Assembly: GCF_000331105.1 (NCBI RefSeq)
Contig: NC_020054.1
Coordinates: 6,017,815-6,081,814 of the forward strand
Length of the DNA stretch: 64,000 nucleotides
From: Fibrella aestuarina BUZ 2
GTDB taxonomy: Bacteria; Bacteroidota; Bacteroidia; Cytophagales; Spirosomataceae
Reading direction: 5' to 3'
Part shown: piece after piece, positions 1 to 64,000 of the stretch
Position numbering within the stretch: position 1 is the stretch's first letter
Layout: each line of letters starts with the position of its first letter
Translations under genes and position numbers: made by a program
The notes under the pieces: model-generated
What the model was told of the DNA's origin: nothing
Databases searched by the model: none
The model's input: the letters and a program-made list of their open reading frames with translations, nothing else

Positions 1-682
1 CCCGAGCGGCCGATTGACAACAGCGTTCCCCGGCTCAACCAGCGATTCGGCTAGCGATTCAGTCCGTTTTCGGGAGTATGTCAGCGATCCGGCCAATCCT
101 GTACCGTACTCCGAAGCGTCCCTGACCGCCGAGCCGGATTTCAGTGCGTTGTTTAGTTATATGTCGGCCGATCAGCGGTTTGCCAGCGCCCGACCGGATG
201 TGCTTACGTTTCAGACCGATACCTTATCCGACAACCTGACCGTGGGGGGCGAAATCACGGTTCGGTTACAGGTCAGTAGTACCGGTACCGATGCTGACTG
301 GGTGGTGAAACTCATCGACGTGTACCCGCCCAACGAGCCGAACCATCCTTACCTGCCCAACCCCCAAACCCAGTTGGCCAACTACCAGCAGTTGGTCCGA
401 GCTGATGTGCAACGCAGCCGGTTTCGCCGGAGTTTCGAGAAGCCCGAACCATTGACGCCCAATCGGGTCACCGATGTAACGTTTCGCCTGCCCGACGTAC
501 TGCATACGTTCAAAAAGGGGCATCGTGTTATGATACAGGTGCAGAGCAGTTGGTTTCCGCTGATTGACCGCAACCCACAAACGTTCGTCAACTCGATCTA
601 CAAAGCCAAACCAACCGATTTCCGGTCGGCTCGGCATCGAGTCTATGGCCGTTCGGCTATCGAGGTAACCCTTCTCCCTTAA
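1..682 (+). CDS. CocE/NonD family hydrolase, C-terminal part (partial)
   Basis: This is the C-terminal portion of a serine hydrolase of the CocE / X-Pro dipeptidyl-peptidase (S15) type. The frame is open from base 2, so the gene begins upstream of the window; the TTG at 14 is only an internal codon. The visible 226 residues match the jelly-roll C-terminal domain: YVSDPANPVPY near the beginning, then RPDVLTFQTDTL and a run of beta-strand-like sequence ending in a conserved HRVYGRSAIEVTLLP-like tail. The alpha/beta-hydrolase domain with its Ser-Asp-His triad lies outside. These enzymes cleave acyl or peptide bonds and are often exported. The next gene starts 3 bases after the stop, so the two are probably cotranscribed. 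Confidence 0.85.
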   Translation, partial: PSGRLTTAFPGSTSDSASDSVRFREYVSDPANPVPYSEASLTAEPDFSALFSYMSADQRFASARPDVLTFQTDTLSDNLTVGGEITVRLQVSSTGTDADWVVKLIDVYPPNEPNHPYLPNPQTQLANYQQLVRADVQRSRFRRSFEKPEPLTPNRVTDVTFRLPDVLHTFKKGHRVMIQVQSSWFPLIDRNPQTFVNSIYKAKPTDFRSARHRVYGRSAIEVTLLP

Positions 683-685
683 ATT

Positions 686-1621
686 ATGCAAACACCGATT
701 TACATTGTCGGGGCGGGGGCCATTGGGATGACCCTGGCCGTTCTGCTGCGGCAGGCGGGCAAAAACGTCGTCTTACTACGGAGTCGCCCGACGAGTCAGG
801 CAGAAGCCGACGTGCTCATCACCGTCGAATTCAACGACGGAACCAGCCAGACAGCCCGGCTCCCCATCGGCACGCTGGACGACATAGACCGCCTGCACGG
901 CCTTGTTTTGCTGACGAACAAATCGTTCGGTAACGCTGAACTGGCCCGGCGGTTACGGGGCAAAACGGGCGACTCCCCGCTTATCCTTCTTCAGAACGGA
1001 CTGGCTATCGAGCAACCCTATCTGGAAGCGGGTTTCCCGCAGGTTTACCGCTGTGTGTTGCTGGCTACCAGTCAGGTACGTACCCCATACATGGTCAGTT
1101 ACAAGCCCGTGGCGGCGTCACCGGTGGGTGTTATCCGGGGAGATGCGTCGGGGCTGGCTGCGCTGGTCGAGCAGATCACGACGACCGACTTTCCGTTCCG
1201 GGCCGAAAAGAACATTCAGGTCGCGATCTGGGAGAAGGTTGTTACGAACTGTGTGTTCAACGCCATCTGTCCGCTGCTGGGCGTCGACAACGGTATCTTC
1301 CACCGGAATGCATCGGTGCTGGCATTGGCTCGTGAGGTGATCAGCGAATGTGTGGTTGTGGCGGGAGAAGCGGGTATTACGCTGGATAGTCAGGCAGTCG
1401 AGCAACGGCTACTACAAATCAGTCAACGCTCTGACGGTCAACTCATTTCCACCCTGGTCGATATTAATCAGGGGCGCGAGACGGAAATCGGCACGTTAAA
1501 TCTGGAAGTGGCCCGCCTTGCCCATCGGCTAGGCAAGCCCGAGCTGGCTATACGTACCCAGCTACTCGGGGAGTTAACCCGCCTCAAAGCCGAAGCCAGC
1601 CGATCTACCACTGGCGGCTGA
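686..1621 (+). CDS. panE: 2-dehydropantoate 2-reductase (ketopantoate reductase family)
   Basis: This is a NADPH-dependent reductase of the ApbA/PanE family, 311 residues, the usual length. The family reaction is ketopantoate to pantoate on the pantothenate/CoA route. The N-terminus carries the Rossmann motif VGAGAIG (residues 8-14). The C-terminal helical domain has the family block IWEKVVTNCVFNAICPLLG (about 181-199), which holds the catalytic lysine and a conserved asparagine. It follows a CocE-type hydrolase by 3 bases, which is not a pantothenate context. Paralogues of this family reduce other 2-keto acids, so the substrate is inferred. A strong hairpin terminator lies just downstream. 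Confidence 0.82.
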   Translation: MQTPIYIVGAGAIGMTLAVLLRQAGKNVVLLRSRPTSQAEADVLITVEFNDGTSQTARLPIGTLDDIDRLHGLVLLTNKSFGNAELARRLRGKTGDSPLILLQNGLAIEQPYLEAGFPQVYRCVLLATSQVRTPYMVSYKPVAASPVGVIRGDASGLAALVEQITTTDFPFRAEKNIQVAIWEKVVTNCVFNAICPLLGVDNGIFHRNASVLALAREVISECVVVAGEAGITLDSQAVEQRLLQISQRSDGQLISTLVDINQGRETEIGTLNLEVARLAHRLGKPELAIRTQLLGELTRLKAEASRSTTGG

Positions 1622-1638
1622 CTGACATTCACCCCACT

Positions 1639-1674
1639 AAAAAAGCCTTATGCGCAGGATTCGCATAAGGCTTT
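1639..1674. terminator. Bidirectional hairpin terminator
   Basis: A perfect 13-bp stem (AAAGCCTTATGCG at 1642-1654 with its complement at 1662-1674) has a 7-nt loop. It is preceded by an A run and ends in TTT, so it can stop transcription from both sides. It sits between the convergent panE-like gene and the VOC gene. Confidence 0.85.
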
Positions 1675-1704
1675 AGGTATACAAGCAACCCTGTCGGGCA
1701 GGTA

Positions 1705-2151
1705 TTAATAGGCTTTGGGGATCACCTTTCCCTGGTTCAGCTCCCACAGATAACCGTCGGGGTCGGGGAAATAGATTTGGGTGACGCCATCGAACCGTAC
1801 CTGCTTATGGTAGGTGATATTCTTTGACTTCAGGTACGCTTCCGACTTGGCGATGTCATCGACGAACAGGGCAAAGTGGCTGGCGTTTTTGTCGTGAATA
1901 ATCTGTTCGGTATCGGGGCGGCCCGCCATCAGGTGCAGTTGCTGGCCGTTGCCCAGATCGAACCACGAACGGATGGCTTTCAGGTTTTCGGGCACGGGGA
2001 TGGGTTTGAAGCCCATCACGTCGCGGAAAAAGGCCGTGCTGACGGCCATGTCTTTCACGTGCAGCGCCATATGGTTGTGGCCCACAACACCCAGTTTATC
2101 CTGGGCGACGGCCAGTTGGGCAAGCAGCAGAAGAGGAAGAAGGAAGCGCAT
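1705..2151 (-). CDS. Exported VOC-superfamily (glyoxalase-like) protein
   Basis: This is a 148-residue protein with a signal peptide (MRFLLPLLLLAQLAVAQ) followed by one vicinal-oxygen-chelate domain. Visible features are the opening strand with HNHMALHVKDM, a central block ending in QQLHLMAG, the second half with SHFALFVDDI, and the terminal YFPDPDGYLWEL in which the last Glu is a typical metal ligand. It should be a metal-binding dioxygenase, isomerase or glutathione-transferase-like protein; the substrate cannot be told. The ATG at 2151 is chosen over a longer upstream start at 2190 because it places the signal peptide at the N-terminus. An exported VOC protein is somewhat unusual. Confidence 0.8.
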   Translation of the reverse strand: MRFLLPLLLLAQLAVAQDKLGVVGHNHMALHVKDMAVSTAFFRDVMGFKPIPVPENLKAIRSWFDLGNGQQLHLMAGRPDTEQIIHDKNASHFALFVDDIAKSEAYLKSKNITYHKQVRFDGVTQIYFPDPDGYLWELNQGKVIPKAY

Positions 2152-2247
2152 GATGCTCTGTTGCGTTTGATGTCTAACGGTTATCGTCACCCGGCGCGTA
2201 TAAGCCGGCGAGTACCGTCAGATAGCAAACCAGAAAGGGCGACCTTC

Positions 2248-4269
2248 TTACTTCACCACCGCCGTGCTTTTAACCCCGTCGGCGGTTTGCAGGCGCAACA
2301 CATACTGCCCGCTGGGTACGTTGGCTAGCCCGATGGTGCGCCGCTGCTGGCCGCTGGGTACGTTGGTTTCGGGTTGGGTCAGCACGGTTTGCCCCAACAG
2401 GTTCACCAGCGAGAGCGTCAGGGGGCCGGGTTGCTGCGTCGTAAACTCGACCGTGAGCTGATCGGCGGTGGGGTTCGGAAAGACGCGCAGGTTGATCGCC
2501 TCCTGCGTAGCCAATACCACCGCCGTTCCGCCGGTGGGGGGCGTTACCTGCTGCGCCCGTTTCAGAATCCAGTTGTTGGGGTCGAACAGGGCGCCGGTCA
2601 CCGCGCCGCTTCCCGTAACGGTAAACGACTGAACGGGCCGATCATTGACGACCGTAACGATTCGATCGCCCGCCGCCGACTGCACTGTCACCTGGATGGG
2701 CATCGTAAACGACGTAGGATTGCTGCCCGCCGTTTGTGTCAGGCTCAACACCGCCGTGCTGGTACCCGCCACCGGAGCGATCGACCACTGGTAGGTGGGG
2801 TAACGTTCGCCATAAACCCATTCTTTGAAAAAGTAGTCGAGCGGTTGCCCGGACGTTTGCTCCATAATGCGCTGAAAATCTTCCGTCACGGCCGTGCTGT
2901 ATGACAGGGGTGAAGTCGCGTAAGCCCGCATGCCCTTGTAGAACGTGCTGTCGCCCAGCACGCCCCGGAGCATGTGCAACACCGTAGCCCCTTTGGCATA
3001 GGAGCGGCCTGAGTTGAAGATTTCGTTGATGCTGTTGACGTTCTGCACGTAGAGCGTACCACTCACCAGTAAGGCTTGGTTCATGAAAGCATCCATATAG
3101 GCTTTATAGGCCGTTCGGCCGCCGATGGCCTCCTGATACACGGCTTCGCCATACGACGCGAACCCTTCATTGAGCCAGATGTTCTGCCAGTCGCGGCAGG
3201 TGATTTTATCGCCAAACCACTGGTGCATCAGTTCGTGCGAAATCACGTTGCGAGTCAGGGAGTTGGGAGCCATCGAGCTGATCGTCTGGTGTTCCATACC
3301 GCCCGCGTAGCCAAACTCGGCATGGCCGTATTTTTCCCGGATGAACGGGTACGGGCCAAACAAGTTGGAAAAGACCCGCATCATGGCGTTGGTTTCGTCG
3401 ACGGCCGTTTTGTAGGTAGCTGCATCTTCGGGAAAAAGGTAATGCGTCACGGGCATCGTCTGGCCGTTGTAGCTGAAGGGCGTGTCGTACTGCTGGTAGT
3501 TGGCGCAGGCGATCGAGATCAGGTACTGGGCGATGGGGTAGCTGTTTTTCCAGCGGTACGTCTTGGTGCCGTCGGCGTTGGTCGTGACACCCTGCAACAG
3601 CCCGTTGGACACCGACACGAAAATGGGCGCGGCCGTAATGCTCACCGCCGACGAATCGGCCTTGTCGGCGGGGGTATCTTTGCAGGGAAACCAGTTTGAG
3701 GCGCCGTAAGGCTCGCTCAGGGAATAAATCAGCGGATTGTTAGGCCCGCCCGAGCCGTGGGTCGTAAAGACGAAGGCGTCGTCGGTGTTTGGGGGTACGC
3801 CCTGGTAGTATACCGTAACCCGGCCCGTTTGCCCCGCGGCTAGTGTCTGCGGGAGGGTTATCGTTAGGCGATTGTTTGCGTGTGCGTACGTCAGGCGCTG
3901 GCCGTTGCTCTTGACGGAGTCGACTTTTAGCACTGAGTTGAGGTCCAGAAAAAACTGGCTGATCGCGCTGCTGGCGGGGCGCAGGGTTACGGTCGTCGCG
4001 GCGGTCAGGTAGTTGGGCGTGTGCGTCAGGCGCAGGTCGAGTCCGTAGTAGGTGACGTCGATGGTCGCGTCGCCCGCCGACTGCACGGCGGGCCCCAGCA
4101 GCCGGGCCGATCCCTGACTCAGTCGACCCGGTTGCCCGAAAAAACGCACCTTCCCGGCCACGCAGGCATCGGTTCCGGGTACGTCCATACTGCCCGAGCC
4201 GGCGGGTACGTTGGTCTGCGCCCACACGCTGGTTGTCAGCAGGCAGCCTAGCAAGAAGAAGTAATTCAT
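2248..4269 (-). CDS. Secreted M1-family zinc aminopeptidase with T9SS C-terminal domain
   Basis: This protein of about 673 residues removes N-terminal amino acids from peptides outside the cell. A signal peptide (MNYFFLLGCLLTTSVWAQ) is followed by the M1 N-terminal beta domain. Next comes the exopeptidase motif GGMEH (about 323-327) and the zinc site HELMH (345-349), with the third ligand Glu 18 residues later in NEGFASY (about 368). The last 80 residues begin LRVFPNPTADQLTVEF and end in a YVLRLQT-type strand, which is the type IX secretion sorting domain. The product is therefore probably sent through the Por machinery and kept at the cell surface or released. I prefer the ATG at 4269 to the GTG at 4281 because it begins the signal peptide directly. 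Confidence 0.92.
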   Translation of the reverse strand: MNYFFLLGCLLTTSVWAQTNVPAGSGSMDVPGTDACVAGKVRFFGQPGRLSQGSARLLGPAVQSAGDATIDVTYYGLDLRLTHTPNYLTAATTVTLRPASSAISQFFLDLNSVLKVDSVKSNGQRLTYAHANNRLTITLPQTLAAGQTGRVTVYYQGVPPNTDDAFVFTTHGSGGPNNPLIYSLSEPYGASNWFPCKDTPADKADSSAVSITAAPIFVSVSNGLLQGVTTNADGTKTYRWKNSYPIAQYLISIACANYQQYDTPFSYNGQTMPVTHYLFPEDAATYKTAVDETNAMMRVFSNLFGPYPFIREKYGHAEFGYAGGMEHQTISSMAPNSLTRNVISHELMHQWFGDKITCRDWQNIWLNEGFASYGEAVYQEAIGGRTAYKAYMDAFMNQALLVSGTLYVQNVNSINEIFNSGRSYAKGATVLHMLRGVLGDSTFYKGMRAYATSPLSYSTAVTEDFQRIMEQTSGQPLDYFFKEWVYGERYPTYQWSIAPVAGTSTAVLSLTQTAGSNPTSFTMPIQVTVQSAAGDRIVTVVNDRPVQSFTVTGSGAVTGALFDPNNWILKRAQQVTPPTGGTAVVLATQEAINLRVFPNPTADQLTVEFTTQQPGPLTLSLVNLLGQTVLTQPETNVPSGQQRRTIGLANVPSGQYVLRLQTADGVKSTAVVK

Positions 4270-4334
4270 AAGCGCTGTCACCTAGCACCGCGGGGGATTG
4301 CCGGTCCGCTGACGGACGCGGATCGTTGCGGCCG

Positions 4335-4751
4335 CTACTTTAGTTGGATTGAAATAGTTTTTCCGGCTTCGCCGACGACCACTTTGCAGTCGTCGTAAGA
4401 CGGGGCCGACATGCGAGGGCGTACGTTGTTGCTGAATCCATAGGGTTCGGTGGGGATACCAAACATCTTTTTGTCAATCTTGTCGTTGCCGTTTACGTCG
4501 TGGTAAATAGCCAGCGCGTAGGTGCCGGGGTCTACCTCAAACGTCGCCTGAACCGTCCGGCCCGTTGCCCCAATCGATTTGGCCTGTGCGGGTTTGGCTT
4601 TGTCGGGGAACCCGTTCTCGGAGGTGAACAGCCCGAAGCGCACCTGCCCTTTCAGCTCCCGGATGTTCTGGGCTTCGACGGTCAGCGTGGTTTTTTTGAC
4701 GGGCGGATGGGAAGTAAACAGGCTGGTAAGGGCAAGCAGGAAAATAAGCAT
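4335..4751 (-). CDS. DUF2141 family exported protein
   Basis: This is a 138-residue protein with a short signal sequence (MLIFLLALTSLFTSHP) and a DUF2141 domain, a beta-sandwich found in many Bacteroidota. Recognisable pieces are LTVEAQNIRELKGQVRFGLF, the central DPGTYALAIYHDVNGNDKIDK and the ending MFGIPTEPYGFSNN. The molecular function of the family is unknown; the fold resembles transthyretin-like surface domains. A longer reading from 4826 exists, but the start at 4751 gives the signal peptide. It is divergent from recJ with 63 bases between start codons. Confidence 0.85.
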   Translation of the reverse strand: MLIFLLALTSLFTSHPPVKKTTLTVEAQNIRELKGQVRFGLFTSENGFPDKAKPAQAKSIGATGRTVQATFEVDPGTYALAIYHDVNGNDKIDKKMFGIPTEPYGFSNNVRPRMSAPSYDDCKVVVGEAGKTISIQLK

Positions 4752-4814
4752 GGTGGAAACTGTTTTTGGATAAACGAAATTAACTTGCGTACTGATGCCC
4801 CGTACGCAAGTCGC

Positions 4815-6581
4815 ATGATTGTACATCCCGCCCCGCCCTCAAAACGCTGGATTCTGAAGCCCTTCCCCGATGCACCGGCCCAACAAACGGCCGTTGAATC
4901 GTTGGTGCAGACGTTGAATATCAGCCCATTTCTGGCCAGCCTGCTGGTACAGCGTGGCGTCAGCAACTTCGAGGAGGCGCGTACGTTTTTCCGACCCGAG
5001 CTAACCCATCTGCACGACCCCTTCCAGATGCGCGACATGGACCGGGCCGTTGAGCGATTAACGCGGGCGATGCATACAGGTGAAAAAATTCTGATTTACG
5101 GGGACTACGATGTCGACGGTACCACGTCGGTATCGCTAATGTACGGTTTCCTGCGCACGCTTTACGACCGCCTCGATCATTACATTCCCGACCGCTATAA
5201 AGAAGGGTACGGTATCTCGAAAGCGGGTGTGCAATGGGCCGCCGACAACGGGTTTACGCTCATCATCGCGCTCGACTGCGGCATCAAGTCCATCGACCGC
5301 GTGGCCGAAGCCAACGCACTGGACGTCGATTTTATCATCTGCGACCACCACCGTCCGGGCGACGCCCTGCCTGATGCGGTGGCCGTGCTCGACCCCAAAC
5401 GCACTGACTGCCACTACCCGTATAAGGAACTGACGGGCTGCGGCGTGGGCTTCAAACTCCTGCAAGCGCTCTGTCAGGTACGTGGTCTGCCCGAGTCGAC
5501 GCTTTGGCCCTACCTCGATCTGGTGGCAGTGAGCATTGCCTGCGACATTGTGCCGATCACGGGCGAAAACCGGGTGCTGGCCTATTTTGGGCTGAAACAA
5601 CTCAATACAGCGCCCCGGGTTGGGCTTTGTGCGCTGCTGCGCGTGGCAGGCTTTGTGAAAGAACACGAAACCTGCCCCCCACCCGAACGGGCGCTCGACA
5701 TCACCAACGTGGTGTTTGGTCTGGGGCCGCGCATCAACGCCGCCGGGCGCATCAAGCACGCCCGCGCTGCCGTGGAATTGCTGCTCTGCAACACCCACGA
5801 CGAAGCCGACGACCACGCCTACGGCCTGCAAACGCACAACAAAGACCGGCAGGACCTCGACAAGAACATGACCGAGCAGGCGCTGGCCATGATCCGCAAC
5901 GACGAACTGTTAATAAAGGCTAAATCGACGGTGCTGTTCGATCAAAAATGGCACAAAGGCGTTATTGGGATAGTGGCATCGCGGTGCATCGAGCAATTTT
6001 ACCGTCCCACGATCATCCTGACCGAGTCGAATGGCAAAGCGGCGGGGTCGGCGCGGTCGGTGGCAGAGTTCGACGTCTACGAGGCCATTGAAGCGTGCTC
6101 GGAGTTGCTGGAGCAGTTTGGCGGACACACCTTCGCGGCGGGGCTCACGCTCCCCATCGAGAATGTCGACGCCTTCCGGCAGCGGTTTGAGGAAGTGGTA
6201 TCGGCTAAAATCCGCGATGAGCAATTGATTCCGCGCGTCGAGATCGACATTCCACTCGATTTCAGCGAGATCAACGGCAAGTTTTACCGGATTATGCGGC
6301 AGATGTCGCCGTTTGGTCCGCACAACATGTCGCCGGTCTTCCGTTCCGACGAGGTGGTGCTGGTGGGCGAGCCGGTCGTGATGAAAGAGAAACACCTGAA
6401 GTTTACGTGCCGTCAGGTACGTTCGGGGCACTCGTTCACGGCCATCGGTTTCGGCATGGCGGTGTGGGCCGATCACCTGCATCAGGGCGAACCCTTCTCG
6501 ATCTGCTACTCCATCGACGAAAACCACTACGGCGGCACGTCATCGCTGCAATTGTATTTGAAGGATATTCGATTAGGGTAG
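4815..6581 (+). CDS. recJ: Single-stranded-DNA-specific exonuclease RecJ
   Basis: This is the 5'-3' ssDNA exonuclease that acts in recombination, mismatch and base-excision repair. The 588-residue protein has the DHH phosphoesterase motifs: DYDVDGTTS (about 97-105), IALDCG (152-157) and CDHHRPGD (176-183). A DHHA1 region with GGHTFAAG lies near residue 435, followed by the C-terminal OB domain. The length fits the family. The frame is open back to 4500 through the DUF2141 gene on the other strand, but the ATG at 4815 precedes the normal RecJ N-terminus. An orphan secreted protein starts 7 bases after the stop. Confidence 0.95.
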   Translation: MIVHPAPPSKRWILKPFPDAPAQQTAVESLVQTLNISPFLASLLVQRGVSNFEEARTFFRPELTHLHDPFQMRDMDRAVERLTRAMHTGEKILIYGDYDVDGTTSVSLMYGFLRTLYDRLDHYIPDRYKEGYGISKAGVQWAADNGFTLIIALDCGIKSIDRVAEANALDVDFIICDHHRPGDALPDAVAVLDPKRTDCHYPYKELTGCGVGFKLLQALCQVRGLPESTLWPYLDLVAVSIACDIVPITGENRVLAYFGLKQLNTAPRVGLCALLRVAGFVKEHETCPPPERALDITNVVFGLGPRINAAGRIKHARAAVELLLCNTHDEADDHAYGLQTHNKDRQDLDKNMTEQALAMIRNDELLIKAKSTVLFDQKWHKGVIGIVASRCIEQFYRPTIILTESNGKAAGSARSVAEFDVYEAIEACSELLEQFGGHTFAAGLTLPIENVDAFRQRFEEVVSAKIRDEQLIPRVEIDIPLDFSEINGKFYRIMRQMSPFGPHNMSPVFRSDEVVLVGEPVVMKEKHLKFTCRQVRSGHSFTAIGFGMAVWADHLHQGEPFSICYSIDENHYGGTSSLQLYLKDIRLG

Positions 6582-6588
6582 TCAGTGA

Positions 6589-7014
6589 ATGGATAAACTG
6601 CTGTTGGCGTTCGCTCTAGCTTTACCAACTTTGGCCAGTAGCCAAGGTCTTCCTAAAGGGGTCTACAGAGGGAATGAGCTCAATTTCTTGTTATGCTACC
6701 TTACTGTTACGGATTCTACTGCAGAAGTTGAGTATTTCAACAAGAAGGGCGGTGAGATATTCGGCCATCTGCCTCCTACCCGGGTACTCCTAACTCAGAA
6801 AAATAGTCCACTTTACCAGTCAATGGATGGCATCATTCGTGTCTATAAAAGGACAGGCTATTTGATGGTAGAAAAGAAGAAGTACGCTAATGTGAAGGTA
6901 CGCTTGATGGAGTCAGGGATGGCTCAGCTTATCGATTACAGAAGACGTAATATTCTTTTTAAAAACCGTCTTCGTTCTGAGAAACCGCGTTCATCTAGCA
7001 GTGAACCAGATTGA
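6589..7014 (+). CDS. Hypothetical exported protein, AT-richer than neighbours
   Basis: This is a 141-residue protein I do not recognise. It has a signal peptide ([19 protein letters not shown]), a beta-rich middle and a basic tail rich in Arg and Lys ending SSSSEPD. It may be a small periplasmic protein. Codon use is visibly less GC-rich than in recJ or lptB on either side, and it lacks the GGTACGT heptamer common elsewhere, both consistent with acquisition or relaxed selection. Its ATG is 7 bases after the recJ stop, so it is probably read through from recJ. Its 3' end lies 58 bases before the lptB start. Confidence 0.65.
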
Positions 7015-7072
7015 AGTCACCGATCCACGATCATCCCGAAAATCCGCTTCATCCGCGCCCCATCAATCCCAT

Positions 7073-7807
7073 ATGATTCTCAGAACTGAAAATTTAGTCA
7101 AGAAGTACGGCAGCCGCTTTGTCAACAGCAATGTGTCGTATCAGGTCGCGCAGGGCGAAATTGTGGGCTTGCTGGGACCGAACGGCGCCGGTAAAACGAC
7201 CTCCTTTTACATGGCCGTGGGGCTGGTGAAACCTAACAGCGGTAAGGTCTACATCGACGACCGCGACATCACCGACCTGCCCATGTACAAACGCGCCCGG
7301 CTCGGGCTGGGGTATCTGGCGCAGGAAGCCTCGGTATTCCGCGACCTGACGGTGGAGGAGAATATTCTGGCGGTGCTGGAAATGACCGAAAAGCCCAAAG
7401 ACGAGCAGAAACGGCGTGTGGAGGAGCTCATCGACGAGTTTCACCTCGGCCACGTGCGTAAGAACCTGGGCAAAGTGTTATCGGGAGGGGAGCGCCGCCG
7501 CACCGAGATTGCCCGCGCCCTGGCCGTCGACCCGAAATTCATTCTGCTCGATGAGCCATTTGCGGGCGTTGACCCCATTGCGACCGAAGACATTCAGAGC
7601 ATCGTAGCGCAGTTGAAACACCGCAACATCGGGATTCTGATTACCGACCACGACGTAAACGCCACGCTATCGATCACCGACCGGGCCTACCTGCTGATCG
7701 AAGGAAAAATCTTCAAACAGGGGTCGGCCGAAGACCTTGCCAACGACGAGCACGTCCGTCGGCTGTATCTGGGCCAAAACTTCGAGCTGAAGCGAAAAGT
7801 AATGTAG
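7073..7807 (+). CDS. lptB: LPS export ABC transporter ATP-binding protein LptB
   Basis: This is the cytoplasmic ATPase that powers LptFG for lipopolysaccharide transport to the outer membrane. The 244-residue protein has Walker [10 protein letters not shown] (about 35-43), a signature [16 protein letters not shown] from 136 and Walker B FILLDEP (156-162). The H-loop lies in [16 protein letters not shown]. The GERRR form of the signature is characteristic of LptB. The frame is open from 7001, but the ATG at 7073 starts the ABC domain directly; the upstream extension overlaps the previous gene and looks non-coding. No other lpt gene is in the window. Confidence 0.93.
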
Positions 7808-7814
7808 CGCCGCG

Positions 7815-8237
7815 CTAGTCCTTTGTTTCGCTGCGGCCAGTCTTACTCAGAATGCGGATGCGGTAGACGATGGTAGATGGAAAGTCGGCCACTCCGTTGG
7901 CATCTGGCTCTTTGTGTGGCGCCAGTCGGGCGGGGCCAAGCCGCTGTAGCGCGTGCTGCCGTTCGTCGCCCTGCAACTCTTCATACACGCCCTGCACGAC
8001 TACACTCCGCCAGCAGGTGGGCGTGGCCTGTTCATCGACCTCAAAACAAACCGACGGATTTTGCCGGAGACTGCGGGTTTTGCCCCCTTCGCGGGTCTGC
8101 CCGTAAATGGCCTGTCCATCGTACAGGTACGTTACCGGCAATACCTGCACCTGCCCATTCTCGGCATAGCCAAGCCGCCCAAAGAACTGATTGCGGAGAA
8201 TATGGTCGGTTACTTCCGGGGTCAGGTCACGTAACAT
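7815..8237 (-). CDS. Pyridoxamine 5'-phosphate oxidase-like FMN-binding protein
   Basis: This is a 140-residue split-barrel protein of the PNPOx-like superfamily. The beginning (LTPEVTDHILRNQFFGRLGY, then VQVLPVTYLYDGQAIYG) and the block GGKTRSLRQNPSVCFEVDE followed by WRSVVVQG are typical of small FMN- or F420/heme-binding members such as the nitroimidazole-resistance NimA-like group. It probably binds a flavin and works as a cytoplasmic oxidoreductase; the substrate is unknown. It is convergent with lptB, 7 bases from its stop. Confidence 0.8.
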   Translation of the reverse strand: MLRDLTPEVTDHILRNQFFGRLGYAENGQVQVLPVTYLYDGQAIYGQTREGGKTRSLRQNPSVCFEVDEQATPTCWRSVVVQGVYEELQGDERQHALQRLGPARLAPHKEPDANGVADFPSTIVYRIRILSKTGRSETKD

Positions 8238-8318
8238 AGCGGTCGGGGTTTGTCTATAAAGCTACCTAAGTGGGTCTCGTTTTTCCCGACTCCCGATCAG
8301 CCTATCAGGTGATTTCGC

Positions 8319-8750
8319 TCAACCGGGCAGTATCGGCCTAGCTATGGGCGCGGTGGCATTGCTGGTGGTGAGCCAGAGGGGCTGGGTACGTGTCCGGGCC
8401 AATACGTCAGCCATCATCTCCATTAAATCTTGATCATCGACGAGCCAGCCATCATAGGGCCTGATGAGCAAATGGAGCGTGGTCGCGTGTTCGGGGCTGG
8501 CCAGCAGCGTCTCGGTGGTCAAGTTGCCCAGCTTGGCATCACCCAGCATGGCAACCCACTGTTGCAAATGGCCCTCAGCGGCGGCTTTAGCCGGACGCAG
8601 CACGTCTTTATGCAGCGGTTGGTCGGGCGCCAGATCGTAGGGCAGCACCACGGTCAGCCGCGGCGCTGGTTGAGTGTGAGCAGTCAGCCAGTTTCTCAGC
8701 GTCAGAGCCGAATCGACCGAGCCATCGGTTACGTACAAGAGGGAGTTCAT
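8319..8750 (-). CDS. Hypothetical protein, possibly universal-stress-like
   Basis: This 143-residue protein opens with NSLLYVTDGSVDSALTLRNWL and continues with TVVLPYDLAPDQPL. That is a beta-strand/helix alternation like the start of a Usp-type or HUP-fold domain, but the ATP-binding GxxGxxS motif is not visible. The C-terminal half contains RPYDGWLVDDQDLMEMMADVL. I do not recognise a family with certainty. The ATG at 8750 is used rather than the TTG at 8753. It stands alone between the FMN-binding protein and recO. Confidence 0.55.
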   Translation of the reverse strand: MNSLLYVTDGSVDSALTLRNWLTAHTQPAPRLTVVLPYDLAPDQPLHKDVLRPAKAAAEGHLQQWVAMLGDAKLGNLTTETLLASPEHATTLHLLIRPYDGWLVDDQDLMEMMADVLARTRTQPLWLTTSNATAPIARPILPG

Positions 8751-8864
8751 CAACGGGGCAGTTCGTTTACCTCAAAACTACCCCACCCACCCGCGCCAGC
8801 GGCTGACAAGAATCAGCGCTTTGATTGATTTATGGCACGTGTCAGGCAGCTCCCACCGGGTACG

Positions 8865-9557
8865 TTACCCCAATACTTCGCGCAGTACGGCCAGCGATTT
8901 TACCTCGCCGAGGTTATCGAAATGAATACGGTAATAAGCCACCAGGCCATCGAGCAGGTCGGCGCGCTGGGCCCGATTGAGCCGAACGGGCGTGTGGATA
9001 GGCGTGCTCAGAAACGTGTTGACAGCCTCGCTCATGGTGTCGTCGGCCAGGAAGGGCACCGAATGCTCGCGAAGTTGGGCTTCAAACTCGCCCGCACTTT
9101 CGGGACCAAAGCCCAGGAACGACGCCAGTTGCAACAGAAACGCGAGGTGGAAATTTTCGTACTGCTCGGTGGCTTCTTCGAGGTACACGATCGACGTGAG
9201 CAGAAACCGGAACAGCGCCGGGTTGCTGGCTTCTTCTTTCAGCGTTTTGGTGAGCATCTCGGTCACGAACAGGGCGATGCTCGACTTAGCCACTTCGAAC
9301 GGAATGTGCTGAAACGGATAGGGCGTTTTCACCTCCGAAATCCGGTGCAGGTCGCGGTCTTCTTTGTAATACACGACCATGTCGAGCAGCGTCAGGGGCT
9401 GGAAAAGCGCAATCCGGTTGGTTTTGCTCTTGGCCGACCGCACCCCGTTGATGATGTAGCTTTGCAAGCCAAACGCTTCGGTATAAACGCGGGCAATAAT
9501 CGATGATTCGCGGTAACGGATGTAGCTAAGGGCAATGCCCTGGGTTTTGTGCAGCAT
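8865..9557 (-). CDS. recO: DNA repair protein RecO
   Basis: This 230-residue protein is RecO, which helps RecR load RecA on SSB-coated gaps. It begins with the OB-fold opening LHKTQGIALSYIRYRESSIIARVYTEAFGLQSYIINGVR, typical of Bacteroidota RecO. A helical domain follows; the zinc-finger cysteines of some RecO proteins are absent, as is common in this phylum. The ATG at 9557 is preferred to the TTG at 9563. It faces no operon partner; the next gene upstream on this strand is nearly 800 bases away. Confidence 0.9.
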   Translation of the reverse strand: MLHKTQGIALSYIRYRESSIIARVYTEAFGLQSYIINGVRSAKSKTNRIALFQPLTLLDMVVYYKEDRDLHRISEVKTPYPFQHIPFEVAKSSIALFVTEMLTKTLKEEASNPALFRFLLTSIVYLEEATEQYENFHLAFLLQLASFLGFGPESAGEFEAQLREHSVPFLADDTMSEAVNTFLSTPIHTPVRLNRAQRADLLDGLVAYYRIHFDNLGEVKSLAVLREVLG

Positions 9558-9712
9558 GAGCAAACGGGACGCAGTGACGCTACTTTATCAACAACCGAAG
9601 CGCTCAAAAAGTACCATTAGGGGCTGCCTTACCAGCCAGTTATTGAGTTGAGCAACAATCTACCCCGGCTACGCGTTGGACAATGCAGTGACCATTAACC
9701 TACCATTTCCCG

Positions 9713-10258
9713 TTGAAAGCTTTTCTACTTGCTGGCTGTTTGCTGCTATTCGTAGCGCTGTCAGGCTATGCACAACGCGATACGTCGTTTTATCGCACTA
9801 CGCCCGTTCCGGCGCATCTACGGCCGATTGAACGGGCCATTGGCTCGTCGGCAATCGGTAGTGTGTATTTCTACGGCGGTAAGCGCCTGACGTCGGCGGC
9901 CTCTTTAGAGATTCCTTTTTTTGAACTCAACGATCCGCTCGTCAACCGGCATTACCGCAACTACCGCACCTGGACGACCGTGAGCCGACTGACGGCACTC
10001 GTGCCGCTGGTTTATTTCTTTACCCGGACCAAGTCCGTCGGGTTCAATTCGGGCGAATATTGGACGGTTTACGGTGGCAGCATAGTGCTGGCGTTCGGTA
10101 CGGTGATCGTCGCCAACACGCAGGTCAACAAGGCCGTGGCCCGCTACAACACCATGCTCCGGCAAGTGCCCCGCGCCGAGTACCGCGTTGGGGCCGCCCT
10201 CGCCCCTACCCCGCTGGGTACGTATGCCGTCGGCGTAGGCGGGACGGTGCGGTTTTGA
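9713..10258 (+). CDS. Hypothetical exported/membrane protein
   Basis: This 181-residue protein is not assigned to a family. A signal peptide (MKAFLLAGCLLLFVALSGYAQ) is followed by a soluble stretch. Two hydrophobic segments then appear, around TALVPLVYFFTRT and VYGGSIVLAFGTVIVANT, which could be membrane helices. The C-terminal YRVGAALAPTPLGTYAVGVGGTVRF ends in an aromatic residue with alternating pattern and could be an outer-membrane strand. The only reasonable start is TTG at 9713, with no ATG nearby. It is monocistronic, with a long inverted repeat downstream. Confidence 0.6.
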   Translation: MKAFLLAGCLLLFVALSGYAQRDTSFYRTTPVPAHLRPIERAIGSSAIGSVYFYGGKRLTSAASLEIPFFELNDPLVNRHYRNYRTWTTVSRLTALVPLVYFFTRTKSVGFNSGEYWTVYGGSIVLAFGTVIVANTQVNKAVARYNTMLRQVPRAEYRVGAALAPTPLGTYAVGVGGTVRF

Positions 10259-10305
10259 CAAGACGTTTGAGGGTTGACGGTTCGCGTTTAAGTTGGCTGA
10301 CGTTT

Positions 10306-10343
10306 TTTGTCATTCCGACCGGCGGACCGGTCGGAATGACAAA
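10306..10343. repeat. 17-bp inverted repeat, terminator-like
   Basis: A perfect 17-bp stem (10306-10322 with 10327-10343) contains GTCATTCCGACCGG and has a 4-nt loop CGGA. It lies between the convergent genes at 9713 and 10357. It is flanked by T and A runs on the wrong sides for a classic U-tract, so it may be a dispersed REP-like element that also ends transcripts. Confidence 0.7.
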
Positions 10344-10356
10344 GAAAGCCGATCCC

Positions 10357-11208
10357 TCATTTCCCGTCAAACACCAGCACGACGCCTTTTTTGCCGTCGC
10401 CTTCACTGGCGATGTAGAGCGTGCCGTCGGGGGCAAAACAGATGCCTTCGGGCTGGCGCAACAGCTTTTCGTCGAGCGGCACCAGCGATTTCACCTTGCC
10501 CGAGGGCGTCATAACCAGCAGCCGGTGCGCGGCGCTCGACAGCACGTAATAGTCGCGGGTTTTGGGGTGTACGGCGATCCCTGACGGCTTAAATTCGGGC
10601 AGATCCGGCTCAAAGGCGCGAATGTCCTCCTGTTTCAGCACCGTTCCCTGAAACAGCGTCTTGTGCTGCAGGCTGTAGAGGTAAATCGTTTTGTCGAGCC
10701 CCTTGCCATCTTTAGTAGCCAGCACCAGCGCTTTGAGTTGCGGGTCGTAGCCGAGGCCTTCCATGTCATTTTTGCCAGGCAGGTCAATCTTTACGTGGCG
10801 CGTCTGCGGGCTGCCGCCGATAATTTTGATGCCATCGCGCGGCTCCATCTGGTAGAGTTCGCCGTCGCTGCGCATGATATACAACTGCCCGTCGACAAAC
10901 TCGACGCCTTCATAATCACCGTTTTTACCGAAGATGTGCTCGTCGGCGACGGCGTGGGTACGTGTGTCATAGATAAACACTACGCCCAGTTCGTCCTGCA
11001 CACAGGCGAGTTTGCCCGGTTTGTAATAGCTCAGGCCCGAAATTTCCCGCAGGTCATTGGGAAGTTTGTGGGTCTCGGCGGGCTGGTCGAGCGCATACGG
11101 AATCGGCGCACTGACGACCGCCGCCTGCGTGGTTTCGGCAGGTTGTTTTTTTGCAGGCTGGCAGGCGGCCGCCACCAGTACACTGGCAATAACCAAATTG
11201 AGGCGCAT
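10357..11208 (-). CDS. SdiA-regulated-like beta-propeller lipoprotein
   Basis: This 283-residue lipoprotein has a type II signal (MRLNLVIASVLVAAAC, Cys about 16) followed by a six-bladed propeller-like sequence. Blocks such as LREISGLSYYKPGKLACVQDE, NDMEGLGYDPQLKALVLATKD, KPSGIAVHPKTRDYYVLSSA and RQPEGICFAPDGTLYIASEG match the SdiA-regulated / SMP-30-like pattern of repeated GxxxxP-dG-lyvs strands. The function of the family is unclear; it may bind a ligand or metal at the cell envelope. The ATG at 11208 is chosen because it gives the lipobox. It lies 30 bases downstream of the P450 on the same strand. Confidence 0.78.
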   Translation of the reverse strand: MRLNLVIASVLVAAACQPAKKQPAETTQAAVVSAPIPYALDQPAETHKLPNDLREISGLSYYKPGKLACVQDELGVVFIYDTRTHAVADEHIFGKNGDYEGVEFVDGQLYIMRSDGELYQMEPRDGIKIIGGSPQTRHVKIDLPGKNDMEGLGYDPQLKALVLATKDGKGLDKTIYLYSLQHKTLFQGTVLKQEDIRAFEPDLPEFKPSGIAVHPKTRDYYVLSSAAHRLLVMTPSGKVKSLVPLDEKLLRQPEGICFAPDGTLYIASEGDGKKGVVLVFDGK

Positions 11209-11238
11209 AGTTATAGAGCGTCGCTCCAGCAAGCCGGC

Positions 11239-12591
11239 TCAGGGTCGGGCCGTTAGGTGTAACTCAATGGGGCGATTTGGGCGCAAGGTAATTAACGGTT
11301 TGGGCCTGACAAGACGGGTATTAGCCGGTTGGAAGTCAAACCGCTGCACCAGCAAGGCCAGCAGAATCTGCATTTCGAGCAAGGCGAACTGATTGCCAAT
11401 GCATAAGCGCGGCCCCCCACCGAATGGTAAATACGCGTAGGCGGGGCGTTCTTTCTCCTGCTCAGGCAGGAATCGGTCGGGGTCGAAGCGGTCGGGGTCG
11501 GGCCAGTGAGCAGGGTCGCGGTGCAGCAGGTACGGGCTTACCAGCACTGTATCGCCCTTTGGAATACGAAACGGGCCAATCTGATCCTCGCCCAGCGCCA
11601 TCCGGCTCATCGCCCAGGCGGGCGGGTACAGCCGCAGTCCTTCCTGCACGACTTGCAGCGTGTAGGGCATGGCCCGAAAGGCCGCGATCGACGGCAACGT
11701 ACCTGGCGCGTAAGGGCCCAGCGTGGCATCGACTTCGGCGCGCAGGCGGGCCAGTACGTCGGGGTGGCGGGCCAGCAGGTACGTTGTCCAGGCCATCGAG
11801 ACGGCCGTGGTTTCGTGGCCCGCCGTGAAGAGCGTCACGCACTCGTCGCGCAGCTGCTGCTCCGACATCCGCCCGTTTTCCTCGTCTTCGGCATACATCA
11901 GCATGTCGAGCAGGTCGTCGTGGCGCTCGCCGGTCCGTTGGCGGTCAGCGATAAGGCTGTAAATCAGTTTATCGACCCGCTCACGCGCCTGCCGAAAGCG
12001 GATGTTGCGCGGCGTAGGCCAGTGCTGCGGCCATTTGATGGGCGACAGCAGCGAATCGTTCGCCAGTCGGTTGAGCGTATCAAGCGCGTTTGAGAGGCCG
12101 TCGAGCGCATCGCTGCCGGTTACGTCCGTGCTGAACAGCGTCTTGCAGACGATGCGCATGGTCACGTCCATAAACGCCTGCGACGTGTTCACGGGCGTTG
12201 TCAGGTCGTGCTGTGCCAGTTCGTCGATCCAGGCGGCCGATTCCTGCACCATGGTTTCACCAAGCAACGCAATTTTCTGCCGGTGGAAGGCCGGTTGCGC
12301 CAGCCGCCGTTGTTGCCGCCAGAAATCGCCATCGCTGGTAAGCAGCCCTTCGCCCAGAAACCGCTTCAAAATGAGAAAGGCGGGCGACCGGCCGTAGTTG
12401 CGGTGGTTTTCCTGCAACACGTGTTTGGCATCTTCGGGCCGGAAAACCAGGTACTGATTCCGCCCGCCGATGTTGATCTTCACGATCCGGTCGTACCGCT
12501 GAAAGAGCCGGCCGAACATCGCCAGTGGATCACGCGCGATTTCGAGCGTGTTTCCAACAAAGGGCAGGCCGGGATGAATGGGAGCGTCCAT
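11239..12591 (-). CDS. Cytochrome P450
   Basis: This 450-residue soluble P450 should hydroxylate an unknown hydrophobic substrate with electrons from a ferredoxin or flavodoxin system. All landmark motifs are present: the C-helix WRQQRRLAQPAFH, the I-helix oxygen-binding AGHETTA, the K-helix EGLR (Glu-x-x-Arg) followed by LYPPAW, and the heme-binding FGGGPRLCIG with the axial Cys about 60 residues from the end. It resembles the CYP4/CYP110-like bacterial group. The ATG at 12591 is preferred to a TTG at 12597. No reductase or ferredoxin gene is adjacent. The lipoprotein gene downstream may be cotranscribed. Confidence 0.93.
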   Translation of the reverse strand: MDAPIHPGLPFVGNTLEIARDPLAMFGRLFQRYDRIVKINIGGRNQYLVFRPEDAKHVLQENHRNYGRSPAFLILKRFLGEGLLTSDGDFWRQQRRLAQPAFHRQKIALLGETMVQESAAWIDELAQHDLTTPVNTSQAFMDVTMRIVCKTLFSTDVTGSDALDGLSNALDTLNRLANDSLLSPIKWPQHWPTPRNIRFRQARERVDKLIYSLIADRQRTGERHDDLLDMLMYAEDEENGRMSEQQLRDECVTLFTAGHETTAVSMAWTTYLLARHPDVLARLRAEVDATLGPYAPGTLPSIAAFRAMPYTLQVVQEGLRLYPPAWAMSRMALGEDQIGPFRIPKGDTVLVSPYLLHRDPAHWPDPDRFDPDRFLPEQEKERPAYAYLPFGGGPRLCIGNQFALLEMQILLALLVQRFDFQPANTRLVRPKPLITLRPNRPIELHLTARP

Positions 12592-12709
12592 AAACAAAAA
12601 TAGTCATTGGCCGCGCGTCAACTACGGTTATTCATTGCTTTTCACCAACGAATTCACCGACGGAGGCGCGGCCAATGACCACGGTTGTCTGAGCGGACGC
12701 AACGCCCGC

Positions 12710-14011
12710 TTATTTCACGCTCGCATAGCCCAACTGAAGGGCGTTGGGTTTGCCGGGGCGGCGCAGTTCGTAGGCCACCACCAGTTGATCACCCACTACG
12801 AGGCCGCTTGCATTCTGGCCCTGCTCCGAGCCAGCCAGCCATTGCATGTCGGCGGCTTTTTTAGCGTTAACCACACGGTAGGCAATGGCCGTAGTGGGGG
12901 TTTCGCCCGCGCCACGTACCTGCTGCCACAGTAACACGCCCCCGTTCGGTGCTTCAACCAATGAGGCCCCTTTTGCGGAGGGATCTTCAACCACAGCCAG
13001 CCGCTCGCCTTCCTGCGTGACGACCCGTACACCCGCCGTGTTGCTGGTGGTACCCGAGAACCAGGCTACCAGCGCCGATTTACCAAGCCGCACCGCGCTG
13101 GGGCCGCTGTGTGGGCAACCGTTGATCTTCCAGTTATCGGCGTAGAGGTTTTTAGGGGCCGAAAACGTCTTGCCGTTGTCGGTCGATTGCAGGCGCGAGA
13201 TGTCGCGGATGTCGTCGTTGTTGTCCCGGTAATAGATGTTCAGCGTTCCGTTGGCATCCACCAGCATGCTGATGTTGCAGCAGTCGCAGGCGACGGGGTC
13301 GATGATGCGTTCAGGCTGAAACTGCCCGTTCTGGCTCACCACCAGCCGCAGGTTGCGCTCTTCATGCTTGGTGCTGCCCGCTACGTCTTTCAAGTACGCA
13401 ATGGCAATTTCGCCGTTGCTGAGCACGGTCGCGTCGAAGAAACCGCGCAGCAGGTTAGGCGTTTTGTCAGAATCGACGGGCTGGGGCTCCGTCCAGGTAC
13501 GTCCCTGATCGGTCGAGGTGCAGGTTACGATCTGCGTCGTAGCCGGGGCGCGACGGCCTCTGGGCTTTTCAGCAGCCGGTGCCGCTGGTGCGGCCGCTGC
13601 CGGCTGATGATCGCCGTGGTTCATACCGGCATGGTTTTCGGCCGGTGCGGCGGCCGGCGCAGTCGGCTGGGCCGACTCGGTACGTAGCGTGAACACAGCT
13701 ACCAGCGTGCCGTTGGGCTTCGCCAGCACGCGTGGCTTCATCAGCGCGCTCGCGCCGATACCGTTAGCGGCATAAACCAGGTTTTTTTCGGAAAAGGTTT
13801 TGCCTTTATCAGCCGATGTGGCCGTGTACAGGAATAGTTTACCGTCGGGGTCTTTTTCGGTCCAGGACAATAAAACGTTGCCGGCAGGTAGCCGGGTCAG
13901 CACGGGGAGGGCTACGGCGCGGGTATCGTCGGCCACCAGCGGATTACCGGGACGACAGAAAGCCGGGCTGGCCAGCAGCAGAGCCGTCGCGATTGACAAG
14001 AAAAAACGCAT
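12710..14011 (-). CDS. Exported sialidase-like BNR-repeat protein
   Basis: This 433-residue exported protein has a signal peptide (MRFFLSIATALLLASPAFC) and at least three Asp-box repeats: SADKGKTFS, STDQGRTWT and STDNGKTFS, spaced as in six-bladed sialidase propellers. The characteristic arginine triad of true sialidases is not evident, and a low-complexity Ala/Pro/Glu insert with HAGMNHGDHQP interrupts the first half. A CDCCNISML cysteine cluster could bind metal. It is probably a substrate-binding or glycan-related envelope protein rather than a proven sialidase. The ATG at 14011 starts the signal peptide. Confidence 0.78.
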   Translation of the reverse strand: MRFFLSIATALLLASPAFCRPGNPLVADDTRAVALPVLTRLPAGNVLLSWTEKDPDGKLFLYTATSADKGKTFSEKNLVYAANGIGASALMKPRVLAKPNGTLVAVFTLRTESAQPTAPAAAPAENHAGMNHGDHQPAAAAPAAPAAEKPRGRRAPATTQIVTCTSTDQGRTWTEPQPVDSDKTPNLLRGFFDATVLSNGEIAIAYLKDVAGSTKHEERNLRLVVSQNGQFQPERIIDPVACDCCNISMLVDANGTLNIYYRDNNDDIRDISRLQSTDNGKTFSAPKNLYADNWKINGCPHSGPSAVRLGKSALVAWFSGTTSNTAGVRVVTQEGERLAVVEDPSAKGASLVEAPNGGVLLWQQVRGAGETPTTAIAYRVVNAKKAADMQWLAGSEQGQNASGLVVGDQLVVAYELRRPGKPNALQLGYASVK

Positions 14012-14143
14012 GGTCGTGATTGGTTCGTGTGATTTCAAGGGCAAAAGTATACACTATTTAGAATCTTTCAAATCAATAATTTAACTATTGATTGTCAATG
14101 CCTTCAACGATCAAGTTGGGTAGAAATAGTATAACTACCTATT

Positions 14144-14178
14144 AAAAAAGCGCCACCGGACGAATCCGATGGCGCTTT
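14144..14178. terminator. Hairpin terminator
   Basis: A 9-bp stem (AAAGCGCCA at 14147-14155 with 14170-14178) continues as four further pairs after one mismatch and closes on a CGAA tetraloop. The A run 14144-14149 becomes a U tract on the minus strand, so it ends the SDR transcript coming from the right. Confidence 0.85.
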
Positions 14179-14197
14179 CTACGCACTAAAAGTGGCC

Positions 14198-15061
14198 TTA
14201 GCTATTCACGACTTCTCCGCCGTTGACGTGGATAACCTGTCCGGTGAAGTAACTGGCGTCTTCCGAAGCCAGGAACACATAAGCGGGGGCTAGCTCAGCA
14301 GGTTGGCCGGGGCGCTTCAGCGGTACGTCTTTCCCAAACTCAGCCACTTCCTCGGGTGATTTGGTCGCGACGATCAGCGGGGTCCAGATCGGGCCGGGCG
14401 CGACGGCGTTAACCCGAATGCCCCGATCGACCATGTTCTGCGACAGCGAGCGGGTGAAGGCCGTAACGGCGCCTTTGGTGGCTGCGTAGTCGATCAGCGA
14501 TTCGCTGCCCCGGTACGACACCACCGAGGTGGTATTGATGATGCTATCGTTGGCGTTCATGTGCGGCAACACGTTTTTGGTCAGCCGGAACATCGCCAGG
14601 ATATTCAGCTCGAAGGTCGCCTTCATCTGTTCGTCGGAGATGCCCGTGAACTCCTTCTGCTCGACGTGGTTCGCCGCGTTGTTGACCAGAATGTTGATGC
14701 GTTTGTAGGTGCTGAGCACTTTCCCCACCGCCTCGCGGATGTGTGAAATGCTGCGCAGATCGCCGGGGATGAGCAGGCAACGCCGCCCTTCGGCTTCTAC
14801 GAGCCGCTTGGTTTCCTGCGCATCCTGCTCTTCGCGGGGATGGTAGCAGATGGCTAGGTCGGCCCCTTCGCGGGCGAAATGCACCGAAATGGCGCGCCCA
14901 ATACCCGAGTCGCCGCCCGTGATGAGCGCAATTTTATCGACCAGTTTATCGGCCCCCTTGTAGTCGTCCCGGATGTAGATGGGGCGGGGGTTCATTTCAT
15001 ATTCAAGACCCGGCTGTGCATCCTGATGCTGCGCCTGGGTAGGGATTTCCATTTGATCCAT
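14198..15061 (-). CDS. SDR family oxidoreductase (paralogue 1)
   Basis: This 287-residue NAD(P)-dependent short-chain dehydrogenase belongs to the longer YhdF/GsiB-linked glucose-dehydrogenase-like group. It has a 40-residue N-terminal extension with PIYIRDDYKGADKL before the Rossmann fold. The cofactor motif is GGDSGIGRA, NNAA follows the fourth strand, the active site is S-x12-YAATK (with Lys), and the end is FTGQVIHVNGGEVVN. Proteins of this type are often stress-induced, with poorly known substrates. It lies 26 bases downstream of a close paralogue, so the two probably arose by tandem duplication and share one transcript. A terminator follows. Confidence 0.9.
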   Translation of the reverse strand: MDQMEIPTQAQHQDAQPGLEYEMNPRPIYIRDDYKGADKLVDKIALITGGDSGIGRAISVHFAREGADLAICYHPREEQDAQETKRLVEAEGRRCLLIPGDLRSISHIREAVGKVLSTYKRINILVNNAANHVEQKEFTGISDEQMKATFELNILAMFRLTKNVLPHMNANDSIINTTSVVSYRGSESLIDYAATKGAVTAFTRSLSQNMVDRGIRVNAVAPGPIWTPLIVATKSPEEVAEFGKDVPLKRPGQPAELAPAYVFLASEDASYFTGQVIHVNGGEVVNS

Positions 15062-15087
15062 GATGAGGGTGGTTGGCGTTTCGAGGG

Positions 15088-15942
15088 TTAAGCGTTTACA
15101 ATCGTGCCGCCGTTGGGGTGTAGCACGGCACCGGTTATGTACGAGGCGTCGTCGGAGGCGAGGAAGACATAAGCGGGAGCCACCTCGGCGGGTTGACCGG
15201 GGCGTTTCATGGGTACGTCCTTCCCAAACTGCATAACCATCTTCGAATCCATCGACGACGGAATCAGCGGGGTCCAGATCGGGCCGGGCGCCACGCCGTT
15301 GACCCGGATTTTCTTCTCGGCCAGATTGCTCGACAGGGCCCGCGTGAATGTCATAATCGCGCCTTTGGTCGATGAATAATCGATCAGATCGGCGCGACCC
15401 TGGTAGGCGGTGATCGACGTCGTGTTGATGATGGCGTCGCCCTCGTGTAGGTGCTTCACGGCGGCTTTCGTCACCCGGAAAAACGAATAGATGTTCGTCT
15501 CGTAGGTTTTCACCAGGTCTTCATCCTTGATCTTCTCGAACTGATCGTGGACGTACTGCACACCGGCGTTGTTGACCAGGATGTTGAGTTTACCGAAGTG
15601 CAGCACAGTATCGTCGACGACCTGCTCGCAGAACTTAGGGTCTTTCAGGTCGCCGCTCAGCAGCAGGCAATCGCGTCCTTCGGCTTCGACCAGGTCTTTG
15701 GTGCGTTGCGCATCGGTTTCCTCGGCGGGCGTGTAAACGATCGCCACGTCGGCCCCTTCGCGGGCGAAATGAATGGCCACGGCGCGGCCAATACCCGAAT
15801 CGCCGCCCGTGATGAGGGCCACTTTGTCTTTGAGTTTATCGGCGCCCTTGTACTGATGCCGGATGTATTTGGGCTCAGGCACCATTTTGGCGTTGGAGCC
15901 GGGTTGCGGTTCCTGATGCTGTGGCGGAATGAAGCTGTCCAT
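15088..15942 (-). CDS. SDR family oxidoreductase (paralogue 2)
   Basis: This 284-residue short-chain dehydrogenase is about as long as its downstream neighbour and shares nearly every motif: PKYIRHQYKGADKLKDKVALITGGDSGIGRA, NNAG, SSTK at the active-site YSSTKGA, and DDASYITGAVLHPNGG. The first gene of a tandem pair, it starts at the ATG at 15942. A 62-codon extension upstream to 16128 is open but contains the AT-rich hairpin region and looks non-coding. The N-terminal DSFIPPQHQEPQPGS parallels QMEIPTQAQHQDAQPG of the neighbour, which supports this start. Confidence 0.9.
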   Translation of the reverse strand: MDSFIPPQHQEPQPGSNAKMVPEPKYIRHQYKGADKLKDKVALITGGDSGIGRAVAIHFAREGADVAIVYTPAEETDAQRTKDLVEAEGRDCLLLSGDLKDPKFCEQVVDDTVLHFGKLNILVNNAGVQYVHDQFEKIKDEDLVKTYETNIYSFFRVTKAAVKHLHEGDAIINTTSITAYQGRADLIDYSSTKGAIMTFTRALSSNLAEKKIRVNGVAPGPIWTPLIPSSMDSKMVMQFGKDVPMKRPGQPAEVAPAYVFLASDDASYITGAVLHPNGGTIVNA

Positions 15943-16079
15943 AAGTCGTTGTCTACCGGCTCGGCCGGGTTGCGTATCTGACAACGATAATGGAAAACCG
16001 GAAGGCGTTGTTTGGATAAATCTATCGAAATAGTGGGCTACTCCGCTTAAACCCAATTTTATCGGTAGCTCTGCGTCGT

Positions 16080-16128
16080 TTGACAATAGATCTTTTGTCA
16101 ACATCTTTAACAAAAAATCTATTGTCAA
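16080..16128. repeat. AT-rich 19-bp hairpin at a divergent gene start
   Basis: Arms TTGACAATAGAT (16080-16091) and ATCTATTGTCAA (16117-16128) are perfectly complementary. After one mismatch, TTTTGT and ACAAAA extend the stem by 6 bp around an 11-nt loop. The element sits where the SDR operon and the M23 peptidase diverge, and starts with TTGACA on both strands. It could be an operator or a structured leader. Confidence 0.7.
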
Positions 16129-16778
16129 CTGTGTTGCCGCTGCTTCCCTTCAACTTCTCTCGCGATCCGTACCTGCTCCTCGACTTTTCGGCCAGCAACC
16201 CCGATCTAACTACGCTTGACCTGACCAATATCGACGTGTTCAACGACTATGTGTTCGGGAAGCTACGCGCCGCCGGAGCCGTAGTGGGCGTTGGGGGGTA
16301 TAACGAGCACCGGGTCGTGTACCGGAACAGCCCGCACTTCACGCCCACGACCGACGAAGCCCGCGAAATTCACCTCGGCATCGACTTTTGGGCCGAGGCC
16401 GGTACGGCTGTCGTCGCGCCGGTTGATGGGGTGGTGCATAGCTTCCGCGACAACGCCCAATACGCCGACTACGGCCCAACAATCATCCTGGAACACCAGA
16501 CGGAGGGCTTTCCGCGCTACAGCCTATACGGCCATCTGTCGCGGGCGTCGCTGGTCGGATTGCAGGAAGGGCAACCGTTCAGGGCGGGCGACAAACTGGC
16601 TGAATTGGGTCCCTACCCCGAAAATGGCGACTGGCCGCCGCACCTGCATTTCCAACTGATGCACGACATGCTGGGCCTGCACGGCGATTACCCCGGCGTC
16701 TGCAAACCATCGGAGCGATCCCTCTGGCTCGCCCGCTGCCCCGACCCGAATCAGTGGCTGGGAATTGAGGGACTCTAG
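16080..16778 (+). CDS. M23 family metallopeptidase (peptidoglycan endopeptidase)
   Basis: This peptidase of about 230 residues has the LytM/M23 zinc signature: HLGIDFWAEAGTAVVAPVDG (first His and Asp), YGHLS and a terminal HLHFQ (HxH). It should cut peptide cross-bridges in the cell wall. No clear signal peptide is visible, so it may be cytoplasmic or exported in another way, which is odd for a cell-wall enzyme. The start is uncertain: TTG at 16080 lies in a perfect inverted repeat, while GTG at 16131 begins just after it. Both are in frame. It is convergent with the CoxE-like gene across a 43-bp hairpin. Confidence 0.82.
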   Translation: MTIDLLSTSLTKNLLSTVLPLLPFNFSRDPYLLLDFSASNPDLTTLDLTNIDVFNDYVFGKLRAAGAVVGVGGYNEHRVVYRNSPHFTPTTDEAREIHLGIDFWAEAGTAVVAPVDGVVHSFRDNAQYADYGPTIILEHQTEGFPRYSLYGHLSRASLVGLQEGQPFRAGDKLAELGPYPENGDWPPHLHFQLMHDMLGLHGDYPGVCKPSERSLWLARCPDPNQWLGIEGL

Positions 16779-16781
16779 GCG

Positions 16782-16890
16782 GGTTTAAGGTTCAATATCC
16801 AAAGTTCAAGGTTCAACGTGGCTGGCGCAAGCGTATTACTAACGCGACAGCCACGTTGAACCTTGAACTTTGGACATTGAACCTTAAACC
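16782..16890. repeat. 43-bp near-perfect hairpin between convergent genes
   Basis: The stem 16782-16824 pairs with 16848-16890 with a single mismatch, around a 23-nt loop. The arms are built from the repeated word GTTCAA/AGGTTCAA. It fills the gap between the M23 gene and the CoxE-like gene almost exactly, and would stop or block transcription from both sides. Confidence 0.9.
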
Positions 16891-16893
16891 TAT

Positions 16894-18015
16894 TCACAAC
16901 CACCTCCCCAACGCGCGGAGGCTGTTGGCGTTGTGGGCGGGCAGGAACCCATCAAGCAGGGGCATAGCGGCCTGCATGGCGGCGGTGTCGGGGCGGAAAG
17001 TGGGGTTGCCCGCCAGCGGGTTGAGCCACACCAGCCGGTGAGCCTTGCTTTTCAGTTTGGTGAGGGCGTCGGTGAGCAGCGTGGCGTCATCGGTGTCCCA
17101 GCCGTCGCTCAGGATCAACACCAGCGTGTGTTTGTTGACCAGCGACAGGTGGTTCTCGACGAACTGCTGGAGCGAATACCCGATTCGTGTGCCGCCGCCC
17201 CAGCCCGTCACCGTGTCGGCCAAGTGGTGCAGGGCCTCGGCGAAAGGGCGATTTTTGAGCGACTGCGTAACGCGGTGCAATTCGGTGCTGAACACGAAGG
17301 TATCGATCCGCCGGTAGACCGACTGGAACGCATACATAAACTGGATCAGGAAGGTGCTGTATAGGTCCATCGACTGGCTTACGTCGGCCAGAATGACCAC
17401 GTTGAACCGGTTTTTGCGCGGCTTCTGGTAGATCAGTTCGAGCAGTTCGCCTCCGCGCCGCAGGTTCGTTCGTAGCGTCCGGGGCAGGTTTAGTTGCCGG
17501 GCCGCCTGGGTACGTTGCCGCCGCCGGTTGGCCCGGCGGGCGAGCGTCAGCGACAGTTCGCGGATGTGCTGCATCACGGCCTGTAAGTCGTCGGGCGCGA
17601 TGGCCGAGAAATCCTGCCGGGCCAGGTTCTGCTGCGTCGAATAGGTCGTCAGCGTGGTTTCTTCCGTAGGCTTGTTACCGTACAGCCACGCCTTGAGCTG
17701 ATTGAAATCGGGGCCCTTCTTCGGCTGGGTACGTTGCCGGGGGTTGGCCCCGTCTTTGGTTTTCGAGTCGACGGCTTTTTCCAACTCTTTCCAGTACTGC
17801 GCAAACAGCCGGTCGAAGGCATCCAGGTCCTGCGCCCGCCGACACAACACCGTCCGCAAGGCGAGCCAGAGCTGGGTACGTTCGCCCAGATCCACCTGCG
17901 CCAGCGCCAGCAGGGCCGTAGCGGCTTCGTCGGGCCCGACCGCCAGGCCATTGGCCCGCAAGAACCGGCAAAAGGCCACGATGTTGTGCGATAGGCTGGT
18001 TCGGCGCGTGATCAT
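16894..18015 (-). CDS. coxE: CoxE-like VWA domain protein
   Basis: This 373-residue protein is of the CoxE family, helpers of molybdenum hydroxylases of CO-dehydrogenase type that work with a MoxR-type AAA ATPase (CoxD) on active-site maturation. The N-terminal helical part (SHNIVAFCRFLRANGLAVGPDE) is typical. The VWA domain has the MIDAS-like DVSQSM (about 212-217) and a later LSDGWDTDD. CoxE is normally next to coxD; here it is about 8 kb from the coxD-like gene, with unrelated genes between. The three GGTACGT heptamers within 370 bases of this gene are notable. Confidence 0.85.
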   Translation of the reverse strand: MITRRTSLSHNIVAFCRFLRANGLAVGPDEAATALLALAQVDLGERTQLWLALRTVLCRRAQDLDAFDRLFAQYWKELEKAVDSKTKDGANPRQRTQPKKGPDFNQLKAWLYGNKPTEETTLTTYSTQQNLARQDFSAIAPDDLQAVMQHIRELSLTLARRANRRRQRTQAARQLNLPRTLRTNLRRGGELLELIYQKPRKNRFNVVILADVSQSMDLYSTFLIQFMYAFQSVYRRIDTFVFSTELHRVTQSLKNRPFAEALHHLADTVTGWGGGTRIGYSLQQFVENHLSLVNKHTLVLILSDGWDTDDATLLTDALTKLKSKAHRLVWLNPLAGNPTFRPDTAAMQAAMPLLDGFLPAHNANSLRALGRWL

Positions 18016-18176
18016 AGGTAACTTGACTTACGGAAACAGTGCTGACAGTCAACTAAGGGCAACTTAAACCTTATTTCACGTTAGGTACGTCTGTTGATTG
18101 ACAAAAAATGATCGCGGTAGTAATTCGGGTGCCGAAAAGCTCCCAATTCGGTTTTACCCTACGGGAATTACGGCCG

Positions 18177-20183
18177 TTAGGCTTTCACTACGTCGGCTGC
18201 CGGCAAGCTAATCAAAAACGTAGAGCCTACACCCAGCTTGCTGTCGACAGTGAGCGTGCCACCGTGGGCTTTCGTAATGATATCGTAGCTCAGACTCAGC
18301 CCCAGCCCGGTGCCTTCGCCGGTGGGTTTAGTGGTAAAAAACGGCTGGAAAATCTTTGTTTGTACAGTCTCAGCAATACCTATCCCATTATCGGCTACCC
18401 GGATCTGCACGTGTCCATTATTTTGTTTTGTACTGACCGAAAGCGTGGGTACGTAGTCGGCAGGGCTTGTTTTGGCCCGCTCCTGCACCGCATAGAACGC
18501 GTTGGTGTAGAGGTTGAGCAGCACCCGCCCGATGTCGGGCGTCGCTACGTTTACGTCTTTCATTGTGGCGTCGAAATCAGTTTGCACGGTTACCGGAATG
18601 GCCTTCCCGTTTGCCTGCTGGCTTTCCTGCGCCAGCCGCAGGTATTGGGTAGCCAGCGTGTTGAGGTTCGTGGGCTGGCGGTTGGCCGAACTCATGCGCG
18701 AGTGGTCGAGCATGCCTTTCACGATAGCGCTGGCTCGCCCACCATGTTGCCTGATTTTTTGCAGGTTCTGGCTCAGATCGCCAAGGAGTTCATCGGTGTA
18801 GCCCTGCTCGGTTTCAGGCAGATGAGGTAGTGAGGCCTGTTTTAAGTCATCGACCAGTTCGGTGCTCACCTCCGCAAAGTTGTTGACGAAATTGAGTGGG
18901 TTCTGGATCTCGTGGGCGATACCAGCCATCAGTTCACCCAACGAAGCCAGTTTTTCTTTCTGGATAAGCTGCGCCTGCGTGATGGTCAGGTCGGCCAACG
19001 CTTTTTCCGCTTTGTCGCGTTGGTGGTTGATCTCGTCGCGCTGCTGCTGGAGCATCTGGTTGACCCGGTGTTTCTGTCGGTTGTTGCGGTAAAGCAGCAC
19101 GGCCAGCAGCATAAACACCGCCAGCGCGCCCACCAGCACGTAGAGCATCACCCGCGTTCGGTAGGCTTCCTGCGCCTGTAGCGACGCTTGCTGCCGCATC
19201 TGCTCGTTGAACTCAATCGTCTGAAAATTGCGGGCTTTGTCGGCGCTTTCCAGGCTGTCTTTGGCCACGGCGGCCCGTTTCAGATAAGCCAACGCCTGCT
19301 CAGGAGCGCCCTTCTCGTGGAGGCTCGCCAGCAAGGTGCTGGCACTTAATACATTGGCTGGCAGGTTGGCCACTTCGGCCAGAGCGAGCGCCCGTTTAGC
19401 GTACACAATGGCGGAGTCGGGTTGCTGTTGTGCCCGGAAGACCTCGGCCATTTCCAGATAAGTCTGGCTAAGGGTGCTGTTGTTTTCAACCGACACCGAC
19501 GCCGGAATACTCTGCCGGTAGTAGGTCAGGGCCAGCGCATAGCTGCCTAGGCGTTTGTAAATGTTGCCCAAGTTGATCAGCTCGATCTGGGCGTCGCTGG
19601 CGTTGAGCCGCCGGGTGATCTCGTAGGCGCTACGGGTGTAGGCCAGCGCCGAGTCCAGTTGATTCAGAAAGGCATAGTCGGAGCCGATATTCGAGAGGGC
19701 TGTCCGCTTCAGGTCATTGTCGGCGAGTTGGTCGGCCAGCGCGCGGGTCTTCTGGAAGTAACTGATGGCTTTGCGCGAATCCTTGCGTTCAGAATACACG
19801 ATGCCAATGTTGTTGTAAGCGCGGGCCAGGGCATTGTCATCGTGGTTGGCTTCGGCAAGCTGCCCGGCGGCCAGGTGCGTTTCCAGCGCTTTGTCGTAGT
19901 TGCCCGTCAACCGCAGAATGGTGCCAATCCGGTTCAGGATACGGGCCTTTCCCCGCTTGAACTCAATTCGTTCGGCCAGTTGAAGCCCTTCCTGTGCGTA
20001 CTGCATCGCCACGATAGGTCGCGAATACATCAACGAGCGCCCTAACTGATCGAGCAGGACCACGCGGGCCGTGTCGGGCATGGATTGGGCAAGGCGGGCG
20101 GTCAGGCTATCCGACAGGCTACGCTGAGCCAGCGCAGTCTGGCACCAGAGGTAACCCAGCGTGAGATACAGGAATCGTTTCAT
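18177..20183 (-). CDS. TPR sensor histidine kinase
   Basis: This 668-residue membrane kinase has a signal peptide followed by about 300 residues of periplasmic tetratricopeptide repeats (for example ARAYNNIGIVYSERKDSRKAISYFQKTRAL). One transmembrane helix (VMLYVLVGALAVFMLLAVLLY) and a coiled coil come next, then the kinase core. That core shows the H-box GIAHEIQNPLNFVNNF with the phospho-acceptor His, an N-box DIGRVLLNLYTNAFYAV, the G1 box VADNGIGI, the F-box FFTTKPTGEGTGLGLSLSYDI and a C-terminal strand. The response regulator is not adjacent, so this is an orphan kinase. The TPR domain suggests sensing through protein-protein contacts. Confidence 0.92.
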   Translation of the reverse strand: MKRFLYLTLGYLWCQTALAQRSLSDSLTARLAQSMPDTARVVLLDQLGRSLMYSRPIVAMQYAQEGLQLAERIEFKRGKARILNRIGTILRLTGNYDKALETHLAAGQLAEANHDDNALARAYNNIGIVYSERKDSRKAISYFQKTRALADQLADNDLKRTALSNIGSDYAFLNQLDSALAYTRSAYEITRRLNASDAQIELINLGNIYKRLGSYALALTYYRQSIPASVSVENNSTLSQTYLEMAEVFRAQQQPDSAIVYAKRALALAEVANLPANVLSASTLLASLHEKGAPEQALAYLKRAAVAKDSLESADKARNFQTIEFNEQMRQQASLQAQEAYRTRVMLYVLVGALAVFMLLAVLLYRNNRQKHRVNQMLQQQRDEINHQRDKAEKALADLTITQAQLIQKEKLASLGELMAGIAHEIQNPLNFVNNFAEVSTELVDDLKQASLPHLPETEQGYTDELLGDLSQNLQKIRQHGGRASAIVKGMLDHSRMSSANRQPTNLNTLATQYLRLAQESQQANGKAIPVTVQTDFDATMKDVNVATPDIGRVLLNLYTNAFYAVQERAKTSPADYVPTLSVSTKQNNGHVQIRVADNGIGIAETVQTKIFQPFFTTKPTGEGTGLGLSLSYDIITKAHGGTLTVDSKLGVGSTFLISLPAADVVKA

Positions 20184-20370
20184 AGGCTGTCTATCCCGAT
20201 ACGTACCTGAAAAAGGCCGTTGTACTCCTACCCTCGTTTGCTTGCCTGCAAAGCCAACCTAAAGCTTTTTCAGGGTTAACGTGGGGTGTTAACAAATATA
20301 GTCCTGCGCGCCATCTAAGCCGGTTATCAACTAACTATATTTACTCAAAATCCACCCTTCATAACTAGCT

Positions 20371-21573
20371 GTGCGTCACTTAATTCTACTGTTATTAACG
20401 TTACTGGGTACGTTCGGGGCCAATGCGCAGCGACTTCACGTCGTTTATGCACTTGAACAGAACGACCGCGCGCTGGGACTCGTCACCCTGGCGAACGATG
20501 AACTGATGACGCAGGTGATGAAAACGGTGGAATGGGGGCTGGGCTACCCGATGGCGATCACGTACCTGCCGAAGGAGTCGTTTACCGGCGTAGCGCTCAA
20601 AAAGACACTCGCAAACCTCAAAACCGGCCCCAAAGACGTGATCGTGCTGTACTATTCAGGTTTCGGCCTAATGCCCACCCGCCCCGCCGACTCGTTTGCC
20701 AACTGGCGCTTTACCGACGTGGCGCAACGGGGGTTGGCTGTGAGCGACGTCGAGTCGTGGTTAATGGCCAAAAAAGCGCGGCTACGGGTCATTATCGCCG
20801 ATTGCACGACCGAGCGTATTCGCAACGATAAGTATGTAGCGGGTGGTATTGGCGTGGGGCCCGATCTACGAAAACAGGTGGTCCGGCGGTTATTCCAGCA
20901 ACCCTGCGGTCTGGTAAAACTGGGCAGTTCCCTACCGACCCAACTCGCGTGGATTCGTGAAGGGATGCCAGGAACCGTGTTTACGATTGGCTTCAACCAG
21001 GCCTTTCAAAACCTGCTCCTGAGCACCGTCGATTCGGCTAGTCTGGCCCGTGTGTCGTGGCCGTTTCTAGTCGAGAACACGGCAGGGATGATGAATAACC
21101 TGTTGTACAAGCTGCCCTTTGGGCAACAGCCCGTGCTGGAAGTAAAACCCTGCCAGCGTCAGCCGGGCAGCGTGACTCCGCCAACGGTGGTTGACCCGCT
21201 GGCCAACGAAACCCTGAGCGGCTTATTCAGTGCCCTGCTGTTGAACCCCGACTCACTACGACGCGCTCAACTGACCAAAAAACTGCTGGCCCTATGCGAC
21301 GATAAAGCAACGGTGGCCGTAAGCCGGTTTATGAGTCACGAGCGCTATGATGACCCATTGGCGATCAACACGGTGCCGCTATCGTATCCGTTGCGAACGT
21401 ACCTGAGCCAGCTACGCAATCCACTGGTACCCGTACCGGCCACTGGTTCCGCCAGCCCACCTGTGCCAATCAGCTCGCTACAGGTCATTTCGGTCGTGAG
21501 CAAAGAGGCGGATATGGCCGCCCCAAAACCCATTAAAAGCTTTGCGCTCCGCGAAGACTGGATAGATTACTAG
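20371..21573 (+). CDS. Exported caspase-like (C14-type) protein lacking the catalytic His
   Basis: This 400-residue exported protein has a signal peptide (GTG start, RHLILLLLTLLGTFGANAQ). The caspase-like fold is suggested by a strand VIVLYYSGFG (about 91-100), where active family members have YYSGHG, and by RVIIADCTTER (about 134-144), where they have a D-C active-site cysteine. Here Cys is kept but the catalytic His is replaced by Phe, so it may be inactive or use another residue. The C-terminal 130 residues are proline-rich and not assigned. A papain-type peptidase follows in the same direction after 108 bases. The assignment is motif-level only. Confidence 0.55.
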   Translation: MRHLILLLLTLLGTFGANAQRLHVVYALEQNDRALGLVTLANDELMTQVMKTVEWGLGYPMAITYLPKESFTGVALKKTLANLKTGPKDVIVLYYSGFGLMPTRPADSFANWRFTDVAQRGLAVSDVESWLMAKKARLRVIIADCTTERIRNDKYVAGGIGVGPDLRKQVVRRLFQQPCGLVKLGSSLPTQLAWIREGMPGTVFTIGFNQAFQNLLLSTVDSASLARVSWPFLVENTAGMMNNLLYKLPFGQQPVLEVKPCQRQPGSVTPPTVVDPLANETLSGLFSALLLNPDSLRRAQLTKKLLALCDDKATVAVSRFMSHERYDDPLAINTVPLSYPLRTYLSQLRNPLVPVPATGSASPPVPISSLQVISVVSKEADMAAPKPIKSFALREDWIDY

Positions 21574-21681
21574 CGGAAGCACACGCTGGTAACCTGTCCA
21601 GCCGACGGTAGCCGGGGGGTGCCCGTAGAGTACGGGCCTGTTCCGGGGCATCGTACCGCTGATCATAGATCATACATCGCT

Positions 21682-23103
21682 ATGAAACTACTGCTACTTC
21701 TCGCCGGGCTCCCCTCCCTCCTGCTGGCGCAGGGACTGACCAACGACGATGCCCGCTATACCAGCCTGCCGCAAAAACGATTGGGGCAGGCTGTGTTACC
21801 GTCGCGGGTCGATTTGTCGGCCTACGTACCGGACGTGATCGACCAGGGCAAATTCAACACCTGCGTAGGCGTATCGGTTGGCTATTACCTGCGCACCATC
21901 CTCGAAGCCAAACGGCGCGGGATCACCAACAAAGCCGCCATCAACGGGCTACGGTTTTCGCCCGCCTACCTTTACAACCAGATCAAGGATGCCAACGATG
22001 CCGATTGCGTATTGGGAGCCGAAATCAGCCGGGCCCTCGACTACCTGAAAAAAAACGGACTCCCTACGCTGACTCAGCAGCCCTATCCCGCCTGCCAAAC
22101 CACGACGCTACCCAGCCGACCCGACTCGCGCCTGCTCGACTACGTGCGGCTGTTTGCCCTTGCCGACGTACCCGACGACAAAGTGGCCGCTACCCGAAAA
22201 GCCCTTGCGGAGCAATCGCCCGTGGTGATTGGGGTGCAAACGACGCCATCCATTCGTGACCTGGCGTTCCGAAACAGTTTGTTCTCGCGTATAAAGACGG
22301 GGCTGGGTCAATCGGCCTCACAGGCTGACTTCTCACGCTGGCAACCCAGCAAATCGACATCGCTGGGTTTCGGCCACGCCATGTGCGTGGTGGGGTACGA
22401 CGACGCCATGTTTGAGGAAGGCGCCTTTAAAGTCGTTAACAGTTGGGGGAGCAGTTGGGGCGACAAGGGCTATTTCTGGATCAGCTACGCCGATTTCGGG
22501 CAATATGCCAAGTACGGCTTTCAGGCCTACGTGCCACCCGTTACCAACCCCGGCAGCATTGTCCTGTCGGCGGACCTGACCATTTCGCTGGGTACGTTCG
22601 TGACGGGTACGGCCGTCGACGTCGACCGCTCCCGGATAGGCACAAAACTAATGGCTTACACGGTCAGGCAACCGCAACGGACCGGTACGCCGTTTTCGTT
22701 CAGTGCCGACGTATCCAAACAAACCTACCTCTACCTCATTACGGTCAATGCCGCCGATAGCGTGGCCGTCAAGTTATTTCCCGAGTCGGGCTTTAGTCCA
22801 CTCATCGGCCCCAACACGCACATGGATTTACCCAACGACAGGCTGCTACGGCTAGACCGGTACACGGGCCTCGAATACTGGCTGTTTCTGTTTTCAGAGC
22901 GAGCCATCGACGTAGACAGCTACGTCAGGCGGATCAATGCCCAAAAAGGCCCATTCCCCGACCGGGTGTTGGCGGCTTTCGGGCCGGCGCTTGTACCCTA
23001 TCAGCAGGTCAACTACAAGGACAAGAAAATGGGCTTTTTCCTGAAAAGCCAGCACCGGGGTCAGATCGTACCGCTACTAGTCAGCATGAAGCACATACCC
23101 TGA
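21682..23103 (+). CDS. Exported C1 (papain-type) peptidase with DUF4384-like C-terminus
   Basis: This 473-residue exported cysteine peptidase has a signal peptide (MKLLLLLAGLPSLLLAQ). The papain fold shows VIDQGKFNTCVGVSVGYYL with the nucleophile Cys, GFGHAMCVVGYDD with the His, and VVNSWGSSWGDKGYFWISY with the Asn; all three residues are present. The Cys site lacks the usual CWAF but keeps DQG. The last 200 residues include KQTYLYLITVNAADSVAVKL and an ending like DUF4384, a domain often fused to bacterial caspases. The ATG at 21682 starts the signal peptide. With the caspase-like gene just upstream it may form a functional pair. Confidence 0.85.
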   Translation: MKLLLLLAGLPSLLLAQGLTNDDARYTSLPQKRLGQAVLPSRVDLSAYVPDVIDQGKFNTCVGVSVGYYLRTILEAKRRGITNKAAINGLRFSPAYLYNQIKDANDADCVLGAEISRALDYLKKNGLPTLTQQPYPACQTTTLPSRPDSRLLDYVRLFALADVPDDKVAATRKALAEQSPVVIGVQTTPSIRDLAFRNSLFSRIKTGLGQSASQADFSRWQPSKSTSLGFGHAMCVVGYDDAMFEEGAFKVVNSWGSSWGDKGYFWISYADFGQYAKYGFQAYVPPVTNPGSIVLSADLTISLGTFVTGTAVDVDRSRIGTKLMAYTVRQPQRTGTPFSFSADVSKQTYLYLITVNAADSVAVKLFPESGFSPLIGPNTHMDLPNDRLLRLDRYTGLEYWLFLFSERAIDVDSYVRRINAQKGPFPDRVLAAFGPALVPYQQVNYKDKKMGFFLKSQHRGQIVPLLVSMKHIP

Positions 23104-23286
23104 CTACGCCGCCTTACGCCGGGAACCAAGCAGGTAGCCGATGACCAGGCCGACTACCACGCCGATACCGAGCGACAAAAAGTCGATGCCGGTTGATTCG
23201 TTACCACCACCGTCGCGGTGTACCTGGGCGAAGGCGCTACTGGCTACCGATAGGAAACAAAGCGCAGAGAATGTTAATTTTATCAT
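23104..23286 (-). CDS. Small exported protein with one C-terminal membrane helix
   Basis: This 60-residue protein has a signal peptide (MIKLTFSALCFLSVASSAFAQ), a short polar linker VHRDGGGNESTG and a glycine-rich helix LGIGVVVGLVIGYLLGS followed by RRK. The arrangement resembles small tail-anchored envelope proteins; no family is recognised. Its stop abuts the stop of the C1 peptidase head-on with no spacer, so the two transcripts converge. Confidence 0.6.
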   Translation of the reverse strand: MIKLTFSALCFLSVASSAFAQVHRDGGGNESTGIDFLSLGIGVVVGLVIGYLLGSRRKAA

Positions 23287-23416
23287 GATTATGAGGTAGT
23301 TACATGAACGGAAATCACCTCAATGTACCGCAAAACGCGCTCTTTCCAAGAATAATTATTGAGCGCTGCGGGCGCCAACGCCTGCAAGGCAGGTCGCCAA
23401 CAGGAGCCCCCTTTTT

Positions 23417-23827
23417 TTATGGCAACGGCAGCGAAAACCGTGCATACGGAACGGGGCCTTTGTAGAAGGTATCGCTGACGGCCTGCATGCCAAACCGGCG
23501 GTAAAAATCGGCGGCGTCGAGGCGGGCATCGCACCAGAGCCTTTTCGCCCCCAGCGCGCGGGCCTGCGCAATCACGTGGTTCAGCAACAACGTACCCACG
23601 CCCTGCCGCTGGCAGTCGGGGCGGGTGGCAAACTTGCGAAACCGCGCGTCGGGGCCAGCTACAAACAACGAAATCACCGCGACCAACTCCCCATCGCGGA
23701 ACGCCCCGTAATGATGCCCCTCGTGGTCATTATCGACCTTCACGAAGTCGAACGGTTTATCGGGCCAAAGCACGGCATGGCGCAGTGGGTACGTTTGTTC
23801 GGGCGCGATGGGTTGGATGATGCTCAT
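23417..23827 (-). CDS. GNAT family N-acetyltransferase
   Basis: This 136-residue acetyltransferase has the acetyl-CoA pyrophosphate-loop motif ATRPDCQRQGVGTLLL (Q/R-x-x-G-x-G), the strand KRLWCDARLDAADFYRRFGM and a C-terminal ARFSL strand. These cytoplasmic enzymes move an acetyl group from acetyl-CoA to an amine; the acceptor is unknown. It sits just downstream, on the same strand, of the AT-rich DUF262 island. Confidence 0.88.
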   Translation of the reverse strand: MSIIQPIAPEQTYPLRHAVLWPDKPFDFVKVDNDHEGHHYGAFRDGELVAVISLFVAGPDARFRKFATRPDCQRQGVGTLLLNHVIAQARALGAKRLWCDARLDAADFYRRFGMQAVSDTFYKGPVPYARFSLPLP

Positions 23828-24063
23828 CTACAACTAACAGGATTAAATGTTTTCTAAATTCCTCCGCAAACAATGACATATATTAAAATAAATATAGAAT
23901 AGTAAATGCATCTAATTACTGAATCTCATAGCAGTTGAATATAGCTCAAAGACCAAGAACCTAAAAATAAAAACCACAATAACATCTCTATAGAATAACA
24001 GAATTACTATTTCAGGAATTTTTTAAAACTCAAACTAATCAACATCTGAAAAAAATTATCCTT

Positions 24064-25734
24064 CTAAACTATTTCCCTCAGTCGACTTTCTAATAATTGT
24101 CGCCTTAGTTCTGAAAACTCTTTGAAATTCTCCGGAGACAAATCACACTCAGGAATAAAATGTCTGACTTTAAATTCTACTTGTTTTCTATTCTCTGGGA
24201 AATTAATTTTCAACCATTCATTGAAAGGTTTATCTTGCTTTTCAATATTCTCTTGCCCAGCTAAAAGCTGAAGATTTACTACAGTATTCGAAGAGTAAGA
24301 ATAAGAGACAGTATTCCTTGGATGAATATGATCAAGGTGAGGTTTAATATCAAAATCTGGATTTCCGTATATAACAGAAAGTAAATTATAAACTCCTCGA
24401 TCTCCATAAGATGTCCACAAAAGGCTTGAGATTTCTTCTGAATTAAACGATAAATTCCTCGAAGTATTTTTCACAGAATCCTTCAAAGAAGAAAAATCAA
24501 AATCTTTCTTTTCTTTAATTGATTTCCTAAAATATATCAATAGAGCGTCTGTTTGACCGCTAAACGTCCTTTTTAAAATTGTTATATTGATCCATTTCAA
24601 AATTTCTTCCCGCTTATCTCTGTAGTGCGTAGATGTCTTAAAAGATGGATCATGTTGATAATTATGTAAATAGTATGCGATTGGCAAAAAAGCGTTATAG
24701 CTATAAATATTACTGTAATCAAAACCAAACCTATTAGCTAGAGCTACAGTCCTTAATAATGAAACTTTTATCATATCCCATTGATCTTCAATCTTACTCA
24801 TATTAACTCTATTGAAATTATCTACTTTAAATCTTATATCATTTATGTCGGCAAGATACAAACATGCTTTTAGTATCCAATCTTTTGTTATGCCCCAAAA
24901 GCCTAAGCTTCTTAACTCATCATACAAGCGGTTAATTTCCTCCCTGGCATCTTTTTTCAACCACTGTGCTGCAGCTGTAGAAAACAGCATATCAGAATAA
25001 CTCAGATTCACACCGCCACTATTAATCCTTATGAATATATTTAATACTTTATCAAGTTCGGTTGATTTTTCTAAAAAGAAGTTTATTAACTGGGTCTTGT
25101 TTACAGCTTCGTAGAGCCTATATAAAATCGAAAATGGTTCTTTACTAGCATTCAATTGTTTTTCATGTATATAATTATTAATATCAGTCAAATCATTTAT
25201 TTTCAATATATCAGAAACTTTATACCAAAACATATCATCCCCCCTAACATCTGCTTTATCTTTGGTCAAAAACTGAAATTGATATTTACCTGATTCATCA
25301 TTTGAAAGCGATGATATATTTAAATATAATTCACGTTTAAAATAATTAGCCTTTACACCTTTCCTAGTTTTGTAATATCGCTCCCCATAACTACCCATCA
25401 AACCAATATAAAAACTAGTCAACCTCTGCTGTCCATCTAAAATTGCAGTGAAGTCACCGTTCAAACTAGCCAAATTAGCTTTTTCATTATGCTCGCCAAT
25501 TTCTTCAGTGTAATCTTTAATAAACTCGTAGAATTGATAGTCATATCTATTTTCATATTTTACTTGCCAAAACAAAAACGAATTAATGGGAAATCCTTGC
25601 ATAATACTATCAAATAGCCTTTCGATTCGCTCTGGTTTCCACACAAACTCTCTTTGGATTGCTGGCAAAAAATATTTTCTACTATGTATATTTTCGACCG
25701 CTTCTCTAATTGTAATTGGAGTTTGAAATGACAT
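24064..25734 (-). CDS. DUF262 protein with C-terminal HNH-type (DUF1524-like) domain
   Basis: This 556-residue protein is related to the GmrSD / ParB-like nuclease-associated family. The N-terminal DUF262 domain has LPAIQREFVWKPERIERLFD (about 23-42) and ILDGQQRLTSFY (about 97-108), the DGQQR motif of the nucleotide-dependent domain. The C-terminal region contains HLDHIHPRN (about 468-476), an HNH-type site. Such proteins act against modified phage DNA or as other defence effectors. It is strongly AT-rich, lies alone in a 2-kb island from about 23840 to 25905, and lacks GGTACGT, all signs of transfer. The full family match and target are inferred. Confidence 0.85.
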   Translation of the reverse strand: MSFQTPITIREAVENIHSRKYFLPAIQREFVWKPERIERLFDSIMQGFPINSFLFWQVKYENRYDYQFYEFIKDYTEEIGEHNEKANLASLNGDFTAILDGQQRLTSFYIGLMGSYGERYYKTRKGVKANYFKRELYLNISSLSNDESGKYQFQFLTKDKADVRGDDMFWYKVSDILKINDLTDINNYIHEKQLNASKEPFSILYRLYEAVNKTQLINFFLEKSTELDKVLNIFIRINSGGVNLSYSDMLFSTAAAQWLKKDAREEINRLYDELRSLGFWGITKDWILKACLYLADINDIRFKVDNFNRVNMSKIEDQWDMIKVSLLRTVALANRFGFDYSNIYSYNAFLPIAYYLHNYQHDPSFKTSTHYRDKREEILKWINITILKRTFSGQTDALLIYFRKSIKEKKDFDFSSLKDSVKNTSRNLSFNSEEISSLLWTSYGDRGVYNLLSVIYGNPDFDIKPHLDHIHPRNTVSYSYSSNTVVNLQLLAGQENIEKQDKPFNEWLKINFPENRKQVEFKVRHFIPECDLSPENFKEFSELRRQLLESRLREIV

Positions 25735-25918
25735 GTTTAGCTTATTTTATCTTTCTTATTAATGAGTGAATTGGTCCGTAAAGTCCTCCTACAGTAGAAG
25801 CTGTCTTATTTGCAGTTTAGCAATAGACCTATATTACAAATATGTACACGAGCCATGTAGCAAACAAAATAAAAGCAAACTAAATGCTAAAACTATGCAG
25901 TGCATTTTCCTTGTACAG

Positions 25919-26857
25919 TCACAAGCTTTCCCACTTTGAGACGATACCGGCTTTTTCGTACAACTCGCTGAGCGATAGCTGCACCTGCCGCATGTCTTTC
26001 CAGTCCTTCAGCATAACACCCAGCGTTTGTTCGATGATGGCTTTGTCGAGATGGTCGATGTGGAGGGCGGCGAGGGCCATGGCCCAATCGAGGGTTTCGG
26101 CAATGCCGGGCGTTTTTTCGAGCCGCAGCGACCGCACCGCCTGCATGAACGCCGTGATGGGCCGGGCCAACGCCTCGTCGATGTCGGGAACTTTGGCCAG
26201 GATGATGCTCAGTTCCTTGTCGTAATCGGGATAGTCGATGTAGAGGTACAGGCAGCGGCGGCGCAGCGCTTCCGACAATTCGCGAACGCGGTTGCCCGTC
26301 ACGACGACGTGGGGGATGTGCGTGGCCCGGATAGTGCCGATTTCGGGAATGGTAATCTGCCAGTCGGACAGCAGTTCGAGCAGGAAACTCTCAAAATCTT
26401 CGTCGGCCCGGTCTACTTCGTCGATCAGCAGGACGGGGGCTTTCGGGTGTGTGATGGCCTGCAACAGCGGGCGTTTGAGCAAAAACGTATCCGAAAACAG
26501 CGTCTCTTCCAGTGCGGGCAACGTACCTGATGCCTCGGTTTGATCCGCTGGCGGGGTGGTGATCGCCCCGTTCAGTTCCAGCAGCTTCAGGTGCAGGAGC
26601 TGCCGCTGGTAATTCCATTCATACAGGGCGTGGTTGGCGTCGAGCCCTTCGTAGCACTGAAGTCGGATCAGGTCGGTGTTCAGCGCCCGCGCCATTACCT
26701 TGGCAATCTCAGTTTTCCCCACGCCCGCCGGCCCTTCAATCAGCAGCGGCTTGTTGAGCCGCAGGGCCAGAAAGACCGACATGACGATCTGTGGATCGGT
26801 CTGATAGCCCTGGTTTTCGAGCAATGTCTGAATGGATTCGCGGGTGTGTTGCGGCAT
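25919..26857 (-). CDS. coxD: MoxR-family AAA+ ATPase (CoxD-like)
   Basis: This 312-residue AAA+ ATPase belongs to the CoxD branch of MoxR proteins, which help insert sulfur into the Mo/Cu centre of CO-dehydrogenase-like enzymes. Walker A is EGPAGVGKTEIA (about 42-53), Walker B is VLLIDEVDRADE and sensor 1 is VVVTGNR. Conserved SEALRRRCLYLYIDYPDYD covers the arginine-finger region. The ATG at 26857 starts the usual N-terminus. It follows the molybdenum-hydroxylase genes in one direction; its usual partner, the VWA protein CoxE, is about 8 kb away. Confidence 0.9.
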   Translation of the reverse strand: MPQHTRESIQTLLENQGYQTDPQIVMSVFLALRLNKPLLIEGPAGVGKTEIAKVMARALNTDLIRLQCYEGLDANHALYEWNYQRQLLHLKLLELNGAITTPPADQTEASGTLPALEETLFSDTFLLKRPLLQAITHPKAPVLLIDEVDRADEDFESFLLELLSDWQITIPEIGTIRATHIPHVVVTGNRVRELSEALRRRCLYLYIDYPDYDKELSIILAKVPDIDEALARPITAFMQAVRSLRLEKTPGIAETLDWAMALAALHIDHLDKAIIEQTLGVMLKDWKDMRQVQLSLSELYEKAGIVSKWESL

Positions 26858-26870
26858 GGGATAAAGATGG

Positions 26871-26986
26871 GAACGCAGATGACACGGATAGCTGGATTTG
26901 CACGGATTTTTAGGATACGCCTGGCTTACTGACCCATGCAATGCCAAAATCCGTGCAAATCCACTCTATCTGTTTCATCCACGTTC
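26871..26986. repeat. Inverted repeat built from GGATTTGCACGGATTTT
   Basis: The arms GGATTTGCACGGATTTT (26894-26910) and their exact complement (26946-26962) form a 17-bp core. Outer sequence AACGCAGATGACACGGATAG pairs imperfectly with the downstream side. This belongs to the GCAGAT/CGGATT repeat type seen between genes in many bacteria. It separates the CoxM- and CoxD-like genes. Confidence 0.8.
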
Positions 26987-26992
26987 TAGTTG

Positions 26993-27793
26993 TCAATTAA
27001 CGGCTTGCATCGCCCGTTTGAGGTACACGTTGGCCAGGTGCTTCCGGTATTCTTCGGAGGCGTAATGGTCCGACATGATCGACACGCCGGTGGCGGCATC
27101 GGCCTCCTGCCCGGCCTTCAGTTTCTCTTCAGCAGCTTTGTCGCGGAAGGGTGCTTCCGACACGCCCGAAAACGCCACGCGCAGGCTACCGTCGGCCTGT
27201 TTGACCACGGCACACCCCACAATGGCGTAGCGGGAAGCGGGTTGAGAAAACTTCTGGTACGTCATTTTCGCGCCCGCCTGGATGGGGACACGTACCTGCG
27301 TGATCAGTTCGTTTTCGTGCAGCGCCGTGCTGAACAGCCCCGTAAAAAACTGCTCGGCTTTCACCGACCGGCTGCCCGACGGCCCCTGCAACACCAGCGT
27401 GGCGTCAGCGGCAATGACCATCGCGGGCCAGTCGGCCGAGGGGTCGGCGTGGGCAAGAGAACCGCCGATAGTGCCCCGGTTGCGCACCGCCGGATCGCCG
27501 ATATGGCTCGCCCCGTCGGCAAACATGGGTAGGTGTTGTTGCACCAATGGCGAGCTTGCAATGGCACCGTGGGTGGTGCCCGCCCCGATCACAAGTTCGT
27601 TGCCATCGACCGAGATGCCTTTGAGTTCCTCAAGACGCCCCACATCGACCAGCGTGTCGGGGGCGTTGAGGCGGAGTTTCATGGCGGGGATGAGGCTGTG
27701 TCCACCCGACAGGGCTTTGCCGCCATCGGCCAGCAGCGCCACCGCATCGGCCACGCTGTTAGCCCGTTTATATTGGAAAGGGTATGTTATCAT
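26993..27793 (-). CDS. coxM: Molybdenum hydroxylase FAD subunit (CoxM-like)
   Basis: This 266-residue FAD-binding subunit of a xanthine dehydrogenase/CO dehydrogenase type enzyme passes electrons from the Fe-S subunit to an acceptor. It begins ITYPFQYKRANSVADAVALL and has the two FAD motifs: ALSGGHSLIPAMKLRL (about 28-43) and RNRGTIGGSLAHADPSADWPA (about 103-123). The C-terminal domain carries the KQADGSLRVAFSGVSE strand. The gene is in the coxG-S-L-M-D row, with intergenic hairpins on both sides. Confidence 0.93.
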   Translation of the reverse strand: MITYPFQYKRANSVADAVALLADGGKALSGGHSLIPAMKLRLNAPDTLVDVGRLEELKGISVDGNELVIGAGTTHGAIASSPLVQQHLPMFADGASHIGDPAVRNRGTIGGSLAHADPSADWPAMVIAADATLVLQGPSGSRSVKAEQFFTGLFSTALHENELITQVRVPIQAGAKMTYQKFSQPASRYAIVGCAVVKQADGSLRVAFSGVSEAPFRDKAAEEKLKAGQEADAATGVSIMSDHYASEEYRKHLANVYLKRAMQAVN

Positions 27794-27811
27794 GGGGAAA
27801 AGTCATTTATG

Positions 27812-27902
27812 GTCATTATGTGGTCATTCGTAGTCATTGATGGTCATTAATTGTTTTTTACAACGAATGACAATCAATGACTACGAATGACCACATAATG
27901 AC
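27812..27902. repeat. 37-bp hairpin of TGGTCATT words
   Basis: The arm 27812-27848 pairs with 27866-27902 with one mismatch, around a 17-nt loop. The arms consist of spaced copies of GTCATT. It occupies the CoxL-CoxM junction. Related elements lie at 30301, 40809 and 43169. Confidence 0.88.
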
Positions 27903-27908
27903 GTTTCA

Positions 27909-30281
27909 TCAATTCATGGCTCGCCAGACGCGTTCGGGGGTTAGCGGCATCAGGATGTCTTTGACCTGATGACCACCACTCCAGAGGGCGTCGATGACGG
28001 CGTTGACCACGGCGGGCGTGGACCCGATGGCTCCCGCTTCGCCCGCGCCTTTGACACCCAGCGGATTGTGCGGGCAGGGAGTTTCCTGTCGGTCAGTTTC
28101 AAACATCGGCAGGTCGTCGGCGCGGGGCATGCAGTAGTCCATGTAGGAGCCGTTGGTGAGCTGGGCGTTCTCGTCGTAAATCGTGCCTTCCAGCAACGCC
28201 TGTCCGATCCCCTGCGCCAGACCGCCATGGATCTGCCCTTCCACTATCATCGGGTTGATCACGTTCCCGACGTCGTCGACGGCGATCATGCGTTTCAGAT
28301 CGACTTTGCCGGTTTCTTTATCGACCTCCACCACAGCGATGTGACAACCAAACGGGTACGTGAAGTTAGCCGGATCATAGAAGCTGGAGAAATCGAGGCC
28401 GGGTTCCAGACCAGCGGGGTACACGTGGGGTACGTAGGCAGTCAGGGCCACGTCGCCGAACCCGATGCTCTTGTCGGTGCCTTTCACCGTCCATTTGCCT
28501 TCGGCGTACTCAAGGTCGCCCTCGGCGCATTCGAGCTTGTGGGCCGCGATCTTGGCGCCTTTTTCCAGCACCTTGTCGATGCTCTTCATGATGGCCGAAC
28601 CACCCACCGCCAGCGAGCGCGAGCCATACGTACCCATGCCAAACGCCAGCGCGTCGGAGTCGCCATGCACCAGATCGACGTCTTCCATCGGGATACCGAG
28701 TTTATCGGCCACCACCTGCACGAACGTGGTTTCGTGCCCCTGCCCGTGCGAGTGCGAGCCGGTAAACACACTCACCTTACCCGTGGGCTGCACCCGCACC
28801 TGCGCCGATTCATAGAGACCGGCCCGGGCACCCAACGCACCGACCACCGCCGAGGGCGCAATGCCGCAAGCTTCCACGTAGGTCGAGAAACCAACGCCGA
28901 GCAGTTTGCCGTTGTTAGCCGCTTCTTTCTGGGCTTTCCGGAAGTCGTCGTAGCCCAGCATGTCGAGGCCGCGCTGCAGAACGGGGGCGTAGTTGCCCGA
29001 ATCGTACTGAAGCGCCACCTGCGTCTGATAACCCGGTTGCTCCACACCGTCGAAGGGCGGAATGAAGTTCTGGAACCGAAGCTGAGCCGGGTCTTTGCCC
29101 ATTTCGAGCGCGGCCAGATCGATCAGGCGTTCGAGCAGGTACGTTGCCTCGGGCCGGCCCGCGCCCCGGTAGGCATCCACCGCCACGGTATGCGTGAACA
29201 CGCAGGTCATGTCGATGTTGATCTTGGGCGTGGTATACAGGCCCTGCAACAGCGTGCCGTGCAGGTACGTGGGTACGGCCGGCGCAAACGTCGACAGGTA
29301 CGCGCCCATGTTGGCGACGGTTTTGATGCGTAGTCCCACGATGTTTCCCTCCGCGTCGAAGCCCATTTCGGCTTTGGTCACGTGGTCGCGGCCGTGTGCA
29401 TCCATCAAAAACGCCTCCGACCGATCCGACGTCCATTTGACGGGCTGCCCGAGTTGTTTCGATGCCCAGGTTACGAGCGCTTCTTCGGTATAATGGTAAA
29501 TTTTTGAGCCGAAACCACCGCCCACGTCGGGGCCCAGCACGCGCACTTTGTGTTCGGGAATGCCCAGCACGAAAGCGCACATCAGCAGCCGGATCAGGTG
29601 CGGATTCTGGGTCGAGGTGTAGAGCGTGTATTTGTCCGACACCTCGTCGTAAGACCCGATGTAGGCGCGGGGTTCCATCGCGTTGGGCACTACCCGCTGG
29701 TTCACAAATTCGAGCGTGGTCGTGTGCGCAGCCGTTTCCATGGCGGCATCGACTTCTTCGATGGGGTTACCAAAGGTCCAGTCGAAAGCTACGTTATCCG
29801 GGAACTGCTCGTGCACTTTGGGTGCGTCGGGCCTGAGCGCCTCGGCTGGATTGGCCACGGCGGGCAGTTCGTCCCACTCGACAATCACCGACTCGGCGGC
29901 ATCGGTGGCAATGGCCCTGCTTTCGGCAATGATAACAGCGACCGGGTCACCCGCGTGTTTGACGGTGTCGCCCGTGCCCACCAGTAGCGGGTGCTTGGGC
30001 TCGCGCATGGTCTCGCCGTTGCGGAAGTTCACCTGCCAGCCACAAGGCACCCCGTTGACGTCTTTCACGTCGTCGCCGGTGAAAATAGCCACGACCCCTT
30101 CCATGGCGGCGGCTTCCGAGCTGTCGATGCTCACCACGCGGGCATGGGCGTAGGGGCTCCGGACGAAGTGGGCATGCAGCATCCCAGGCAGCACAATATC
30201 GTCGGTATACCGGCCTTTGCCGGTCACGAATCGCTTGTCTTCCAGCCGCTTCACCGACTGGCCAATGAATTTATTGCTCAT
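27909..30281 (-). CDS. coxL: Molybdopterin-binding large subunit, form II CoxL-like
   Basis: This subunit of about 790 residues carries the Mo-pterin active site of a xanthine dehydrogenase/CO dehydrogenase family enzyme. The active-site loop reads [10 protein letters not shown], the form II type; genuine CO dehydrogenases (form I) have AYRCSFR with the Cu-binding Cys. The late [18 protein letters not shown] holds the conserved catalytic Glu. Other family blocks are GGGFGSKIY and [21 protein letters not shown]. The enzyme probably oxidises an aldehyde or heterocycle; CO activity is unlikely from the loop alone. The ATG at 30281 is chosen; another in-frame ATG is at 30299. It is the largest gene of the cox-like row. 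Confidence 0.93.
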
Positions 30282-30300
30282 GGTTTTGGGAAATGTCATT

Positions 30301-30375
30301 AGGTGATCATTGGTGGTCAGTAATGGCCATTCGCTGTTTTTACAATGAATGACCACTACTGACCATCAATGACCC
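30301..30375. repeat. Imperfect hairpin of TGGTCATT/TGGTCAGT words
   Basis: The left arm AGGTGATCATTGGTGGTCAG and onward pairs imperfectly with the right arm that ends near 30375. About 35 bp pair with several mismatches. It lies between the CoxS- and CoxL-like genes. Confidence 0.75.
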
Positions 30376-30380
30376 TAGTT

Positions 30381-30950
30381 TCAATGTGTTTCGACAACCT
30401 CGCCGGTTGTTACGTCATTGGTGAACAGATGCTCGTCGGCGATGACCGGCTCTTCCTGCTGATTGGGCTCCGGTTTAGTGCCATGCGTAGCGGCCCATTG
30501 GATCGACTTCACGATGTTGTGGTAGCCGGTGCAGCGGCAGATGTTCCCCTCGAGTGCCTCGCGGATCTCGTGTTCCGAGGGGTTGGGGTTGCGTTTGAGC
30601 AAATCCGCCGCGGTCATAATCATGCCGGGCGTGCAGAAACCGCATTGCAGGCCGTGGCATTCTTTGAAGCCTTCCTGCAACGGGTGCAGTTGCGTGGTGG
30701 TCGGGCTATCCTGGATGGCCAGGCCTTCGATCGTGGTGACGGCGCACCCATCGACCTGCGCCGCCAGCAGGGTACAACTCTTCACGGCAGCCCCATCCAG
30801 GTGCACCGTACAGGCTCCACACGACGAGGTATCGCAGCCAACGTGGGTGCCTGTCAGGCGCAGGTGTTCGCGCAGAAAATCGACCAGCAACGTCCGGTCG
30901 TCGACGTCCGCTTTCCGGACTTTACCGTTCACGGTTACTTCTATCTTCAT
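30381..30950 (-). CDS. coxS: Molybdenum hydroxylase 2Fe-2S subunit (CoxS-like)
   Basis: This 189-residue small subunit carries two [2Fe-2S] clusters that relay electrons from the Mo site to FAD. The plant-ferredoxin-like cluster uses [18 protein letters not shown] plus a later VKSC (about 38-60). The second helical cluster uses QCGFCTPGM and [10 protein letters not shown] (about 100-140). The C-terminal 30 residues, rich in Glu and Asn, extend beyond the usual 160-residue length and are not assigned. It lies between the CoxG-like gene and the large subunit, separated by hairpins. Confidence 0.94.
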
Positions 30951-31007
30951 GAGGAATAAGGGATTATTCTAATGGACAATGAATAATGGATGATGTACAA
31001 TGGCGGA

Positions 31008-31057
31008 ACAATGCACAAGGGCCTCGCTCAGGTCCAGACGAAGCCCTTGTGCATTGT
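31008..31057. repeat. 19-bp inverted repeat with one mismatch
   Basis: The arm 31008-31026 starts ACAATGCACAAGGGC and pairs with 31039-31057 with one mismatch and a 12-nt loop. It sits in the junction between the CoxG- and CoxS-like genes. The outer sequence is again made of short reiterated words. Confidence 0.75.
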
Positions 31058-31064
31058 GCATTGG

Positions 31065-31511
31065 TTATTGTGCATTCGCTACGGCGCCTTCCAAGTTTTC
31101 GAAGAATTGCTTCGTCAGGGTGGTGGCTACGCCGGAGATGACGCGCTGACCCGTACGGGCCAACAGGCCCGACAATCGGGCGTTGCCATCGAATGATACT
31201 TCGGTCTGGTTATCGCCGACCGGTTTGAGCGCCATGTTCACGGTGGCGTCGGCGTTGCCGATTTTGCTGTTCTGCTTTACCAGCAGCGTATAGCCTTCAT
31301 TTTCGCGGATGTCGGCCAGGGACAGCGACCCCGAAAACGACCCACTGACGGGTCCCAGCTTGATCTCGGCGATGGCTTTGTACTCGTTTTCAGCGACCTT
31401 TTCGAGGCGCGACACGGCGGGCACAATCTGCGCCAGCACGTCGGTATCCATCAACATAGCCCAAATGGTTTGCACGGGCGCGTTGACAACATGGGAACCA
31501 GTAAGTTGCAT
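31065..31511 (-). CDS. coxG: CoxG-family SRPBCC protein
   Basis: This 148-residue protein has the CoxG fold: it begins MQLTGSHVVNAPVQTIWAML and has the block AIAEIKLGPVSGSFSGSLSL, typical of the family. CoxG is a helper protein of CO-dehydrogenase-type enzymes and is thought to help anchor or mature the enzyme at the membrane. It is the first gene of the row G-S-L-M-D transcribed leftward, so it probably defines the operon promoter. The opposite-strand PhzF gene starts 146 bases away. Confidence 0.88.
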   Translation of the reverse strand: MQLTGSHVVNAPVQTIWAMLMDTDVLAQIVPAVSRLEKVAENEYKAIAEIKLGPVSGSFSGSLSLADIRENEGYTLLVKQNSKIGNADATVNMALKPVGDNQTEVSFDGNARLSGLLARTGQRVISGVATTLTKQFFENLEGAVANAQ

Positions 31512-31657
31512 ACGTATGTAAAAAAGGGTAAAGGCCGCTCTTGGCTGTAAAAGGTATAAATATGCAATTATTTAATTATAATTTTTCGATAACCAGTAAT
31601 ATACTTTCATAAACGATAGTGAACGGACTTGCCACCAACTTCTGGTCTTCGTAGCCC

Positions 31658-32590
31658 ATGCACACACTCCCCTTTTATCTGGTCGATGTCTTTGCCGCTG
31701 CCCCATATCAGGGCAATCAACTGGCCGTATTCGATGCCCGGCGGGCGACGGCTTTAGCGACCAAAGCCATGCAAGCGATGGCCCGCGAGATTAACTTTCA
31801 GGAGACGACTTTCATCACGGGCGGCTCGCTCGAAGCGGGGTTCGATGTGCGCATTTTTACGCCGGAATACGAAGTGCCTTTCGCAGGGCACCCCACGCTG
31901 GGTACGTCGTGGGTGATTGCCAACCGCCTGCTTCAGACCGGGCCGGTGCCGCTGACGTTGCAACTGGGCGTGGGGCCGATCCGGGTACGTTGGGAAGGCG
32001 ACACGCCCTGGCTCACCGCCGCCCAACCCCGTTTCGGCCCGACCTACGCACCTGCTGACGTGGCGCAATTGCTCAACCTGCCGCCCGATACGATCGATGA
32101 CGGGTGGGCGATCGAGTGGGTAAGTACCGGGCTGAATTACGTGATTGTGCCGCTGCGTTCGCTGGACGCACTACGCCGGGTTCGGCTGGATGTGGGTACA
32201 TTCGAGGCGTGGTTGCTGCGGCATCAATTGCACAAAACCAACAGTCCAGACCGGCTTCATACTTCGCTGTACGTAGTCAGCCAGGAAACGTATGCTCCTC
32301 ACAATCAGCTAACAGCGCGGATGTTCTGCTTTGAGCAGGGTAAGGTAGCCGAAGACCCGGCTACGGGCAGCGCGGGTTCGTGCCTGCTGGCCTATCTGCT
32401 CAAAAACGGCATTTACGGAGATGGTGCCGTTCAGGTACGTGTCGAGCAAGGCTACGAAGTTGGCCGACCGTCGTTGCTGGAACTCGCGGGCTCCATCGTC
32501 GAGCCAGGTACGTATGACTTACAGGTTGGTGGGCAGGTGCAGTATGTCGCAGCGGGCGAGTGGACGCTGTCAAACCTTATAGGTCTTTAA
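31658..32590 (+). CDS. PhzF family isomerase
   Basis: This 310-residue member of the PhzF superfamily has a double hot-dog-like epimerase fold. The catalytic Glu lies in AREINFQETTFI (about 43-54), followed by RIFTPEYEVPFAGHPTLGTSW. The second half has the symmetric AEDPATGSAGSC. Members isomerise phenazine intermediates or act on other substrates; no phenazine genes are near, so the role here is unknown. The stop codon lies inside a 40-bp perfect palindrome that would act as a terminator. Four GGTACGT heptamers lie in this gene. Confidence 0.92.
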   Translation: MHTLPFYLVDVFAAAPYQGNQLAVFDARRATALATKAMQAMAREINFQETTFITGGSLEAGFDVRIFTPEYEVPFAGHPTLGTSWVIANRLLQTGPVPLTLQLGVGPIRVRWEGDTPWLTAAQPRFGPTYAPADVAQLLNLPPDTIDDGWAIEWVSTGLNYVIVPLRSLDALRRVRLDVGTFEAWLLRHQLHKTNSPDRLHTSLYVVSQETYAPHNQLTARMFCFEQGKVAEDPATGSAGSCLLAYLLKNGIYGDGAVQVRVEQGYEVGRPSLLELAGSIVEPGTYDLQVGGQVQYVAAGEWTLSNLIGL

Positions 32591-32608
32591 AGACCTATAA
32601 GGTTTGAC
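32569..32608. terminator. 40-bp perfect palindrome
   Basis: Positions 32569-32588 and 32589-32608 are exact complements with no loop base. The palindrome covers the last codons and stop of the PhzF gene and ends just before the convergent GMC gene. It probably ends transcription from both sides. Confidence 0.85.
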
Positions 32609-32612
32609 GGGT

Positions 32613-34340
32613 TTACAACACCCCCCGTTTCATTTCCCGGACGGCGTGATCGACGGCGCGGGCGGTGAGGGCCATGTAGGTGAGCGACGGGTTTACGCAG
32701 GAGGCCGACGCCATGCTGGCCCCGTCGGTAACAAACACATTCGTGCAGGCGTGGACCTGGTTATGGGCGTTCAGCACCGACGTTTTGGGGTCGCGGCCCA
32801 TGCGCGCCGTCCCCATTTCGTGCACCGTCGAGCGGATGGCGCGGGGCGGATCGGACGTGATCTGTTGACAACCGATCTGCTCGAGCATGGTGCGGCCTTC
32901 GCGCACGGCATCGGCCATCATGGCGTAGTCGTTGGCCGACCAGTTAAAATCAATTTCGGGCACGGCCAGGCCCCACTTGTCGCGGACTGTGGCGCTAGGC
33001 CGAACGCGGTTGTTGGGGTCGGGCAGCATCTCGCCGAAAGCCGTCAGCCCGAGGCTCCAATGGTCGGCAGGGTACGGCAGGGAATCTTTCCAGGCCGCGC
33101 CGAAAGCCTGCCCGTCGACGGGTGTATTCACGTCGATGCGCGGACGACTCCCTCCACCCTGATAGTTGTAGCCGCGCCGGAAATCGGCATGCTGCTGAGT
33201 GACGTTCCGAAAGCGGGGGACGTAGATGCCGTTGGCGCGGCGACCGTAGGTGTACTGGTCCAGAAAACCGTCGTAGCGGCCACCCACGCTGATTTTCGAG
33301 TGCGTCACCAGGTTGCGGCCCAGTTGGTCCGAATCATTACCCAGGCCGTTGGGAAAACGCGGCGAGGTTGACTGTTGCAGGATCATCGTGGTCGAAATCG
33401 TGCTGGCGTTCACGAAGATCAGCCGGGCCTGGTAGGCATGCATGGCACCCGTTTCGGCGTCGAGCACCTCTACGCCCGTCGCCCGTTTTTTGGCGTCGTC
33501 ATACAGCAACCGCGTCACGATGCTGTAAGGGCGCAGCGTAAGGCGGCCCGTGGCGGCGGCTACCGGCAGGGTAGCGGCGTTGCTGCTGAAATACCCCCCA
33601 AACGGACAACCCCGGTCGCAGGCGTTCCGAAACTGGCAGGGGCCGCGCCCCAGCTTGGGCGCCGTCAGGTTAGCCACGCGCCCGATGATGAGCCGGCGAT
33701 CGGCATAGGTTTTGGCGATCTGCATGGCGGCGTGTTTCTCCACGCAGTTCATCGCCATCGGGGGCAAGAATTCGGGGCTGTCGGGCAGGTGCGGCAGCCC
33801 TTCCTTCGACCCGCTGATGCCCACGAATTTCTCCACGTAGGTATACCACGGTTCGATGTCTTTGTAGCGGATGGGCCAGTCAACACCGTGACCGTCGCGG
33901 AGGTTATCGCCAAAGTCGAGGTCGCTCCAGCGGTAACACTGCCGCCCCCACGTCAGCGACCGCCCACCGACCTGATGCCCCCGCGCCCACACGAAATCTT
34001 CGTTCTGCGTCTGGACATAGGGGCTATCGATTTCGCTGACGTAAAATCCTTTGTTGTATTCGTCGACGCCATAGTTGCGCGACGTAAGGCGGTAGGCGTC
34101 GGCTTCAGCGACCGTTTTACGCCCCCGGTGCGGCATCTCCCAACTCGGTGTCAGCGCGGTTTTGTAATCGTTGATGTGTTCGATGGGTCGGCCGCGTTCG
34201 AGCAGCAGCACGCGCAGGCCTTTCTGCGTAAGCTCTTTGGCGGCCCAGCCACCGCTGATTCCCGAGCCGATCACGATGGCGTCGTACCGATTGGCCGCGT
34301 GGGTACGTTGAGCAAACGGAGGAGCGGGCGAAGCAGACAT
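32613..34340 (-). CDS. GMC family oxidoreductase (copy 1)
   Basis: This 575-residue FAD enzyme has the dinucleotide motif IVIGSGISGGWAAKEL (about 19-34), FAD block VGGRSLTWGRQCYRW, and the GMC ending HEMGTARMGRDPKTSV with the active-site His, then CVNPSLTYMALTARAVDHAV with the Asn. A cysteine set CQFRNACDRGCPFGGYFSSN in the middle resembles Fe-S ligating cysteines of FAD-linked sugar dehydrogenases. A sugar or alcohol is the likely substrate. A second copy with the same cysteines is at 49051. The usual small subunit gene is not adjacent. The ATG at 34340 is used. Confidence 0.9.
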   Translation of the reverse strand: MSASPAPPFAQRTHAANRYDAIVIGSGISGGWAAKELTQKGLRVLLLERGRPIEHINDYKTALTPSWEMPHRGRKTVAEADAYRLTSRNYGVDEYNKGFYVSEIDSPYVQTQNEDFVWARGHQVGGRSLTWGRQCYRWSDLDFGDNLRDGHGVDWPIRYKDIEPWYTYVEKFVGISGSKEGLPHLPDSPEFLPPMAMNCVEKHAAMQIAKTYADRRLIIGRVANLTAPKLGRGPCQFRNACDRGCPFGGYFSSNAATLPVAAATGRLTLRPYSIVTRLLYDDAKKRATGVEVLDAETGAMHAYQARLIFVNASTISTTMILQQSTSPRFPNGLGNDSDQLGRNLVTHSKISVGGRYDGFLDQYTYGRRANGIYVPRFRNVTQQHADFRRGYNYQGGGSRPRIDVNTPVDGQAFGAAWKDSLPYPADHWSLGLTAFGEMLPDPNNRVRPSATVRDKWGLAVPEIDFNWSANDYAMMADAVREGRTMLEQIGCQQITSDPPRAIRSTVHEMGTARMGRDPKTSVLNAHNQVHACTNVFVTDGASMASASCVNPSLTYMALTARAVDHAVREMKRGVL

Positions 34341-34395
34341 AGCGGTGGGGTTTGGGTCAAAAGAGGCGACTAACCAATGTCTAATGATCAAAACG

Positions 34396-34448
34396 AAACG
34401 GTTCAGCCAGACATTGCCGAAACAGGGCATAGTCTAGCTGAACCGTTT
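34396..34448. terminator. Hairpin terminator
   Basis: A 12-bp stem AAACGGTTCAGC (34396-34407) pairs with 34437-34448 around a 29-nt loop and is followed by TT. The A-rich left flank gives a U tract on the minus strand. It should end the lysine-rich gene transcript. Confidence 0.7.
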
Positions 34449-34468
34449 TTCTACTGAGCCAGAACGGC

Positions 34469-35044
34469 TTAGTCGCGCAGGCTGCTCAGGTACGTCTTGT
34501 TGCCGTTCTTATTGATGTAATATTTACCACCGCGCGGGCCAGTCATTACCGGTTCGCCATTCGGGCCTTTCATCGAGCGATCAACAGGGGCCTTATAGTC
34601 GGCGGGCGTGGCTTTGGTTTCGGCCTTTGCCATTGATTTGGCCGCCTTTTTATCCGCCTTATCAGCCAGTAGTTCTTTGTCTTTTTTGCCCGTTTTGTCG
34701 GCTTTGGTCATGCCGTCGGCTTTATCGGCCGCTTTGGCCATTTTCTTTTCTTCTTTCTGGGTCTTCTTCTCTTCCTTTTCAGCCTTTTTCTCGGCTTTAG
34801 CGGCTTTCTTTTCTTCCTTGGCTACGCTGGCCGCCACGGGGTCGCCTTCGGCTTTCGCCTTTTTCTTGTCGGCTTTGGCTTCTTTCTTATCCGCCTTAGC
34901 CTCCTTCTTGTCTTCTTTCTCGGCCTTCTTATCGGCCTTTTCTTTCTTGGCCTTCTCTTTCTTCGGTTTATCGTCCTGAGCAGGGGCGTTAATGGCAACG
35001 AGCAACCCAAGCAGCAGAGTCAGCACTGGCAGTAATCTTTTCAT
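34469..35044 (-). CDS. Exported lysine-rich protein with PBCV basic-adaptor-like C-terminus
   Basis: This 191-residue protein has a signal peptide (MKRLLPVLTLLLGLLVAINAPAQ), then about 110 residues of Lys/Ala/Glu/Asp repeats (for example EAKADKKEAKADKKKAK) predicted helical and highly charged, and a C-terminal GPRGGKYYINKNGNKTYL. That ending resembles the PBCV-type basic adaptor domain known in viral and some bacterial proteins. It may bind acidic polymers such as DNA or cell-wall material in the envelope. It is monocistronic, with a terminator at its end. The function is unknown. Confidence 0.8.
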   Translation of the reverse strand: MKRLLPVLTLLLGLLVAINAPAQDDKPKKEKAKKEKADKKAEKEDKKEAKADKKEAKADKKKAKAEGDPVAASVAKEEKKAAKAEKKAEKEEKKTQKEEKKMAKAADKADGMTKADKTGKKDKELLADKADKKAAKSMAKAETKATPADYKAPVDRSMKGPNGEPVMTGPRGGKYYINKNGNKTYLSSLRD

Positions 35045-35258
35045 GGTTTTTGACGGTTTAGTACGTGTACTTTTTACTCAAGTACTCAGACGGCAAGGTG
35101 GACGAAAAGTTGCAGGATCGCAATGACTTAAGCAGAATTTAAGCCGGCTAACCAACAGCCAGACAGGTTGATCGGGAGCCTCTTTTTTGCTCGCCTTACC
35201 CCGCCGAGACGAGGCGCGATAGCCCCCGGTCGACTACCCGCCTTTACCGCCTTTTTTG

Positions 35259-35266
35259 TATCTTTA
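35259..35266 (+). promoter_or_regulatory. Candidate -7 element before recQ
   Basis: TATCTTTA resembles the Bacteroidota TAnnTTTG element and would place a transcript start about 20 bases before the ATG at 35294. A matching upstream TTTG is only loosely spaced, so support is weak. Confidence 0.35.
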
Positions 35267-35293
35267 CGTAGTCGACCACAGCTTATCCGCCGT

Positions 35294-37501
35294 ATGCTTT
35301 TTGATGCCACACCCCTTCCCGTAACCCAGTCAGCCATGCCGCAGGGCTCCGTTGCCGACCCCGCGGTTTACCTGAAACGGTACTACGGTTACGACCGCTT
35401 CCGGCCCATGCAGGAGGCCGTGATCCGGTCTATTCTGAGCGGGCGCGATACGGTAGTGCTGATGCCGACGGGCGGGGGCAAGTCGGTCTGTTTTCAGATT
35501 CCGGCCCTGATGCAGCCCGGCCTGTGCGTGGTGGTGTCGCCGCTGATTGCGCTGATGAAAGATCAGGTCGAGGCTATGCACCTCAATGGCATTGCGGCGG
35601 CCTACATCAACAGTTCGCAGGGCGCGAAGGAAATCCGGGCGGTGGAAGAAAACTGCCGCAAAGGCCAGATCAAACTGCTCTACGTGTCGCCCGAAAAGCT
35701 GCTTTCGGAGTCGTTTTACACGTTTCTGAACAGCCTCAAACTCTCCATGTTCGCCATCGACGAAGCGCACTGCATTTCGTCGTGGGGGCATGATTTCCGA
35801 CCTGAATACACGCAGTTGAACACGCTGCGGCGGTGGTTTCCCAACGTACCCATCATCGCGCTCACGGCTACTGCCGACCGCCTCACGCGGCAGGACATCG
35901 CCGACCGGCTCGCCATGCATGACCCGGCGGTTTTCATCGACTCGTTTAACCGCACGAACCTGAGTTTGCAGGTGCTGCCCGGCACCAATCGCATCGGGCA
36001 GATTGCCAAGCTGCTGAGCCTTAAACCCGACACGTCGGGCATTATCTATTGCCTCAGCCGCAAGTCGTGTGAGTCGGTAGCGGCCAAATTGATCGAGAAG
36101 GGCTACTCGGCGGCTTACTACCACGCGGGGATGGACCCCAACGAACGCGCCCGCGTGCAGGAGGCCTTTCTGCGCGACGACGTGCGGATTATGTGCGCTA
36201 CCATCGCCTTCGGGATGGGCATCGACAAGAGCAACGTGCGCTGGGTGATGCACTACAACATGCCCAAGAACATCGAGGGTTATTACCAGGAAATTGGCCG
36301 TGCCGGGCGTGATGGGCTTCCGTCGCAGACGGTGCTGTTTTACAGCTTCGCCGACGTAGCCACCTACAAGGACATGCTGACGGAGAACAACCCGGCCAAC
36401 CTACAGGTGCAACTGGCGAAGCTGGAACGGATGCAGCAGTATGCCGAAGCCAACACCTGCCGGCGGCAGATTCTCCTCTCCTATTTCTCGGAACAACTGG
36501 CCGAACCCTGCGGCAACTGCGACGTGTGCCGCAACCCGCGCGTAACGTTCGACGCCACCGTATTGGCCCAGAAAGCGCTGTCGGCCATTATTCGGCTGGG
36601 TGAGCGCGTGCCGATGAACACGCTGATCGACGTGCTACGGGGCTCGCGCAACTACGCCATCGTATCGCAGGGGTACGACAAAATCAAAACCTACGGCGCC
36701 GGGGCCGACCTGAAGTTTGAGGAGTGGCGCAACTACCTGCATCAGCTCATCAATATCGGCGTGATTGAGATCGCCTACGAAAACCACTACGCCCTGCGGA
36801 AAGGGTTGCTGGCCGACGACGTGCTGTTCAAAGGCAAAACCATCAGCCTCGTCCGGCCCGACGACGTACCCAAGCCGGTGGTTGAAAAAGCGACTCGTAC
36901 CCGTACCGAAGGCACGCGCGACGACCTGTTCGAGCGGCTGCGGGCGCTGCGCAAACGCATTGCCGACGCGCAGAACGTGCCCCCCTACGTGGTTTTCACC
37001 GACTCGACGCTGGAAGACATGGCCCGGCAGCGACCCACTACGCCCGACGCCTTCCGAAACGTGTCGGGGGTGGGCGAACGCAAACTGGAGATGTTTGGCG
37101 AGGCCTTCCTAGACGAGATTACGGCTTATGTCGGCGTCAGCAGGGGCACGAGTCAGGTACGTAGCGAGGTGCCGAGCCGGTCGCGCGAGGTGGCGAAGCC
37201 CAAAGGAACCACCCAGCAAATGACGTTCGAACTTTACCAGCAGGGCCTGACTATCGACCAGATTGCCAAGGCGCGCGAACTGGGCCCGTCCAGCATCGCC
37301 AACCACCTGATTCAACTCAATCGGGGCGGCTACGACGTTGATCTGGAACGCCTGATCACCCCCGCCGAACGCCGCGCCATCGAGGCCGCGATTGCCACCG
37401 TCGGCATCGAAGACAATCGCACCAAGCCCGTTTTTGATCACCTCGAAGGCAAGTACGACTACGGCAAAATCAACCTGACGATTGCGTTAATGGAGCGGTA
37501 G
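35294..37501 (+). CDS. recQ: ATP-dependent DNA helicase RecQ
   Basis: This is a 3'-5' DNA helicase of about 735 residues for recombination and replication-fork repair. It has Walker A MPTGGGKSV (about 57-65), the DEAH box AIDEAHC (154-160), helicase motifs down to GRAGRDGLPS, zinc cysteines in CRRQILLSYFSEQL..CGNCDVC (about 393-416), the RQC region, an HRDC domain (about 545-620) and a helix-turn-helix extension TIDQIAKARELGPSSIANHL typical of longer bacterial RecQ. The ATG at 35294 is chosen over 35336; both are in frame. Upstream codons to 35168 are open but non-coding in look. Confidence 0.95.
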   Translation: MLFDATPLPVTQSAMPQGSVADPAVYLKRYYGYDRFRPMQEAVIRSILSGRDTVVLMPTGGGKSVCFQIPALMQPGLCVVVSPLIALMKDQVEAMHLNGIAAAYINSSQGAKEIRAVEENCRKGQIKLLYVSPEKLLSESFYTFLNSLKLSMFAIDEAHCISSWGHDFRPEYTQLNTLRRWFPNVPIIALTATADRLTRQDIADRLAMHDPAVFIDSFNRTNLSLQVLPGTNRIGQIAKLLSLKPDTSGIIYCLSRKSCESVAAKLIEKGYSAAYYHAGMDPNERARVQEAFLRDDVRIMCATIAFGMGIDKSNVRWVMHYNMPKNIEGYYQEIGRAGRDGLPSQTVLFYSFADVATYKDMLTENNPANLQVQLAKLERMQQYAEANTCRRQILLSYFSEQLAEPCGNCDVCRNPRVTFDATVLAQKALSAIIRLGERVPMNTLIDVLRGSRNYAIVSQGYDKIKTYGAGADLKFEEWRNYLHQLINIGVIEIAYENHYALRKGLLADDVLFKGKTISLVRPDDVPKPVVEKATRTRTEGTRDDLFERLRALRKRIADAQNVPPYVVFTDSTLEDMARQRPTTPDAFRNVSGVGERKLEMFGEAFLDEITAYVGVSRGTSQVRSEVPSRSREVAKPKGTTQQMTFELYQQGLTIDQIAKARELGPSSIANHLIQLNRGGYDVDLERLITPAERRAIEAAIATVGIEDNRTKPVFDHLEGKYDYGKINLTIALMER

Positions 37502-37518
37502 TTATGGCCAGCCATACC

Positions 37519-37911
37519 TCACTGGCGTAGGAAGTTGCCCGACTCGATCAATCGGGGATGACCGTCAGTTTTGAGGTAGATGTACATCTGGCAACGTACC
37601 TGACCAAGGTGCGCCTGTCCGTTGCTCATCTGCACCGGTACCTCGCGGCGGGCGTACTCATCGTCGGGGTGGTTTTGAATACCTTCGTAGTCATCGAGGC
37701 GGGTCAGGATGGTATCATCCGTGAGTTCATAGACGTCGCCCCAGACCCGGTAGATGCCGTCGGGTTCATAAGTGGCGCCGGGATACCAGCCGAGGTCAAA
37801 CAGACGGCCAGGTACGTTGCCATGCCCAATCAACTGCGCGTGTTGCCGCAGCAAATCGGCCATCGGGTTGTCGTTACCGCTACGTAGCGTTCCGTAAACA
37901 AATAAATTCAT
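37519..37911 (-). CDS. Gamma-glutamylcyclotransferase-like protein
   Basis: This 130-residue protein has the GGCT-like fold, with the opening NLFVYGTLRSG that forms the substrate-phosphate-like loop and RLDDYEG containing the catalytic Glu. Enzymes of this group turn gamma-glutamyl-amines or peptides into 5-oxoproline and a free amine; the true substrate is not clear. It is convergent with recQ, about 17 bases from its stop. Confidence 0.88.
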   Translation of the reverse strand: MNLFVYGTLRSGNDNPMADLLRQHAQLIGHGNVPGRLFDLGWYPGATYEPDGIYRVWGDVYELTDDTILTRLDDYEGIQNHPDDEYARREVPVQMSNGQAHLGQVRCQMYIYLKTDGHPRLIESGNFLRQ

Positions 37912-38028
37912 GCTAGCGATTTAGGGCTTTCAATCTACATGAAAATCGAATGCCGTTGCTAGGTAGCCCTAAACCATCTTACGACCATCAACCGGAAACC
38001 TATCTGCGCCAAGCAACCTTATACGATT

Positions 38029-38277
38029 ATGGAAGCCAACGAACGGAACACCGAACCGCCCCAAACCCGCCATAGTCAACGCCTACCGACGCTGCTATCG
38101 GCGTTGCATCTGCTGTATGTGGGCCGGGCATTGGCAGGCTTCGTGGCCGACGAGCAATCGCCCCCGCCACCGGTCGAACTCGACGTTGTCGACGCGACGA
38201 TCGAAGCGTTTACCGACGAAATCCGCGCGACTGAACTACTGCACGAAGCGGCCATTTTGGTGGGTGACCTGGCCTGA
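38029..38277 (+). CDS. Hypothetical 82-residue protein
   Basis: This is a small protein with Glu/Asp-rich composition and a helical middle LPTLLSALHLLYVGRALAGF. No family is recognised. It begins at an ATG at 38029 and ends 19 bases before a strong hairpin terminator, which supports it being a real short gene. Confidence 0.5.
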   Translation: MEANERNTEPPQTRHSQRLPTLLSALHLLYVGRALAGFVADEQSPPPPVELDVVDATIEAFTDEIRATELLHEAAILVGDLA

Positions 38278-38296
38278 CGTCCCTGTCGAGCACAAC

Positions 38297-38351
38297 AAAA
38301 ATCCCCATGAATCACGCCAGCCGATCGCCGATGTGATTCATGGGGATTTTT
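38297..38351. terminator. Bidirectional hairpin terminator
   Basis: A perfect 19-bp stem (38297-38315 with 38333-38351) starting AAAAATCCCC has a 17-nt loop and is flanked by A and T runs on the two sides. It ends both the small gene and the convergent leuA transcript. Confidence 0.88.
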
Positions 38352-38369
38352 TGTCTTCCGAAGCTGTGC

Positions 38370-39509
38370 TTAGCGCACCAGCTCCATCAAGTCTTTGTCG
38401 TTGACTTCTTTACGCACGTCGGCCATGTCGAGGAACTGCTTGTACAAACCGTCGAGCGTTGGTTTGTCGTAGCGATAGCCGAGCAGTTCGAGGCGGTGCT
38501 TGAGTGCATGCCGGCCCGAACGCGCCGTGAGGATAATCGACGACTTATCGACACCCACGTCGGTGGGGTTCATAATTTCGTAGGTCTCCGAGTTTTTCAG
38601 GTGGCCGTCCTGGTGAATGCCCGATGAGTGCGCGAAGGCATTACGCCCGACAATCGCCTTGTTGGCCTGTACCGGCATCCGCATCATGCCCGACACTAGT
38701 TGACTAACGGGATAAAGCCGTTTGGTATCCACGCCCGTTTCGAAGCCCAGCTCGCGGTGCACTTTCATGGCCATCACGACTTCTTCGAGCGAGGTATTGC
38801 CCGCCCGTTCGCCAATGCCGTTAATCGTACATTCGATCTGCCGCGCGCCGTTCATGATCCCCGCCAGCGAGTTGGCCGTTGCCAGGCCAAGGTCGTTGTG
38901 GCAGTGAATCGAGATCGTTGCCTTGTCGACGTTGGGTACGTTGTTGTAAATGTAGTTGATCTTCGCGCCGTATTGGTCGGGCAGGCAATAGCCCGTTGTG
39001 TCGGGGATATTGACGACCGTTGCGCCCGCCGCGATTACGGCTTCGGTGAGGCGACAAAGGAAATCCAGATCGGCCCGCCCGGCGTCTTCAGCGTAGAATT
39101 CGACATCCTCCACATACGTACGGGCGTGTTTGACGGCCCGCACCGCCTGCTCCAGAATGGCGTCGCGGGTGCTGTTGAACTTGTTCCGAATATGAATGTC
39201 TGAAGCACCAATGCCGGTATGAATCCGGCCACGCTTCGCGAGTTTCAGGGCTTCACCCGCCGCATCGATATCACCAATGACGGCCCGCGACAGCGCGCAG
39301 ACTGTTGGGTTGGTCACCGCCTTGGAAATCTCAACCACCGACCGAAAGTCGCCGGGGCTCGATACTGGGAAGCCCGCTTCAATGATGTCTACGCCCAGTA
39401 GCTCCAGCTCTTTAGCAACCGTTACCTTCTCTTCCGTAGTTAACTGGCAACCAGGCACTTGCTCGCCGTCGCGCAGGGTAGTATCAAAGATATAAATGCG
39501 TTCGCTCAT
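38370..39509 (-). CDS. leuA: 2-Isopropylmalate synthase, short form without regulatory domain
   Basis: This enzyme joins acetyl-CoA and 2-ketoisovalerate in the first step of leucine synthesis. The 379-residue protein has the DRE-TIM start [10 protein letters not shown] (about 8-17), the HxH metal motif SIHCHNDLG (about 200) and the ending through [10 protein letters not shown]. It stops at the end of the catalytic and linker regions: the C-terminal LeuA regulatory domain (about 130 residues in typical enzymes) is missing, so leucine feedback through that domain is not possible. A second family member with a regulatory domain is at 40926. It has its own promoter and the shared dyad element upstream. 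Confidence 0.9.
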
Positions 39510-39535
39510 GGGGACAATCAGACAGTGGTTTTTGT

Positions 39536-39572
39536 TAGCGAAATTTCGCTGTATGCGTAATTGCGCTACAAA
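39536..39572 (-). promoter_or_regulatory. Shared dyad element upstream of leuA
   Basis: Two 12-bp dyads lie in tandem: GCGAAATTTCGC (39538-39549, within the 14-bp palindrome AGCGAAATTTCGCT at 39537-39550) and GCGTAATTGCGC (39555-39566), spaced 5 bases apart. The same 37-nt block, with 33 identities, lies upstream of ilvD at 63263. Its near end is 27 bases before the leuA ATG, and it overlaps the predicted transcript start, so it may be an operator or a leader element. Confidence 0.8.
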
Positions 39573-39599
39573 AATAAGCGAGCGATTATTTTTTCAAAA
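39569..39599 (-). promoter_or_regulatory. Candidate leuA promoter
   Basis: On the minus strand TTTTG at 39599-39595 is followed after 18 bases by TATTTTTG at 39576-39569. This fits the Bacteroidota -33 TTTG / -7 TAnnTTTG pattern, with the transcript start predicted near 39562. The shared dyad element lies just downstream or on top of the start. Confidence 0.55.
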
Positions 39600-39627
39600 T
39601 TGAGCGAGTGGATTTTTTGGCAAATAA

Positions 39628-39706
39628 AACGAGCAACGGGTCAGCAACGACGTTTGATCGAAAGGCCAACTTGCCTGATCAACGCCTCGCTAACCCGTTG
39701 CTCGTT
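39628..39706. terminator. Hairpin terminator after leuB
   Basis: An 18-bp stem of AACGAGCAACGGGT (39628 onward) pairs with 39689-39706 with one mismatch and a long loop. On the minus strand it is followed by a U-rich stretch. It should end the leuC-D-cim-leuB transcript, leaving leuA on its own promoter. Confidence 0.8.
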
Positions 39707-39719
39707 GGTTTGGGTTCAC

Positions 39720-40790
39720 TTACAGCTTCGCCAGCAGGGCCTCGCCCATGGCCGACGTACCCAGCAATTTATCGGCTGGGGTATCGGCGTCGGCAATGTC
39801 GCGGGTGCGGTAGCCTTCTTTCAGCACCGCATCGACAGCCGCAATGACGGCCTCGGCTTCGGCTTTCATGCCGAACGAAATGTCGAGCAGCAGCGCCGCC
39901 GACAATACCGACGCCAGCGGGTTAGCTACACCTTTACCCGTAATGTCGTGGGCCGACCCGTGGATGGGTTCATACACGCCCGTGCTGTCGCCCACCGACG
40001 CCGACGCGAGCATGCCCATCGAGCCAGCGATTTGTGAGGCTTCGTCGGTCAGGATGTCGCCGAAGAGGTTGCCTGTCACTACCACGTCGAAGCGTTTGGG
40101 ATCTTTGATGAGCAGCATCGCCGCCGCATCGATGAACTGGTGCTCCACCTCCACGTCGGGGTATTCGGGCGTGAGGGCCTGCACCACTTCGCGCCACAGG
40201 CGGCTGCTTTCCAGCACATTGGCCTTGTCGACACTCATCAGTTTTTTGCGCCGGGTACGTGCCGCCTCGAACGCTTTCCGCACAATCCGCTCCACTTCGT
40301 ATTTGTGGTAGATCATCAGATCCGAGGCCGTGCTGCGGTCTTCCGAGCGCGTCTTCTCGCCAAAATACACGTCACCGGTCAGCTCGCGGAAGAACAGAAT
40401 ATCAGCCCCTTGCAGGATTTCGGGCTTGATGCTCGACGAGCTGAGCAGTTCGTCGAACAGCTTGATCGGGCGCAGATTGGCGTAGAGACCCAACTCTTTC
40501 CGCATCTGCAACAGCCCCTGCTCGGGCCGCACCTTGGCCGAGGGGTCGTTGTCGTATTTGGGGTGCCCCACCGCTCCGAACAGGACGGCGTCGGCCGCCC
40601 GCATTTTTTCGAGCGTCTCGGCCGGAAGAGCGGCACCAGTGGCTTCAATGGCGACGTGGCCGATCAGGGCTTCGTCGTAGGTGAATTCATGACCAAATTT
40701 CTGGGCAATGGTTTCCAGCACCTGCTTACCTACGGCGGTTACTTCGGCTCCGATCCCATCGCCGGGCACTACGAGAATGTGTTTTTTCAT
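39720..40790 (-). CDS. leuB: 3-Isopropylmalate dehydrogenase
   Basis: This 356-residue NAD-dependent enzyme oxidises and decarboxylates 3-isopropylmalate in leucine synthesis. The start MKKHILVVPGDGIGAEV contains the nucleotide-side motif, GAVGHPKYDNDPSAKVRPEQGLLQMRK carries substrate and cofactor arginines, and the later DEASQIAGSMGMLASASVG holds metal ligands; EPIHGSAHDITGKGVANP binds NAD. The length is usual. The ATG at 40790 is preferred. It lies after the citramalate/isopropylmalate synthase gene and ends in the terminator before leuA. Confidence 0.94.
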   Translation of the reverse strand: MKKHILVVPGDGIGAEVTAVGKQVLETIAQKFGHEFTYDEALIGHVAIEATGAALPAETLEKMRAADAVLFGAVGHPKYDNDPSAKVRPEQGLLQMRKELGLYANLRPIKLFDELLSSSSIKPEILQGADILFFRELTGDVYFGEKTRSEDRSTASDLMIYHKYEVERIVRKAFEAARTRRKKLMSVDKANVLESSRLWREVVQALTPEYPDVEVEHQFIDAAAMLLIKDPKRFDVVVTGNLFGDILTDEASQIAGSMGMLASASVGDSTGVYEPIHGSAHDITGKGVANPLASVLSAALLLDISFGMKAEAEAVIAAVDAVLKEGYRTRDIADADTPADKLLGTSAMGEALLAKL

Positions 40791-40808
40791 GAGAGAAATG
40801 GCATTGGT

Positions 40809-40919
40809 GGTCATTAGCCTTCGGCGTCATTTGCTGCGCGTCATTCATGGTCATTCGTTGTAAAAAGCAATCAATGACTATCAATGACGCGCAGCAAATG
40901 ACGCCGAAGGCTAATGACC
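40809..40919. repeat. 37-bp perfect hairpin of TCATT words
   Basis: The arm 40809-40845 (GGTCATTAGCC start) is an exact complement of 40883-40919, with a further imperfect inner stem. It fills the gap between leuB and the synthase gene and is a relative of the element at 27812. Confidence 0.9.
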
Positions 40920-40925
40920 CCCTCT

Positions 40926-42443
40926 TTATTCTAAACTGTTCAGCATTTTTTGTGTCGCTTTGATGGCCGACACGGTTTGGTCGGAGTCGAGGCCGCGGGT
41001 TTTGAAGGCGCGGCTGTTCACTTTCCAGGTAATAATGGTTTCACAAAGGGCGTCGGTGCGGCCACCCGTCGGGATACGAACGGCGTAGTCGGTCAGTTCG
41101 GGCAGCGTCATGTTCTTCAGCGCGTAGATCTTCTTCAGCGCATTCATAAACGCGTCGTACTGCCCGTCGCCCTGCGCGCTTTCTTCAAACTGTTCGGCAT
41201 CGATACGTACCTGAAGCGTCGCCTGCGGTTTCAGGCCTTTGGCTTTCGTCAGGGCGTAGTTCAGCACCTCCACGCGGGCCGTCGTGTTGGTTTGGCCCAG
41301 CACATCGGCGATGATGTAGGGCAGGTCTTCGCGGGTAATCTGCTCTTTCTGATCGCCCAACTCGATCACGCGCTGCGTCACCTTTTTCAGGTCGTCGTCG
41401 GGCAGTTGGATACCCAGTTCGCGCAGGTTGTTCTCGATGTTAGCCTTCCCCGACGTTTTGCCCAGCGCGTAGCTGCGGGTACGTCCGAAGCGCTCCGGCG
41501 TCAGGTCGTTGAAGTACAGGTTGTTCTTTTTGTCGCCATCGGCATGAATGCCGGCCGTTTGGGTAAATACGTTGTCGCCAACGACGGGCTTGTTGTCGGG
41601 CACGCGCAGGCCCGAAAACGTCTCGACCAGCTTGCTGATTTCGTACAATGACCCTTCCACGATGCCCAATTCGACCTGATCGGCCATGAAATCGCGTAGC
41701 ACGGCGATGGTGCTCGCCATCGGGGCGTTACCGGCCCGTTCGCCCAGTCCATTTACGGTCAGATGCAGGCCGTGTGCCCCCGCCCGGATCGCCTCCATCA
41801 CGTTGGCCACGCTCAGGTCGTAGTCGTTGTGCGCGTGGAAATCAAAATGCAGCGCCGGGTAGCGGTTCACCAGTTCGTGCACAAACGCGTAGGACTCGGC
41901 GGGCGTCAGTACCCCCAGCGTATCGGGCAGCAACACGCGCCGGATGGGCTGCGTTTGCAGAAAATCGAGGTACTGCCGCACATAGTCGGGCGAGTGGCGC
42001 ATGCCGTTGCTCCAGTCTTCCAGGTACGCGTTGACGGTGATGCCCGCCCGTTGCGCGCCGTCGATCGCCTGTGCGATGTCGGCAAAATGCTGCGTTGGCG
42101 TTTTCTTAAGCTGATGCGTCAGGTGGTTGAGCGAGCCTTTGGTAAGCAGGTTCATCACCCGCGCGCCCGAGGCCTGCATCCAGTCGAGCGAGGCTTGGCC
42201 GTCGACAAACGTCAGCACTTCAACCCGGTCGAGCAGGCCTGCGCTATCGGCCCAGCGGGTAATCTGCTGCACCGCTTCCAGTTCACCCGCCGACACCCGC
42301 GCCGAAGCAACCTCCACGCGGTCGACCTTCACTTCGGTCAGCAGCAACTGCGCCATCGCCAGCTTTTCCGAAGCCGAAAAAGACACGCTGCTGGTTTGCT
42401 CCCCATCGCGGAGAGTCGTGTCCATGATTTCAATATAACGCAT
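40926..42443 (-). CDS. Isopropylmalate/citramalate synthase with regulatory domain
   Basis: This 505-residue DRE-TIM acyltransferase has [16 protein letters not shown] (about 8-23), the later metal site FDFHAHNDYDLS (about 197-208) and NGLGERAGNAP. The last 130 residues form a LeuA-type dimer/regulatory domain ending VNSRAFKTRGLDSDQTVSAIKATQKML. It could be a second isopropylmalate synthase or a (R)-citramalate synthase (a threonine-independent route to isoleucine); I cannot choose from the sequence. Because the other leuA lacks a regulatory domain, this protein is the only one with a site for amino-acid feedback. The ATG at 42443 is used. Confidence 0.88.
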   Translation of the reverse strand: MRYIEIMDTTLRDGEQTSSVSFSASEKLAMAQLLLTEVKVDRVEVASARVSAGELEAVQQITRWADSAGLLDRVEVLTFVDGQASLDWMQASGARVMNLLTKGSLNHLTHQLKKTPTQHFADIAQAIDGAQRAGITVNAYLEDWSNGMRHSPDYVRQYLDFLQTQPIRRVLLPDTLGVLTPAESYAFVHELVNRYPALHFDFHAHNDYDLSVANVMEAIRAGAHGLHLTVNGLGERAGNAPMASTIAVLRDFMADQVELGIVEGSLYEISKLVETFSGLRVPDNKPVVGDNVFTQTAGIHADGDKKNNLYFNDLTPERFGRTRSYALGKTSGKANIENNLRELGIQLPDDDLKKVTQRVIELGDQKEQITREDLPYIIADVLGQTNTTARVEVLNYALTKAKGLKPQATLQVRIDAEQFEESAQGDGQYDAFMNALKKIYALKNMTLPELTDYAVRIPTGGRTDALCETIITWKVNSRAFKTRGLDSDQTVSAIKATQKMLNSLE

Positions 42444-42456
42444 GGTGGGAAGTGGG

Positions 42457-42550
42457 GAATGAATAGTGTAGGATGGAGACTGTATAATGAGCTGACCCAA
42501 ATGCACTCATAGGCACCCATTATACAGTCTCCATCCTACACTATTCATTC
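42457..42550. repeat. 33-bp perfect hairpin
   Basis: The arm 42457-42489 (GAATGAATAGTGTAGGATGG start) is an exact complement of 42518-42550 around a 28-nt loop. It fills the junction between leuD and the next gene and nearly abuts the leuD stop. Confidence 0.9.
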
Positions 42551-42552
42551 TT

Positions 42553-43164
42553 TTAAAACGGTCTCGTTTCGGCGAACTGCTCAATCTCCTGCTTCATCGA
42601 CAGCAGGTAGTCGATGTCGTCGTAACCATTGATGAGGTTGTCCTTCTTGTAACCGTTGATGGTGAAGCCCTCCTGCTCACCCGTGGCAACCAGCGTGATG
42701 GTCTGCTCGGGCAGGTTTACCTCCAGTTCGGTGTCGGGATCGGCCTCGATGGCGGCGAAGATTTTGTCGGCAAACTCGGCGCTCACCGTTACGGGCAGAA
42801 TGCCAACGTTGAGGCAGTTGTTCTTGAAGATATCGGCGAAAAAGCTCGACACCACGCACCGGAACCCGTAGTCGTAGATGGCCCAGGCGGCGTGCTCACG
42901 GCTTGACCCGCTGCCGAAATTTTTGCCTCCGACCAGAATCTTACGGGCTATTCCCTCGCTTGAGTACGTCGGGTTATTCAGCACGAAATCGGCCTTGGGG
43001 GTATTGTCGGCGTTGTAGCGCCAATCGCGGAAGAGGTTGTCGCCGAAGCCTTTGCGTTCGGTCGCTTTCAGGAAGCGAGCGGGTATGATCTGGTCCGTAT
43101 CGACGTTCTCGATGGGCATCGGGACGGCCGCGCTACGGAGCACGGTAAATTTATCGTAAGCCAT
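42553..43164 (-). CDS. leuD: 3-Isopropylmalate dehydratase small subunit
   Basis: This 203-residue subunit works with LeuC to isomerise 2- to 3-isopropylmalate. The swivel-domain motifs are [14 protein letters not shown] (about 20-33) and [22 protein letters not shown] (about 79-100); a late NLPEQTITL strand and terminal FAETRPF complete the family's usual length. It follows leuC in the same direction, with a TCATT-type repeat between them and a 33-bp hairpin after its stop. Confidence 0.94.
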
Positions 43165-43168
43165 AGGG

Positions 43169-43276
43169 AAATGTCATTTGTGGTCATTACGCTGCGCTGT
43201 CCTTAACTAGTCATTCGTAGAAAACCAATAGATGACTACTTAATGGCCATCTAATGACAGCGAAGCGTGATGACAT
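43169..43276. repeat. Imperfect hairpin of TCATT words between leuC and leuD
   Basis: The left flank carries AAATGTCATTTGTGGTCATT and the right flank ends in GACAGCGAAGCGTGATGACA, which pair imperfectly, with an 11-base insertion on the left side. It is of the same word type as the elements at 27812 and 40809. Confidence 0.65.
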
Positions 43277-44677
43277 TTAGATAAACTCTCTTGGGTCTGT
43301 CACAACGCCCGTTACGGCGGCGGCGGCGGCGACCAGGGGGCTAGCGAGCAGTGTGCGGGCGCCGGGACCCTGACGGCCTTCGAAGTTGCGGTTGGAAGTT
43401 GAGACCGCGTATTTACCCGCCGGAACCTTGTCTTCGTTCATGGCGAGGCAGGCCGAACAACCCGGTTGCCGCAGGGCGAAACCAGCCTCGGTCAGGATGT
43501 CGAGAATACCTTCTTCCTTGATCTGCGCTTCCACGATATGCGACCCCGGCACGAGCCAGGCCGTTACGTTGTCGGCTTTCCGGCGGCCTTTCACAATCGA
43601 GGCAAACGCCCGGAAGTCTTCGATGCGGCCGTTGGTGCAGCTGCCGAGGAACACGAAGTCGATGGGTTTACCGATCATCGAGTCGTTTTCGGCAAAGCCC
43701 ATGTAGTTCAGCGACTTCTGGTAGCTGGCGGCGCCATCCTGCTGATCGGCTGCCAGCGGAATGTGTTTGGTCACACCAGTACCCATGCCGGGGTTAGTGC
43801 CGTAGGTAATCTGCGGCTCAATGTCGGCGGCGTCGAACGTCAGGTCGTTGTCGAAGGTAGCGCCCTCGTCGGTGGTTAGCGACTCCCAATACGGAACGAG
43901 CTTATCCCAGGCCTCCCCTTTTGGCGCCAGATCACGGCCCTTCAGGTACGTTAGCGTAGTAGCGTCGGGGGCGATCATACCACCGCGCGCGCCCATTTCG
44001 ATGCTCATGTTACAGACCGTCATGCGGCCTTCCATGCTCATGTTGCGGAACACATCGCCGGCGTATTCCACGAAATAGCCCGTGGCACCACTCGCCGAAA
44101 TCTGCGCGATGATATACAGGGCTACGTCTTTCGGCAACACACCTTTACCCAGCGTACCATTCACCGAAATCCGCATTTTTTTGGGCTTAGGCTGCATGAT
44201 GCACTGCGAAGCCAGCACCATCTCGACCTCCGACGTACCGATACCGAACGCGATAGCCCCGAAGGCCCCGTGCGTAGAGGTATGCGAGTCGCCGCAGACG
44301 ATGGTCATGCCGGGCAGGGTAATGCCGTTTTCGGGGCCTACGACGTGGACGATCCCGTTTTTCTGGTGGCCTAGGCCCCAGTGCGAGATGTTGTATTTGT
44401 TGGCGTTCCGTTCCAGTGCGGCCAGTTGATTGGCCGAGAGCGGGTCGGCAACGGGCAGGTGCTGGTTGAGAGTCGGCGTGTTGTGGTCGGCGGTGGCGTA
44501 GGTACGTTGCGAAAACAACACCGACGCGCCCCGGCCTTCCAGTCCCAGAAAGGCCACCGGGCTGGTGACTTCGTGGATGAAATGGCGGTCAATGAACAGC
44601 ACATCGGGGCCATCCTCAATGTGCCGGATGACGTGCGCGTCCCAAACCTTATCAAACAGGGTTTGTGGAGTACTCAT
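43277..44677 (-). CDS. leuC: 3-Isopropylmalate dehydratase large subunit
   Basis: This 466-residue aconitase-family subunit carries the [4Fe-4S] cluster of isopropylmalate isomerase. The cysteines lie in [10 protein letters not shown] (about 344-353) and CSACLAMN (about 404-411). Family blocks [20 protein letters not shown] and [13 protein letters not shown] are present, and the length fits. The ATG at 44677 is preferred to upstream codons. It is the first gene of the leuC-D-cim-leuB row; two weak dyads upstream resemble parts of the leuA/ilvD element. Confidence 0.95.
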
Positions 44678-44681
44678 AAGC

Positions 44682-44703
44682 TTGTAGCGGTTTATAGCTA
44701 CAA
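44682..44703. promoter_or_regulatory. Dyad just upstream of leuC
   Basis: TTGTAGC (44682-44688) is repeated inverted as GCTACAA (44697-44703) with an 8-base spacer, only 4 bases before the leuC ATG. A related degenerate word AGCGATTTTAGCT lies at 44753-44765. Both echo the leuA/ilvD element, though imperfectly. Confidence 0.4.
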
Positions 44704-44807
44704 AATTGACTAATTCCGGGAAGTACCCCATCCCGGCTTTCGCCCAAGAAATAGCGATTTTAGCTCACTGTATTAAGCGAAACTTAAAACTATATTACGT
44801 ACGAAGT

Positions 44808-45200
44808 TTACCACCACTCTTGCATCCAGGCTTCAGAAACCTGGCGGGCTTTGGCCATGTCGTCGACAACAACAATCAGTTGATTGGCATGATCGCTGTA
44901 CTGGGTTAAAATTGAAACACCCGCATCGGCCAGTCGTCGGCAAAACATTCCCAACTGCCCCGGCACATCTTGCCTTAATTTCTGAATGATCACGTCGTTG
45001 ATCCGAACTACCTCGATGCCAACAGCTTCCAGAACAGCCCTGGCCCTATCGGCTTCTTCAACCAGAAAATGAGCAGTAGCCTGTTGCCCGTCGGTGAAAA
45101 CCGCACCTCCTTCAAGGCTGATCTGATGCTTACCCAACGTTTCGCCCAACAGGGCCAGTGAGCCGACCCGATTGGGCAGGTAAATTTCTACGTCTTTCAT
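44808..45200 (-). CDS. ACT domain protein
   Basis: This 130-residue protein consists of tandem ACT-like units: MKDVEIYLPNRVGSLALLGETLGKHQISLEGG starts the first (with the ligand-binding G-S-L), and QDVPGQLGMFCRRLADAGVSILTQYS starts the second. ACT domains bind amino acids or related small molecules. It is translated from a start that shares one base with the stop of the upstream monooxygenase gene, so the pair is coupled. Its role may be ligand sensing or control for the monooxygenase or the divergent regulator. Confidence 0.82.
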   Translation of the reverse strand: MKDVEIYLPNRVGSLALLGETLGKHQISLEGGAVFTDGQQATAHFLVEEADRARAVLEAVGIEVVRINDVIIQKLRQDVPGQLGMFCRRLADAGVSILTQYSDHANQLIVVVDDMAKARQVSEAWMQEWW

Positions 45201-45553
45201 TAGTGCTGTTCGTTATGAATGACCTGACTATCCAGGGGAGCCTGTTCGCGTTCAGTCATCCCGTAATCTCGCAGTACACTGGCTACCCGGAGCCGGTAAT
45301 GCTCGAATACTGATTCACGCCCCTGTTTCTGCGCTATCCGATGCTTCTCCATAGCCCGCCATTGACTGATGGCGGACTCATCCTGCCAGAACGACAGTGA
45401 TAACACCTTTTTGGGGTTTGTCAAGCTTTGAAATCGCTCAATAGCGATAAAGCCGGGCAGCTTACTGAGTTCAGGCCGCAGTTCGGCGGCAATATCCAGG
45501 TATTCATCCCACTTTCCTTCAGCAGGAAACGCTTCAAATAATACGGCTATCAT
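45200..45553 (-). CDS. Antibiotic biosynthesis monooxygenase (ABM) family protein
   Basis: This 117-residue ABM-fold protein (a ferredoxin-like dimeric barrel) has MIAVLFEAFPAEGKWDEYLDIAAELRP at the start, the central LPGFIAIERFQSLTNPKKVLSLSFWQDE, and a long C-terminal helix. Members are cofactor-free oxygenases, heme-degrading enzymes or have no known role. It shares one base with the start of the ACT gene and faces the ArsR-type regulator. The function is not determined. Confidence 0.85.
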   Translation of the reverse strand: MIAVLFEAFPAEGKWDEYLDIAAELRPELSKLPGFIAIERFQSLTNPKKVLSLSFWQDESAISQWRAMEKHRIAQKQGRESVFEHYRLRVASVLRDYGMTEREQAPLDSQVIHNEQH

Positions 45554-45599
45554 TTTGTGCTATTTGTTTGCCCAAAGAAAGCAGGTGGTCTACATTTAC

Positions 45600-45619
45600 A
45601 GTTCAGCCAGGAATGAACT
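45600..45619. promoter_or_regulatory. Candidate operator of the ArsR-type regulator
   Basis: AGTTCA (45600-45605) and TGAACT (45614-45619) form a 6-bp dyad with an 8-base spacer directly next to the regulator's ATG at 45620. It lies in the divergent 66-base gap, so it could repress both directions. Confidence 0.45.
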
Positions 45620-46306
45620 ATGGATGTAGATGACCGCTTTGTATCGATCACCGGCTTAATCTGCGAGCCAACGCGGGCCAGAATGTTATGGAGCTTGCTC
45701 GATGGTCGGGCCTATACGGCCACCGAGTTGTCGGCATCGGCCAACACGTCGGCCACCTCGGCCAGTAACCATCTGGCCAAACTGCTCGAGGCAGATCTCG
45801 TCAAGGTTGAGGTGCAGGGGCGCCACCGTTATTATTCGTTCTCAGGGCCGGAGGTTGCCTATGCTATTGAATCGCTGGCGAATCTGGCAGGTGGCCCCTG
45901 GCCCGCTAAAAAACAGGCCGGTTCTGCATCCAGCGGTCTTAGGTTCTGCCGAACCTGTTACGATCATCTGGCGGGTCACGTGAGTGTACGTATCGTAGAC
46001 GCTCTGTTACAAAGACGGTGCATCGATCGAACAGACACCGCCTTTCTGGTGACTGAGAACGGCTGGGAATGGTTTGAAAAACTGGCGATTTATCAAGAGG
46101 ATTTCAGACCCAGCCGACGTCCTTTGGCCCGCCCCTGCCTTGACTGGAGTGAGCGTCGTCCGCATTTGGCGGGACAGCTTGGTGCCGTTCTGCTGGATCG
46201 AATGATGACAAGGCAATGGTTTCGAAAGGTGCAGTTTTCGCGCGAGTTGGTTCTAACCCATGCAGGCCGACAGGGGCTTAGCGACCTATTGAACCTTAAT
46301 CTTTAA
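45620..46306 (+). CDS. ArsR-type winged-helix regulator with C-terminal sensor region
   Basis: This 228-residue regulator begins with a winged helix: SITGLICEPTRARMLWSLLDGRAYTATELSASANTSATSASNHLAKLLEADLVKVEVQGRHRYYSF matches the ArsR class (residues 8-75). The C-terminal 130 residues carry several Cys (FCRTCYDHLAGH and a later RPCLDW) and a WGTKAYRR-free basic tail; it may sense metal or a small molecule, but the ligand is not clear. It diverges from the ABM/ACT pair, which it probably controls, with a dyad next to its start. Confidence 0.82.
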   Translation: MDVDDRFVSITGLICEPTRARMLWSLLDGRAYTATELSASANTSATSASNHLAKLLEADLVKVEVQGRHRYYSFSGPEVAYAIESLANLAGGPWPAKKQAGSASSGLRFCRTCYDHLAGHVSVRIVDALLQRRCIDRTDTAFLVTENGWEWFEKLAIYQEDFRPSRRPLARPCLDWSERRPHLAGQLGAVLLDRMMTRQWFRKVQFSRELVLTHAGRQGLSDLLNLNL

Positions 46307-46407
46307 AGTTGTCGCCTGAGCAGCTGTTCCAGACAGCAGAAGATCATTGGCAAGTCCCTTAGCGCTTTTCGTTCAACAGGCCAGTTGAGCAAAAAGCTGC
46401 ATTACGC

Positions 46408-46926
46408 TTAGTTCTTTGAGCGCTCGTCGAACTCCCGCCGCGTCTCCTGTATGTAGTCCGTAATCAGTTTCATAATACTTGGCTGGTATTTAGTCACCGA
46501 CCGATCTAGGATTTCTTTAGTAATAACTGACTGTCTGTCAATCATTTTTCGACCAGCGGGAGTTTGATAGAATACACAGAACGCATCGATGTCGGCATCG
46601 CTGAACTGTTGGTCGTAGATCTCGACCATATCCTCATTGATGAGTTTCAGTCCGTTTTCTCTGGCCTTGACCATCACTTTCTGCATCATTTCTTCCTGGC
46701 GTTTGATTAATGTCGAATCAGGCATCTGGCCACCCTGACCGAAGATAGCGGCGGCCGACTTTCTGGCAGTTGCCGTAGCAGCCTCCATCTGCTTCAGTTG
46801 GAGTGAGTCGATTTTCATCAGCGAGAACAGGTATCGGATACGGGCTCGTTTTTCGGTGGTTTGTGCCTTGCTCTGAAGGGATGAGCAAAGGCAGAGAAGA
46901 GTGATAAATAGCGTGAATGCTCGCAT
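46408..46926 (-). CDS. DUF2059 family exported protein
   Basis: This 172-residue exported protein has a signal peptide (MRAFTLFITLLCLCSSLQSKAQ) and a DUF2059 domain with the typical EIYDQQFSDADIDAFCVFYQTPAGRKMIDRQ block, plus a helical C-terminus. The function is unknown; the family is envelope-associated. It lies alone between convergent neighbours. Confidence 0.85.
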   Translation of the reverse strand: MRAFTLFITLLCLCSSLQSKAQTTEKRARIRYLFSLMKIDSLQLKQMEAATATARKSAAAIFGQGGQMPDSTLIKRQEEMMQKVMVKARENGLKLINEDMVEIYDQQFSDADIDAFCVFYQTPAGRKMIDRQSVITKEILDRSVTKYQPSIMKLITDYIQETRREFDERSKN

Positions 46927-46984
46927 GGTCGTGCCGGACTATCTGGATTTGAAAGATACAATATAGCCGAAACCAGCGACAAAC

Positions 46985-47431
46985 CTAGTTCGCTAGCGCC
47001 TGCCGGATCTGGCTGAGGTGGTGCTCGTTGTGCCAGGCAACTTTGTCCATTTCGTCTTTCAGCGTTCGCAGGCCGGTTTCGCTGTGCACAAACGGCGTAG
47101 CACCCAGCGTAGTGTAATGCTGCTGCACCAGATACACGACCGACTGCCGGTTGGCGTCGTACAGGGCTTTGCTGATTGTAAGCGGGAAGGTGGCATAATC
47201 CAGGTACGTATTCCAGCGGTCCTGATCGAAGGCCCAGATGACGGGCTTCGGTTCGGCAATGACGCGTTTGATACGCTCGTGCAGCACGCTCTCGGCATCG
47301 GCCAGGTGCACGAGCAGTTGCCGTACGGTCCATTTGCCGGGTGCGTAGGTACGTTCCAGATGGGCAGCGGGCAGGTCGAAAAGCGGCAGTGTCTGCGCGC
47401 GGGTGGCGGTGAGTTGGTCGAGGAGGGTCAT
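46985..47431 (-). CDS. DinB family protein (downstream copy)
   Basis: This 148-residue four-helix protein of the DinB/YfiT type has TYAPGKWTVRQLLVHLADAESVLHERI near residue 30-55, and WHNEHHLSQIRQ near the end supplies metal-binding His residues. Such proteins often act as thiol- or metal-dependent transferases; the role is unknown. Its start overlaps the stop of the upstream DinB gene in an ATGA arrangement. Confidence 0.88.
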   Translation of the reverse strand: MTLLDQLTATRAQTLPLFDLPAAHLERTYAPGKWTVRQLLVHLADAESVLHERIKRVIAEPKPVIWAFDQDRWNTYLDYATFPLTISKALYDANRQSVVYLVQQHYTTLGATPFVHSETGLRTLKDEMDKVAWHNEHHLSQIRQALAN

Positions 47432-47874
47432 TGGTCAAGCAGGCGGCGGTGGTAGTTAATCTGGCCCAGGTGGTACGCTAGGTGCGTGGTCAGGTGAACC
47501 AGCAGATAAGCGGTGGAGGTCTTTTCGGCGAATACCAGCAGCGGGTACTCCTCAGCCAGCTGCTGCTCAGGTACGTTGCTGAGCGTTTGCTCGATCATTA
47601 TCGCAGTGTTTTCTACCAGTTGGATCAGTTCGGCTCTGGGTACGTCCTTTCGCGAAAATTCGGCGGGGCGGTCGCGCACATAACCCGATTGGCCCAGTTC
47701 GCCGCCGATGTACGTATTCAGGTTGCCGACCAGATGCAGGCATAGATTACCCGCCGAATTGGCAATCTGCCCGTCGATTTTCCAGATCGCCGTCTCGTTC
47801 TGGTAGCTTTCCAGTTCGGTTTTCAGGCGGTCGAGGTCGCGGAGAAACAGGGTTTTTAGGGTTTCGATGAGCAT
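47428..47874 (-). CDS. DinB family protein (DUF1572-like, upstream copy)
   Basis: This 148-residue DinB-like protein has NSAGNLCLHLVGNLNTYIG (about 41-59) with a metal-binding His, and the terminal TAYLLVHLTTHLAYHLGQINYHRR with further His residues. Its stop and the next gene's ATG overlap by four bases (ATGA), so translation is coupled. The ATG at 47874 is preferred over an upstream extension to 48198. Confidence 0.85.
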   Translation of the reverse strand: MLIETLKTLFLRDLDRLKTELESYQNETAIWKIDGQIANSAGNLCLHLVGNLNTYIGGELGQSGYVRDRPAEFSRKDVPRAELIQLVENTAIMIEQTLSNVPEQQLAEEYPLLVFAEKTSTAYLLVHLTTHLAYHLGQINYHRRLLDQ

Positions 47875-47915
47875 GTGCGTGGGTTTTTCAGGAAGGCGTT
47901 GGTAAGCTGGCGACG

Positions 47916-48440
47916 TTAACGTGCTGGTGCCGATTTGCCGAATAATAGCAAGTCTACCGGTACGCCAGCGGGTCGGATCGTCCCTTCCTGCGTCATACCC
48001 AGTTTGGTCAGCACCCGAATCGACGCAGTGTTGGCGGGCATCACGGTGGCCAGGATTTTCGGGAGTCCTAACGGCCCGAACGCCACATCGAGCGTGTGCC
48101 GGGCGGCTTCGACCGCGTAGCCGTTTCCGGCAAACTGAGGTAATAAGGCGTAACCGATGTCGGGGTGCGGCAGGTAATCGCGCTGCAACAGGCCACACAG
48201 GCCGATGGGCTGATGGCTGCCTTTGAGCGACACCCGGGCCAGTCCAAACCCGTACTGGGCATAGCTAGTCAGCGGGCCGTTGTTCAGGTAGGTGACGACG
48301 TCGGCATGAGTACGGGCGTTCCGGTCGCCAATGAAGGTGAGCCAGCCTTCCGAGTTGAGCAACTCAATCAGAAAGGGGCTGTCGGCATACGTCAGCGAAC
48401 GGAGCGTGAGGCGCTCGGTGTCAACTTCCAGTCGGTTCAT
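47916..48440 (-). CDS. GNAT acetyltransferase (RimJ/RimL type)
   Basis: This 174-residue acetyltransferase begins MNRLEVDTERLTLRSLTYAD, and has IGYALLPQFAGNGYAVEAARHTLDVAF with the acetyl-CoA loop and ATVMPANTASIRVLTKLGM, the standard RimJ/RimL pattern. The substrate may be a ribosomal protein N-terminus or another amine. It lies 41 bases upstream of the DinB pair in the same direction. Confidence 0.9.
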   Translation of the reverse strand: MNRLEVDTERLTLRSLTYADSPFLIELLNSEGWLTFIGDRNARTHADVVTYLNNGPLTSYAQYGFGLARVSLKGSHQPIGLCGLLQRDYLPHPDIGYALLPQFAGNGYAVEAARHTLDVAFGPLGLPKILATVMPANTASIRVLTKLGMTQEGTIRPAGVPVDLLLFGKSAPAR

Positions 48441-48483
48441 GTTGCTAAACCTATGAGGCCTGGGCGGCCCCCTCTGATCGGTT

Positions 48484-48945
48484 TTATGGCTTCACCCGCA
48501 CGTACTGTTCGATATTGAGCCGGTCGATACCCGCTTTTTCAATCTTTTCAACACCCTGTTGCACCAGCGTGTCGCCTTTGAGCGTGATCGTGAAGGTGAA
48601 GTCATGACCTTCCCACTGCCGATCATTGCAGTATTCCAGATGCTCGGTATACTGGTTGCCGTTCAGCTCATAGCGACCACCGCCGGCCACAAAAACAGCC
48701 GTCGAATCGGCGCCTTTGTTCAGGTCATGTTGCATGAACGCGAAATGCGTATCGTTAATGATCTTGATGAACGACACCTTTTTGGTGTAGTCCGTCACGG
48801 TGGTATCGCCTTTTTCAATCAGTGTTCCGCGCTGCAGTTGCCACGTACCTACGAGGGCGGGCGTGGTCGTTGACTGCTCTGCTGACCCATTCGTACACGC
48901 CAGCGCGGCGATGGCCACGGCGAAACCAGCTAGAAGTGTTTTCAT
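48484..48945 (-). CDS. Hypothetical lipoprotein
   Basis: This 153-residue protein has a lipoprotein signal (MKTLLAGFAVAIAALAC, Cys 17) and a lipocalin-like sequence: VGTWQLQRGTLIEKGDTTVTDYTKKVSFIKIINDTHFAF resembles small Bacteroidota lipocalin-like families. No further assignment is made. It lies alone upstream of the GNAT gene. Confidence 0.7.
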   Translation of the reverse strand: MKTLLAGFAVAIAALACTNGSAEQSTTTPALVGTWQLQRGTLIEKGDTTVTDYTKKVSFIKIINDTHFAFMQHDLNKGADSTAVFVAGGGRYELNGNQYTEHLEYCNDRQWEGHDFTFTITLKGDTLVQQGVEKIEKAGIDRLNIEQYVRVKP

Positions 48946-49050
48946 GCTACAAACCTATCAGGATTTGCAAACCCGATCGGTTTTTGAGCGAATAATTAGA
49001 ACAGACTCCAAATTGACTTACCCAACCAGACGCAACCGCCGTTACGACCA

Positions 49051-50784
49051 ATGACCGCTATCACCCCTTGCCAACTGCCGCCACCAGCTACCCATTTCGA
49101 CGCCATTGTGGTCGGCTCGGGCATCAGCGGTGGTTGGGCGGCCAAAGAGCTGACCAACCATGGGCTGCGTACGCTGTTACTCGACCGGGGCCGTCAGGTA
49201 GAGCACGTGACCGACTACCCCACGGCCATGCTCAACCCCTGGGAGTTTCCGCACCGGGGGCAGGTGACCAATGAGCTGCGGCAGGCTTATTCCGTTGCCA
49301 GCCGCAACTACGCTTTTTACGAAGGTAGCGCCCACTTTTACGCCAAAGACAGCGATCACCCTTACGTGGCCGAAAAACCGTTCGACTGGATTCAGGGCTA
49401 TCAGGTGGGCGGTCGGTCGTTGCTGTGGGGACGGCAAACCCAGCGATGGAGCGATTTTGACTTCACTGGCCCGGCCCGCGACGGGTTTGCTGTCGACTGG
49501 CCCATTCGCTACGCCGATCTGGCCCCCTGGTACAGCTATGTGGAGCGCTTCGTGGGTATTTCGGGGAATCGCGACGGGTTGGCAACCCTGCCCGACGGCG
49601 AGTTTCTGCCCCCGCACCCGATGAGTTGCGTTGAGCAGTACTTCACGCAGCAGATGGCTCGTCATTACCCAACCCGACCGGTGGTTATTGGTCGGGCGGC
49701 GCACCTGACGCAACCCCAGCCAATTCATCGTCAGCAGGGGCGGGCGCAGTGCCAGCACCGCACGTTATGCGAGCGGGGTTGCCCCTTCGGCGGCTATTTC
49801 AGCAGCAATTCGTCGACCATCCCCTGGGCGATGAAGACGGGCAAACTTACGCTCCGCCCCGACTCGGTGGTGCACTCGATTATCTACGATGAAGCCAAAG
49901 GGAAAGCCACGGGCGTTCGGGTGGTCGATGCCCATACCAACGCGTTGAGGGAGTACTACGCGCCCATGCTGTTTCTGAACGCCTCGGCCCTGAACACGAC
50001 AAAGATTCTGCTGAACTCCACGTCGAATCGGTTCCCGCAGGGCTTGGGTAACGACAATGGCCTGCTGGGCAAATTCGTAGCCTTTCACAATTACCGGGGC
50101 CGCATTACGGCGCAGTATGAGGGGTTCCTCGACAAAACCACCTGGGGTAAACGGCCCAACAGCTGCTACCTGCCCCGCTTCCGTAATGTGCACCGGCAGG
50201 AAACGACCGGGCTGGCGTCCCAGTTTCTGCGTGGCTACGCGGCTACCTTCGGTGCCTCGCGCCCTTCGCAGGTTAGCAAAGATGGTTTTGGGGACGATCT
50301 GAAAGAGCGCCTGACCCACTATACCCCCGGCCCCTGGAGCGTGTATTCGGGCATGATGGGCGAGACCATTCCGAAAGAAAGCAACGCCGTCAGGCTCGAC
50401 CCGACCCTGAAAGACCGTTGGGGGATTCCGCAGCTGCGCATCTCAGTCGCTTACGACGACAACGACACGAAGATGATCCGCGATTTTCATGAGCAACTGA
50501 CCGAGATGTATGAACGGGCGGGGTTCACCAACATTCAAACGCTCGACAACGGCCGCATACCCGGCAACGAAAACCACGAGATGGGGGGCGTCAGGATGGG
50601 TCGCGACCCTAAAACCTCGTTGCTTAACAAGTGGAACCAGTTGCACGCCTGCAAAAACGTCTTCGTCACCGATGGCGCCTGCATGACGTCTACCAGTACG
50701 CAAAATCCCTCGCTTACCTACATGGCCCTCACGGCCCGCGCCGCCGACTATGCCGCCCGGCAGCTGAAAGCCAAAACCCTATAA
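49051..50784 (+). CDS. GMC family oxidoreductase (copy 2)
   Basis: This 577-residue FAD enzyme has IVVGSGISGGWAAKEL (about 18-33), VGGRSLLWGRQTQRWSDFDF, the cysteine set CQHRTLCERGCPFGGYFSSN (about 231-250), HEMGGVRMGRDPKTS and QNPSLTYMALTARAADYA (C-terminal active-site residues). It parallels the copy at 32613. The isomerase-like gene begins two bases after its stop, so they form one transcript; a sugar oxidation step, such as a 3-keto-sugar route, is a reasonable inference. Confidence 0.9.
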   Translation: MTAITPCQLPPPATHFDAIVVGSGISGGWAAKELTNHGLRTLLLDRGRQVEHVTDYPTAMLNPWEFPHRGQVTNELRQAYSVASRNYAFYEGSAHFYAKDSDHPYVAEKPFDWIQGYQVGGRSLLWGRQTQRWSDFDFTGPARDGFAVDWPIRYADLAPWYSYVERFVGISGNRDGLATLPDGEFLPPHPMSCVEQYFTQQMARHYPTRPVVIGRAAHLTQPQPIHRQQGRAQCQHRTLCERGCPFGGYFSSNSSTIPWAMKTGKLTLRPDSVVHSIIYDEAKGKATGVRVVDAHTNALREYYAPMLFLNASALNTTKILLNSTSNRFPQGLGNDNGLLGKFVAFHNYRGRITAQYEGFLDKTTWGKRPNSCYLPRFRNVHRQETTGLASQFLRGYAATFGASRPSQVSKDGFGDDLKERLTHYTPGPWSVYSGMMGETIPKESNAVRLDPTLKDRWGIPQLRISVAYDDNDTKMIRDFHEQLTEMYERAGFTNIQTLDNGRIPGNENHEMGGVRMGRDPKTSLLNKWNQLHACKNVFVTDGACMTSTSTQNPSLTYMALTARAADYAARQLKAKTL

Positions 50785-50786
50785 CC

Positions 50787-51692
50787 ATGACCCTCGTCAC
50801 TCGCCGCACGGCTCTAAAAACGGCCCTTTCTGGCCTTACAGCCGCCACGCTGTTGCCCGTTTCCGGCTTTGCCAAATCAACGCCCACGCTGGCCTTCTCG
50901 ACCCTCGGTTGCCCCAAATGGGACCTGAACACGATTCTGAAAACGGCCGTATCGTCGGGGTATCAGGGCGTCGAATTCCGAGGTCTGCTGGGGGAGCTGG
51001 ATTTACCGAAACGGCCCGAATTCAGTACTCAACTGGCCGAGACGCGCCGCCGGTTTGCCAGTGAGGGTGTGCGCATCTGCAACCTGGGCTCCTCGACGCA
51101 ACTGCACCACGCCGATCCGGCCAAGCGTACCCAGCAACTCGACCACGCCCGCCGGTTCATCGACCTGGCGCAGCAGCTCGGTTGCCCCTTTGTGCGGGTC
51201 TTCCCCGATCAGCTTCCGCCCGATCAGCCCCGCGACCAAACGCTGCGGCTCATCAGCGACGGCCTGCTCGAACTGGGTACGTATGCCAAAACGGCGTCGG
51301 TAACGGTGCTGCTCGAATCGCACGGCGAACTCACGCATACCGATCTGCTGGTGCCCATTATGCAGGCGGCCAAACACCCGAACGTCGGATTGATCTGGGA
51401 CATTTTTAACATGTGGGTCGATGCGCACGAGTCACCCACGGCGGCGTATCAGGCGCTGAAACCCTACATCCGGCATGTGCACGTGAAAGATGCGCGCGTT
51501 ACCGGCGACAAACACGATTACGTATTGCTGGGACAAGGGCAGGCGCCCTTACGGGAAGCCATCGGCGCATTGATCAAAGGCGGCTATCAGGGCTATTACA
51601 GCTTCGAGTGGGAAAAACTCTGGCACCCCGAGATTGCCGACCCCGAGCAGGCCATTCCGCATTATCCTGGTGCCGTCAAGCGGTACTTCTGA
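50787..51692 (+). CDS. Sugar phosphate isomerase/epimerase-like TIM barrel with Tat-type signal
   Basis: This 301-residue protein has an N-terminal twin-arginine-like signal (TRRTALKTALSGLTAATLLPVSGFA) followed by a xylose-isomerase-like barrel: GYQGVEFRGLLGELDLPKRP, VTVLLESHGELTHTDLLVP with the metal Glu, LIWDIFNMWVDAHES and the late YYSFEWEKLWHPEI with a metal Glu. It probably isomerises, epimerises or cleaves a sugar after GMC oxidation. Its ATG is two bases after the GMC stop. Confidence 0.88.
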   Translation: MTLVTRRTALKTALSGLTAATLLPVSGFAKSTPTLAFSTLGCPKWDLNTILKTAVSSGYQGVEFRGLLGELDLPKRPEFSTQLAETRRRFASEGVRICNLGSSTQLHHADPAKRTQQLDHARRFIDLAQQLGCPFVRVFPDQLPPDQPRDQTLRLISDGLLELGTYAKTASVTVLLESHGELTHTDLLVPIMQAAKHPNVGLIWDIFNMWVDAHESPTAAYQALKPYIRHVHVKDARVTGDKHDYVLLGQGQAPLREAIGALIKGGYQGYYSFEWEKLWHPEIADPEQAIPHYPGAVKRYF

Positions 51693-51707
51693 TTCTGACA
51701 CAGCCTC

Positions 51708-52625
51708 CTACGCTCGCTTAGGCGTGGCACCGTATTGCTGTTTGTAGGCTTTGATGAAGTGCGATACGCTCTCGTAGCCGATCTCCATGCTTACTTCCGA
51801 TACGTTTTTACCCGTATTGCGGAGCAGGAAATGCGCGTGTTCGAGGCGTTTCCGGCGAATCCAATGGCCGGGTGAGGTGTGAAAATGACTTTCAAAATCA
51901 CGCTTAAACGCCGACAGGCTTCGCCCCGACAGCCGGGCTAACTCGTTCATCGATAGCGGCTTCAGCAGGTACGTACTCATCAGGTAGTCGAGGTCGGTTT
52001 TCTGGCCCTGATAGATCGACCAGAGCAGAGTGCGCAGTTGCCCCGGTGTGCTGCTTCGGCTGTCGATTTCGAGCAGGTGCAACAGCAGTTCCTGGTATTT
52101 CAGCCGCAGCAATTCGTTCAGAAACGGGGTACGTTCGCCAAAGTACGGCAGCAGTGATTGGATAAACGTCTGGAACGTACCTGACGAATCGAGCGACAGA
52201 ATGAGCGACTCCGGAACGGGCTCGTGGGTGTCGGCAAACAGGTCGAGGTGCTGCCCCACGAATTCTTTCAGCAGTTTCTCGTTCACGAAAAACACCAGGC
52301 TGCGGTAGTTGGCGTCGATCGACTCATTCATGGAGTAGCACCCCCGCTGAAAGAACAGGATTTGGCCTTTGTGCACATGCAGGTCCTGCGTGGGCGAGGT
52401 AAACTTCTTCTCCCCTTCCAGCACCACCACCACCGCGTGTTCTTCAAAAAACACCTCGTTCCGCTCGGGGTATACGTCGCTCCGGTAGGCCACAAATGTC
52501 ATCTCCGAAGGGTCGGGGCGCGCGGGATCGGATTGCGACGGATCGGCCAGTCCTCCTGTCGACGACCGCCGGATACGCAGCATGGCAAACTGATCGGGCT
52601 GGATGGAGGATGGAATACGCAGCAT
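51708..52625 (-). CDS. AraC-family transcriptional regulator
   Basis: This 305-residue regulator has an N-terminal sensor region (cupin-like strands around VFFEEHAVVVVLEGEKKFTSP) and a C-terminal AraC helix-turn-helix pair, with KPLSMNELARLSGRSLSAFKRDF and NVSEVSMEIGYESVSHFIKAYKQQYGATP. The start ATG at 52625 is used; a second one at 52583 is possible. It is divergent from the fucosidase gene and convergent with the TIM-barrel gene, and may control either. Confidence 0.92.
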   Translation of the reverse strand: MLRIPSSIQPDQFAMLRIRRSSTGGLADPSQSDPARPDPSEMTFVAYRSDVYPERNEVFFEEHAVVVVLEGEKKFTSPTQDLHVHKGQILFFQRGCYSMNESIDANYRSLVFFVNEKLLKEFVGQHLDLFADTHEPVPESLILSLDSSGTFQTFIQSLLPYFGERTPFLNELLRLKYQELLLHLLEIDSRSSTPGQLRTLLWSIYQGQKTDLDYLMSTYLLKPLSMNELARLSGRSLSAFKRDFESHFHTSPGHWIRRKRLEHAHFLLRNTGKNVSEVSMEIGYESVSHFIKAYKQQYGATPKRA

Positions 52626-52659
52626 AGGGTGTTTACAGGGCTCACCTCAAAGATAAGCC

Positions 52660-52691
52660 TTTGCACGAACACAGCTGAGGGCGCATCTTTG
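52660..52691 (+). promoter_or_regulatory. Candidate fucosidase promoter
   Basis: TTTG at 52660-52663 is followed after 20 bases by CATCTTTG at 52684-52691, close to the Bacteroidota TTTG-N18/20-TAnnTTTG pattern. The ATG at 52713 is about 22 bases downstream. It lies in the divergent gap with the AraC gene. Confidence 0.45.
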
Positions 52692-52712
52692 CCCCAGATA
52701 GCCTTTTCTCCC

Positions 52713-54062
52713 ATGCGCATCTCCGTTAAAAACATCCTACTGGCGTTGCTGGCTACGGCCACCGCAACGTTGGCCCAGCCGCGCCCCACACCGCGACAAC
52801 TCAACTGGCAACAGCTCGAAACGACGGCCTTCCTGCATTTCACCGTCAATACATTTACCGACAAAGAGTGGGGCGACGGCACCGAGAGCCCGGCAGTGTT
52901 TAACCCAACGAAACTGGATGCCCGGCAGTGGATCCGGTCATTGAAAGAAGCCGGGTTCAAGATGGCGATTCTGACGGCCAAGCACCACGACGGCTTTTGC
53001 CTCTGGCCGACGCGCACCACGGAGCATTCGGTCAAGAACAGTCCCTGGAAAAACGGCAAGGGCGACGTGGTGCGCGACGTAGCCGATGCCTGCCGCGAAT
53101 ACGGCCTGAAATTCGGCGTGTATCTCTCGCCCTGGGACCGGCACGAATCGCTCTACGGCACCCCGGCTTACAACAATTTCTACAAGAGTCAGCTGCGCGA
53201 ATTGCTCACCAACTACGGCCCGCTGGCGGAGGTCTGGTTTGACGGGGCCAAGGGCGAAAATGCCAAAGACATGGTCTACGACTTTGCCGGTTACTGGGCC
53301 CTGGTGCGGCAGTTGCAGCCCAACGCCGTCATGTTTTCCGATGCTGGCCCCGACGTGCGTTGGGTGGGTAACGAAGCGGGCAACGCGGGCGAAACCTGCT
53401 GGTCGACGATCAACACCGACGGCCTCGCCCCCGGCAAAGCCGACGCCACGTACCTGAACCGGGGCGATGCCAATGGCAAAAGCTGGGTACCCGCCGAAAC
53501 CGACGTGAGCATCCGGCCGGGCTGGTTTTACCACCCCGCCGAAGACAGCAAGGTGCGCACCCCGAAAAATCTGGTCAACCTCTATTACCAGTCGGTGGGG
53601 CGCAACAGCCTGCTGCTGCTCAACGTGCCGCCTAACCGGGATGGTCTGTTCTCGGATGCCGACGTGGCCAGCTTGAAGGCATTCCGCCGCATTCTGAACG
53701 AAACCTTCAAGACCAATCTGGTAGCGGCTGCCCCGCGGCTGACCGATAAAAAGCTGGGTACGTTCGTGTCGGTCAAACCCGATCAGCCGCTTGTAGTGAA
53801 GCTCAACGGCGAGGCCGAGTTTGACCGAATTTCGATCCAAGAAAACATTGCCAATGGGCAGCATGTCATCGACGGAAAGGTGGAGTACTGGAACGGCACC
53901 GACTGGACGGCGCTTAGCGCTTTCACGACGGTTGGGTACAAACGCCTGCTGCGCTTCCCCGCCGTTAAGGCAAGCCAGGTACGTATCACGATCACCAACG
54001 CCAAAGGCCCAGTCGAACTGGCCGAAGTAGGGGTGTTCAAAGCCTCGGCCGAGGAAGAGTAG
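52713..54062 (+). CDS. Alpha-L-fucosidase (GH29)
   Basis: This 449-residue secreted glycoside hydrolase removes fucose from glycans. It has a signal peptide (MRISVKNILLALLATATATLAQ), the opening TAFLHFTVNTFTDKEWGDG, the AKHHDGFCLWPT substrate motif and EVWFDGAKGE with the nucleophile Asp. The last 120 residues form a beta-sandwich of discoidin type (IQENIANGQHVIDGKVEYWN, VRITITNAKGPVELAEVG). The ATG at 52713 is chosen; the upstream open frame to 52224 overlaps the AraC gene. A perfect palindrome terminator follows. Confidence 0.93.
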   Translation: MRISVKNILLALLATATATLAQPRPTPRQLNWQQLETTAFLHFTVNTFTDKEWGDGTESPAVFNPTKLDARQWIRSLKEAGFKMAILTAKHHDGFCLWPTRTTEHSVKNSPWKNGKGDVVRDVADACREYGLKFGVYLSPWDRHESLYGTPAYNNFYKSQLRELLTNYGPLAEVWFDGAKGENAKDMVYDFAGYWALVRQLQPNAVMFSDAGPDVRWVGNEAGNAGETCWSTINTDGLAPGKADATYLNRGDANGKSWVPAETDVSIRPGWFYHPAEDSKVRTPKNLVNLYYQSVGRNSLLLLNVPPNRDGLFSDADVASLKAFRRILNETFKTNLVAAAPRLTDKKLGTFVSVKPDQPLVVKLNGEAEFDRISIQENIANGQHVIDGKVEYWNGTDWTALSAFTTVGYKRLLRFPAVKASQVRITITNAKGPVELAEVGVFKASAEEE

Positions 54063-54079
54063 GCGTTATTTTCTTTATG

Positions 54080-54113
54080 AAAAAGGGGGTGGGTACGTAC
54101 CCACCCCCTTTTT
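54080..54113. terminator. 34-bp perfect palindrome terminator
   Basis: AAAAAGGGGGTGGGTAC (54080-54096) is an exact inverted copy of 54097-54113, with a T run at the end. The centre contains GGTACGTACC, the palindromic form of the dispersed heptamer. It should end the fucosidase transcript. Confidence 0.9.
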
Positions 54114-54127
54114 CGTATAGTTGACCT

Positions 54128-54454
54128 TTAGCGAACAGGGTGTTGCAATGCACCTAGCTGCCAGGCTATATACATGTAAAAAATACAGACAACCAGCACA
54201 GCCATGCCAACGCTGATAGCTATCAGGGCGCGCTGTTTCTGTTGTTTATCTGCGGTTCTTAACGAAAAAAGACCCATCACAACGGCAACCAGACACAGCC
54301 CGAACCCCGCCAAGGCACATACGCCAAGCAAGCGACCAGCTCCAAGTAACAGGCTACGATTGCCTATCCATTGCAGTAGTATCGTGATCAGGTAAGACCC
54401 CGCCACAAAAGCCAGCCCTAGCCAGGCTAGCGTATCTATTCTATACTTACGCAT
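54128..54454 (-). CDS. Hypothetical three-helix membrane protein
   Basis: This 108-residue protein has three hydrophobic segments: TLAWLGLAFVAGSYLITILL, LLGVCALAGFGLCLVAVVMG and ALIAISVGMAVLVVCIFYMY, with short loops. No family is recognised. It starts two bases after the ilvA stop and is probably cotranscribed with it. Confidence 0.7.
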   Translation of the reverse strand: MRKYRIDTLAWLGLAFVAGSYLITILLQWIGNRSLLLGAGRLLGVCALAGFGLCLVAVVMGLFSLRTADKQQKQRALIAISVGMAVLVVCIFYMYIAWQLGALQHPVR

Positions 54455-54456
54455 GG

Positions 54457-55722
54457 TCAGATCAGAAACTGGAAGAGGTCCGGTTTGTCGTTGACGAGTT
54501 CGAAGACAATGCCCTGCGCTTTCATCCGGTCGATGAGGGGTTCAAAATCGTCGCGATGTTTCAGTTCAATCCCCACCAGCGCCGGTCCTGTTTCGCGGTT
54601 GGTTTTCTTGACGTATTCGAAACGTGTAATGTCGTCGTTAGGTCCGAGCACGTTCAGGAAATCGCGGAAAGCGCCCGACCGCTGCGGAAACCGGATGATG
54701 AAGTAATGCTTGAGGCCTTCGTAGAGCAACGATCGCTCTTTGATCTCCTCCGTGCGGGTGATGTCGTTGTTACCGCCACCCACCAGGCACACCACGTTTT
54801 TACCACGGATTTCGTCTTGCAGAAAATCAAGTGCGGCGATGGTCAGCGCCCCGGCGGGTTCAGCCACGATGGCCTCTTCGTTGTAGAGTTGCAGGATCGT
54901 CGTGCACACCTTGCCTTCGGGCACCAGCAGCACCCGATCAAGGTTGCGCCGACAGATTTCAAACGTGGTATCGCCCACCCGCTTCACGGCCGCCCCATCC
55001 ACGAACTTATCGATATGGTCGAGCGGCACCACATGCCCCGCTTCGATCGATACCTTCATCGACGGCGAACCCAGCGGCTCCACCCCGATCAGCTTTGTTT
55101 TCGGGCTGAGTTGCTTGAACACCGTCGACACCCCGGAGGCCAGCCCACCACCCCCAATGGCCATCAGCAGGTAATCGATTTTGAAGTTGGCGTCTTTAAA
55201 AATCTCCAGCCCGACGGTGCCCTGCCCCTCCATCACCAACACGTCGTCGAAGGGATGCACGAAGATGCTGTCGTGTGTTTGCACGTACTGGTCGGCGGCA
55301 AAATAAGCGTCATCGTAGGTGTCGCCCGTCAGCACAACGTCGACATACTCTTTGCCAAACAGCTTCACCTGTTTCACCTTCTGGTTTGGCGTGGTGGTGG
55401 GCATGAAAATGGTGCCTTTCACGCCCATTTTGCGGCAGGCATAGGCCACACCCTGCGCGTGGTTGCCCGCACTGGCGCACACAACGCCTTTGGCCAACGA
55501 CTCGGGCGACAGCGCCGCCATTTTGTTATAAGCCCCGCGAATCTTATACGACCGCACGACCTGCAAATCTTCGCGTTTCAGGAAAATGGTGGCCCCGTAG
55601 CGGTCCGACAGGTTGAGATTTTCCTGTAAGGGCGTATGGGCCGCCACACCCCGCAGGCGGTTGGCGGCCAGATAGATGTTATCGAGATCGGGGGCAGCGA
55701 AAGGCGTGTCGGTATCTACCAC
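54457..55722 (-). CDS. ilvA: Threonine ammonia-lyase (threonine deaminase)
   Basis: This 421-residue PLP enzyme converts threonine to 2-oxobutyrate, the first step of isoleucine synthesis. The PLP lysine lies in VVRSYKIRGAYNKM (about 56-69), SAGNHAQGVAYAC (about 88-100) binds the phosphate side, and VCLVGGGNND contributes the glycine-rich loop. The C-terminus has one ACT-like region (HYFIIRFPQRSGAFRDFLNVLG) instead of two, a single regulatory copy. It starts with GTG at 55722. A hairpin of GCAGAG words lies upstream. Confidence 0.95.
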   Translation of the reverse strand: MVDTDTPFAAPDLDNIYLAANRLRGVAAHTPLQENLNLSDRYGATIFLKREDLQVVRSYKIRGAYNKMAALSPESLAKGVVCASAGNHAQGVAYACRKMGVKGTIFMPTTTPNQKVKQVKLFGKEYVDVVLTGDTYDDAYFAADQYVQTHDSIFVHPFDDVLVMEGQGTVGLEIFKDANFKIDYLLMAIGGGGLASGVSTVFKQLSPKTKLIGVEPLGSPSMKVSIEAGHVVPLDHIDKFVDGAAVKRVGDTTFEICRRNLDRVLLVPEGKVCTTILQLYNEEAIVAEPAGALTIAALDFLQDEIRGKNVVCLVGGGNNDITRTEEIKERSLLYEGLKHYFIIRFPQRSGAFRDFLNVLGPNDDITRFEYVKKTNRETGPALVGIELKHRDDFEPLIDRMKAQGIVFELVNDKPDLFQFLI

Positions 55723-55732
55723 GGTTTGTAGA

Positions 55733-55846
55733 AGGCTATGACGCAGAGATGCGCAGAGAGGACGCGAAGAGATTCACAGAGATAGTACAAAATAAGCCCT
55801 CTCCGCGTAACTCCACGCTCCTCCGTGTAACTCTGTGACATAGCTT
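55733..55846. repeat. Imperfect hairpin of CGCAGAG/CTCCGCG words
   Basis: The left arm starts AGGCTATGACGCAGAG and the right arm ends CTCTGTGACATAGCTTT. They pair imperfectly over most of 114 bases. The words (GCGCAGAG, ACACAGAG, GTGTAACTC) resemble a repeat type widespread in bacteria. It lies directly upstream of ilvA. Confidence 0.75.
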
Positions 55847-55859
55847 TTTGATCCTCACC

Positions 55860-56268
55860 GCCCGCTACGCCCGTTGGTGCTTGCCGAGCAGATGCGCCAG
55901 CGCGCCTGTCTACCAGAGCGAGCACGGGTTGAAAAAACAGCCAAATTCGCCGCTTTTGATCGGTATCGAGGCCAAATACGCTGATGCCGTTGGTGTACTG
56001 CGAGATGTTACCTGGGAAAATGAGGGCTTAGACAATAGCCAGCGCGATAGACAACTTGATGCGCTGCTTCGTGAGGAAGAGCATAGCGAGACCCAGCGAA
56101 ATCTCGATGATGCCCGACGACAGCACAACAGAATCCATAAAGCTGGGGCTACTGGGGAGCCACCTCGGCACCTGCACTTGAAACTCGCTTCATTGAGAGG
56201 TGACCGATACCGACAAACACCAGGAATGCACCCAGCATTACCTTGTAAATAGTGTGTACAATTGATGG
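55860..56268 (-). pseudogene. DoxX-family membrane protein, broken
   Basis: Pieces of a DoxX-like protein can be read in two frames. Frame one gives VMLGAFLVFVGIGHLS from about 56238. Frame two gives EFQVQVPRWLPSSPSF, then MDSVVLSSGIIEISLGLAML and ISQYTNGISVFGLD. A frameshift lies near 56184-56195, and an in-frame TAA (positions 56030-56028 on the plus strand) interrupts LALAIV before ALIFPG. The original start is not clear. Membrane protein motifs with no intact copy here show a decaying gene, probably formerly part of the region upstream of ilvA. Confidence 0.75.
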
Positions 56269-56279
56269 TTTTATAGCCC

Positions 56280-57440
56280 AAAGTTGTACAAGACCAAGCA
56301 CGTTGTAAAAGTAATAGCACCTAACGGATTACGTCTTAGCGATGGTAGGGCATTCGAAAAAGGTCAGCCCAACCTTTGGACAAAAGCCTAATAGAATTAC
56401 TAATGATGAATTTACAACTGCCTGCCCGCCATTGTCAAACCGATGTTAGCAGTTCGTTATTTTTCACTCTGTTGATTTATTTTACAAGAAAGACGCCCTT
56501 TAAAAAAAGTAATTAAAAGTTGTGGATTACGAATAAATATAGCATTACCGTACAAAAGTTGTCGGACCTGTATGTTTCAAATATACTGTCCATTGTCGAA
56601 GTGAAAGTAGCTCTGATTTTAATATTAATTTCTTCTTTCATTTTATCAAAAGTAAAAGAGAAGAAATAACGAGAAGAAACGTGAATAGTGTCACCGAGTA
56701 CATAGTCATTTTTTTAAATTTCAAAGACAAGGCAATTGAGAATAAGAAGATAAATAAATTGGCAATAAAAGTTAGCTGAACACTTGTTACATTTTGTGAT
56801 TTAAGGTTAATATAGTTCATTATTGCCGTAACGGCTAAGGCAAGGCCTGCAGAAAAAAACCAATAAGCATTTTCGTCACCTTTTTTGTAAGTTTTAAATG
56901 TCAATGCAGAATGTATAATTCCTAAGAAGAGTGTTCCCAATATTGCGATATAGTAAACCATTTCCATTGATTCAGTCGTTAGAGTTTATATCGTTTAAAA
57001 TTGACGCCAACTCAAAAATAGATGTGTTTTTGGGCCGCTTCCATAAAAGTACTTTGTTATATATTGCCTACAAAGCATCTCAATTACCAAATACATATAG
57101 CTTTCATAATCAGCCTATTAAACAATTTTATTTTATGTGAACGGCAAACAAATAGTGTGTTTACACATGCCTTTATAGTAATGGTTGTTTTTGGATAATT
57201 GCATTTACCTAGTTGAACCTTACAACATATAGAAACGATTTTTATACTTTTTCGCTAACATGCGTATAGAGTGGTGTAATCTTTATATAACTGCGGCCTA
57301 GTACTCTTGAATCAACTTGGTAACGATGCTGTAGCGTAGATGTAGAAGAGAGTGTGAATACCTACTTTCCTACTAACACCCCTTTTCAATGCATCCCTAC
57401 TCATTAGCTGCGCCCGCTTTACACTGTTCTGCAGGGAGGT
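56280..57440. other. AT-rich interval with few coding signals
   Basis: Except for the membrane-protein gene at 56638, this stretch shows no convincing gene. Base composition is far more AT-rich than the surroundings and the GGTACGT heptamer is absent. Sequences ACCTAAC (near 56320) and CGATGTTAGCAGTTCG (near 56445) lie about 130 bases apart and faintly recall integron recombination-site ends, but no integrase is present. Confidence 0.5.
56638..56967 (-). CDS. Hypothetical four-helix membrane protein
   Basis: This 109-residue protein has four hydrophobic stretches: VYYIAILGTLFLGIIHSALTF, YWFFSAGLALAVTAIMNYI, LTFIANLFIFLFSIALSL and TLFTFLLVISSLLLLI. It is codon-poor in GC and sits in the AT-rich island. 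No family is recognised. It may be an acquired gene; a promoter is not evident. Confidence 0.6.
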   Translation of the reverse strand: MEMVYYIAILGTLFLGIIHSALTFKTYKKGDENAYWFFSAGLALAVTAIMNYINLKSQNVTSVQLTFIANLFIFLFSIALSLKFKKMTMYSVTLFTFLLVISSLLLLIK

Positions 57441-57488
57441 AAAAACAAGTATCGGGTAGAGCTGGCCCGAATGCCTGCCCTACCCGAT
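57441..57488. terminator. Hairpin terminator of ilvC
   Basis: ATCGGGTAG (57451-57459) pairs with CTACCCGAT (57480-57488), and an A run at 57441-57445 becomes a U tract on the minus strand. It is the likely end of the ilvD-MT-B-N-C transcript. Confidence 0.75.
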
Positions 57489-57516
57489 ATGAGATAGACA
57501 ACTAGATAAGAAGTCT

Positions 57517-58560
57517 TTAGTTGCGCTCTGGACGCAGGCTACGAACGGCGGCACCGGCCTGCCACATTTCTGAGTCGCGGAGTTCGGCCAGTTCAACTTC
57601 CAGCTTCTCGCGGTAGTCGGGCTGCGAGTTGCGGGTGATGCTGATCTGCGCTTCGTTTTGCGTTTTCACCGAGTTGTAGAGTTGCTCGAAAACGGGTTTC
57701 GTGGCATCGCGGAACGGCTTCCACCAGTCGAGAGCACCGCGTTGGGCAGTCGTCGAGCAGTTGGCGTACATCCAGTCCATGCCGTTTTCGGCTACCAGCG
57801 GCATCAGCGACTGCGTCAGCTCTTCCACCGTTTCGTTGAACGCTTCCGACGGGCTGTGGCCATTGGCACGCAGCACTTCGTATTGCGCCGCGAAAATGCC
57901 CTGGATAGCGCCCATCAACGTACCCCGCTCGCCGGTCAGATCGGAGGTTACTTCTTTGTAGAAATCGGTCTCGAACAGGTAACCCGAACCGACGCCGATA
58001 CCCATAGCGATGGCTTTCGTGCGGGCGTTACCGCTGGCGTCCTGATAGATGGCGAAGCTCGAGTTGAGCCCTTTGCCTTCCACAAACAACCGCCGCAGCG
58101 ACGTACCTGATCCTTTCGGGGCCACCAGGAACACGTCTACCTCGGCGGGCGGAACGATGCCCGTTTTTTCTTTATACGTTACGCCGAAACCGTGCGAGAA
58201 ATACAGCGATTTACCCGCTGTGAGGTACTTCTTCACCGTTGGCCACAGTTCGATCTGGGCGGCATCCGACAGCAGAAAGCAGATGATTGTGCCTTTTTCT
58301 AGGGCTTCTTCAATCTCGAACAGCGTTTCGCCCGGTACCCAACCGTCGGCAACGGCCTTATCGTAGGTTTTGCCGGGGCGCTGCCCCACGATCACGTTGA
58401 ACCCGTTGTCGCGCATGTTGAGCGACTGTCCGGGCCCTTGCACACCGTAGCCGATGACAGCGATGGTTTCGTTTTTGAGCGTATCTAAAGCTTTCTCTAG
58501 CGGAAACTCGTCGCGGGTTACTACGTTCTCGACGGTGCCGCCGAAGTTAATCTGTGCCAT
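57517..58560 (-). CDS. ilvC: Ketol-acid reductoisomerase
   Basis: This 347-residue enzyme isomerises and reduces acetolactate or acetohydroxybutyrate with NAD(P)H. The cofactor loop is GYGVQGPGQSLNMRDNG (about 37-53), and GWVPGETLFEIEEALEKGTIICFLLSDAAQ follows. Metal ligands lie in TDLTGERGTL-like block (TSDLTGERGTLMGAIQG) and the later ETVEELTQSLMPL. This is the class seen in Bacteroidota, a little longer than the class I minimum. It is the last gene of the ilv row, followed by a terminator. Confidence 0.95.
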   Translation of the reverse strand: MAQINFGGTVENVVTRDEFPLEKALDTLKNETIAVIGYGVQGPGQSLNMRDNGFNVIVGQRPGKTYDKAVADGWVPGETLFEIEEALEKGTIICFLLSDAAQIELWPTVKKYLTAGKSLYFSHGFGVTYKEKTGIVPPAEVDVFLVAPKGSGTSLRRLFVEGKGLNSSFAIYQDASGNARTKAIAMGIGVGSGYLFETDFYKEVTSDLTGERGTLMGAIQGIFAAQYEVLRANGHSPSEAFNETVEELTQSLMPLVAENGMDWMYANCSTTAQRGALDWWKPFRDATKPVFEQLYNSVKTQNEAQISITRNSQPDYREKLEVELAELRDSEMWQAGAAVRSLRPERN

Positions 58561-58627
58561 TAGGGTACTGTATTTAGGTGTAAAAAATTAGTGGTTATTG
58601 TCTTGCTTATTGGTGCGGCGGTGTCGC

Positions 58628-59161
58628 CTAGAGGTAATAGGCCCACTCGGCCTCAGGCAGGTACTCCACCAGCCCTTTCTCGGTTTTGCCGACGGCCACG
58701 CGCCCCGACCGTACGAATTCAAGGATTTCGTATTGCCGCAGGTATTCGAAGAAGGCAAAAATCTCCTGCTCGTTGCCCGTTTTTTCGATCACGACGTAGT
58801 CGAGTCCCCAGTACACGACCCAGGCCTTGAACTGCTTGTTGATCGTCTCGACGTCGAGCGGCGGGCCGCCCAGTGGCGTTGAGAGTTTGAACAGGGCGAT
58901 TTCGTTGAATACGATTTCGTCGTTCAGGTAGCCAAAAACGGCCAGCACTTCCACGATCTTCCGAATCTGCCGAACCAGTTTCTCGACCTCCTCGCGCGAT
59001 TCGTGCTTGATGACGATCGTGAAGCGCGATACGCCCGTGCGTTCGGTTTCCGACACGGTCAGGCTTTCGATGTTGATGCGTCGCCGCGTGAAAATAATCG
59101 TGATGCGGTTGAGCAACCCGATGGTGTTCGACGTGAATACGCAAATGGTGTAAGTGGTCAT
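58628..59161 (-). CDS. ilvN: Acetolactate synthase small subunit
   Basis: This 177-residue regulatory subunit of acetolactate synthase has the ACT-domain start MTTYTICVFTSNTIGLLNRITIIFTRRRINIESLTVSETE, which binds valine in the family, and a C-terminal domain that contacts the large subunit. Its ATG overlaps the ilvB stop in an ATGA arrangement (4 bases), so translation is coupled and stoichiometry is set. ilvC follows after 67 bases. Confidence 0.93.
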   Translation of the reverse strand: MTTYTICVFTSNTIGLLNRITIIFTRRRINIESLTVSETERTGVSRFTIVIKHESREEVEKLVRQIRKIVEVLAVFGYLNDEIVFNEIALFKLSTPLGGPPLDVETINKQFKAWVVYWGLDYVVIEKTGNEQEIFAFFEYLRQYEILEFVRSGRVAVGKTEKGLVEYLPEAEWAYYL

Positions 59162-60921
59162 GACAGTCGGATTTGGGCAACGGCGGCACCAGCAGGCACC
59201 ATCGGGAATACGTTCTCTTCTTTTTCGACCATCACTTCGAGCAGGTAGGGGCCCTCGTAGCTCAGCAGGGTATCGAGCGACTCGTTCAGGGCTTCGCGTG
59301 CGGCGCAGGTGTGGCCCGCCATACCAAAGCCCTTGGCAATGGTCACGAAATCCGGATTCTGCAGCTCAACGAACGAGTAGCGCCGCTCATGGAAGAGTTG
59401 CTGCCACTGCCGGACCATCCCCAGAAAGTTGTTGTTCAAGATGATGATCTTGACGGGCACTTTGTTCTGCACGATGGTCCCCAGTTCCTGCAAGGTCATT
59501 TGGAAGCAGCCGTCGCCGATGATAGCGACCACCTGCCGGTCGGGGGCACCGGTAGCCGCACCAAACGCGGCGGGCAGAGCAAACCCCATCGTGCCCATGC
59601 CGCCCGACGTAACGAGGCTGTTTTTACGCCGGAACTGGTAATAGCGCGAGGCCATCATCTGATGCTGCCCTACGTCGGTCACGAGCACAGCCTCGCCGCT
59701 GGTCTTGCGGGAGAGCAGATCGATCACTTCGGCCATCCGGATCTTTTCGCTGTCACCGTTCAGCTCCGGCGCCGTAATCTTTTCGTGTTCGATGGCGGCG
59801 TATTTCCTGAACTCGTTGCGCCACACAGTGTGGTCGTTGGCGTTGACCAGCGGCAACAAGGCCGTCAGGGCCTCTTTGGCATCACCGACCACCGGTGCAT
59901 GCGCCTTCACGATCTTGTCAATCTCGGCGGGGTCGATCTCGATGTGGATCACCTTCGCCTGCTTGATGTATTTGCTGGCGTCGCCCGTAACGCGGTCGTC
60001 GAAACGCATTCCGATGGCGATGATCACGTCGGCCTCATCGGTCAGCACGTTGGGTCCGTAGTTGCCGTGCATGCCCAGCCAGCCCACATGGTTGGGGTGG
60101 TCGGTCGGGATGGTCGATTGCCCAAGCAGCGTCGTGGCAACAGGAATACCCGTTTTTTCGGTAAACGCCAGCAATTCGGCTTCCGCTTTGGCAATCTGCA
60201 CGCCATGCCCCGCCAGAATGTAGGGCCGCTTCGCCGCATTAATAAGCTTGGCAGCAGCGTCGATCTGCTCTGCCTTGGGCACCAACCGTGGCCGATAGCT
60301 GATGATCGACTGGCACTTTTCATAGACAAACGGCCGGGTCATCAACTCCAGTTGCGCCGATTTGGTGATGTCGATCAGCACCGGACCGGGCCGCCCCGAC
60401 TGCGCAATGTAGAAGGCTTTGGCCAAGACCTCCGGCACCTCATCGGCGCTGGTGATCTGGTAATTCCATTTGGTAATGGGCATGGTTACGCCCATCACGT
60501 CGGCTTCCTGAAAGGCGTCGGTGCCCAGCAGTTTTTTGCCAACCTGCCCCACCACGCAGACCAGCGGCGTCGAGTCGATGAGGGCATCGGCAATGGCCGT
60601 AACGAGGTTGGTTGCGCCCGGCCCCGACGTAACGAGGCACACCCCGGCCCGGCCCTGCATGCGGGCGTAGCCCTGAGCGGCATGCCCCGCCCCCTGCTCG
60701 TGCCGCACCAGAATGTGGTTGATCCGGTCCTGAAAATCGTAGAGCGCATCGTATACAGGCATGATGGCGCCGCCGGGATAGCCAAAAATGGTATCGACCC
60801 CTTCGGCCACCAGGGCATTCATCAGCGCCTGTGAGCCGTTCAGTAACGACGCAAGGGGTTGTGCCTCAGCGGTTGGCATAGGTGATGGTTCTAATTCGGG
60901 TAAGACGCTGATCGCTTGCAT
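59158..60921 (-). CDS. ilvB: Acetolactate synthase large subunit
   Basis: This 587-residue TPP enzyme condenses pyruvate with pyruvate or 2-oxobutyrate in valine/isoleucine synthesis. The catalytic Glu lies in VRHEQGAGHAAQGYARM (about 72-88), FAD-binding and central domains follow, and the TPP motif GDGCFQMTLQELGTIVQ with NNNFLGMVRQWQ lies near the end. The start ATG at 60921 is used; a second in-frame ATG at 60879 is possible. The methyltransferase gene lies upstream in the same direction and ilvN overlaps downstream. Confidence 0.95.
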   Translation of the reverse strand: MQAISVLPELEPSPMPTAEAQPLASLLNGSQALMNALVAEGVDTIFGYPGGAIMPVYDALYDFQDRINHILVRHEQGAGHAAQGYARMQGRAGVCLVTSGPGATNLVTAIADALIDSTPLVCVVGQVGKKLLGTDAFQEADVMGVTMPITKWNYQITSADEVPEVLAKAFYIAQSGRPGPVLIDITKSAQLELMTRPFVYEKCQSIISYRPRLVPKAEQIDAAAKLINAAKRPYILAGHGVQIAKAEAELLAFTEKTGIPVATTLLGQSTIPTDHPNHVGWLGMHGNYGPNVLTDEADVIIAIGMRFDDRVTGDASKYIKQAKVIHIEIDPAEIDKIVKAHAPVVGDAKEALTALLPLVNANDHTVWRNEFRKYAAIEHEKITAPELNGDSEKIRMAEVIDLLSRKTSGEAVLVTDVGQHQMMASRYYQFRRKNSLVTSGGMGTMGFALPAAFGAATGAPDRQVVAIIGDGCFQMTLQELGTIVQNKVPVKIIILNNNFLGMVRQWQQLFHERRYSFVELQNPDFVTIAKGFGMAGHTCAAREALNESLDTLLSYEGPYLLEVMVEKEENVFPMVPAGAAVAQIRLS

Positions 60922-60954
60922 GGCGTAGGGGCGTTTACAGTTGGTTCGTGTTGT

Positions 60955-61545
60955 TTACGCAGACCGTTCTTTCTTAACGGCAATCAAAATACCCGTCGAC
61001 CAAGCCAGCCGGACGAGGCTCAGGTCAGAACGACTTTCCAGATCAGCTACCAGCCGGTCCACGTTGTCGCCATGTCCATCGGGCCAGTTTGGTTGTGGGA
61101 GCATGTCGTCGATCACATACAGACCGCCCGTTGCCAACGTACCCAGTGCGGCGTCGAGGTGGCTGTATTTGCCCGGCCAGGCATCCGCAAAAATCAGGTC
61201 GAAGGGGGCCGCGTCGTAGCGTTCCAGGTACGTGCCCGCGTCGTCGCAAACCAGCGTCAGGCGGGCATCGCTGCCCAGTACCTGGTTGGCCACGGCCTGA
61301 TAGTAAGCTGCCGTATCGATCGAGATCAACGACGAGTCGGCGTCCATACCAGCCAGCAACCAGGCCGTTGCCAGCCCCGTACCCGTGCCGATTTCCAGTA
61401 CGCGGGCTTCCGGTTTTGCTGCCACAAGCGTTTGCAACAGCGCCCCGGTTTGCAGATCAGACGGCATCGAGAAGCCCATCGCCTCACTGGCTTGCTGGAT
61501 TTCGGCAAAGCCGCTGGGTACGTTATGAACGCTGTCGTTGAACAT
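60955..61545 (-). CDS. SAM-dependent O-methyltransferase-like protein in the ilv row
   Basis: This 196-residue class I methyltransferase has the SAM-binding motif ARVLEIGTGTGLATAWLL (about 47-64), the acidic SLISIDT after the second strand, and PFDLIFADAWPGKYSHL after the fourth. The overall pattern is like the catechol/caffeoyl-CoA O-methyltransferase (type 3) family. It lies between ilvD (7 bases) and ilvB (33 bases) in one direction, so it is in the operon, which is unusual for a branched-chain pathway. The substrate is unknown. Confidence 0.85.
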   Translation of the reverse strand: MFNDSVHNVPSGFAEIQQASEAMGFSMPSDLQTGALLQTLVAAKPEARVLEIGTGTGLATAWLLAGMDADSSLISIDTAAYYQAVANQVLGSDARLTLVCDDAGTYLERYDAAPFDLIFADAWPGKYSHLDAALGTLATGGLYVIDDMLPQPNWPDGHGDNVDRLVADLESRSDLSLVRLAWSTGILIAVKKERSA

Positions 61546-61552
61546 GGCGGGG

Positions 61553-63253
61553 CTATACTTCGTCGGTTACGCAGCCTTCGCTGGCACTTTTTACATGGCG
61601 GATGTACTTGCCCAGCACGCCTTTGGTGAACGGCGGGGCGGGCTGTACCCACTGCGCGCGGCGCTGGGCCAGTTCATCGTCGGACACGTGCAGGGTTAGC
61701 TGGCGGCCAACGGCGTCGAGCGTAATAAGGTCACCGTCTTTTACCAACGCGATGGGGCCACCCTCGAATGCCTCGGGCGTCACGTGCCCGACCACGAAGC
61801 CGTGGGTGCCGCCCGAAAAACGCCCGTCGGTGATGAGCGCCACTTTGTCGCCCAGCCCAGCGCCCATGATGGCCGACGTCGGTTTGAGCATTTCGCTCAT
61901 ACCCGGCCCGCCTTTGGGGCCGCTGTTTCGGATCACGATAACCTGACCCGGCAGAATTTCGCCTTTCGAGAGGGCATCGATCACCTCACTTTCGTGCTCA
62001 CACACTTTGGCGGTGCCTTCAAAGCGTTCCCCTTCCTTGCCCGTGATCTTGGCGACCGAACCCGTGGGGGCCAGGTTGCCGTAGAGTACCTGCAAGTGCC
62101 CGGTTTTCTTGATCGGCTGAGAGAGCGGGAATACGATTTTCTGGGCGTCGAAGTCGAGGTCGGGCGCGTCGGCGAGGTTCTCGGCAACGGTCTTACCCGT
62201 TACGGTGAGGCAATCGCCGTGAATCAAGCCGTTCTGATAGAGGTATTTCATCACCGCCGGAACGCCTCCGATGGCGAGCATATCTTCCATATAATACTTG
62301 CCGCTGGGCTTCAGGTCGGCGAGCAGGGGCGTGCGGTCACTGATGGCCTGAATCTCGTCGAGCGTCAGGTTGATGCCGGCCGCACGAGCGATGGCGAGGT
62401 AATGCAGCACGGCGTTGGTTGACCCACCCAATGCCACGGTTACCGTCAGCGCGTTTTCGAGCGATTTCCGGCTGATGATGTCGGCGGGCGTGATGTTGCG
62501 TTCGAGCAGCACTCGCATGGCGGCACCAATCTTTTTACACTCTTCCTGCTTGCCTTCGTGGGTGGCGGGGTAGCTGCTGCTGAAGGGCAAGCTCAGGCCC
62601 ATAGCCTCGATGCTACTGGCCATGGTGTTGGCCGTATACATACCCCCGCAGGCACCGGCGCCGGGAATTGCGTTCTGAATGACGCCTTCGTAATCCTCGT
62701 CGGAGATGGTGCCGGCGTATTTCTTACCAAGGGCCTCAAACGCCGACACGATGTCGAGTTTCTGTCCCTTGTAATGCCCTGACCGGATCGTTCCGCCGTA
62801 TACCATGATGCTGGGCCGGTTGATGCGGGCCATCGCCATGATAGCGCCGGGCATGTTTTTATCACAGCCTACGACCGTCACGACGCCGTCGTACCACTGC
62901 GCCACCACCACCGACTCAATGCTGTCGGCGATCAGGTCACGGCTCGGTAGCGAATAGCGCATCCCGTCGTTGCCGTTGGTCATGCCGTCGGATACGCCGA
63001 TGGTGTTAAAAATGAGCCCGACCAGCCCATTCGCCTGGATGCCTTGCTTCACGTAGACCGACAGCCCGTTGAGGTGCATGTTGCAGGTGTTGCCTTCATA
63101 CCCCGTGCTGGCGATGCCGATCTGCGGTTTCTGCATATCGTCGGCCGTCAGCCCAACGCCATACAGCATGGCTTTGGCGGCGGGGTTGTCCATTTTTTGC
63201 GTCAGCGTCTGGCTAAACCGGTTCAGTGAAGTGGGCGTCGTCTCTGTTGTCAT
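61553..63253 (-). CDS. ilvD: Dihydroxy-acid dehydratase
   Basis: This 566-residue Fe-S enzyme dehydrates dihydroxy-isovalerate and dihydroxy-methylvalerate to 2-keto acids. Cluster-binding Cys lie in the opening [11 protein letters not shown], in [13 protein letters not shown] (about 119-131) and in [14 protein letters not shown] (about 190-203). The C-terminal swivel is marked by [18 protein letters not shown] and [11 protein letters not shown]. It is the first gene of the ilv row and has the shared 37-nt element 9 bases upstream of its ATG. Confidence 0.95.
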
Positions 63254-63262
63254 TTTTACTGA

Positions 63263-63299
63263 TAGCGAAATTTCGCTGAATGCGTAATCGCGCTGTAAA
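63263..63299 (-). promoter_or_regulatory. Shared dyad element upstream of ilvD
   Basis: GCGAAATTTCGC (63265-63276, inside AGCGAAATTTCGCT at 63264-63277) and GCGTAATCGCGC (63282-63293) stand 5 bases apart, as at leuA. The 37-nt block has 33 identities with 39536-39572. It is only 9 bases from the ilvD ATG, so it may be the operator or the structured leader of the ilv operon. Confidence 0.8.
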
Positions 63300-63438
63300 G
63301 AAAAGCAGAGATTTTGTTTTTCAGAAACTCAAATCACTTTTTGTAAAAAAAGACCTTTTACTCAAGTGCTTCAGGTGAAGCACCCGCCCGTTACCGATCT
63401 TTCTAATCCATTATGTACTACCGCCACACTAGACCATC

Positions 63439-64000
63439 ATGCGCTGCTATACCTATCTCTTATCGTTACTCTGTCTTCTGCTAACCGGATCTGCCTTTGG
63501 TCAGTCGCTCAACGGGTCGTGGCAAGGGGCAATGGCGCCCGTTGGCAACGCCGGGCAGACCGTTCAAGGTACGGTTACACTGCGCGTTACAGGTGAAACC
63601 CTCACAGGCAACCTCACCGTGCAGGCAAATGGCACCATCGATAGCTATACGCTACAGGGACGGGTGCAGGGTGAGCAAACGGCGGGCACAGCAACGTACC
63701 CAGCCGATGGCAGTGTGTTTCAGTTTGAGGCGGCTATCCAGAACGGAGAGTTACTACTGGCGATTGGCCAAAACGGCAAGGCATTAATGAATGGTCGACT
63801 GGCCAGAACCGCGTTAAAATCGGGGCAGCCCCAACCCGCGCGCCCCACAGCCGTTACCAAACCAGACGGCCTCTACCGTGACCCGGCCCTTGTAGGCGCC
63901 TGGCAAACGACGGCCAACTACGGAGGCGGCCTCACCGACGGTGGGTTCTACGGCAGCACGTCGTCGATTATGCTACTCAACGCCGACGGCTCCTTTGGCG
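63439..64000 (+). CDS. Exported hypothetical protein (partial, runs off the window)
   Basis: This frame is open from an ATG at 63439 to the right edge (187 codons). It begins with a signal peptide (MRCYTYLLSLLCLLLTGSAFGQ) and continues with repetitive beta-rich sequence such as TVTLRVTGETLTGNLTVQANG and LQGRVQGEQTAGTATY. It resembles lipocalin-like or adhesin-like Bacteroidota envelope proteins, but no family is certain. The start is divergent from ilvD, 185 bases away, in the region of the shared element. Confidence 0.7.
   Translation, partial: MRCYTYLLSLLCLLLTGSAFGQSLNGSWQGAMAPVGNAGQTVQGTVTLRVTGETLTGNLTVQANGTIDSYTLQGRVQGEQTAGTATYPADGSVFQFEAAIQNGELLLAIGQNGKALMNGRLARTALKSGQPQPARPTAVTKPDGLYRDPALVGAWQTTANYGGGLTDGGFYGSTSSIMLLNADGSFG

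Follow-up and report, generated by a model that had tools for sequence, protein, structure and literature searches.

GGTACGT, an abundant, lineage-specific and orientation-neutral genome word in Fibrella aestuarina BUZ 2

The genome of Fibrella aestuarina BUZ 2 is rich in YR-GGTACGT-T-G, a lineage-specific and orientation-neutral word that occurs on chromosome and conjugative plasmid at approximately 1.2 sites per kb, and the enrichment of which is all but lost from two close relatives that form a pair. GGTACGT is, almost beyond doubt, a real and selected word. Since it lies far above the chance and coding expectations and its sites tend to be kept between related species, it appears to be read by the cell. 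The best single candidate for the reader, a tentative one, is the AddAB helicase-nuclease, which would use the heptamer as its Chi.

The window, i.e., the whole 64-kb stretch of DNA that was analysed, contains 56 copies of GGTACGT and 27 of ACGTACC. These 83 sites compare with 8.4 expected from composition (56.4% GC), which bears out the 75 to 80 against about 8 given in the initial annotation. Among window 7-mers with at least 40 occurrences, GGTACGT has the top ratio of observed to expected. The sites and associated features are the following.

Plus strand, first base of GGTACGT (first 19 of 56): 1075, 2315, 2357, 3555, 4178, 4205, 5477, 6416, 8126, 8385, 8859, 10217, 10957, 11778, 13496, 13679, 14322, 15212, 17509
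Plus strand, first base of GGTACGT (next 19 of 56): 17728, 17875, 18084, 18448, 20407, 22591, 23788, 27256, 28355, 28429, 29138, 29264, 31901, 31984, 32434, 32507, 34302, 34489, 37156
Plus strand, first base of GGTACGT (last 18 of 56): 37811, 38935, 40254, 41478, 43945, 44501, 47203, 47348, 47570, 47639, 51276, 51968, 52128, 53757, 53978, 54092, 61227, 61517
Minus strand, first plus-strand base (ACGTACC on the plus strand; all 27): 1078, 1552, 11697, 12914, 20201, 20560, 21397, 21824, 22166, 23590, 26521, 27290, 28628, 35844, 36864, 37594, 39755, 41205, 44233, 48843, 52175, 53448, 54095, 57918, 58101, 61137, 63694
1075..1084: first of the window's two overlapping inverted pairs, GGTACGTACC (sites 1075, plus, and 1078, minus)
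54092..54101: overlapping inverted pair GGTACGTACC, the second in the window (sites 54092, plus, and 54095, minus)
23795..26520: word-free stretch in an AT-rich island (4-kb bin with GC 0.45)
54102..57917: stretch without the word that overlaps the second AT-rich part (GC 0.50 in the 4-kb bin)

The claim that the word is absent from two AT-rich islands was nearly right: the two stretches listed hold no site, and the 4-kb bins with GC of 0.45 and 0.50 have low counts, 3 and 2, respectively. Neighbouring sites at a distance of 3 were found 13 times in the 444 kb examined.

Over the whole genome (6,937,263 bases in 2 contigs) there are 8,209 copies, 4149 forward and 4060 reverse, whereas the reversed word, taken as the control, has 686 (336 + 350). 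This corresponds to one site per 845 bp, or approximately one per 1.7 kb in each orientation. The word also survives a codon-aware expectation, given that the sampled coding sequences contain 445 copies versus 82.4 ± 8.8 after synonymous-codon shuffling (200 shuffles). Together with the whole-genome counts, this supports the genome-wide signal first proposed from the window. Sites occur in all six frame contexts, and intergenic DNA holds 97 copies versus 17.1 expected, some of which possibly lie inside missed genes, the gene calls being those of our own script (76% coding). There is no non-coding preference, with 0.92 sites per kb in non-coding and 1.31 in coding DNA.

The full site is YR-GGTACGT-T-G. 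Inspection of the flanks of 1001 sites confirmed the CAGGTACGT and TGGGTACGT contexts noticed at the outset, with CA present in 371 and TG in 263. A YR step precedes the word in 186 of the 211 intergenic sites and is conserved between species. Because all four YR pairs are used in intergenic DNA, CpG decay was ruled out as the source of the CA and TG flanks.

Between Fibrella forsythiae and Fibrivirga algicola, 65 of 94 GGTACGT sites are in place, versus 296 of 1025 for control words (100 random one-CG permutations of GGTACGT, redrawn for each pair). BLAST pieces shorter than 200 bases and overlapping alignment pieces were removed before the counts of site conservation and of species-conserved YR. 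One further alignment comparison had pieces below 300 bases removed and a few overlapping pieces kept, and one locus-based count, which produced part of its rows, had loci below 8 kb removed. The z value of GGTACGT is 16.9, 17.1 and 39.4 in three word-rich genomes. F. aquatilis and F. rubiginis are without strong enrichment, and no replacement word of comparable strength was found in 160 kb of each, the best 7-mers reaching z of 8.6 and 6.9. Four Spirosoma carry a related form, YR-N-TACGT, of the same architecture save for a one-base change of the spacer, and S. luteum and S. sordidisoli show no TACGT excess. The conjugative plasmid carries GGTACGT at chromosomal density, and a phage-like island is poor in it.

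The initial annotation had described a twofold excess on the plus strand. This holds within the window (56 versus 27) but not genome-wide (4149 versus 4060), i.e., it is local only. That such a skew follows the direction of replication was not supported: for any choice of origin and terminus, polarity over 40 sampled pieces is at most 0.570, where random strands give a mean of 0.538 and a 95% limit of 0.555. The best value is slightly above this limit, and any link of strand to replication is at best marginal. If origin and terminus are placed approximately, 472 sites are leading and 537 lagging, and strand is over-dispersed across the 40 sampled pieces (p 3e-4). Regular spacing was ruled out, the distribution departing from exponential (KS p 5e-4), with gaps below 100 bp in excess (143 versus 100) and gaps of 400 to 800 bp short (168 versus 227). 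Support was likewise lacking for a polar chromosome-segregation signal: signals of the KOPS/AIMS type are also abundant oligomers, but they display a strong origin-to-terminus polarity, whereas GGTACGT has none toward the terminus.

In the reading that we tentatively favor, GGTACGT would be a self mark for a sequence-specific DNA enzyme, AddAB. Broken resident DNA would be spared by AddAB at the next word and passed to RecA repair, and foreign linear DNA without GGTACGT would be degraded. The spacing of the word in each orientation is such that a replication-strand bias would not be needed. The heptamer shares with the Chi of AddAB and RecBCD that it is a short, non-palindromic, genus-specific word; it differs in its density, which is higher than that of E. 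coli Chi. AddB, on which the presence of the helicase-nuclease was judged, was detected in each of the 14 genomes examined, and is sharply different in F. aquatilis and F. rubiginis, the two word-poor relatives. Of 539 own proteins, 13 matched in all four relatives; the comparison used AddB and 12 control proteins, which are few and mostly metabolic. Among the 13, none has an identity gap as wide as that of AddB, 11.3 points (next, 4.5), but by ratio of distances AddB is only the third, with 1.45 (the two higher being 1.66 and 1.57). The excess in the AddB split extends beyond two segments, and the middle part (241-720) likewise gives 34 versus 14 and 14. Solved structures were searched with AddB, as a single sequence and as a profile, without a useful match; fold comparison alone succeeded. 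The residues set by eye at what we take to be the Bacillus Chi contacts are mostly invariant or nearly so in 44 AddB (alignment A1, 44 of the 120 relatives listed, of 500).

As for the Chi-like signal of the initial annotation, AddB changes along with the word in the F. aquatilis and F. rubiginis pair, but several observations weigh against it. The AddB of S. luteum and S. sordidisoli is as close to that of the word-positive species as those are to each other, so AddB does not follow the word within Spirosoma. The co-orientation with replication expected of Chi is not seen; the putative Caulobacter Chi is reported to be unevenly divided between the strands (PMC5443536), and the lack of real polarity of GGTACGT was counted against a Chi. 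Also counted against it were the word-poor relatives, which are without a comparably strong replacement word, the spread of the AddB excess past two segments, the third rank of AddB by ratio of distances, the near-invariance of most residues placed at the Chi contacts, and the YR step, whose tolerance of all four pairs suggests reading of the double strand rather than of a single strand.

It is about as probable that the reader is instead a double-strand DNA-binding protein with a nucleoid, repair or self/non-self function, for which GGTACGT would be the candidate binding site on all long-resident DNA, plasmids included. The YR, TA, CG and TG steps would make the site flexible and kinkable. 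The frequent intergenic YR step with its four pairs, its conservation between species, the like architecture of the Spirosoma form, whose spacer is altered by one base, the lack of polarity and of non-coding preference, and the contrast between rich plasmid and poor phage-like island are all consistent with such a protein. Against it, no candidate protein was found, and its 8,200 sites would be far more than those used, to our knowledge, by known site-specific nucleoid proteins. There is an appreciable, if still minority, chance that YR-spacer-TACGT is a novel self-identity word, putatively read on the double strand, common to chromosome and conjugative plasmid, with dialects of spacer length (YR-GG-TACGT in Fibrella, YR-N-TACGT in some Spirosoma), missing in close relatives, and neither uptake sequence, Chi nor HIP.

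A DNA uptake sequence, where competent cells prefer word-carrying fragments and recombination raises the word count, is unlikely. The uptake sequences DUS of Neisseriaceae and USS of Pasteurellaceae have densities close to one per 845 bp, and GGTACGT resembles them in its equal orientations, soft flanks, dialects among relatives (to which the word-poor pair may be added) and over-representation far past composition and codon use. The lack of orientation bias agrees with what is reported for uptake sequences (PMC1939737). ComEC is present in 14 of 14 genomes, which does not discriminate between word-rich and word-poor. There are precedents in Bacteroidota, where Riemerella columbina prefers its own DNA (PMC7965970) and the transformation of Riemerella anatipestifer uses proteins unlike the known machinery (PMC8459023). 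Unlike DUS and USS, GGTACGT shows no mismatch halo on the chromosome, non-coding preference or full pilus-type ATPase. Mismatched forms and a non-coding preference are discussed for uptake sequences in the same paper (PMC1939737); here, one-mismatch words per 100 kb number 244 (own genome), 240 and 278 versus 236 and 249 in the word-poor relatives, with no chromosomal excess. Some one-mismatch words are raised on plasmid C1. In a search of 20 genomes, the pilus-type ATPase PF00437 was found as fragments only, which cover 37 to 119 of the profile's 370 positions; 14 genomes have such fragments, and 3 of them (G160, G161 and G165), none belonging to genus g1, pass the cut-off. DUF5689, a proposed surface receptor domain, has a distribution opposite to that expected of an uptake receptor, being not found in the three word-rich genomes of the genus (G000, G040 and G069) and found in word-poor F. 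rubiginis (G008). The full word density on the conjugative plasmid also argues against uptake.

Less likely still is that the word resembles HIP1 and is generated or maintained by a DNA methyltransferase, perhaps via methylation-directed mismatch repair. HIP1 of cyanobacteria (GCGATCGC) is similarly genome-wide and low or replaced in some clades; its density of approximately 1 per kb, without strong strand or coding preference, and its replacement in some clades, as reported (PMC4390886), parallel those of GGTACGT. HIP1 is, however, palindromic, and GGTACGT is not self-complementary. Each of the three genomes rich in GGTACGT (G000, G151 and G153) has the C5-methylase family PF00145, in favor of the methylation first suggested. 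This family may matter for the GGTACGT dialect only; it is also present in word-poor G152. Yet none of three methylase families is common to all GGTACGT- and TACGT-rich genomes: PF00145 is absent from three TACGT-rich Spirosoma (G158, G161 and G171), PF01555 from word-rich G151, G160 and G161, and PF02384 from word-rich G151, and these absences rule them out as the common factor.

A by-product of codon use, dipeptides or composition without a reader is highly improbable, given that, although some word-capable tripeptides are in excess (e.g., [NDYH]VP, observed/expected 1.87 versus 1.03 in word-poor relatives), protein-preserving shuffling and the intergenic excess rule out codon use or composition as the main cause, and the six frame contexts and site conservation above control words also stand against it.

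GGTACGT is placed in no known family; the uptake, Chi-like and methylation proposals each fail, or pass only in part, one or more of the features examined. Among the matches listed in a literature search, there was no report of GGTACGT as a genome signal, nor of any strong word spread throughout a Bacteroidota genome, and the Riemerella study that looked for such words gives A/T-rich words only (PMC7965970).

The word-poor close relatives, the homologous plasmid pair and the dialect pair together form a natural experiment through which the reader could be found. Were uptake true, the word would bear on self-DNA recognition in bacteria without a detected pilus ATPase. We know of no Bacteroidota Chi so far, and if AddAB is the reader, GGTACGT would be the first.

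The strong excess of GGTACGT described in the initial annotation was reproduced by counting, with 56 + 27 = 83 copies on the two strands of the window against 8.4 expected from base composition. The genome-wide signal that it proposed is likewise observed: the genome of Fibrella aestuarina BUZ 2 contains 4149 + 4060 copies, versus 336 + 350 for the reversed word used as control. In 444 kb of this genome (the window and 19 pieces) the word occurs 545 times and each of its 21 one-mismatch relatives 19 to 83 times. Codon use, which might have explained these numbers, does not do so, since the excess survives 200 synonymous shuffles of 309 called genes (211 sense and 234 antisense copies versus shuffle means of 28 and 54 and maxima of 44 and 69). 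All six frame contexts are occupied, which bears out the reported occurrence in several reading frames and both gene directions, and intergenic DNA holds 97 copies versus 17.

The word also influences protein sequence, though unevenly across tripeptides. The [NDYH]VP tripeptides reach 1.87 times expectation in F. aestuarina versus 1.03 in its word-poor relatives, and are spelled by the word in 169 of 219 cases versus 10 of 41. The corresponding values are 0.82 in both for RT and 1.19 versus 1.07 for [..]VR, and five reversed control tripeptides gave F. aestuarina/word-poor ratios of 0.76 to 1.45. The complete site is written YR-GGTACGT-T-G. Of 211 intergenic copies (844 kb), 186 carry a pyrimidine-purine step just 5' of the word (CA 95, TG 54, TA 21, CG 16); the word is followed by T in 59% and then by G in 43%. 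The YR bases are kept between species in 59/63 and 59/65 retained sites, versus 69 to 86% for the ten remaining flank positions.

The host is a Fibrella-group member of the Spirosomataceae, sharing its genus label with genomes assigned, from identical counts, to Fibrivirga algicola, Fibrella forsythiae, F. aquatilis and F. rubiginis. The closest named relatives of the protein encoded at window positions 58628-59161, which we take to be IlvH-like, are from Rudanella, Fibrivirga, Fibrella and Spirosoma (90-93%; own-genome records possibly excluded). Only three of 150 family genomes exceed the reversed control more than tenfold, all in this genus: F. aestuarina, F. forsythiae and F. algicola. F. 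rubiginis and F. aquatilis carry 1845 and 1784 copies, yet still exceed their controls (679 and 756). Among 245 genomes of the order outside the family, the maximum is about 212 copies per Mb, versus 1183 in F. aestuarina.

In a tree of ilvBCDH-like DNA, F. aestuarina branches off ahead of ((aquatilis, rubiginis), (algicola, forsythiae)) (support 0.999), and on this topology loss in F. aquatilis and F. rubiginis is the simplest history. Contrary to this tree, 11 of 13 F. aestuarina proteins are slightly nearer the word-rich pair; if the species truly groups there, a gain in the ancestor of the word-rich genomes would explain the pattern equally well. Sites are kept from forsythiae to algicola in 65/94 cases (control words 296/1025), from aestuarina to forsythiae in 9/15 (51/264) and from aestuarina to algicola in 12/25 (96/434). 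From the three word-rich genomes, retention falls below controls in aquatilis (1/29, 0/26 and 1/31 versus 82/334, 61/327 and 73/372) and is near controls in rubiginis (2/16, 7/34 and 7/37 versus 42/200, 84/459 and 86/438). No surplus of one-mismatch forms was found in word-poor compared with word-rich genomes. CGATCG contexts are almost missing from the word-poor pair (loci L109-L114 and L149-L158; ACGATCG 154 in F. aestuarina versus 2.6 scaled), a scarcity that looks like restriction avoidance.

The genome comprises 6,937,263 bases in two contigs, the window lying at 6,017,815-6,081,814 of the larger, C2 (6,775,444 bases). The smaller, C1 (161,819 bases), encodes a TraG conjugation ATPase and aligns to a plasmid of Fibrella sp. 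ES10-3-2-2. Its site density (129 sites in five pieces, 100 kb) equals that of the chromosome (119.5 per 100 kb), despite a GC of 0.530 in the C1 sample and 0.496 in the TraG piece. The YR flank is looser on C1, and the one-mismatch words AGTACGT and GGTACGG are more frequent (34 and 38 per 100 kb versus 11.5 and 19.5 on the chromosome). The ES10-3-2-2 plasmid has 104 sites in 100 kb and shares 34 of 70 with C1 over 49 kb aligned (a few pieces overlap), and plasmid stretches of Runella and Spirosoma oryzicola have 3 per 50 kb in each. On C2, a low-GC stretch at 4880001-4940000 (60 kb; L256, L024, L257) with a phage tape-measure gene and 15 sites is probably a prophage or island. Three further loci were recorded on these replicons:

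ES10-3-2-2 plasmid, L323:2626-4917 (CP155472.1 162626-164917): a Piwi-domain (Argonaute) gene with DEAD-box helicases alongside, adjoining conjugation genes.
C1, L253:8663-14474, the area matching that Piwi region: a gene for a ResIII helicase, with two ~500-aa ORFs.
Window 24064-25734, inside a word-free AT-rich island: a 556-aa protein whose start, we assume, resembles DUF262/GmrS-type defence proteins.

Elsewhere in the family the word has a dialect. TACGT exceeds codon shuffling in coding sequences of Spirosoma profusum (469/147), S. validum (307/136), S. terrae (273/112) and S. endophyticum (132/53). In the first three, whose flanks were inspected, YR and one free base precede it, giving YR-N-TACGT in Spirosoma versus YR-GG-TACGT in Fibrella. 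The excess is weaker in Fibrisoma (204 versus 128; the control word is also raised, 77 versus 62). No comparable excess was found in the other 17 sets, many consisting of one 20-kb locus; they include S. luteum, S. arboris, S. panaciterrae and Rudanella, the last slightly raised (110 versus 85, z 3.2). Three Larkinella carry CGGTTT rather than TACGT (313 versus 107, 63 versus 30, 47 versus 22), another genus-specific word at 2-3 times codon-shuffle expectation (L054, L055, L056, L118, L120, L250). Palindromes such as CTGCAG, GCCGGC and CAGCTG are depleted past codon use, in varying combinations, in most sampled species (not Dyadobacter), with 22 CTGCAG versus 176 expected in F. aestuarina coding sequences.

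Reading of the word by AddAB, as for Chi, is the best single candidate mechanism, though less likely than not. A search of 14 genomes found a PD-(D/E)XK protein in every one (open frame 985-1077 aa). That of F. aestuarina is AddB by fold, its best five Foldseek hits all being AddAB B chains (model pLDDT 77, pTM 0.56); the family profile match is weak (addB_alphas, E 4e-19, 68 bits versus a cut-off of 486). In AddB, 109 of 962 sites have one residue common to the word-rich three and another common to the word-poor pair, while the alternative splits account for 24 and 30; the corresponding figures in 12 control proteins are 117, 70 and 185 of 4521 (Fisher p 2.7e-14). These split sites are densest at residues 61-120 (distance 0.07-0.10 among word-rich, 0.28-0.33 to word-poor) and in the nuclease domain (46 in 293 columns, 721-1019), but they also number 34 versus 14 and 14 in the middle (241-720). 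The change at 61-120 seems to lie on the word-poor side, because both word-poor proteins are farther than that of F. aestuarina from each of nine outgroup proteins. Counterparts of Bacillus AddB F68, E129 and R132, placed by eye, presumably lie within residues 58-110. Passages of one study link F68, F210, E129 and R132 to Chi binding and the latch (PMC4824097). The AddAB reading is given no more weight because most residues at the placed contacts are invariant or nearly so (44-sequence alignment), AddB does not track the word in Spirosoma, and AddB, despite the largest identity gap among 13 proteins (11.3 points; next 4.5), ranks only third by distance ratio. Chi densities are reported to track recombination levels (PMC6343036), and one may speculate that differences in such levels would allow Spirosoma species to vary in word density while sharing one AddB.

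For uptake, a search of 20 genomes for PF00437 (pilus and related ATPases) gave fragments in 14, over the cut-off in three (G160, G161, G165), and none in six. Uptake may nevertheless operate where pili are missing, since transformation of Riemerella anatipestifer is reported to require proteins that do not resemble known machinery, among them a surface protein with DUF5689 (PMC8459023). DUF5689 occurs in 55 of 150 family genomes; it was found in none of the three GGTACGT-rich ones and is present in word-poor F. rubiginis. ComEC is present in 14/14 genomes; its open frame in F. rubiginis (L183), possibly shortened, is 563 aa versus 706-778 in the other 13. No tested methylase family is necessary for both dialects, because each is missing in some word-rich genomes: PF01555 in G151, G160 and G161, PF02384 in G151, and PF00145 in TACGT-rich G158, G161 and G171. 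PF00145, found in 3/3 GGTACGT-rich genomes, may supply an enzyme serving that dialect alone.

The plus-strand skew, which the initial annotation suggested may follow replication direction, is a local departure of the window, whole-genome counts being balanced; the best polarity over any origin and terminus (0.570, 40 pieces; random strands mean 0.538, 95% limit 0.555) is a marginal excess far below the level of a polar signal. Uptake sequences, Chi, HIP1 and KOPS each have at least one tested feature that GGTACGT lacks, and it is therefore assigned to none of them. The word is real, under selection and spread across the genome; it has dialects, and some close relatives are poor in it.
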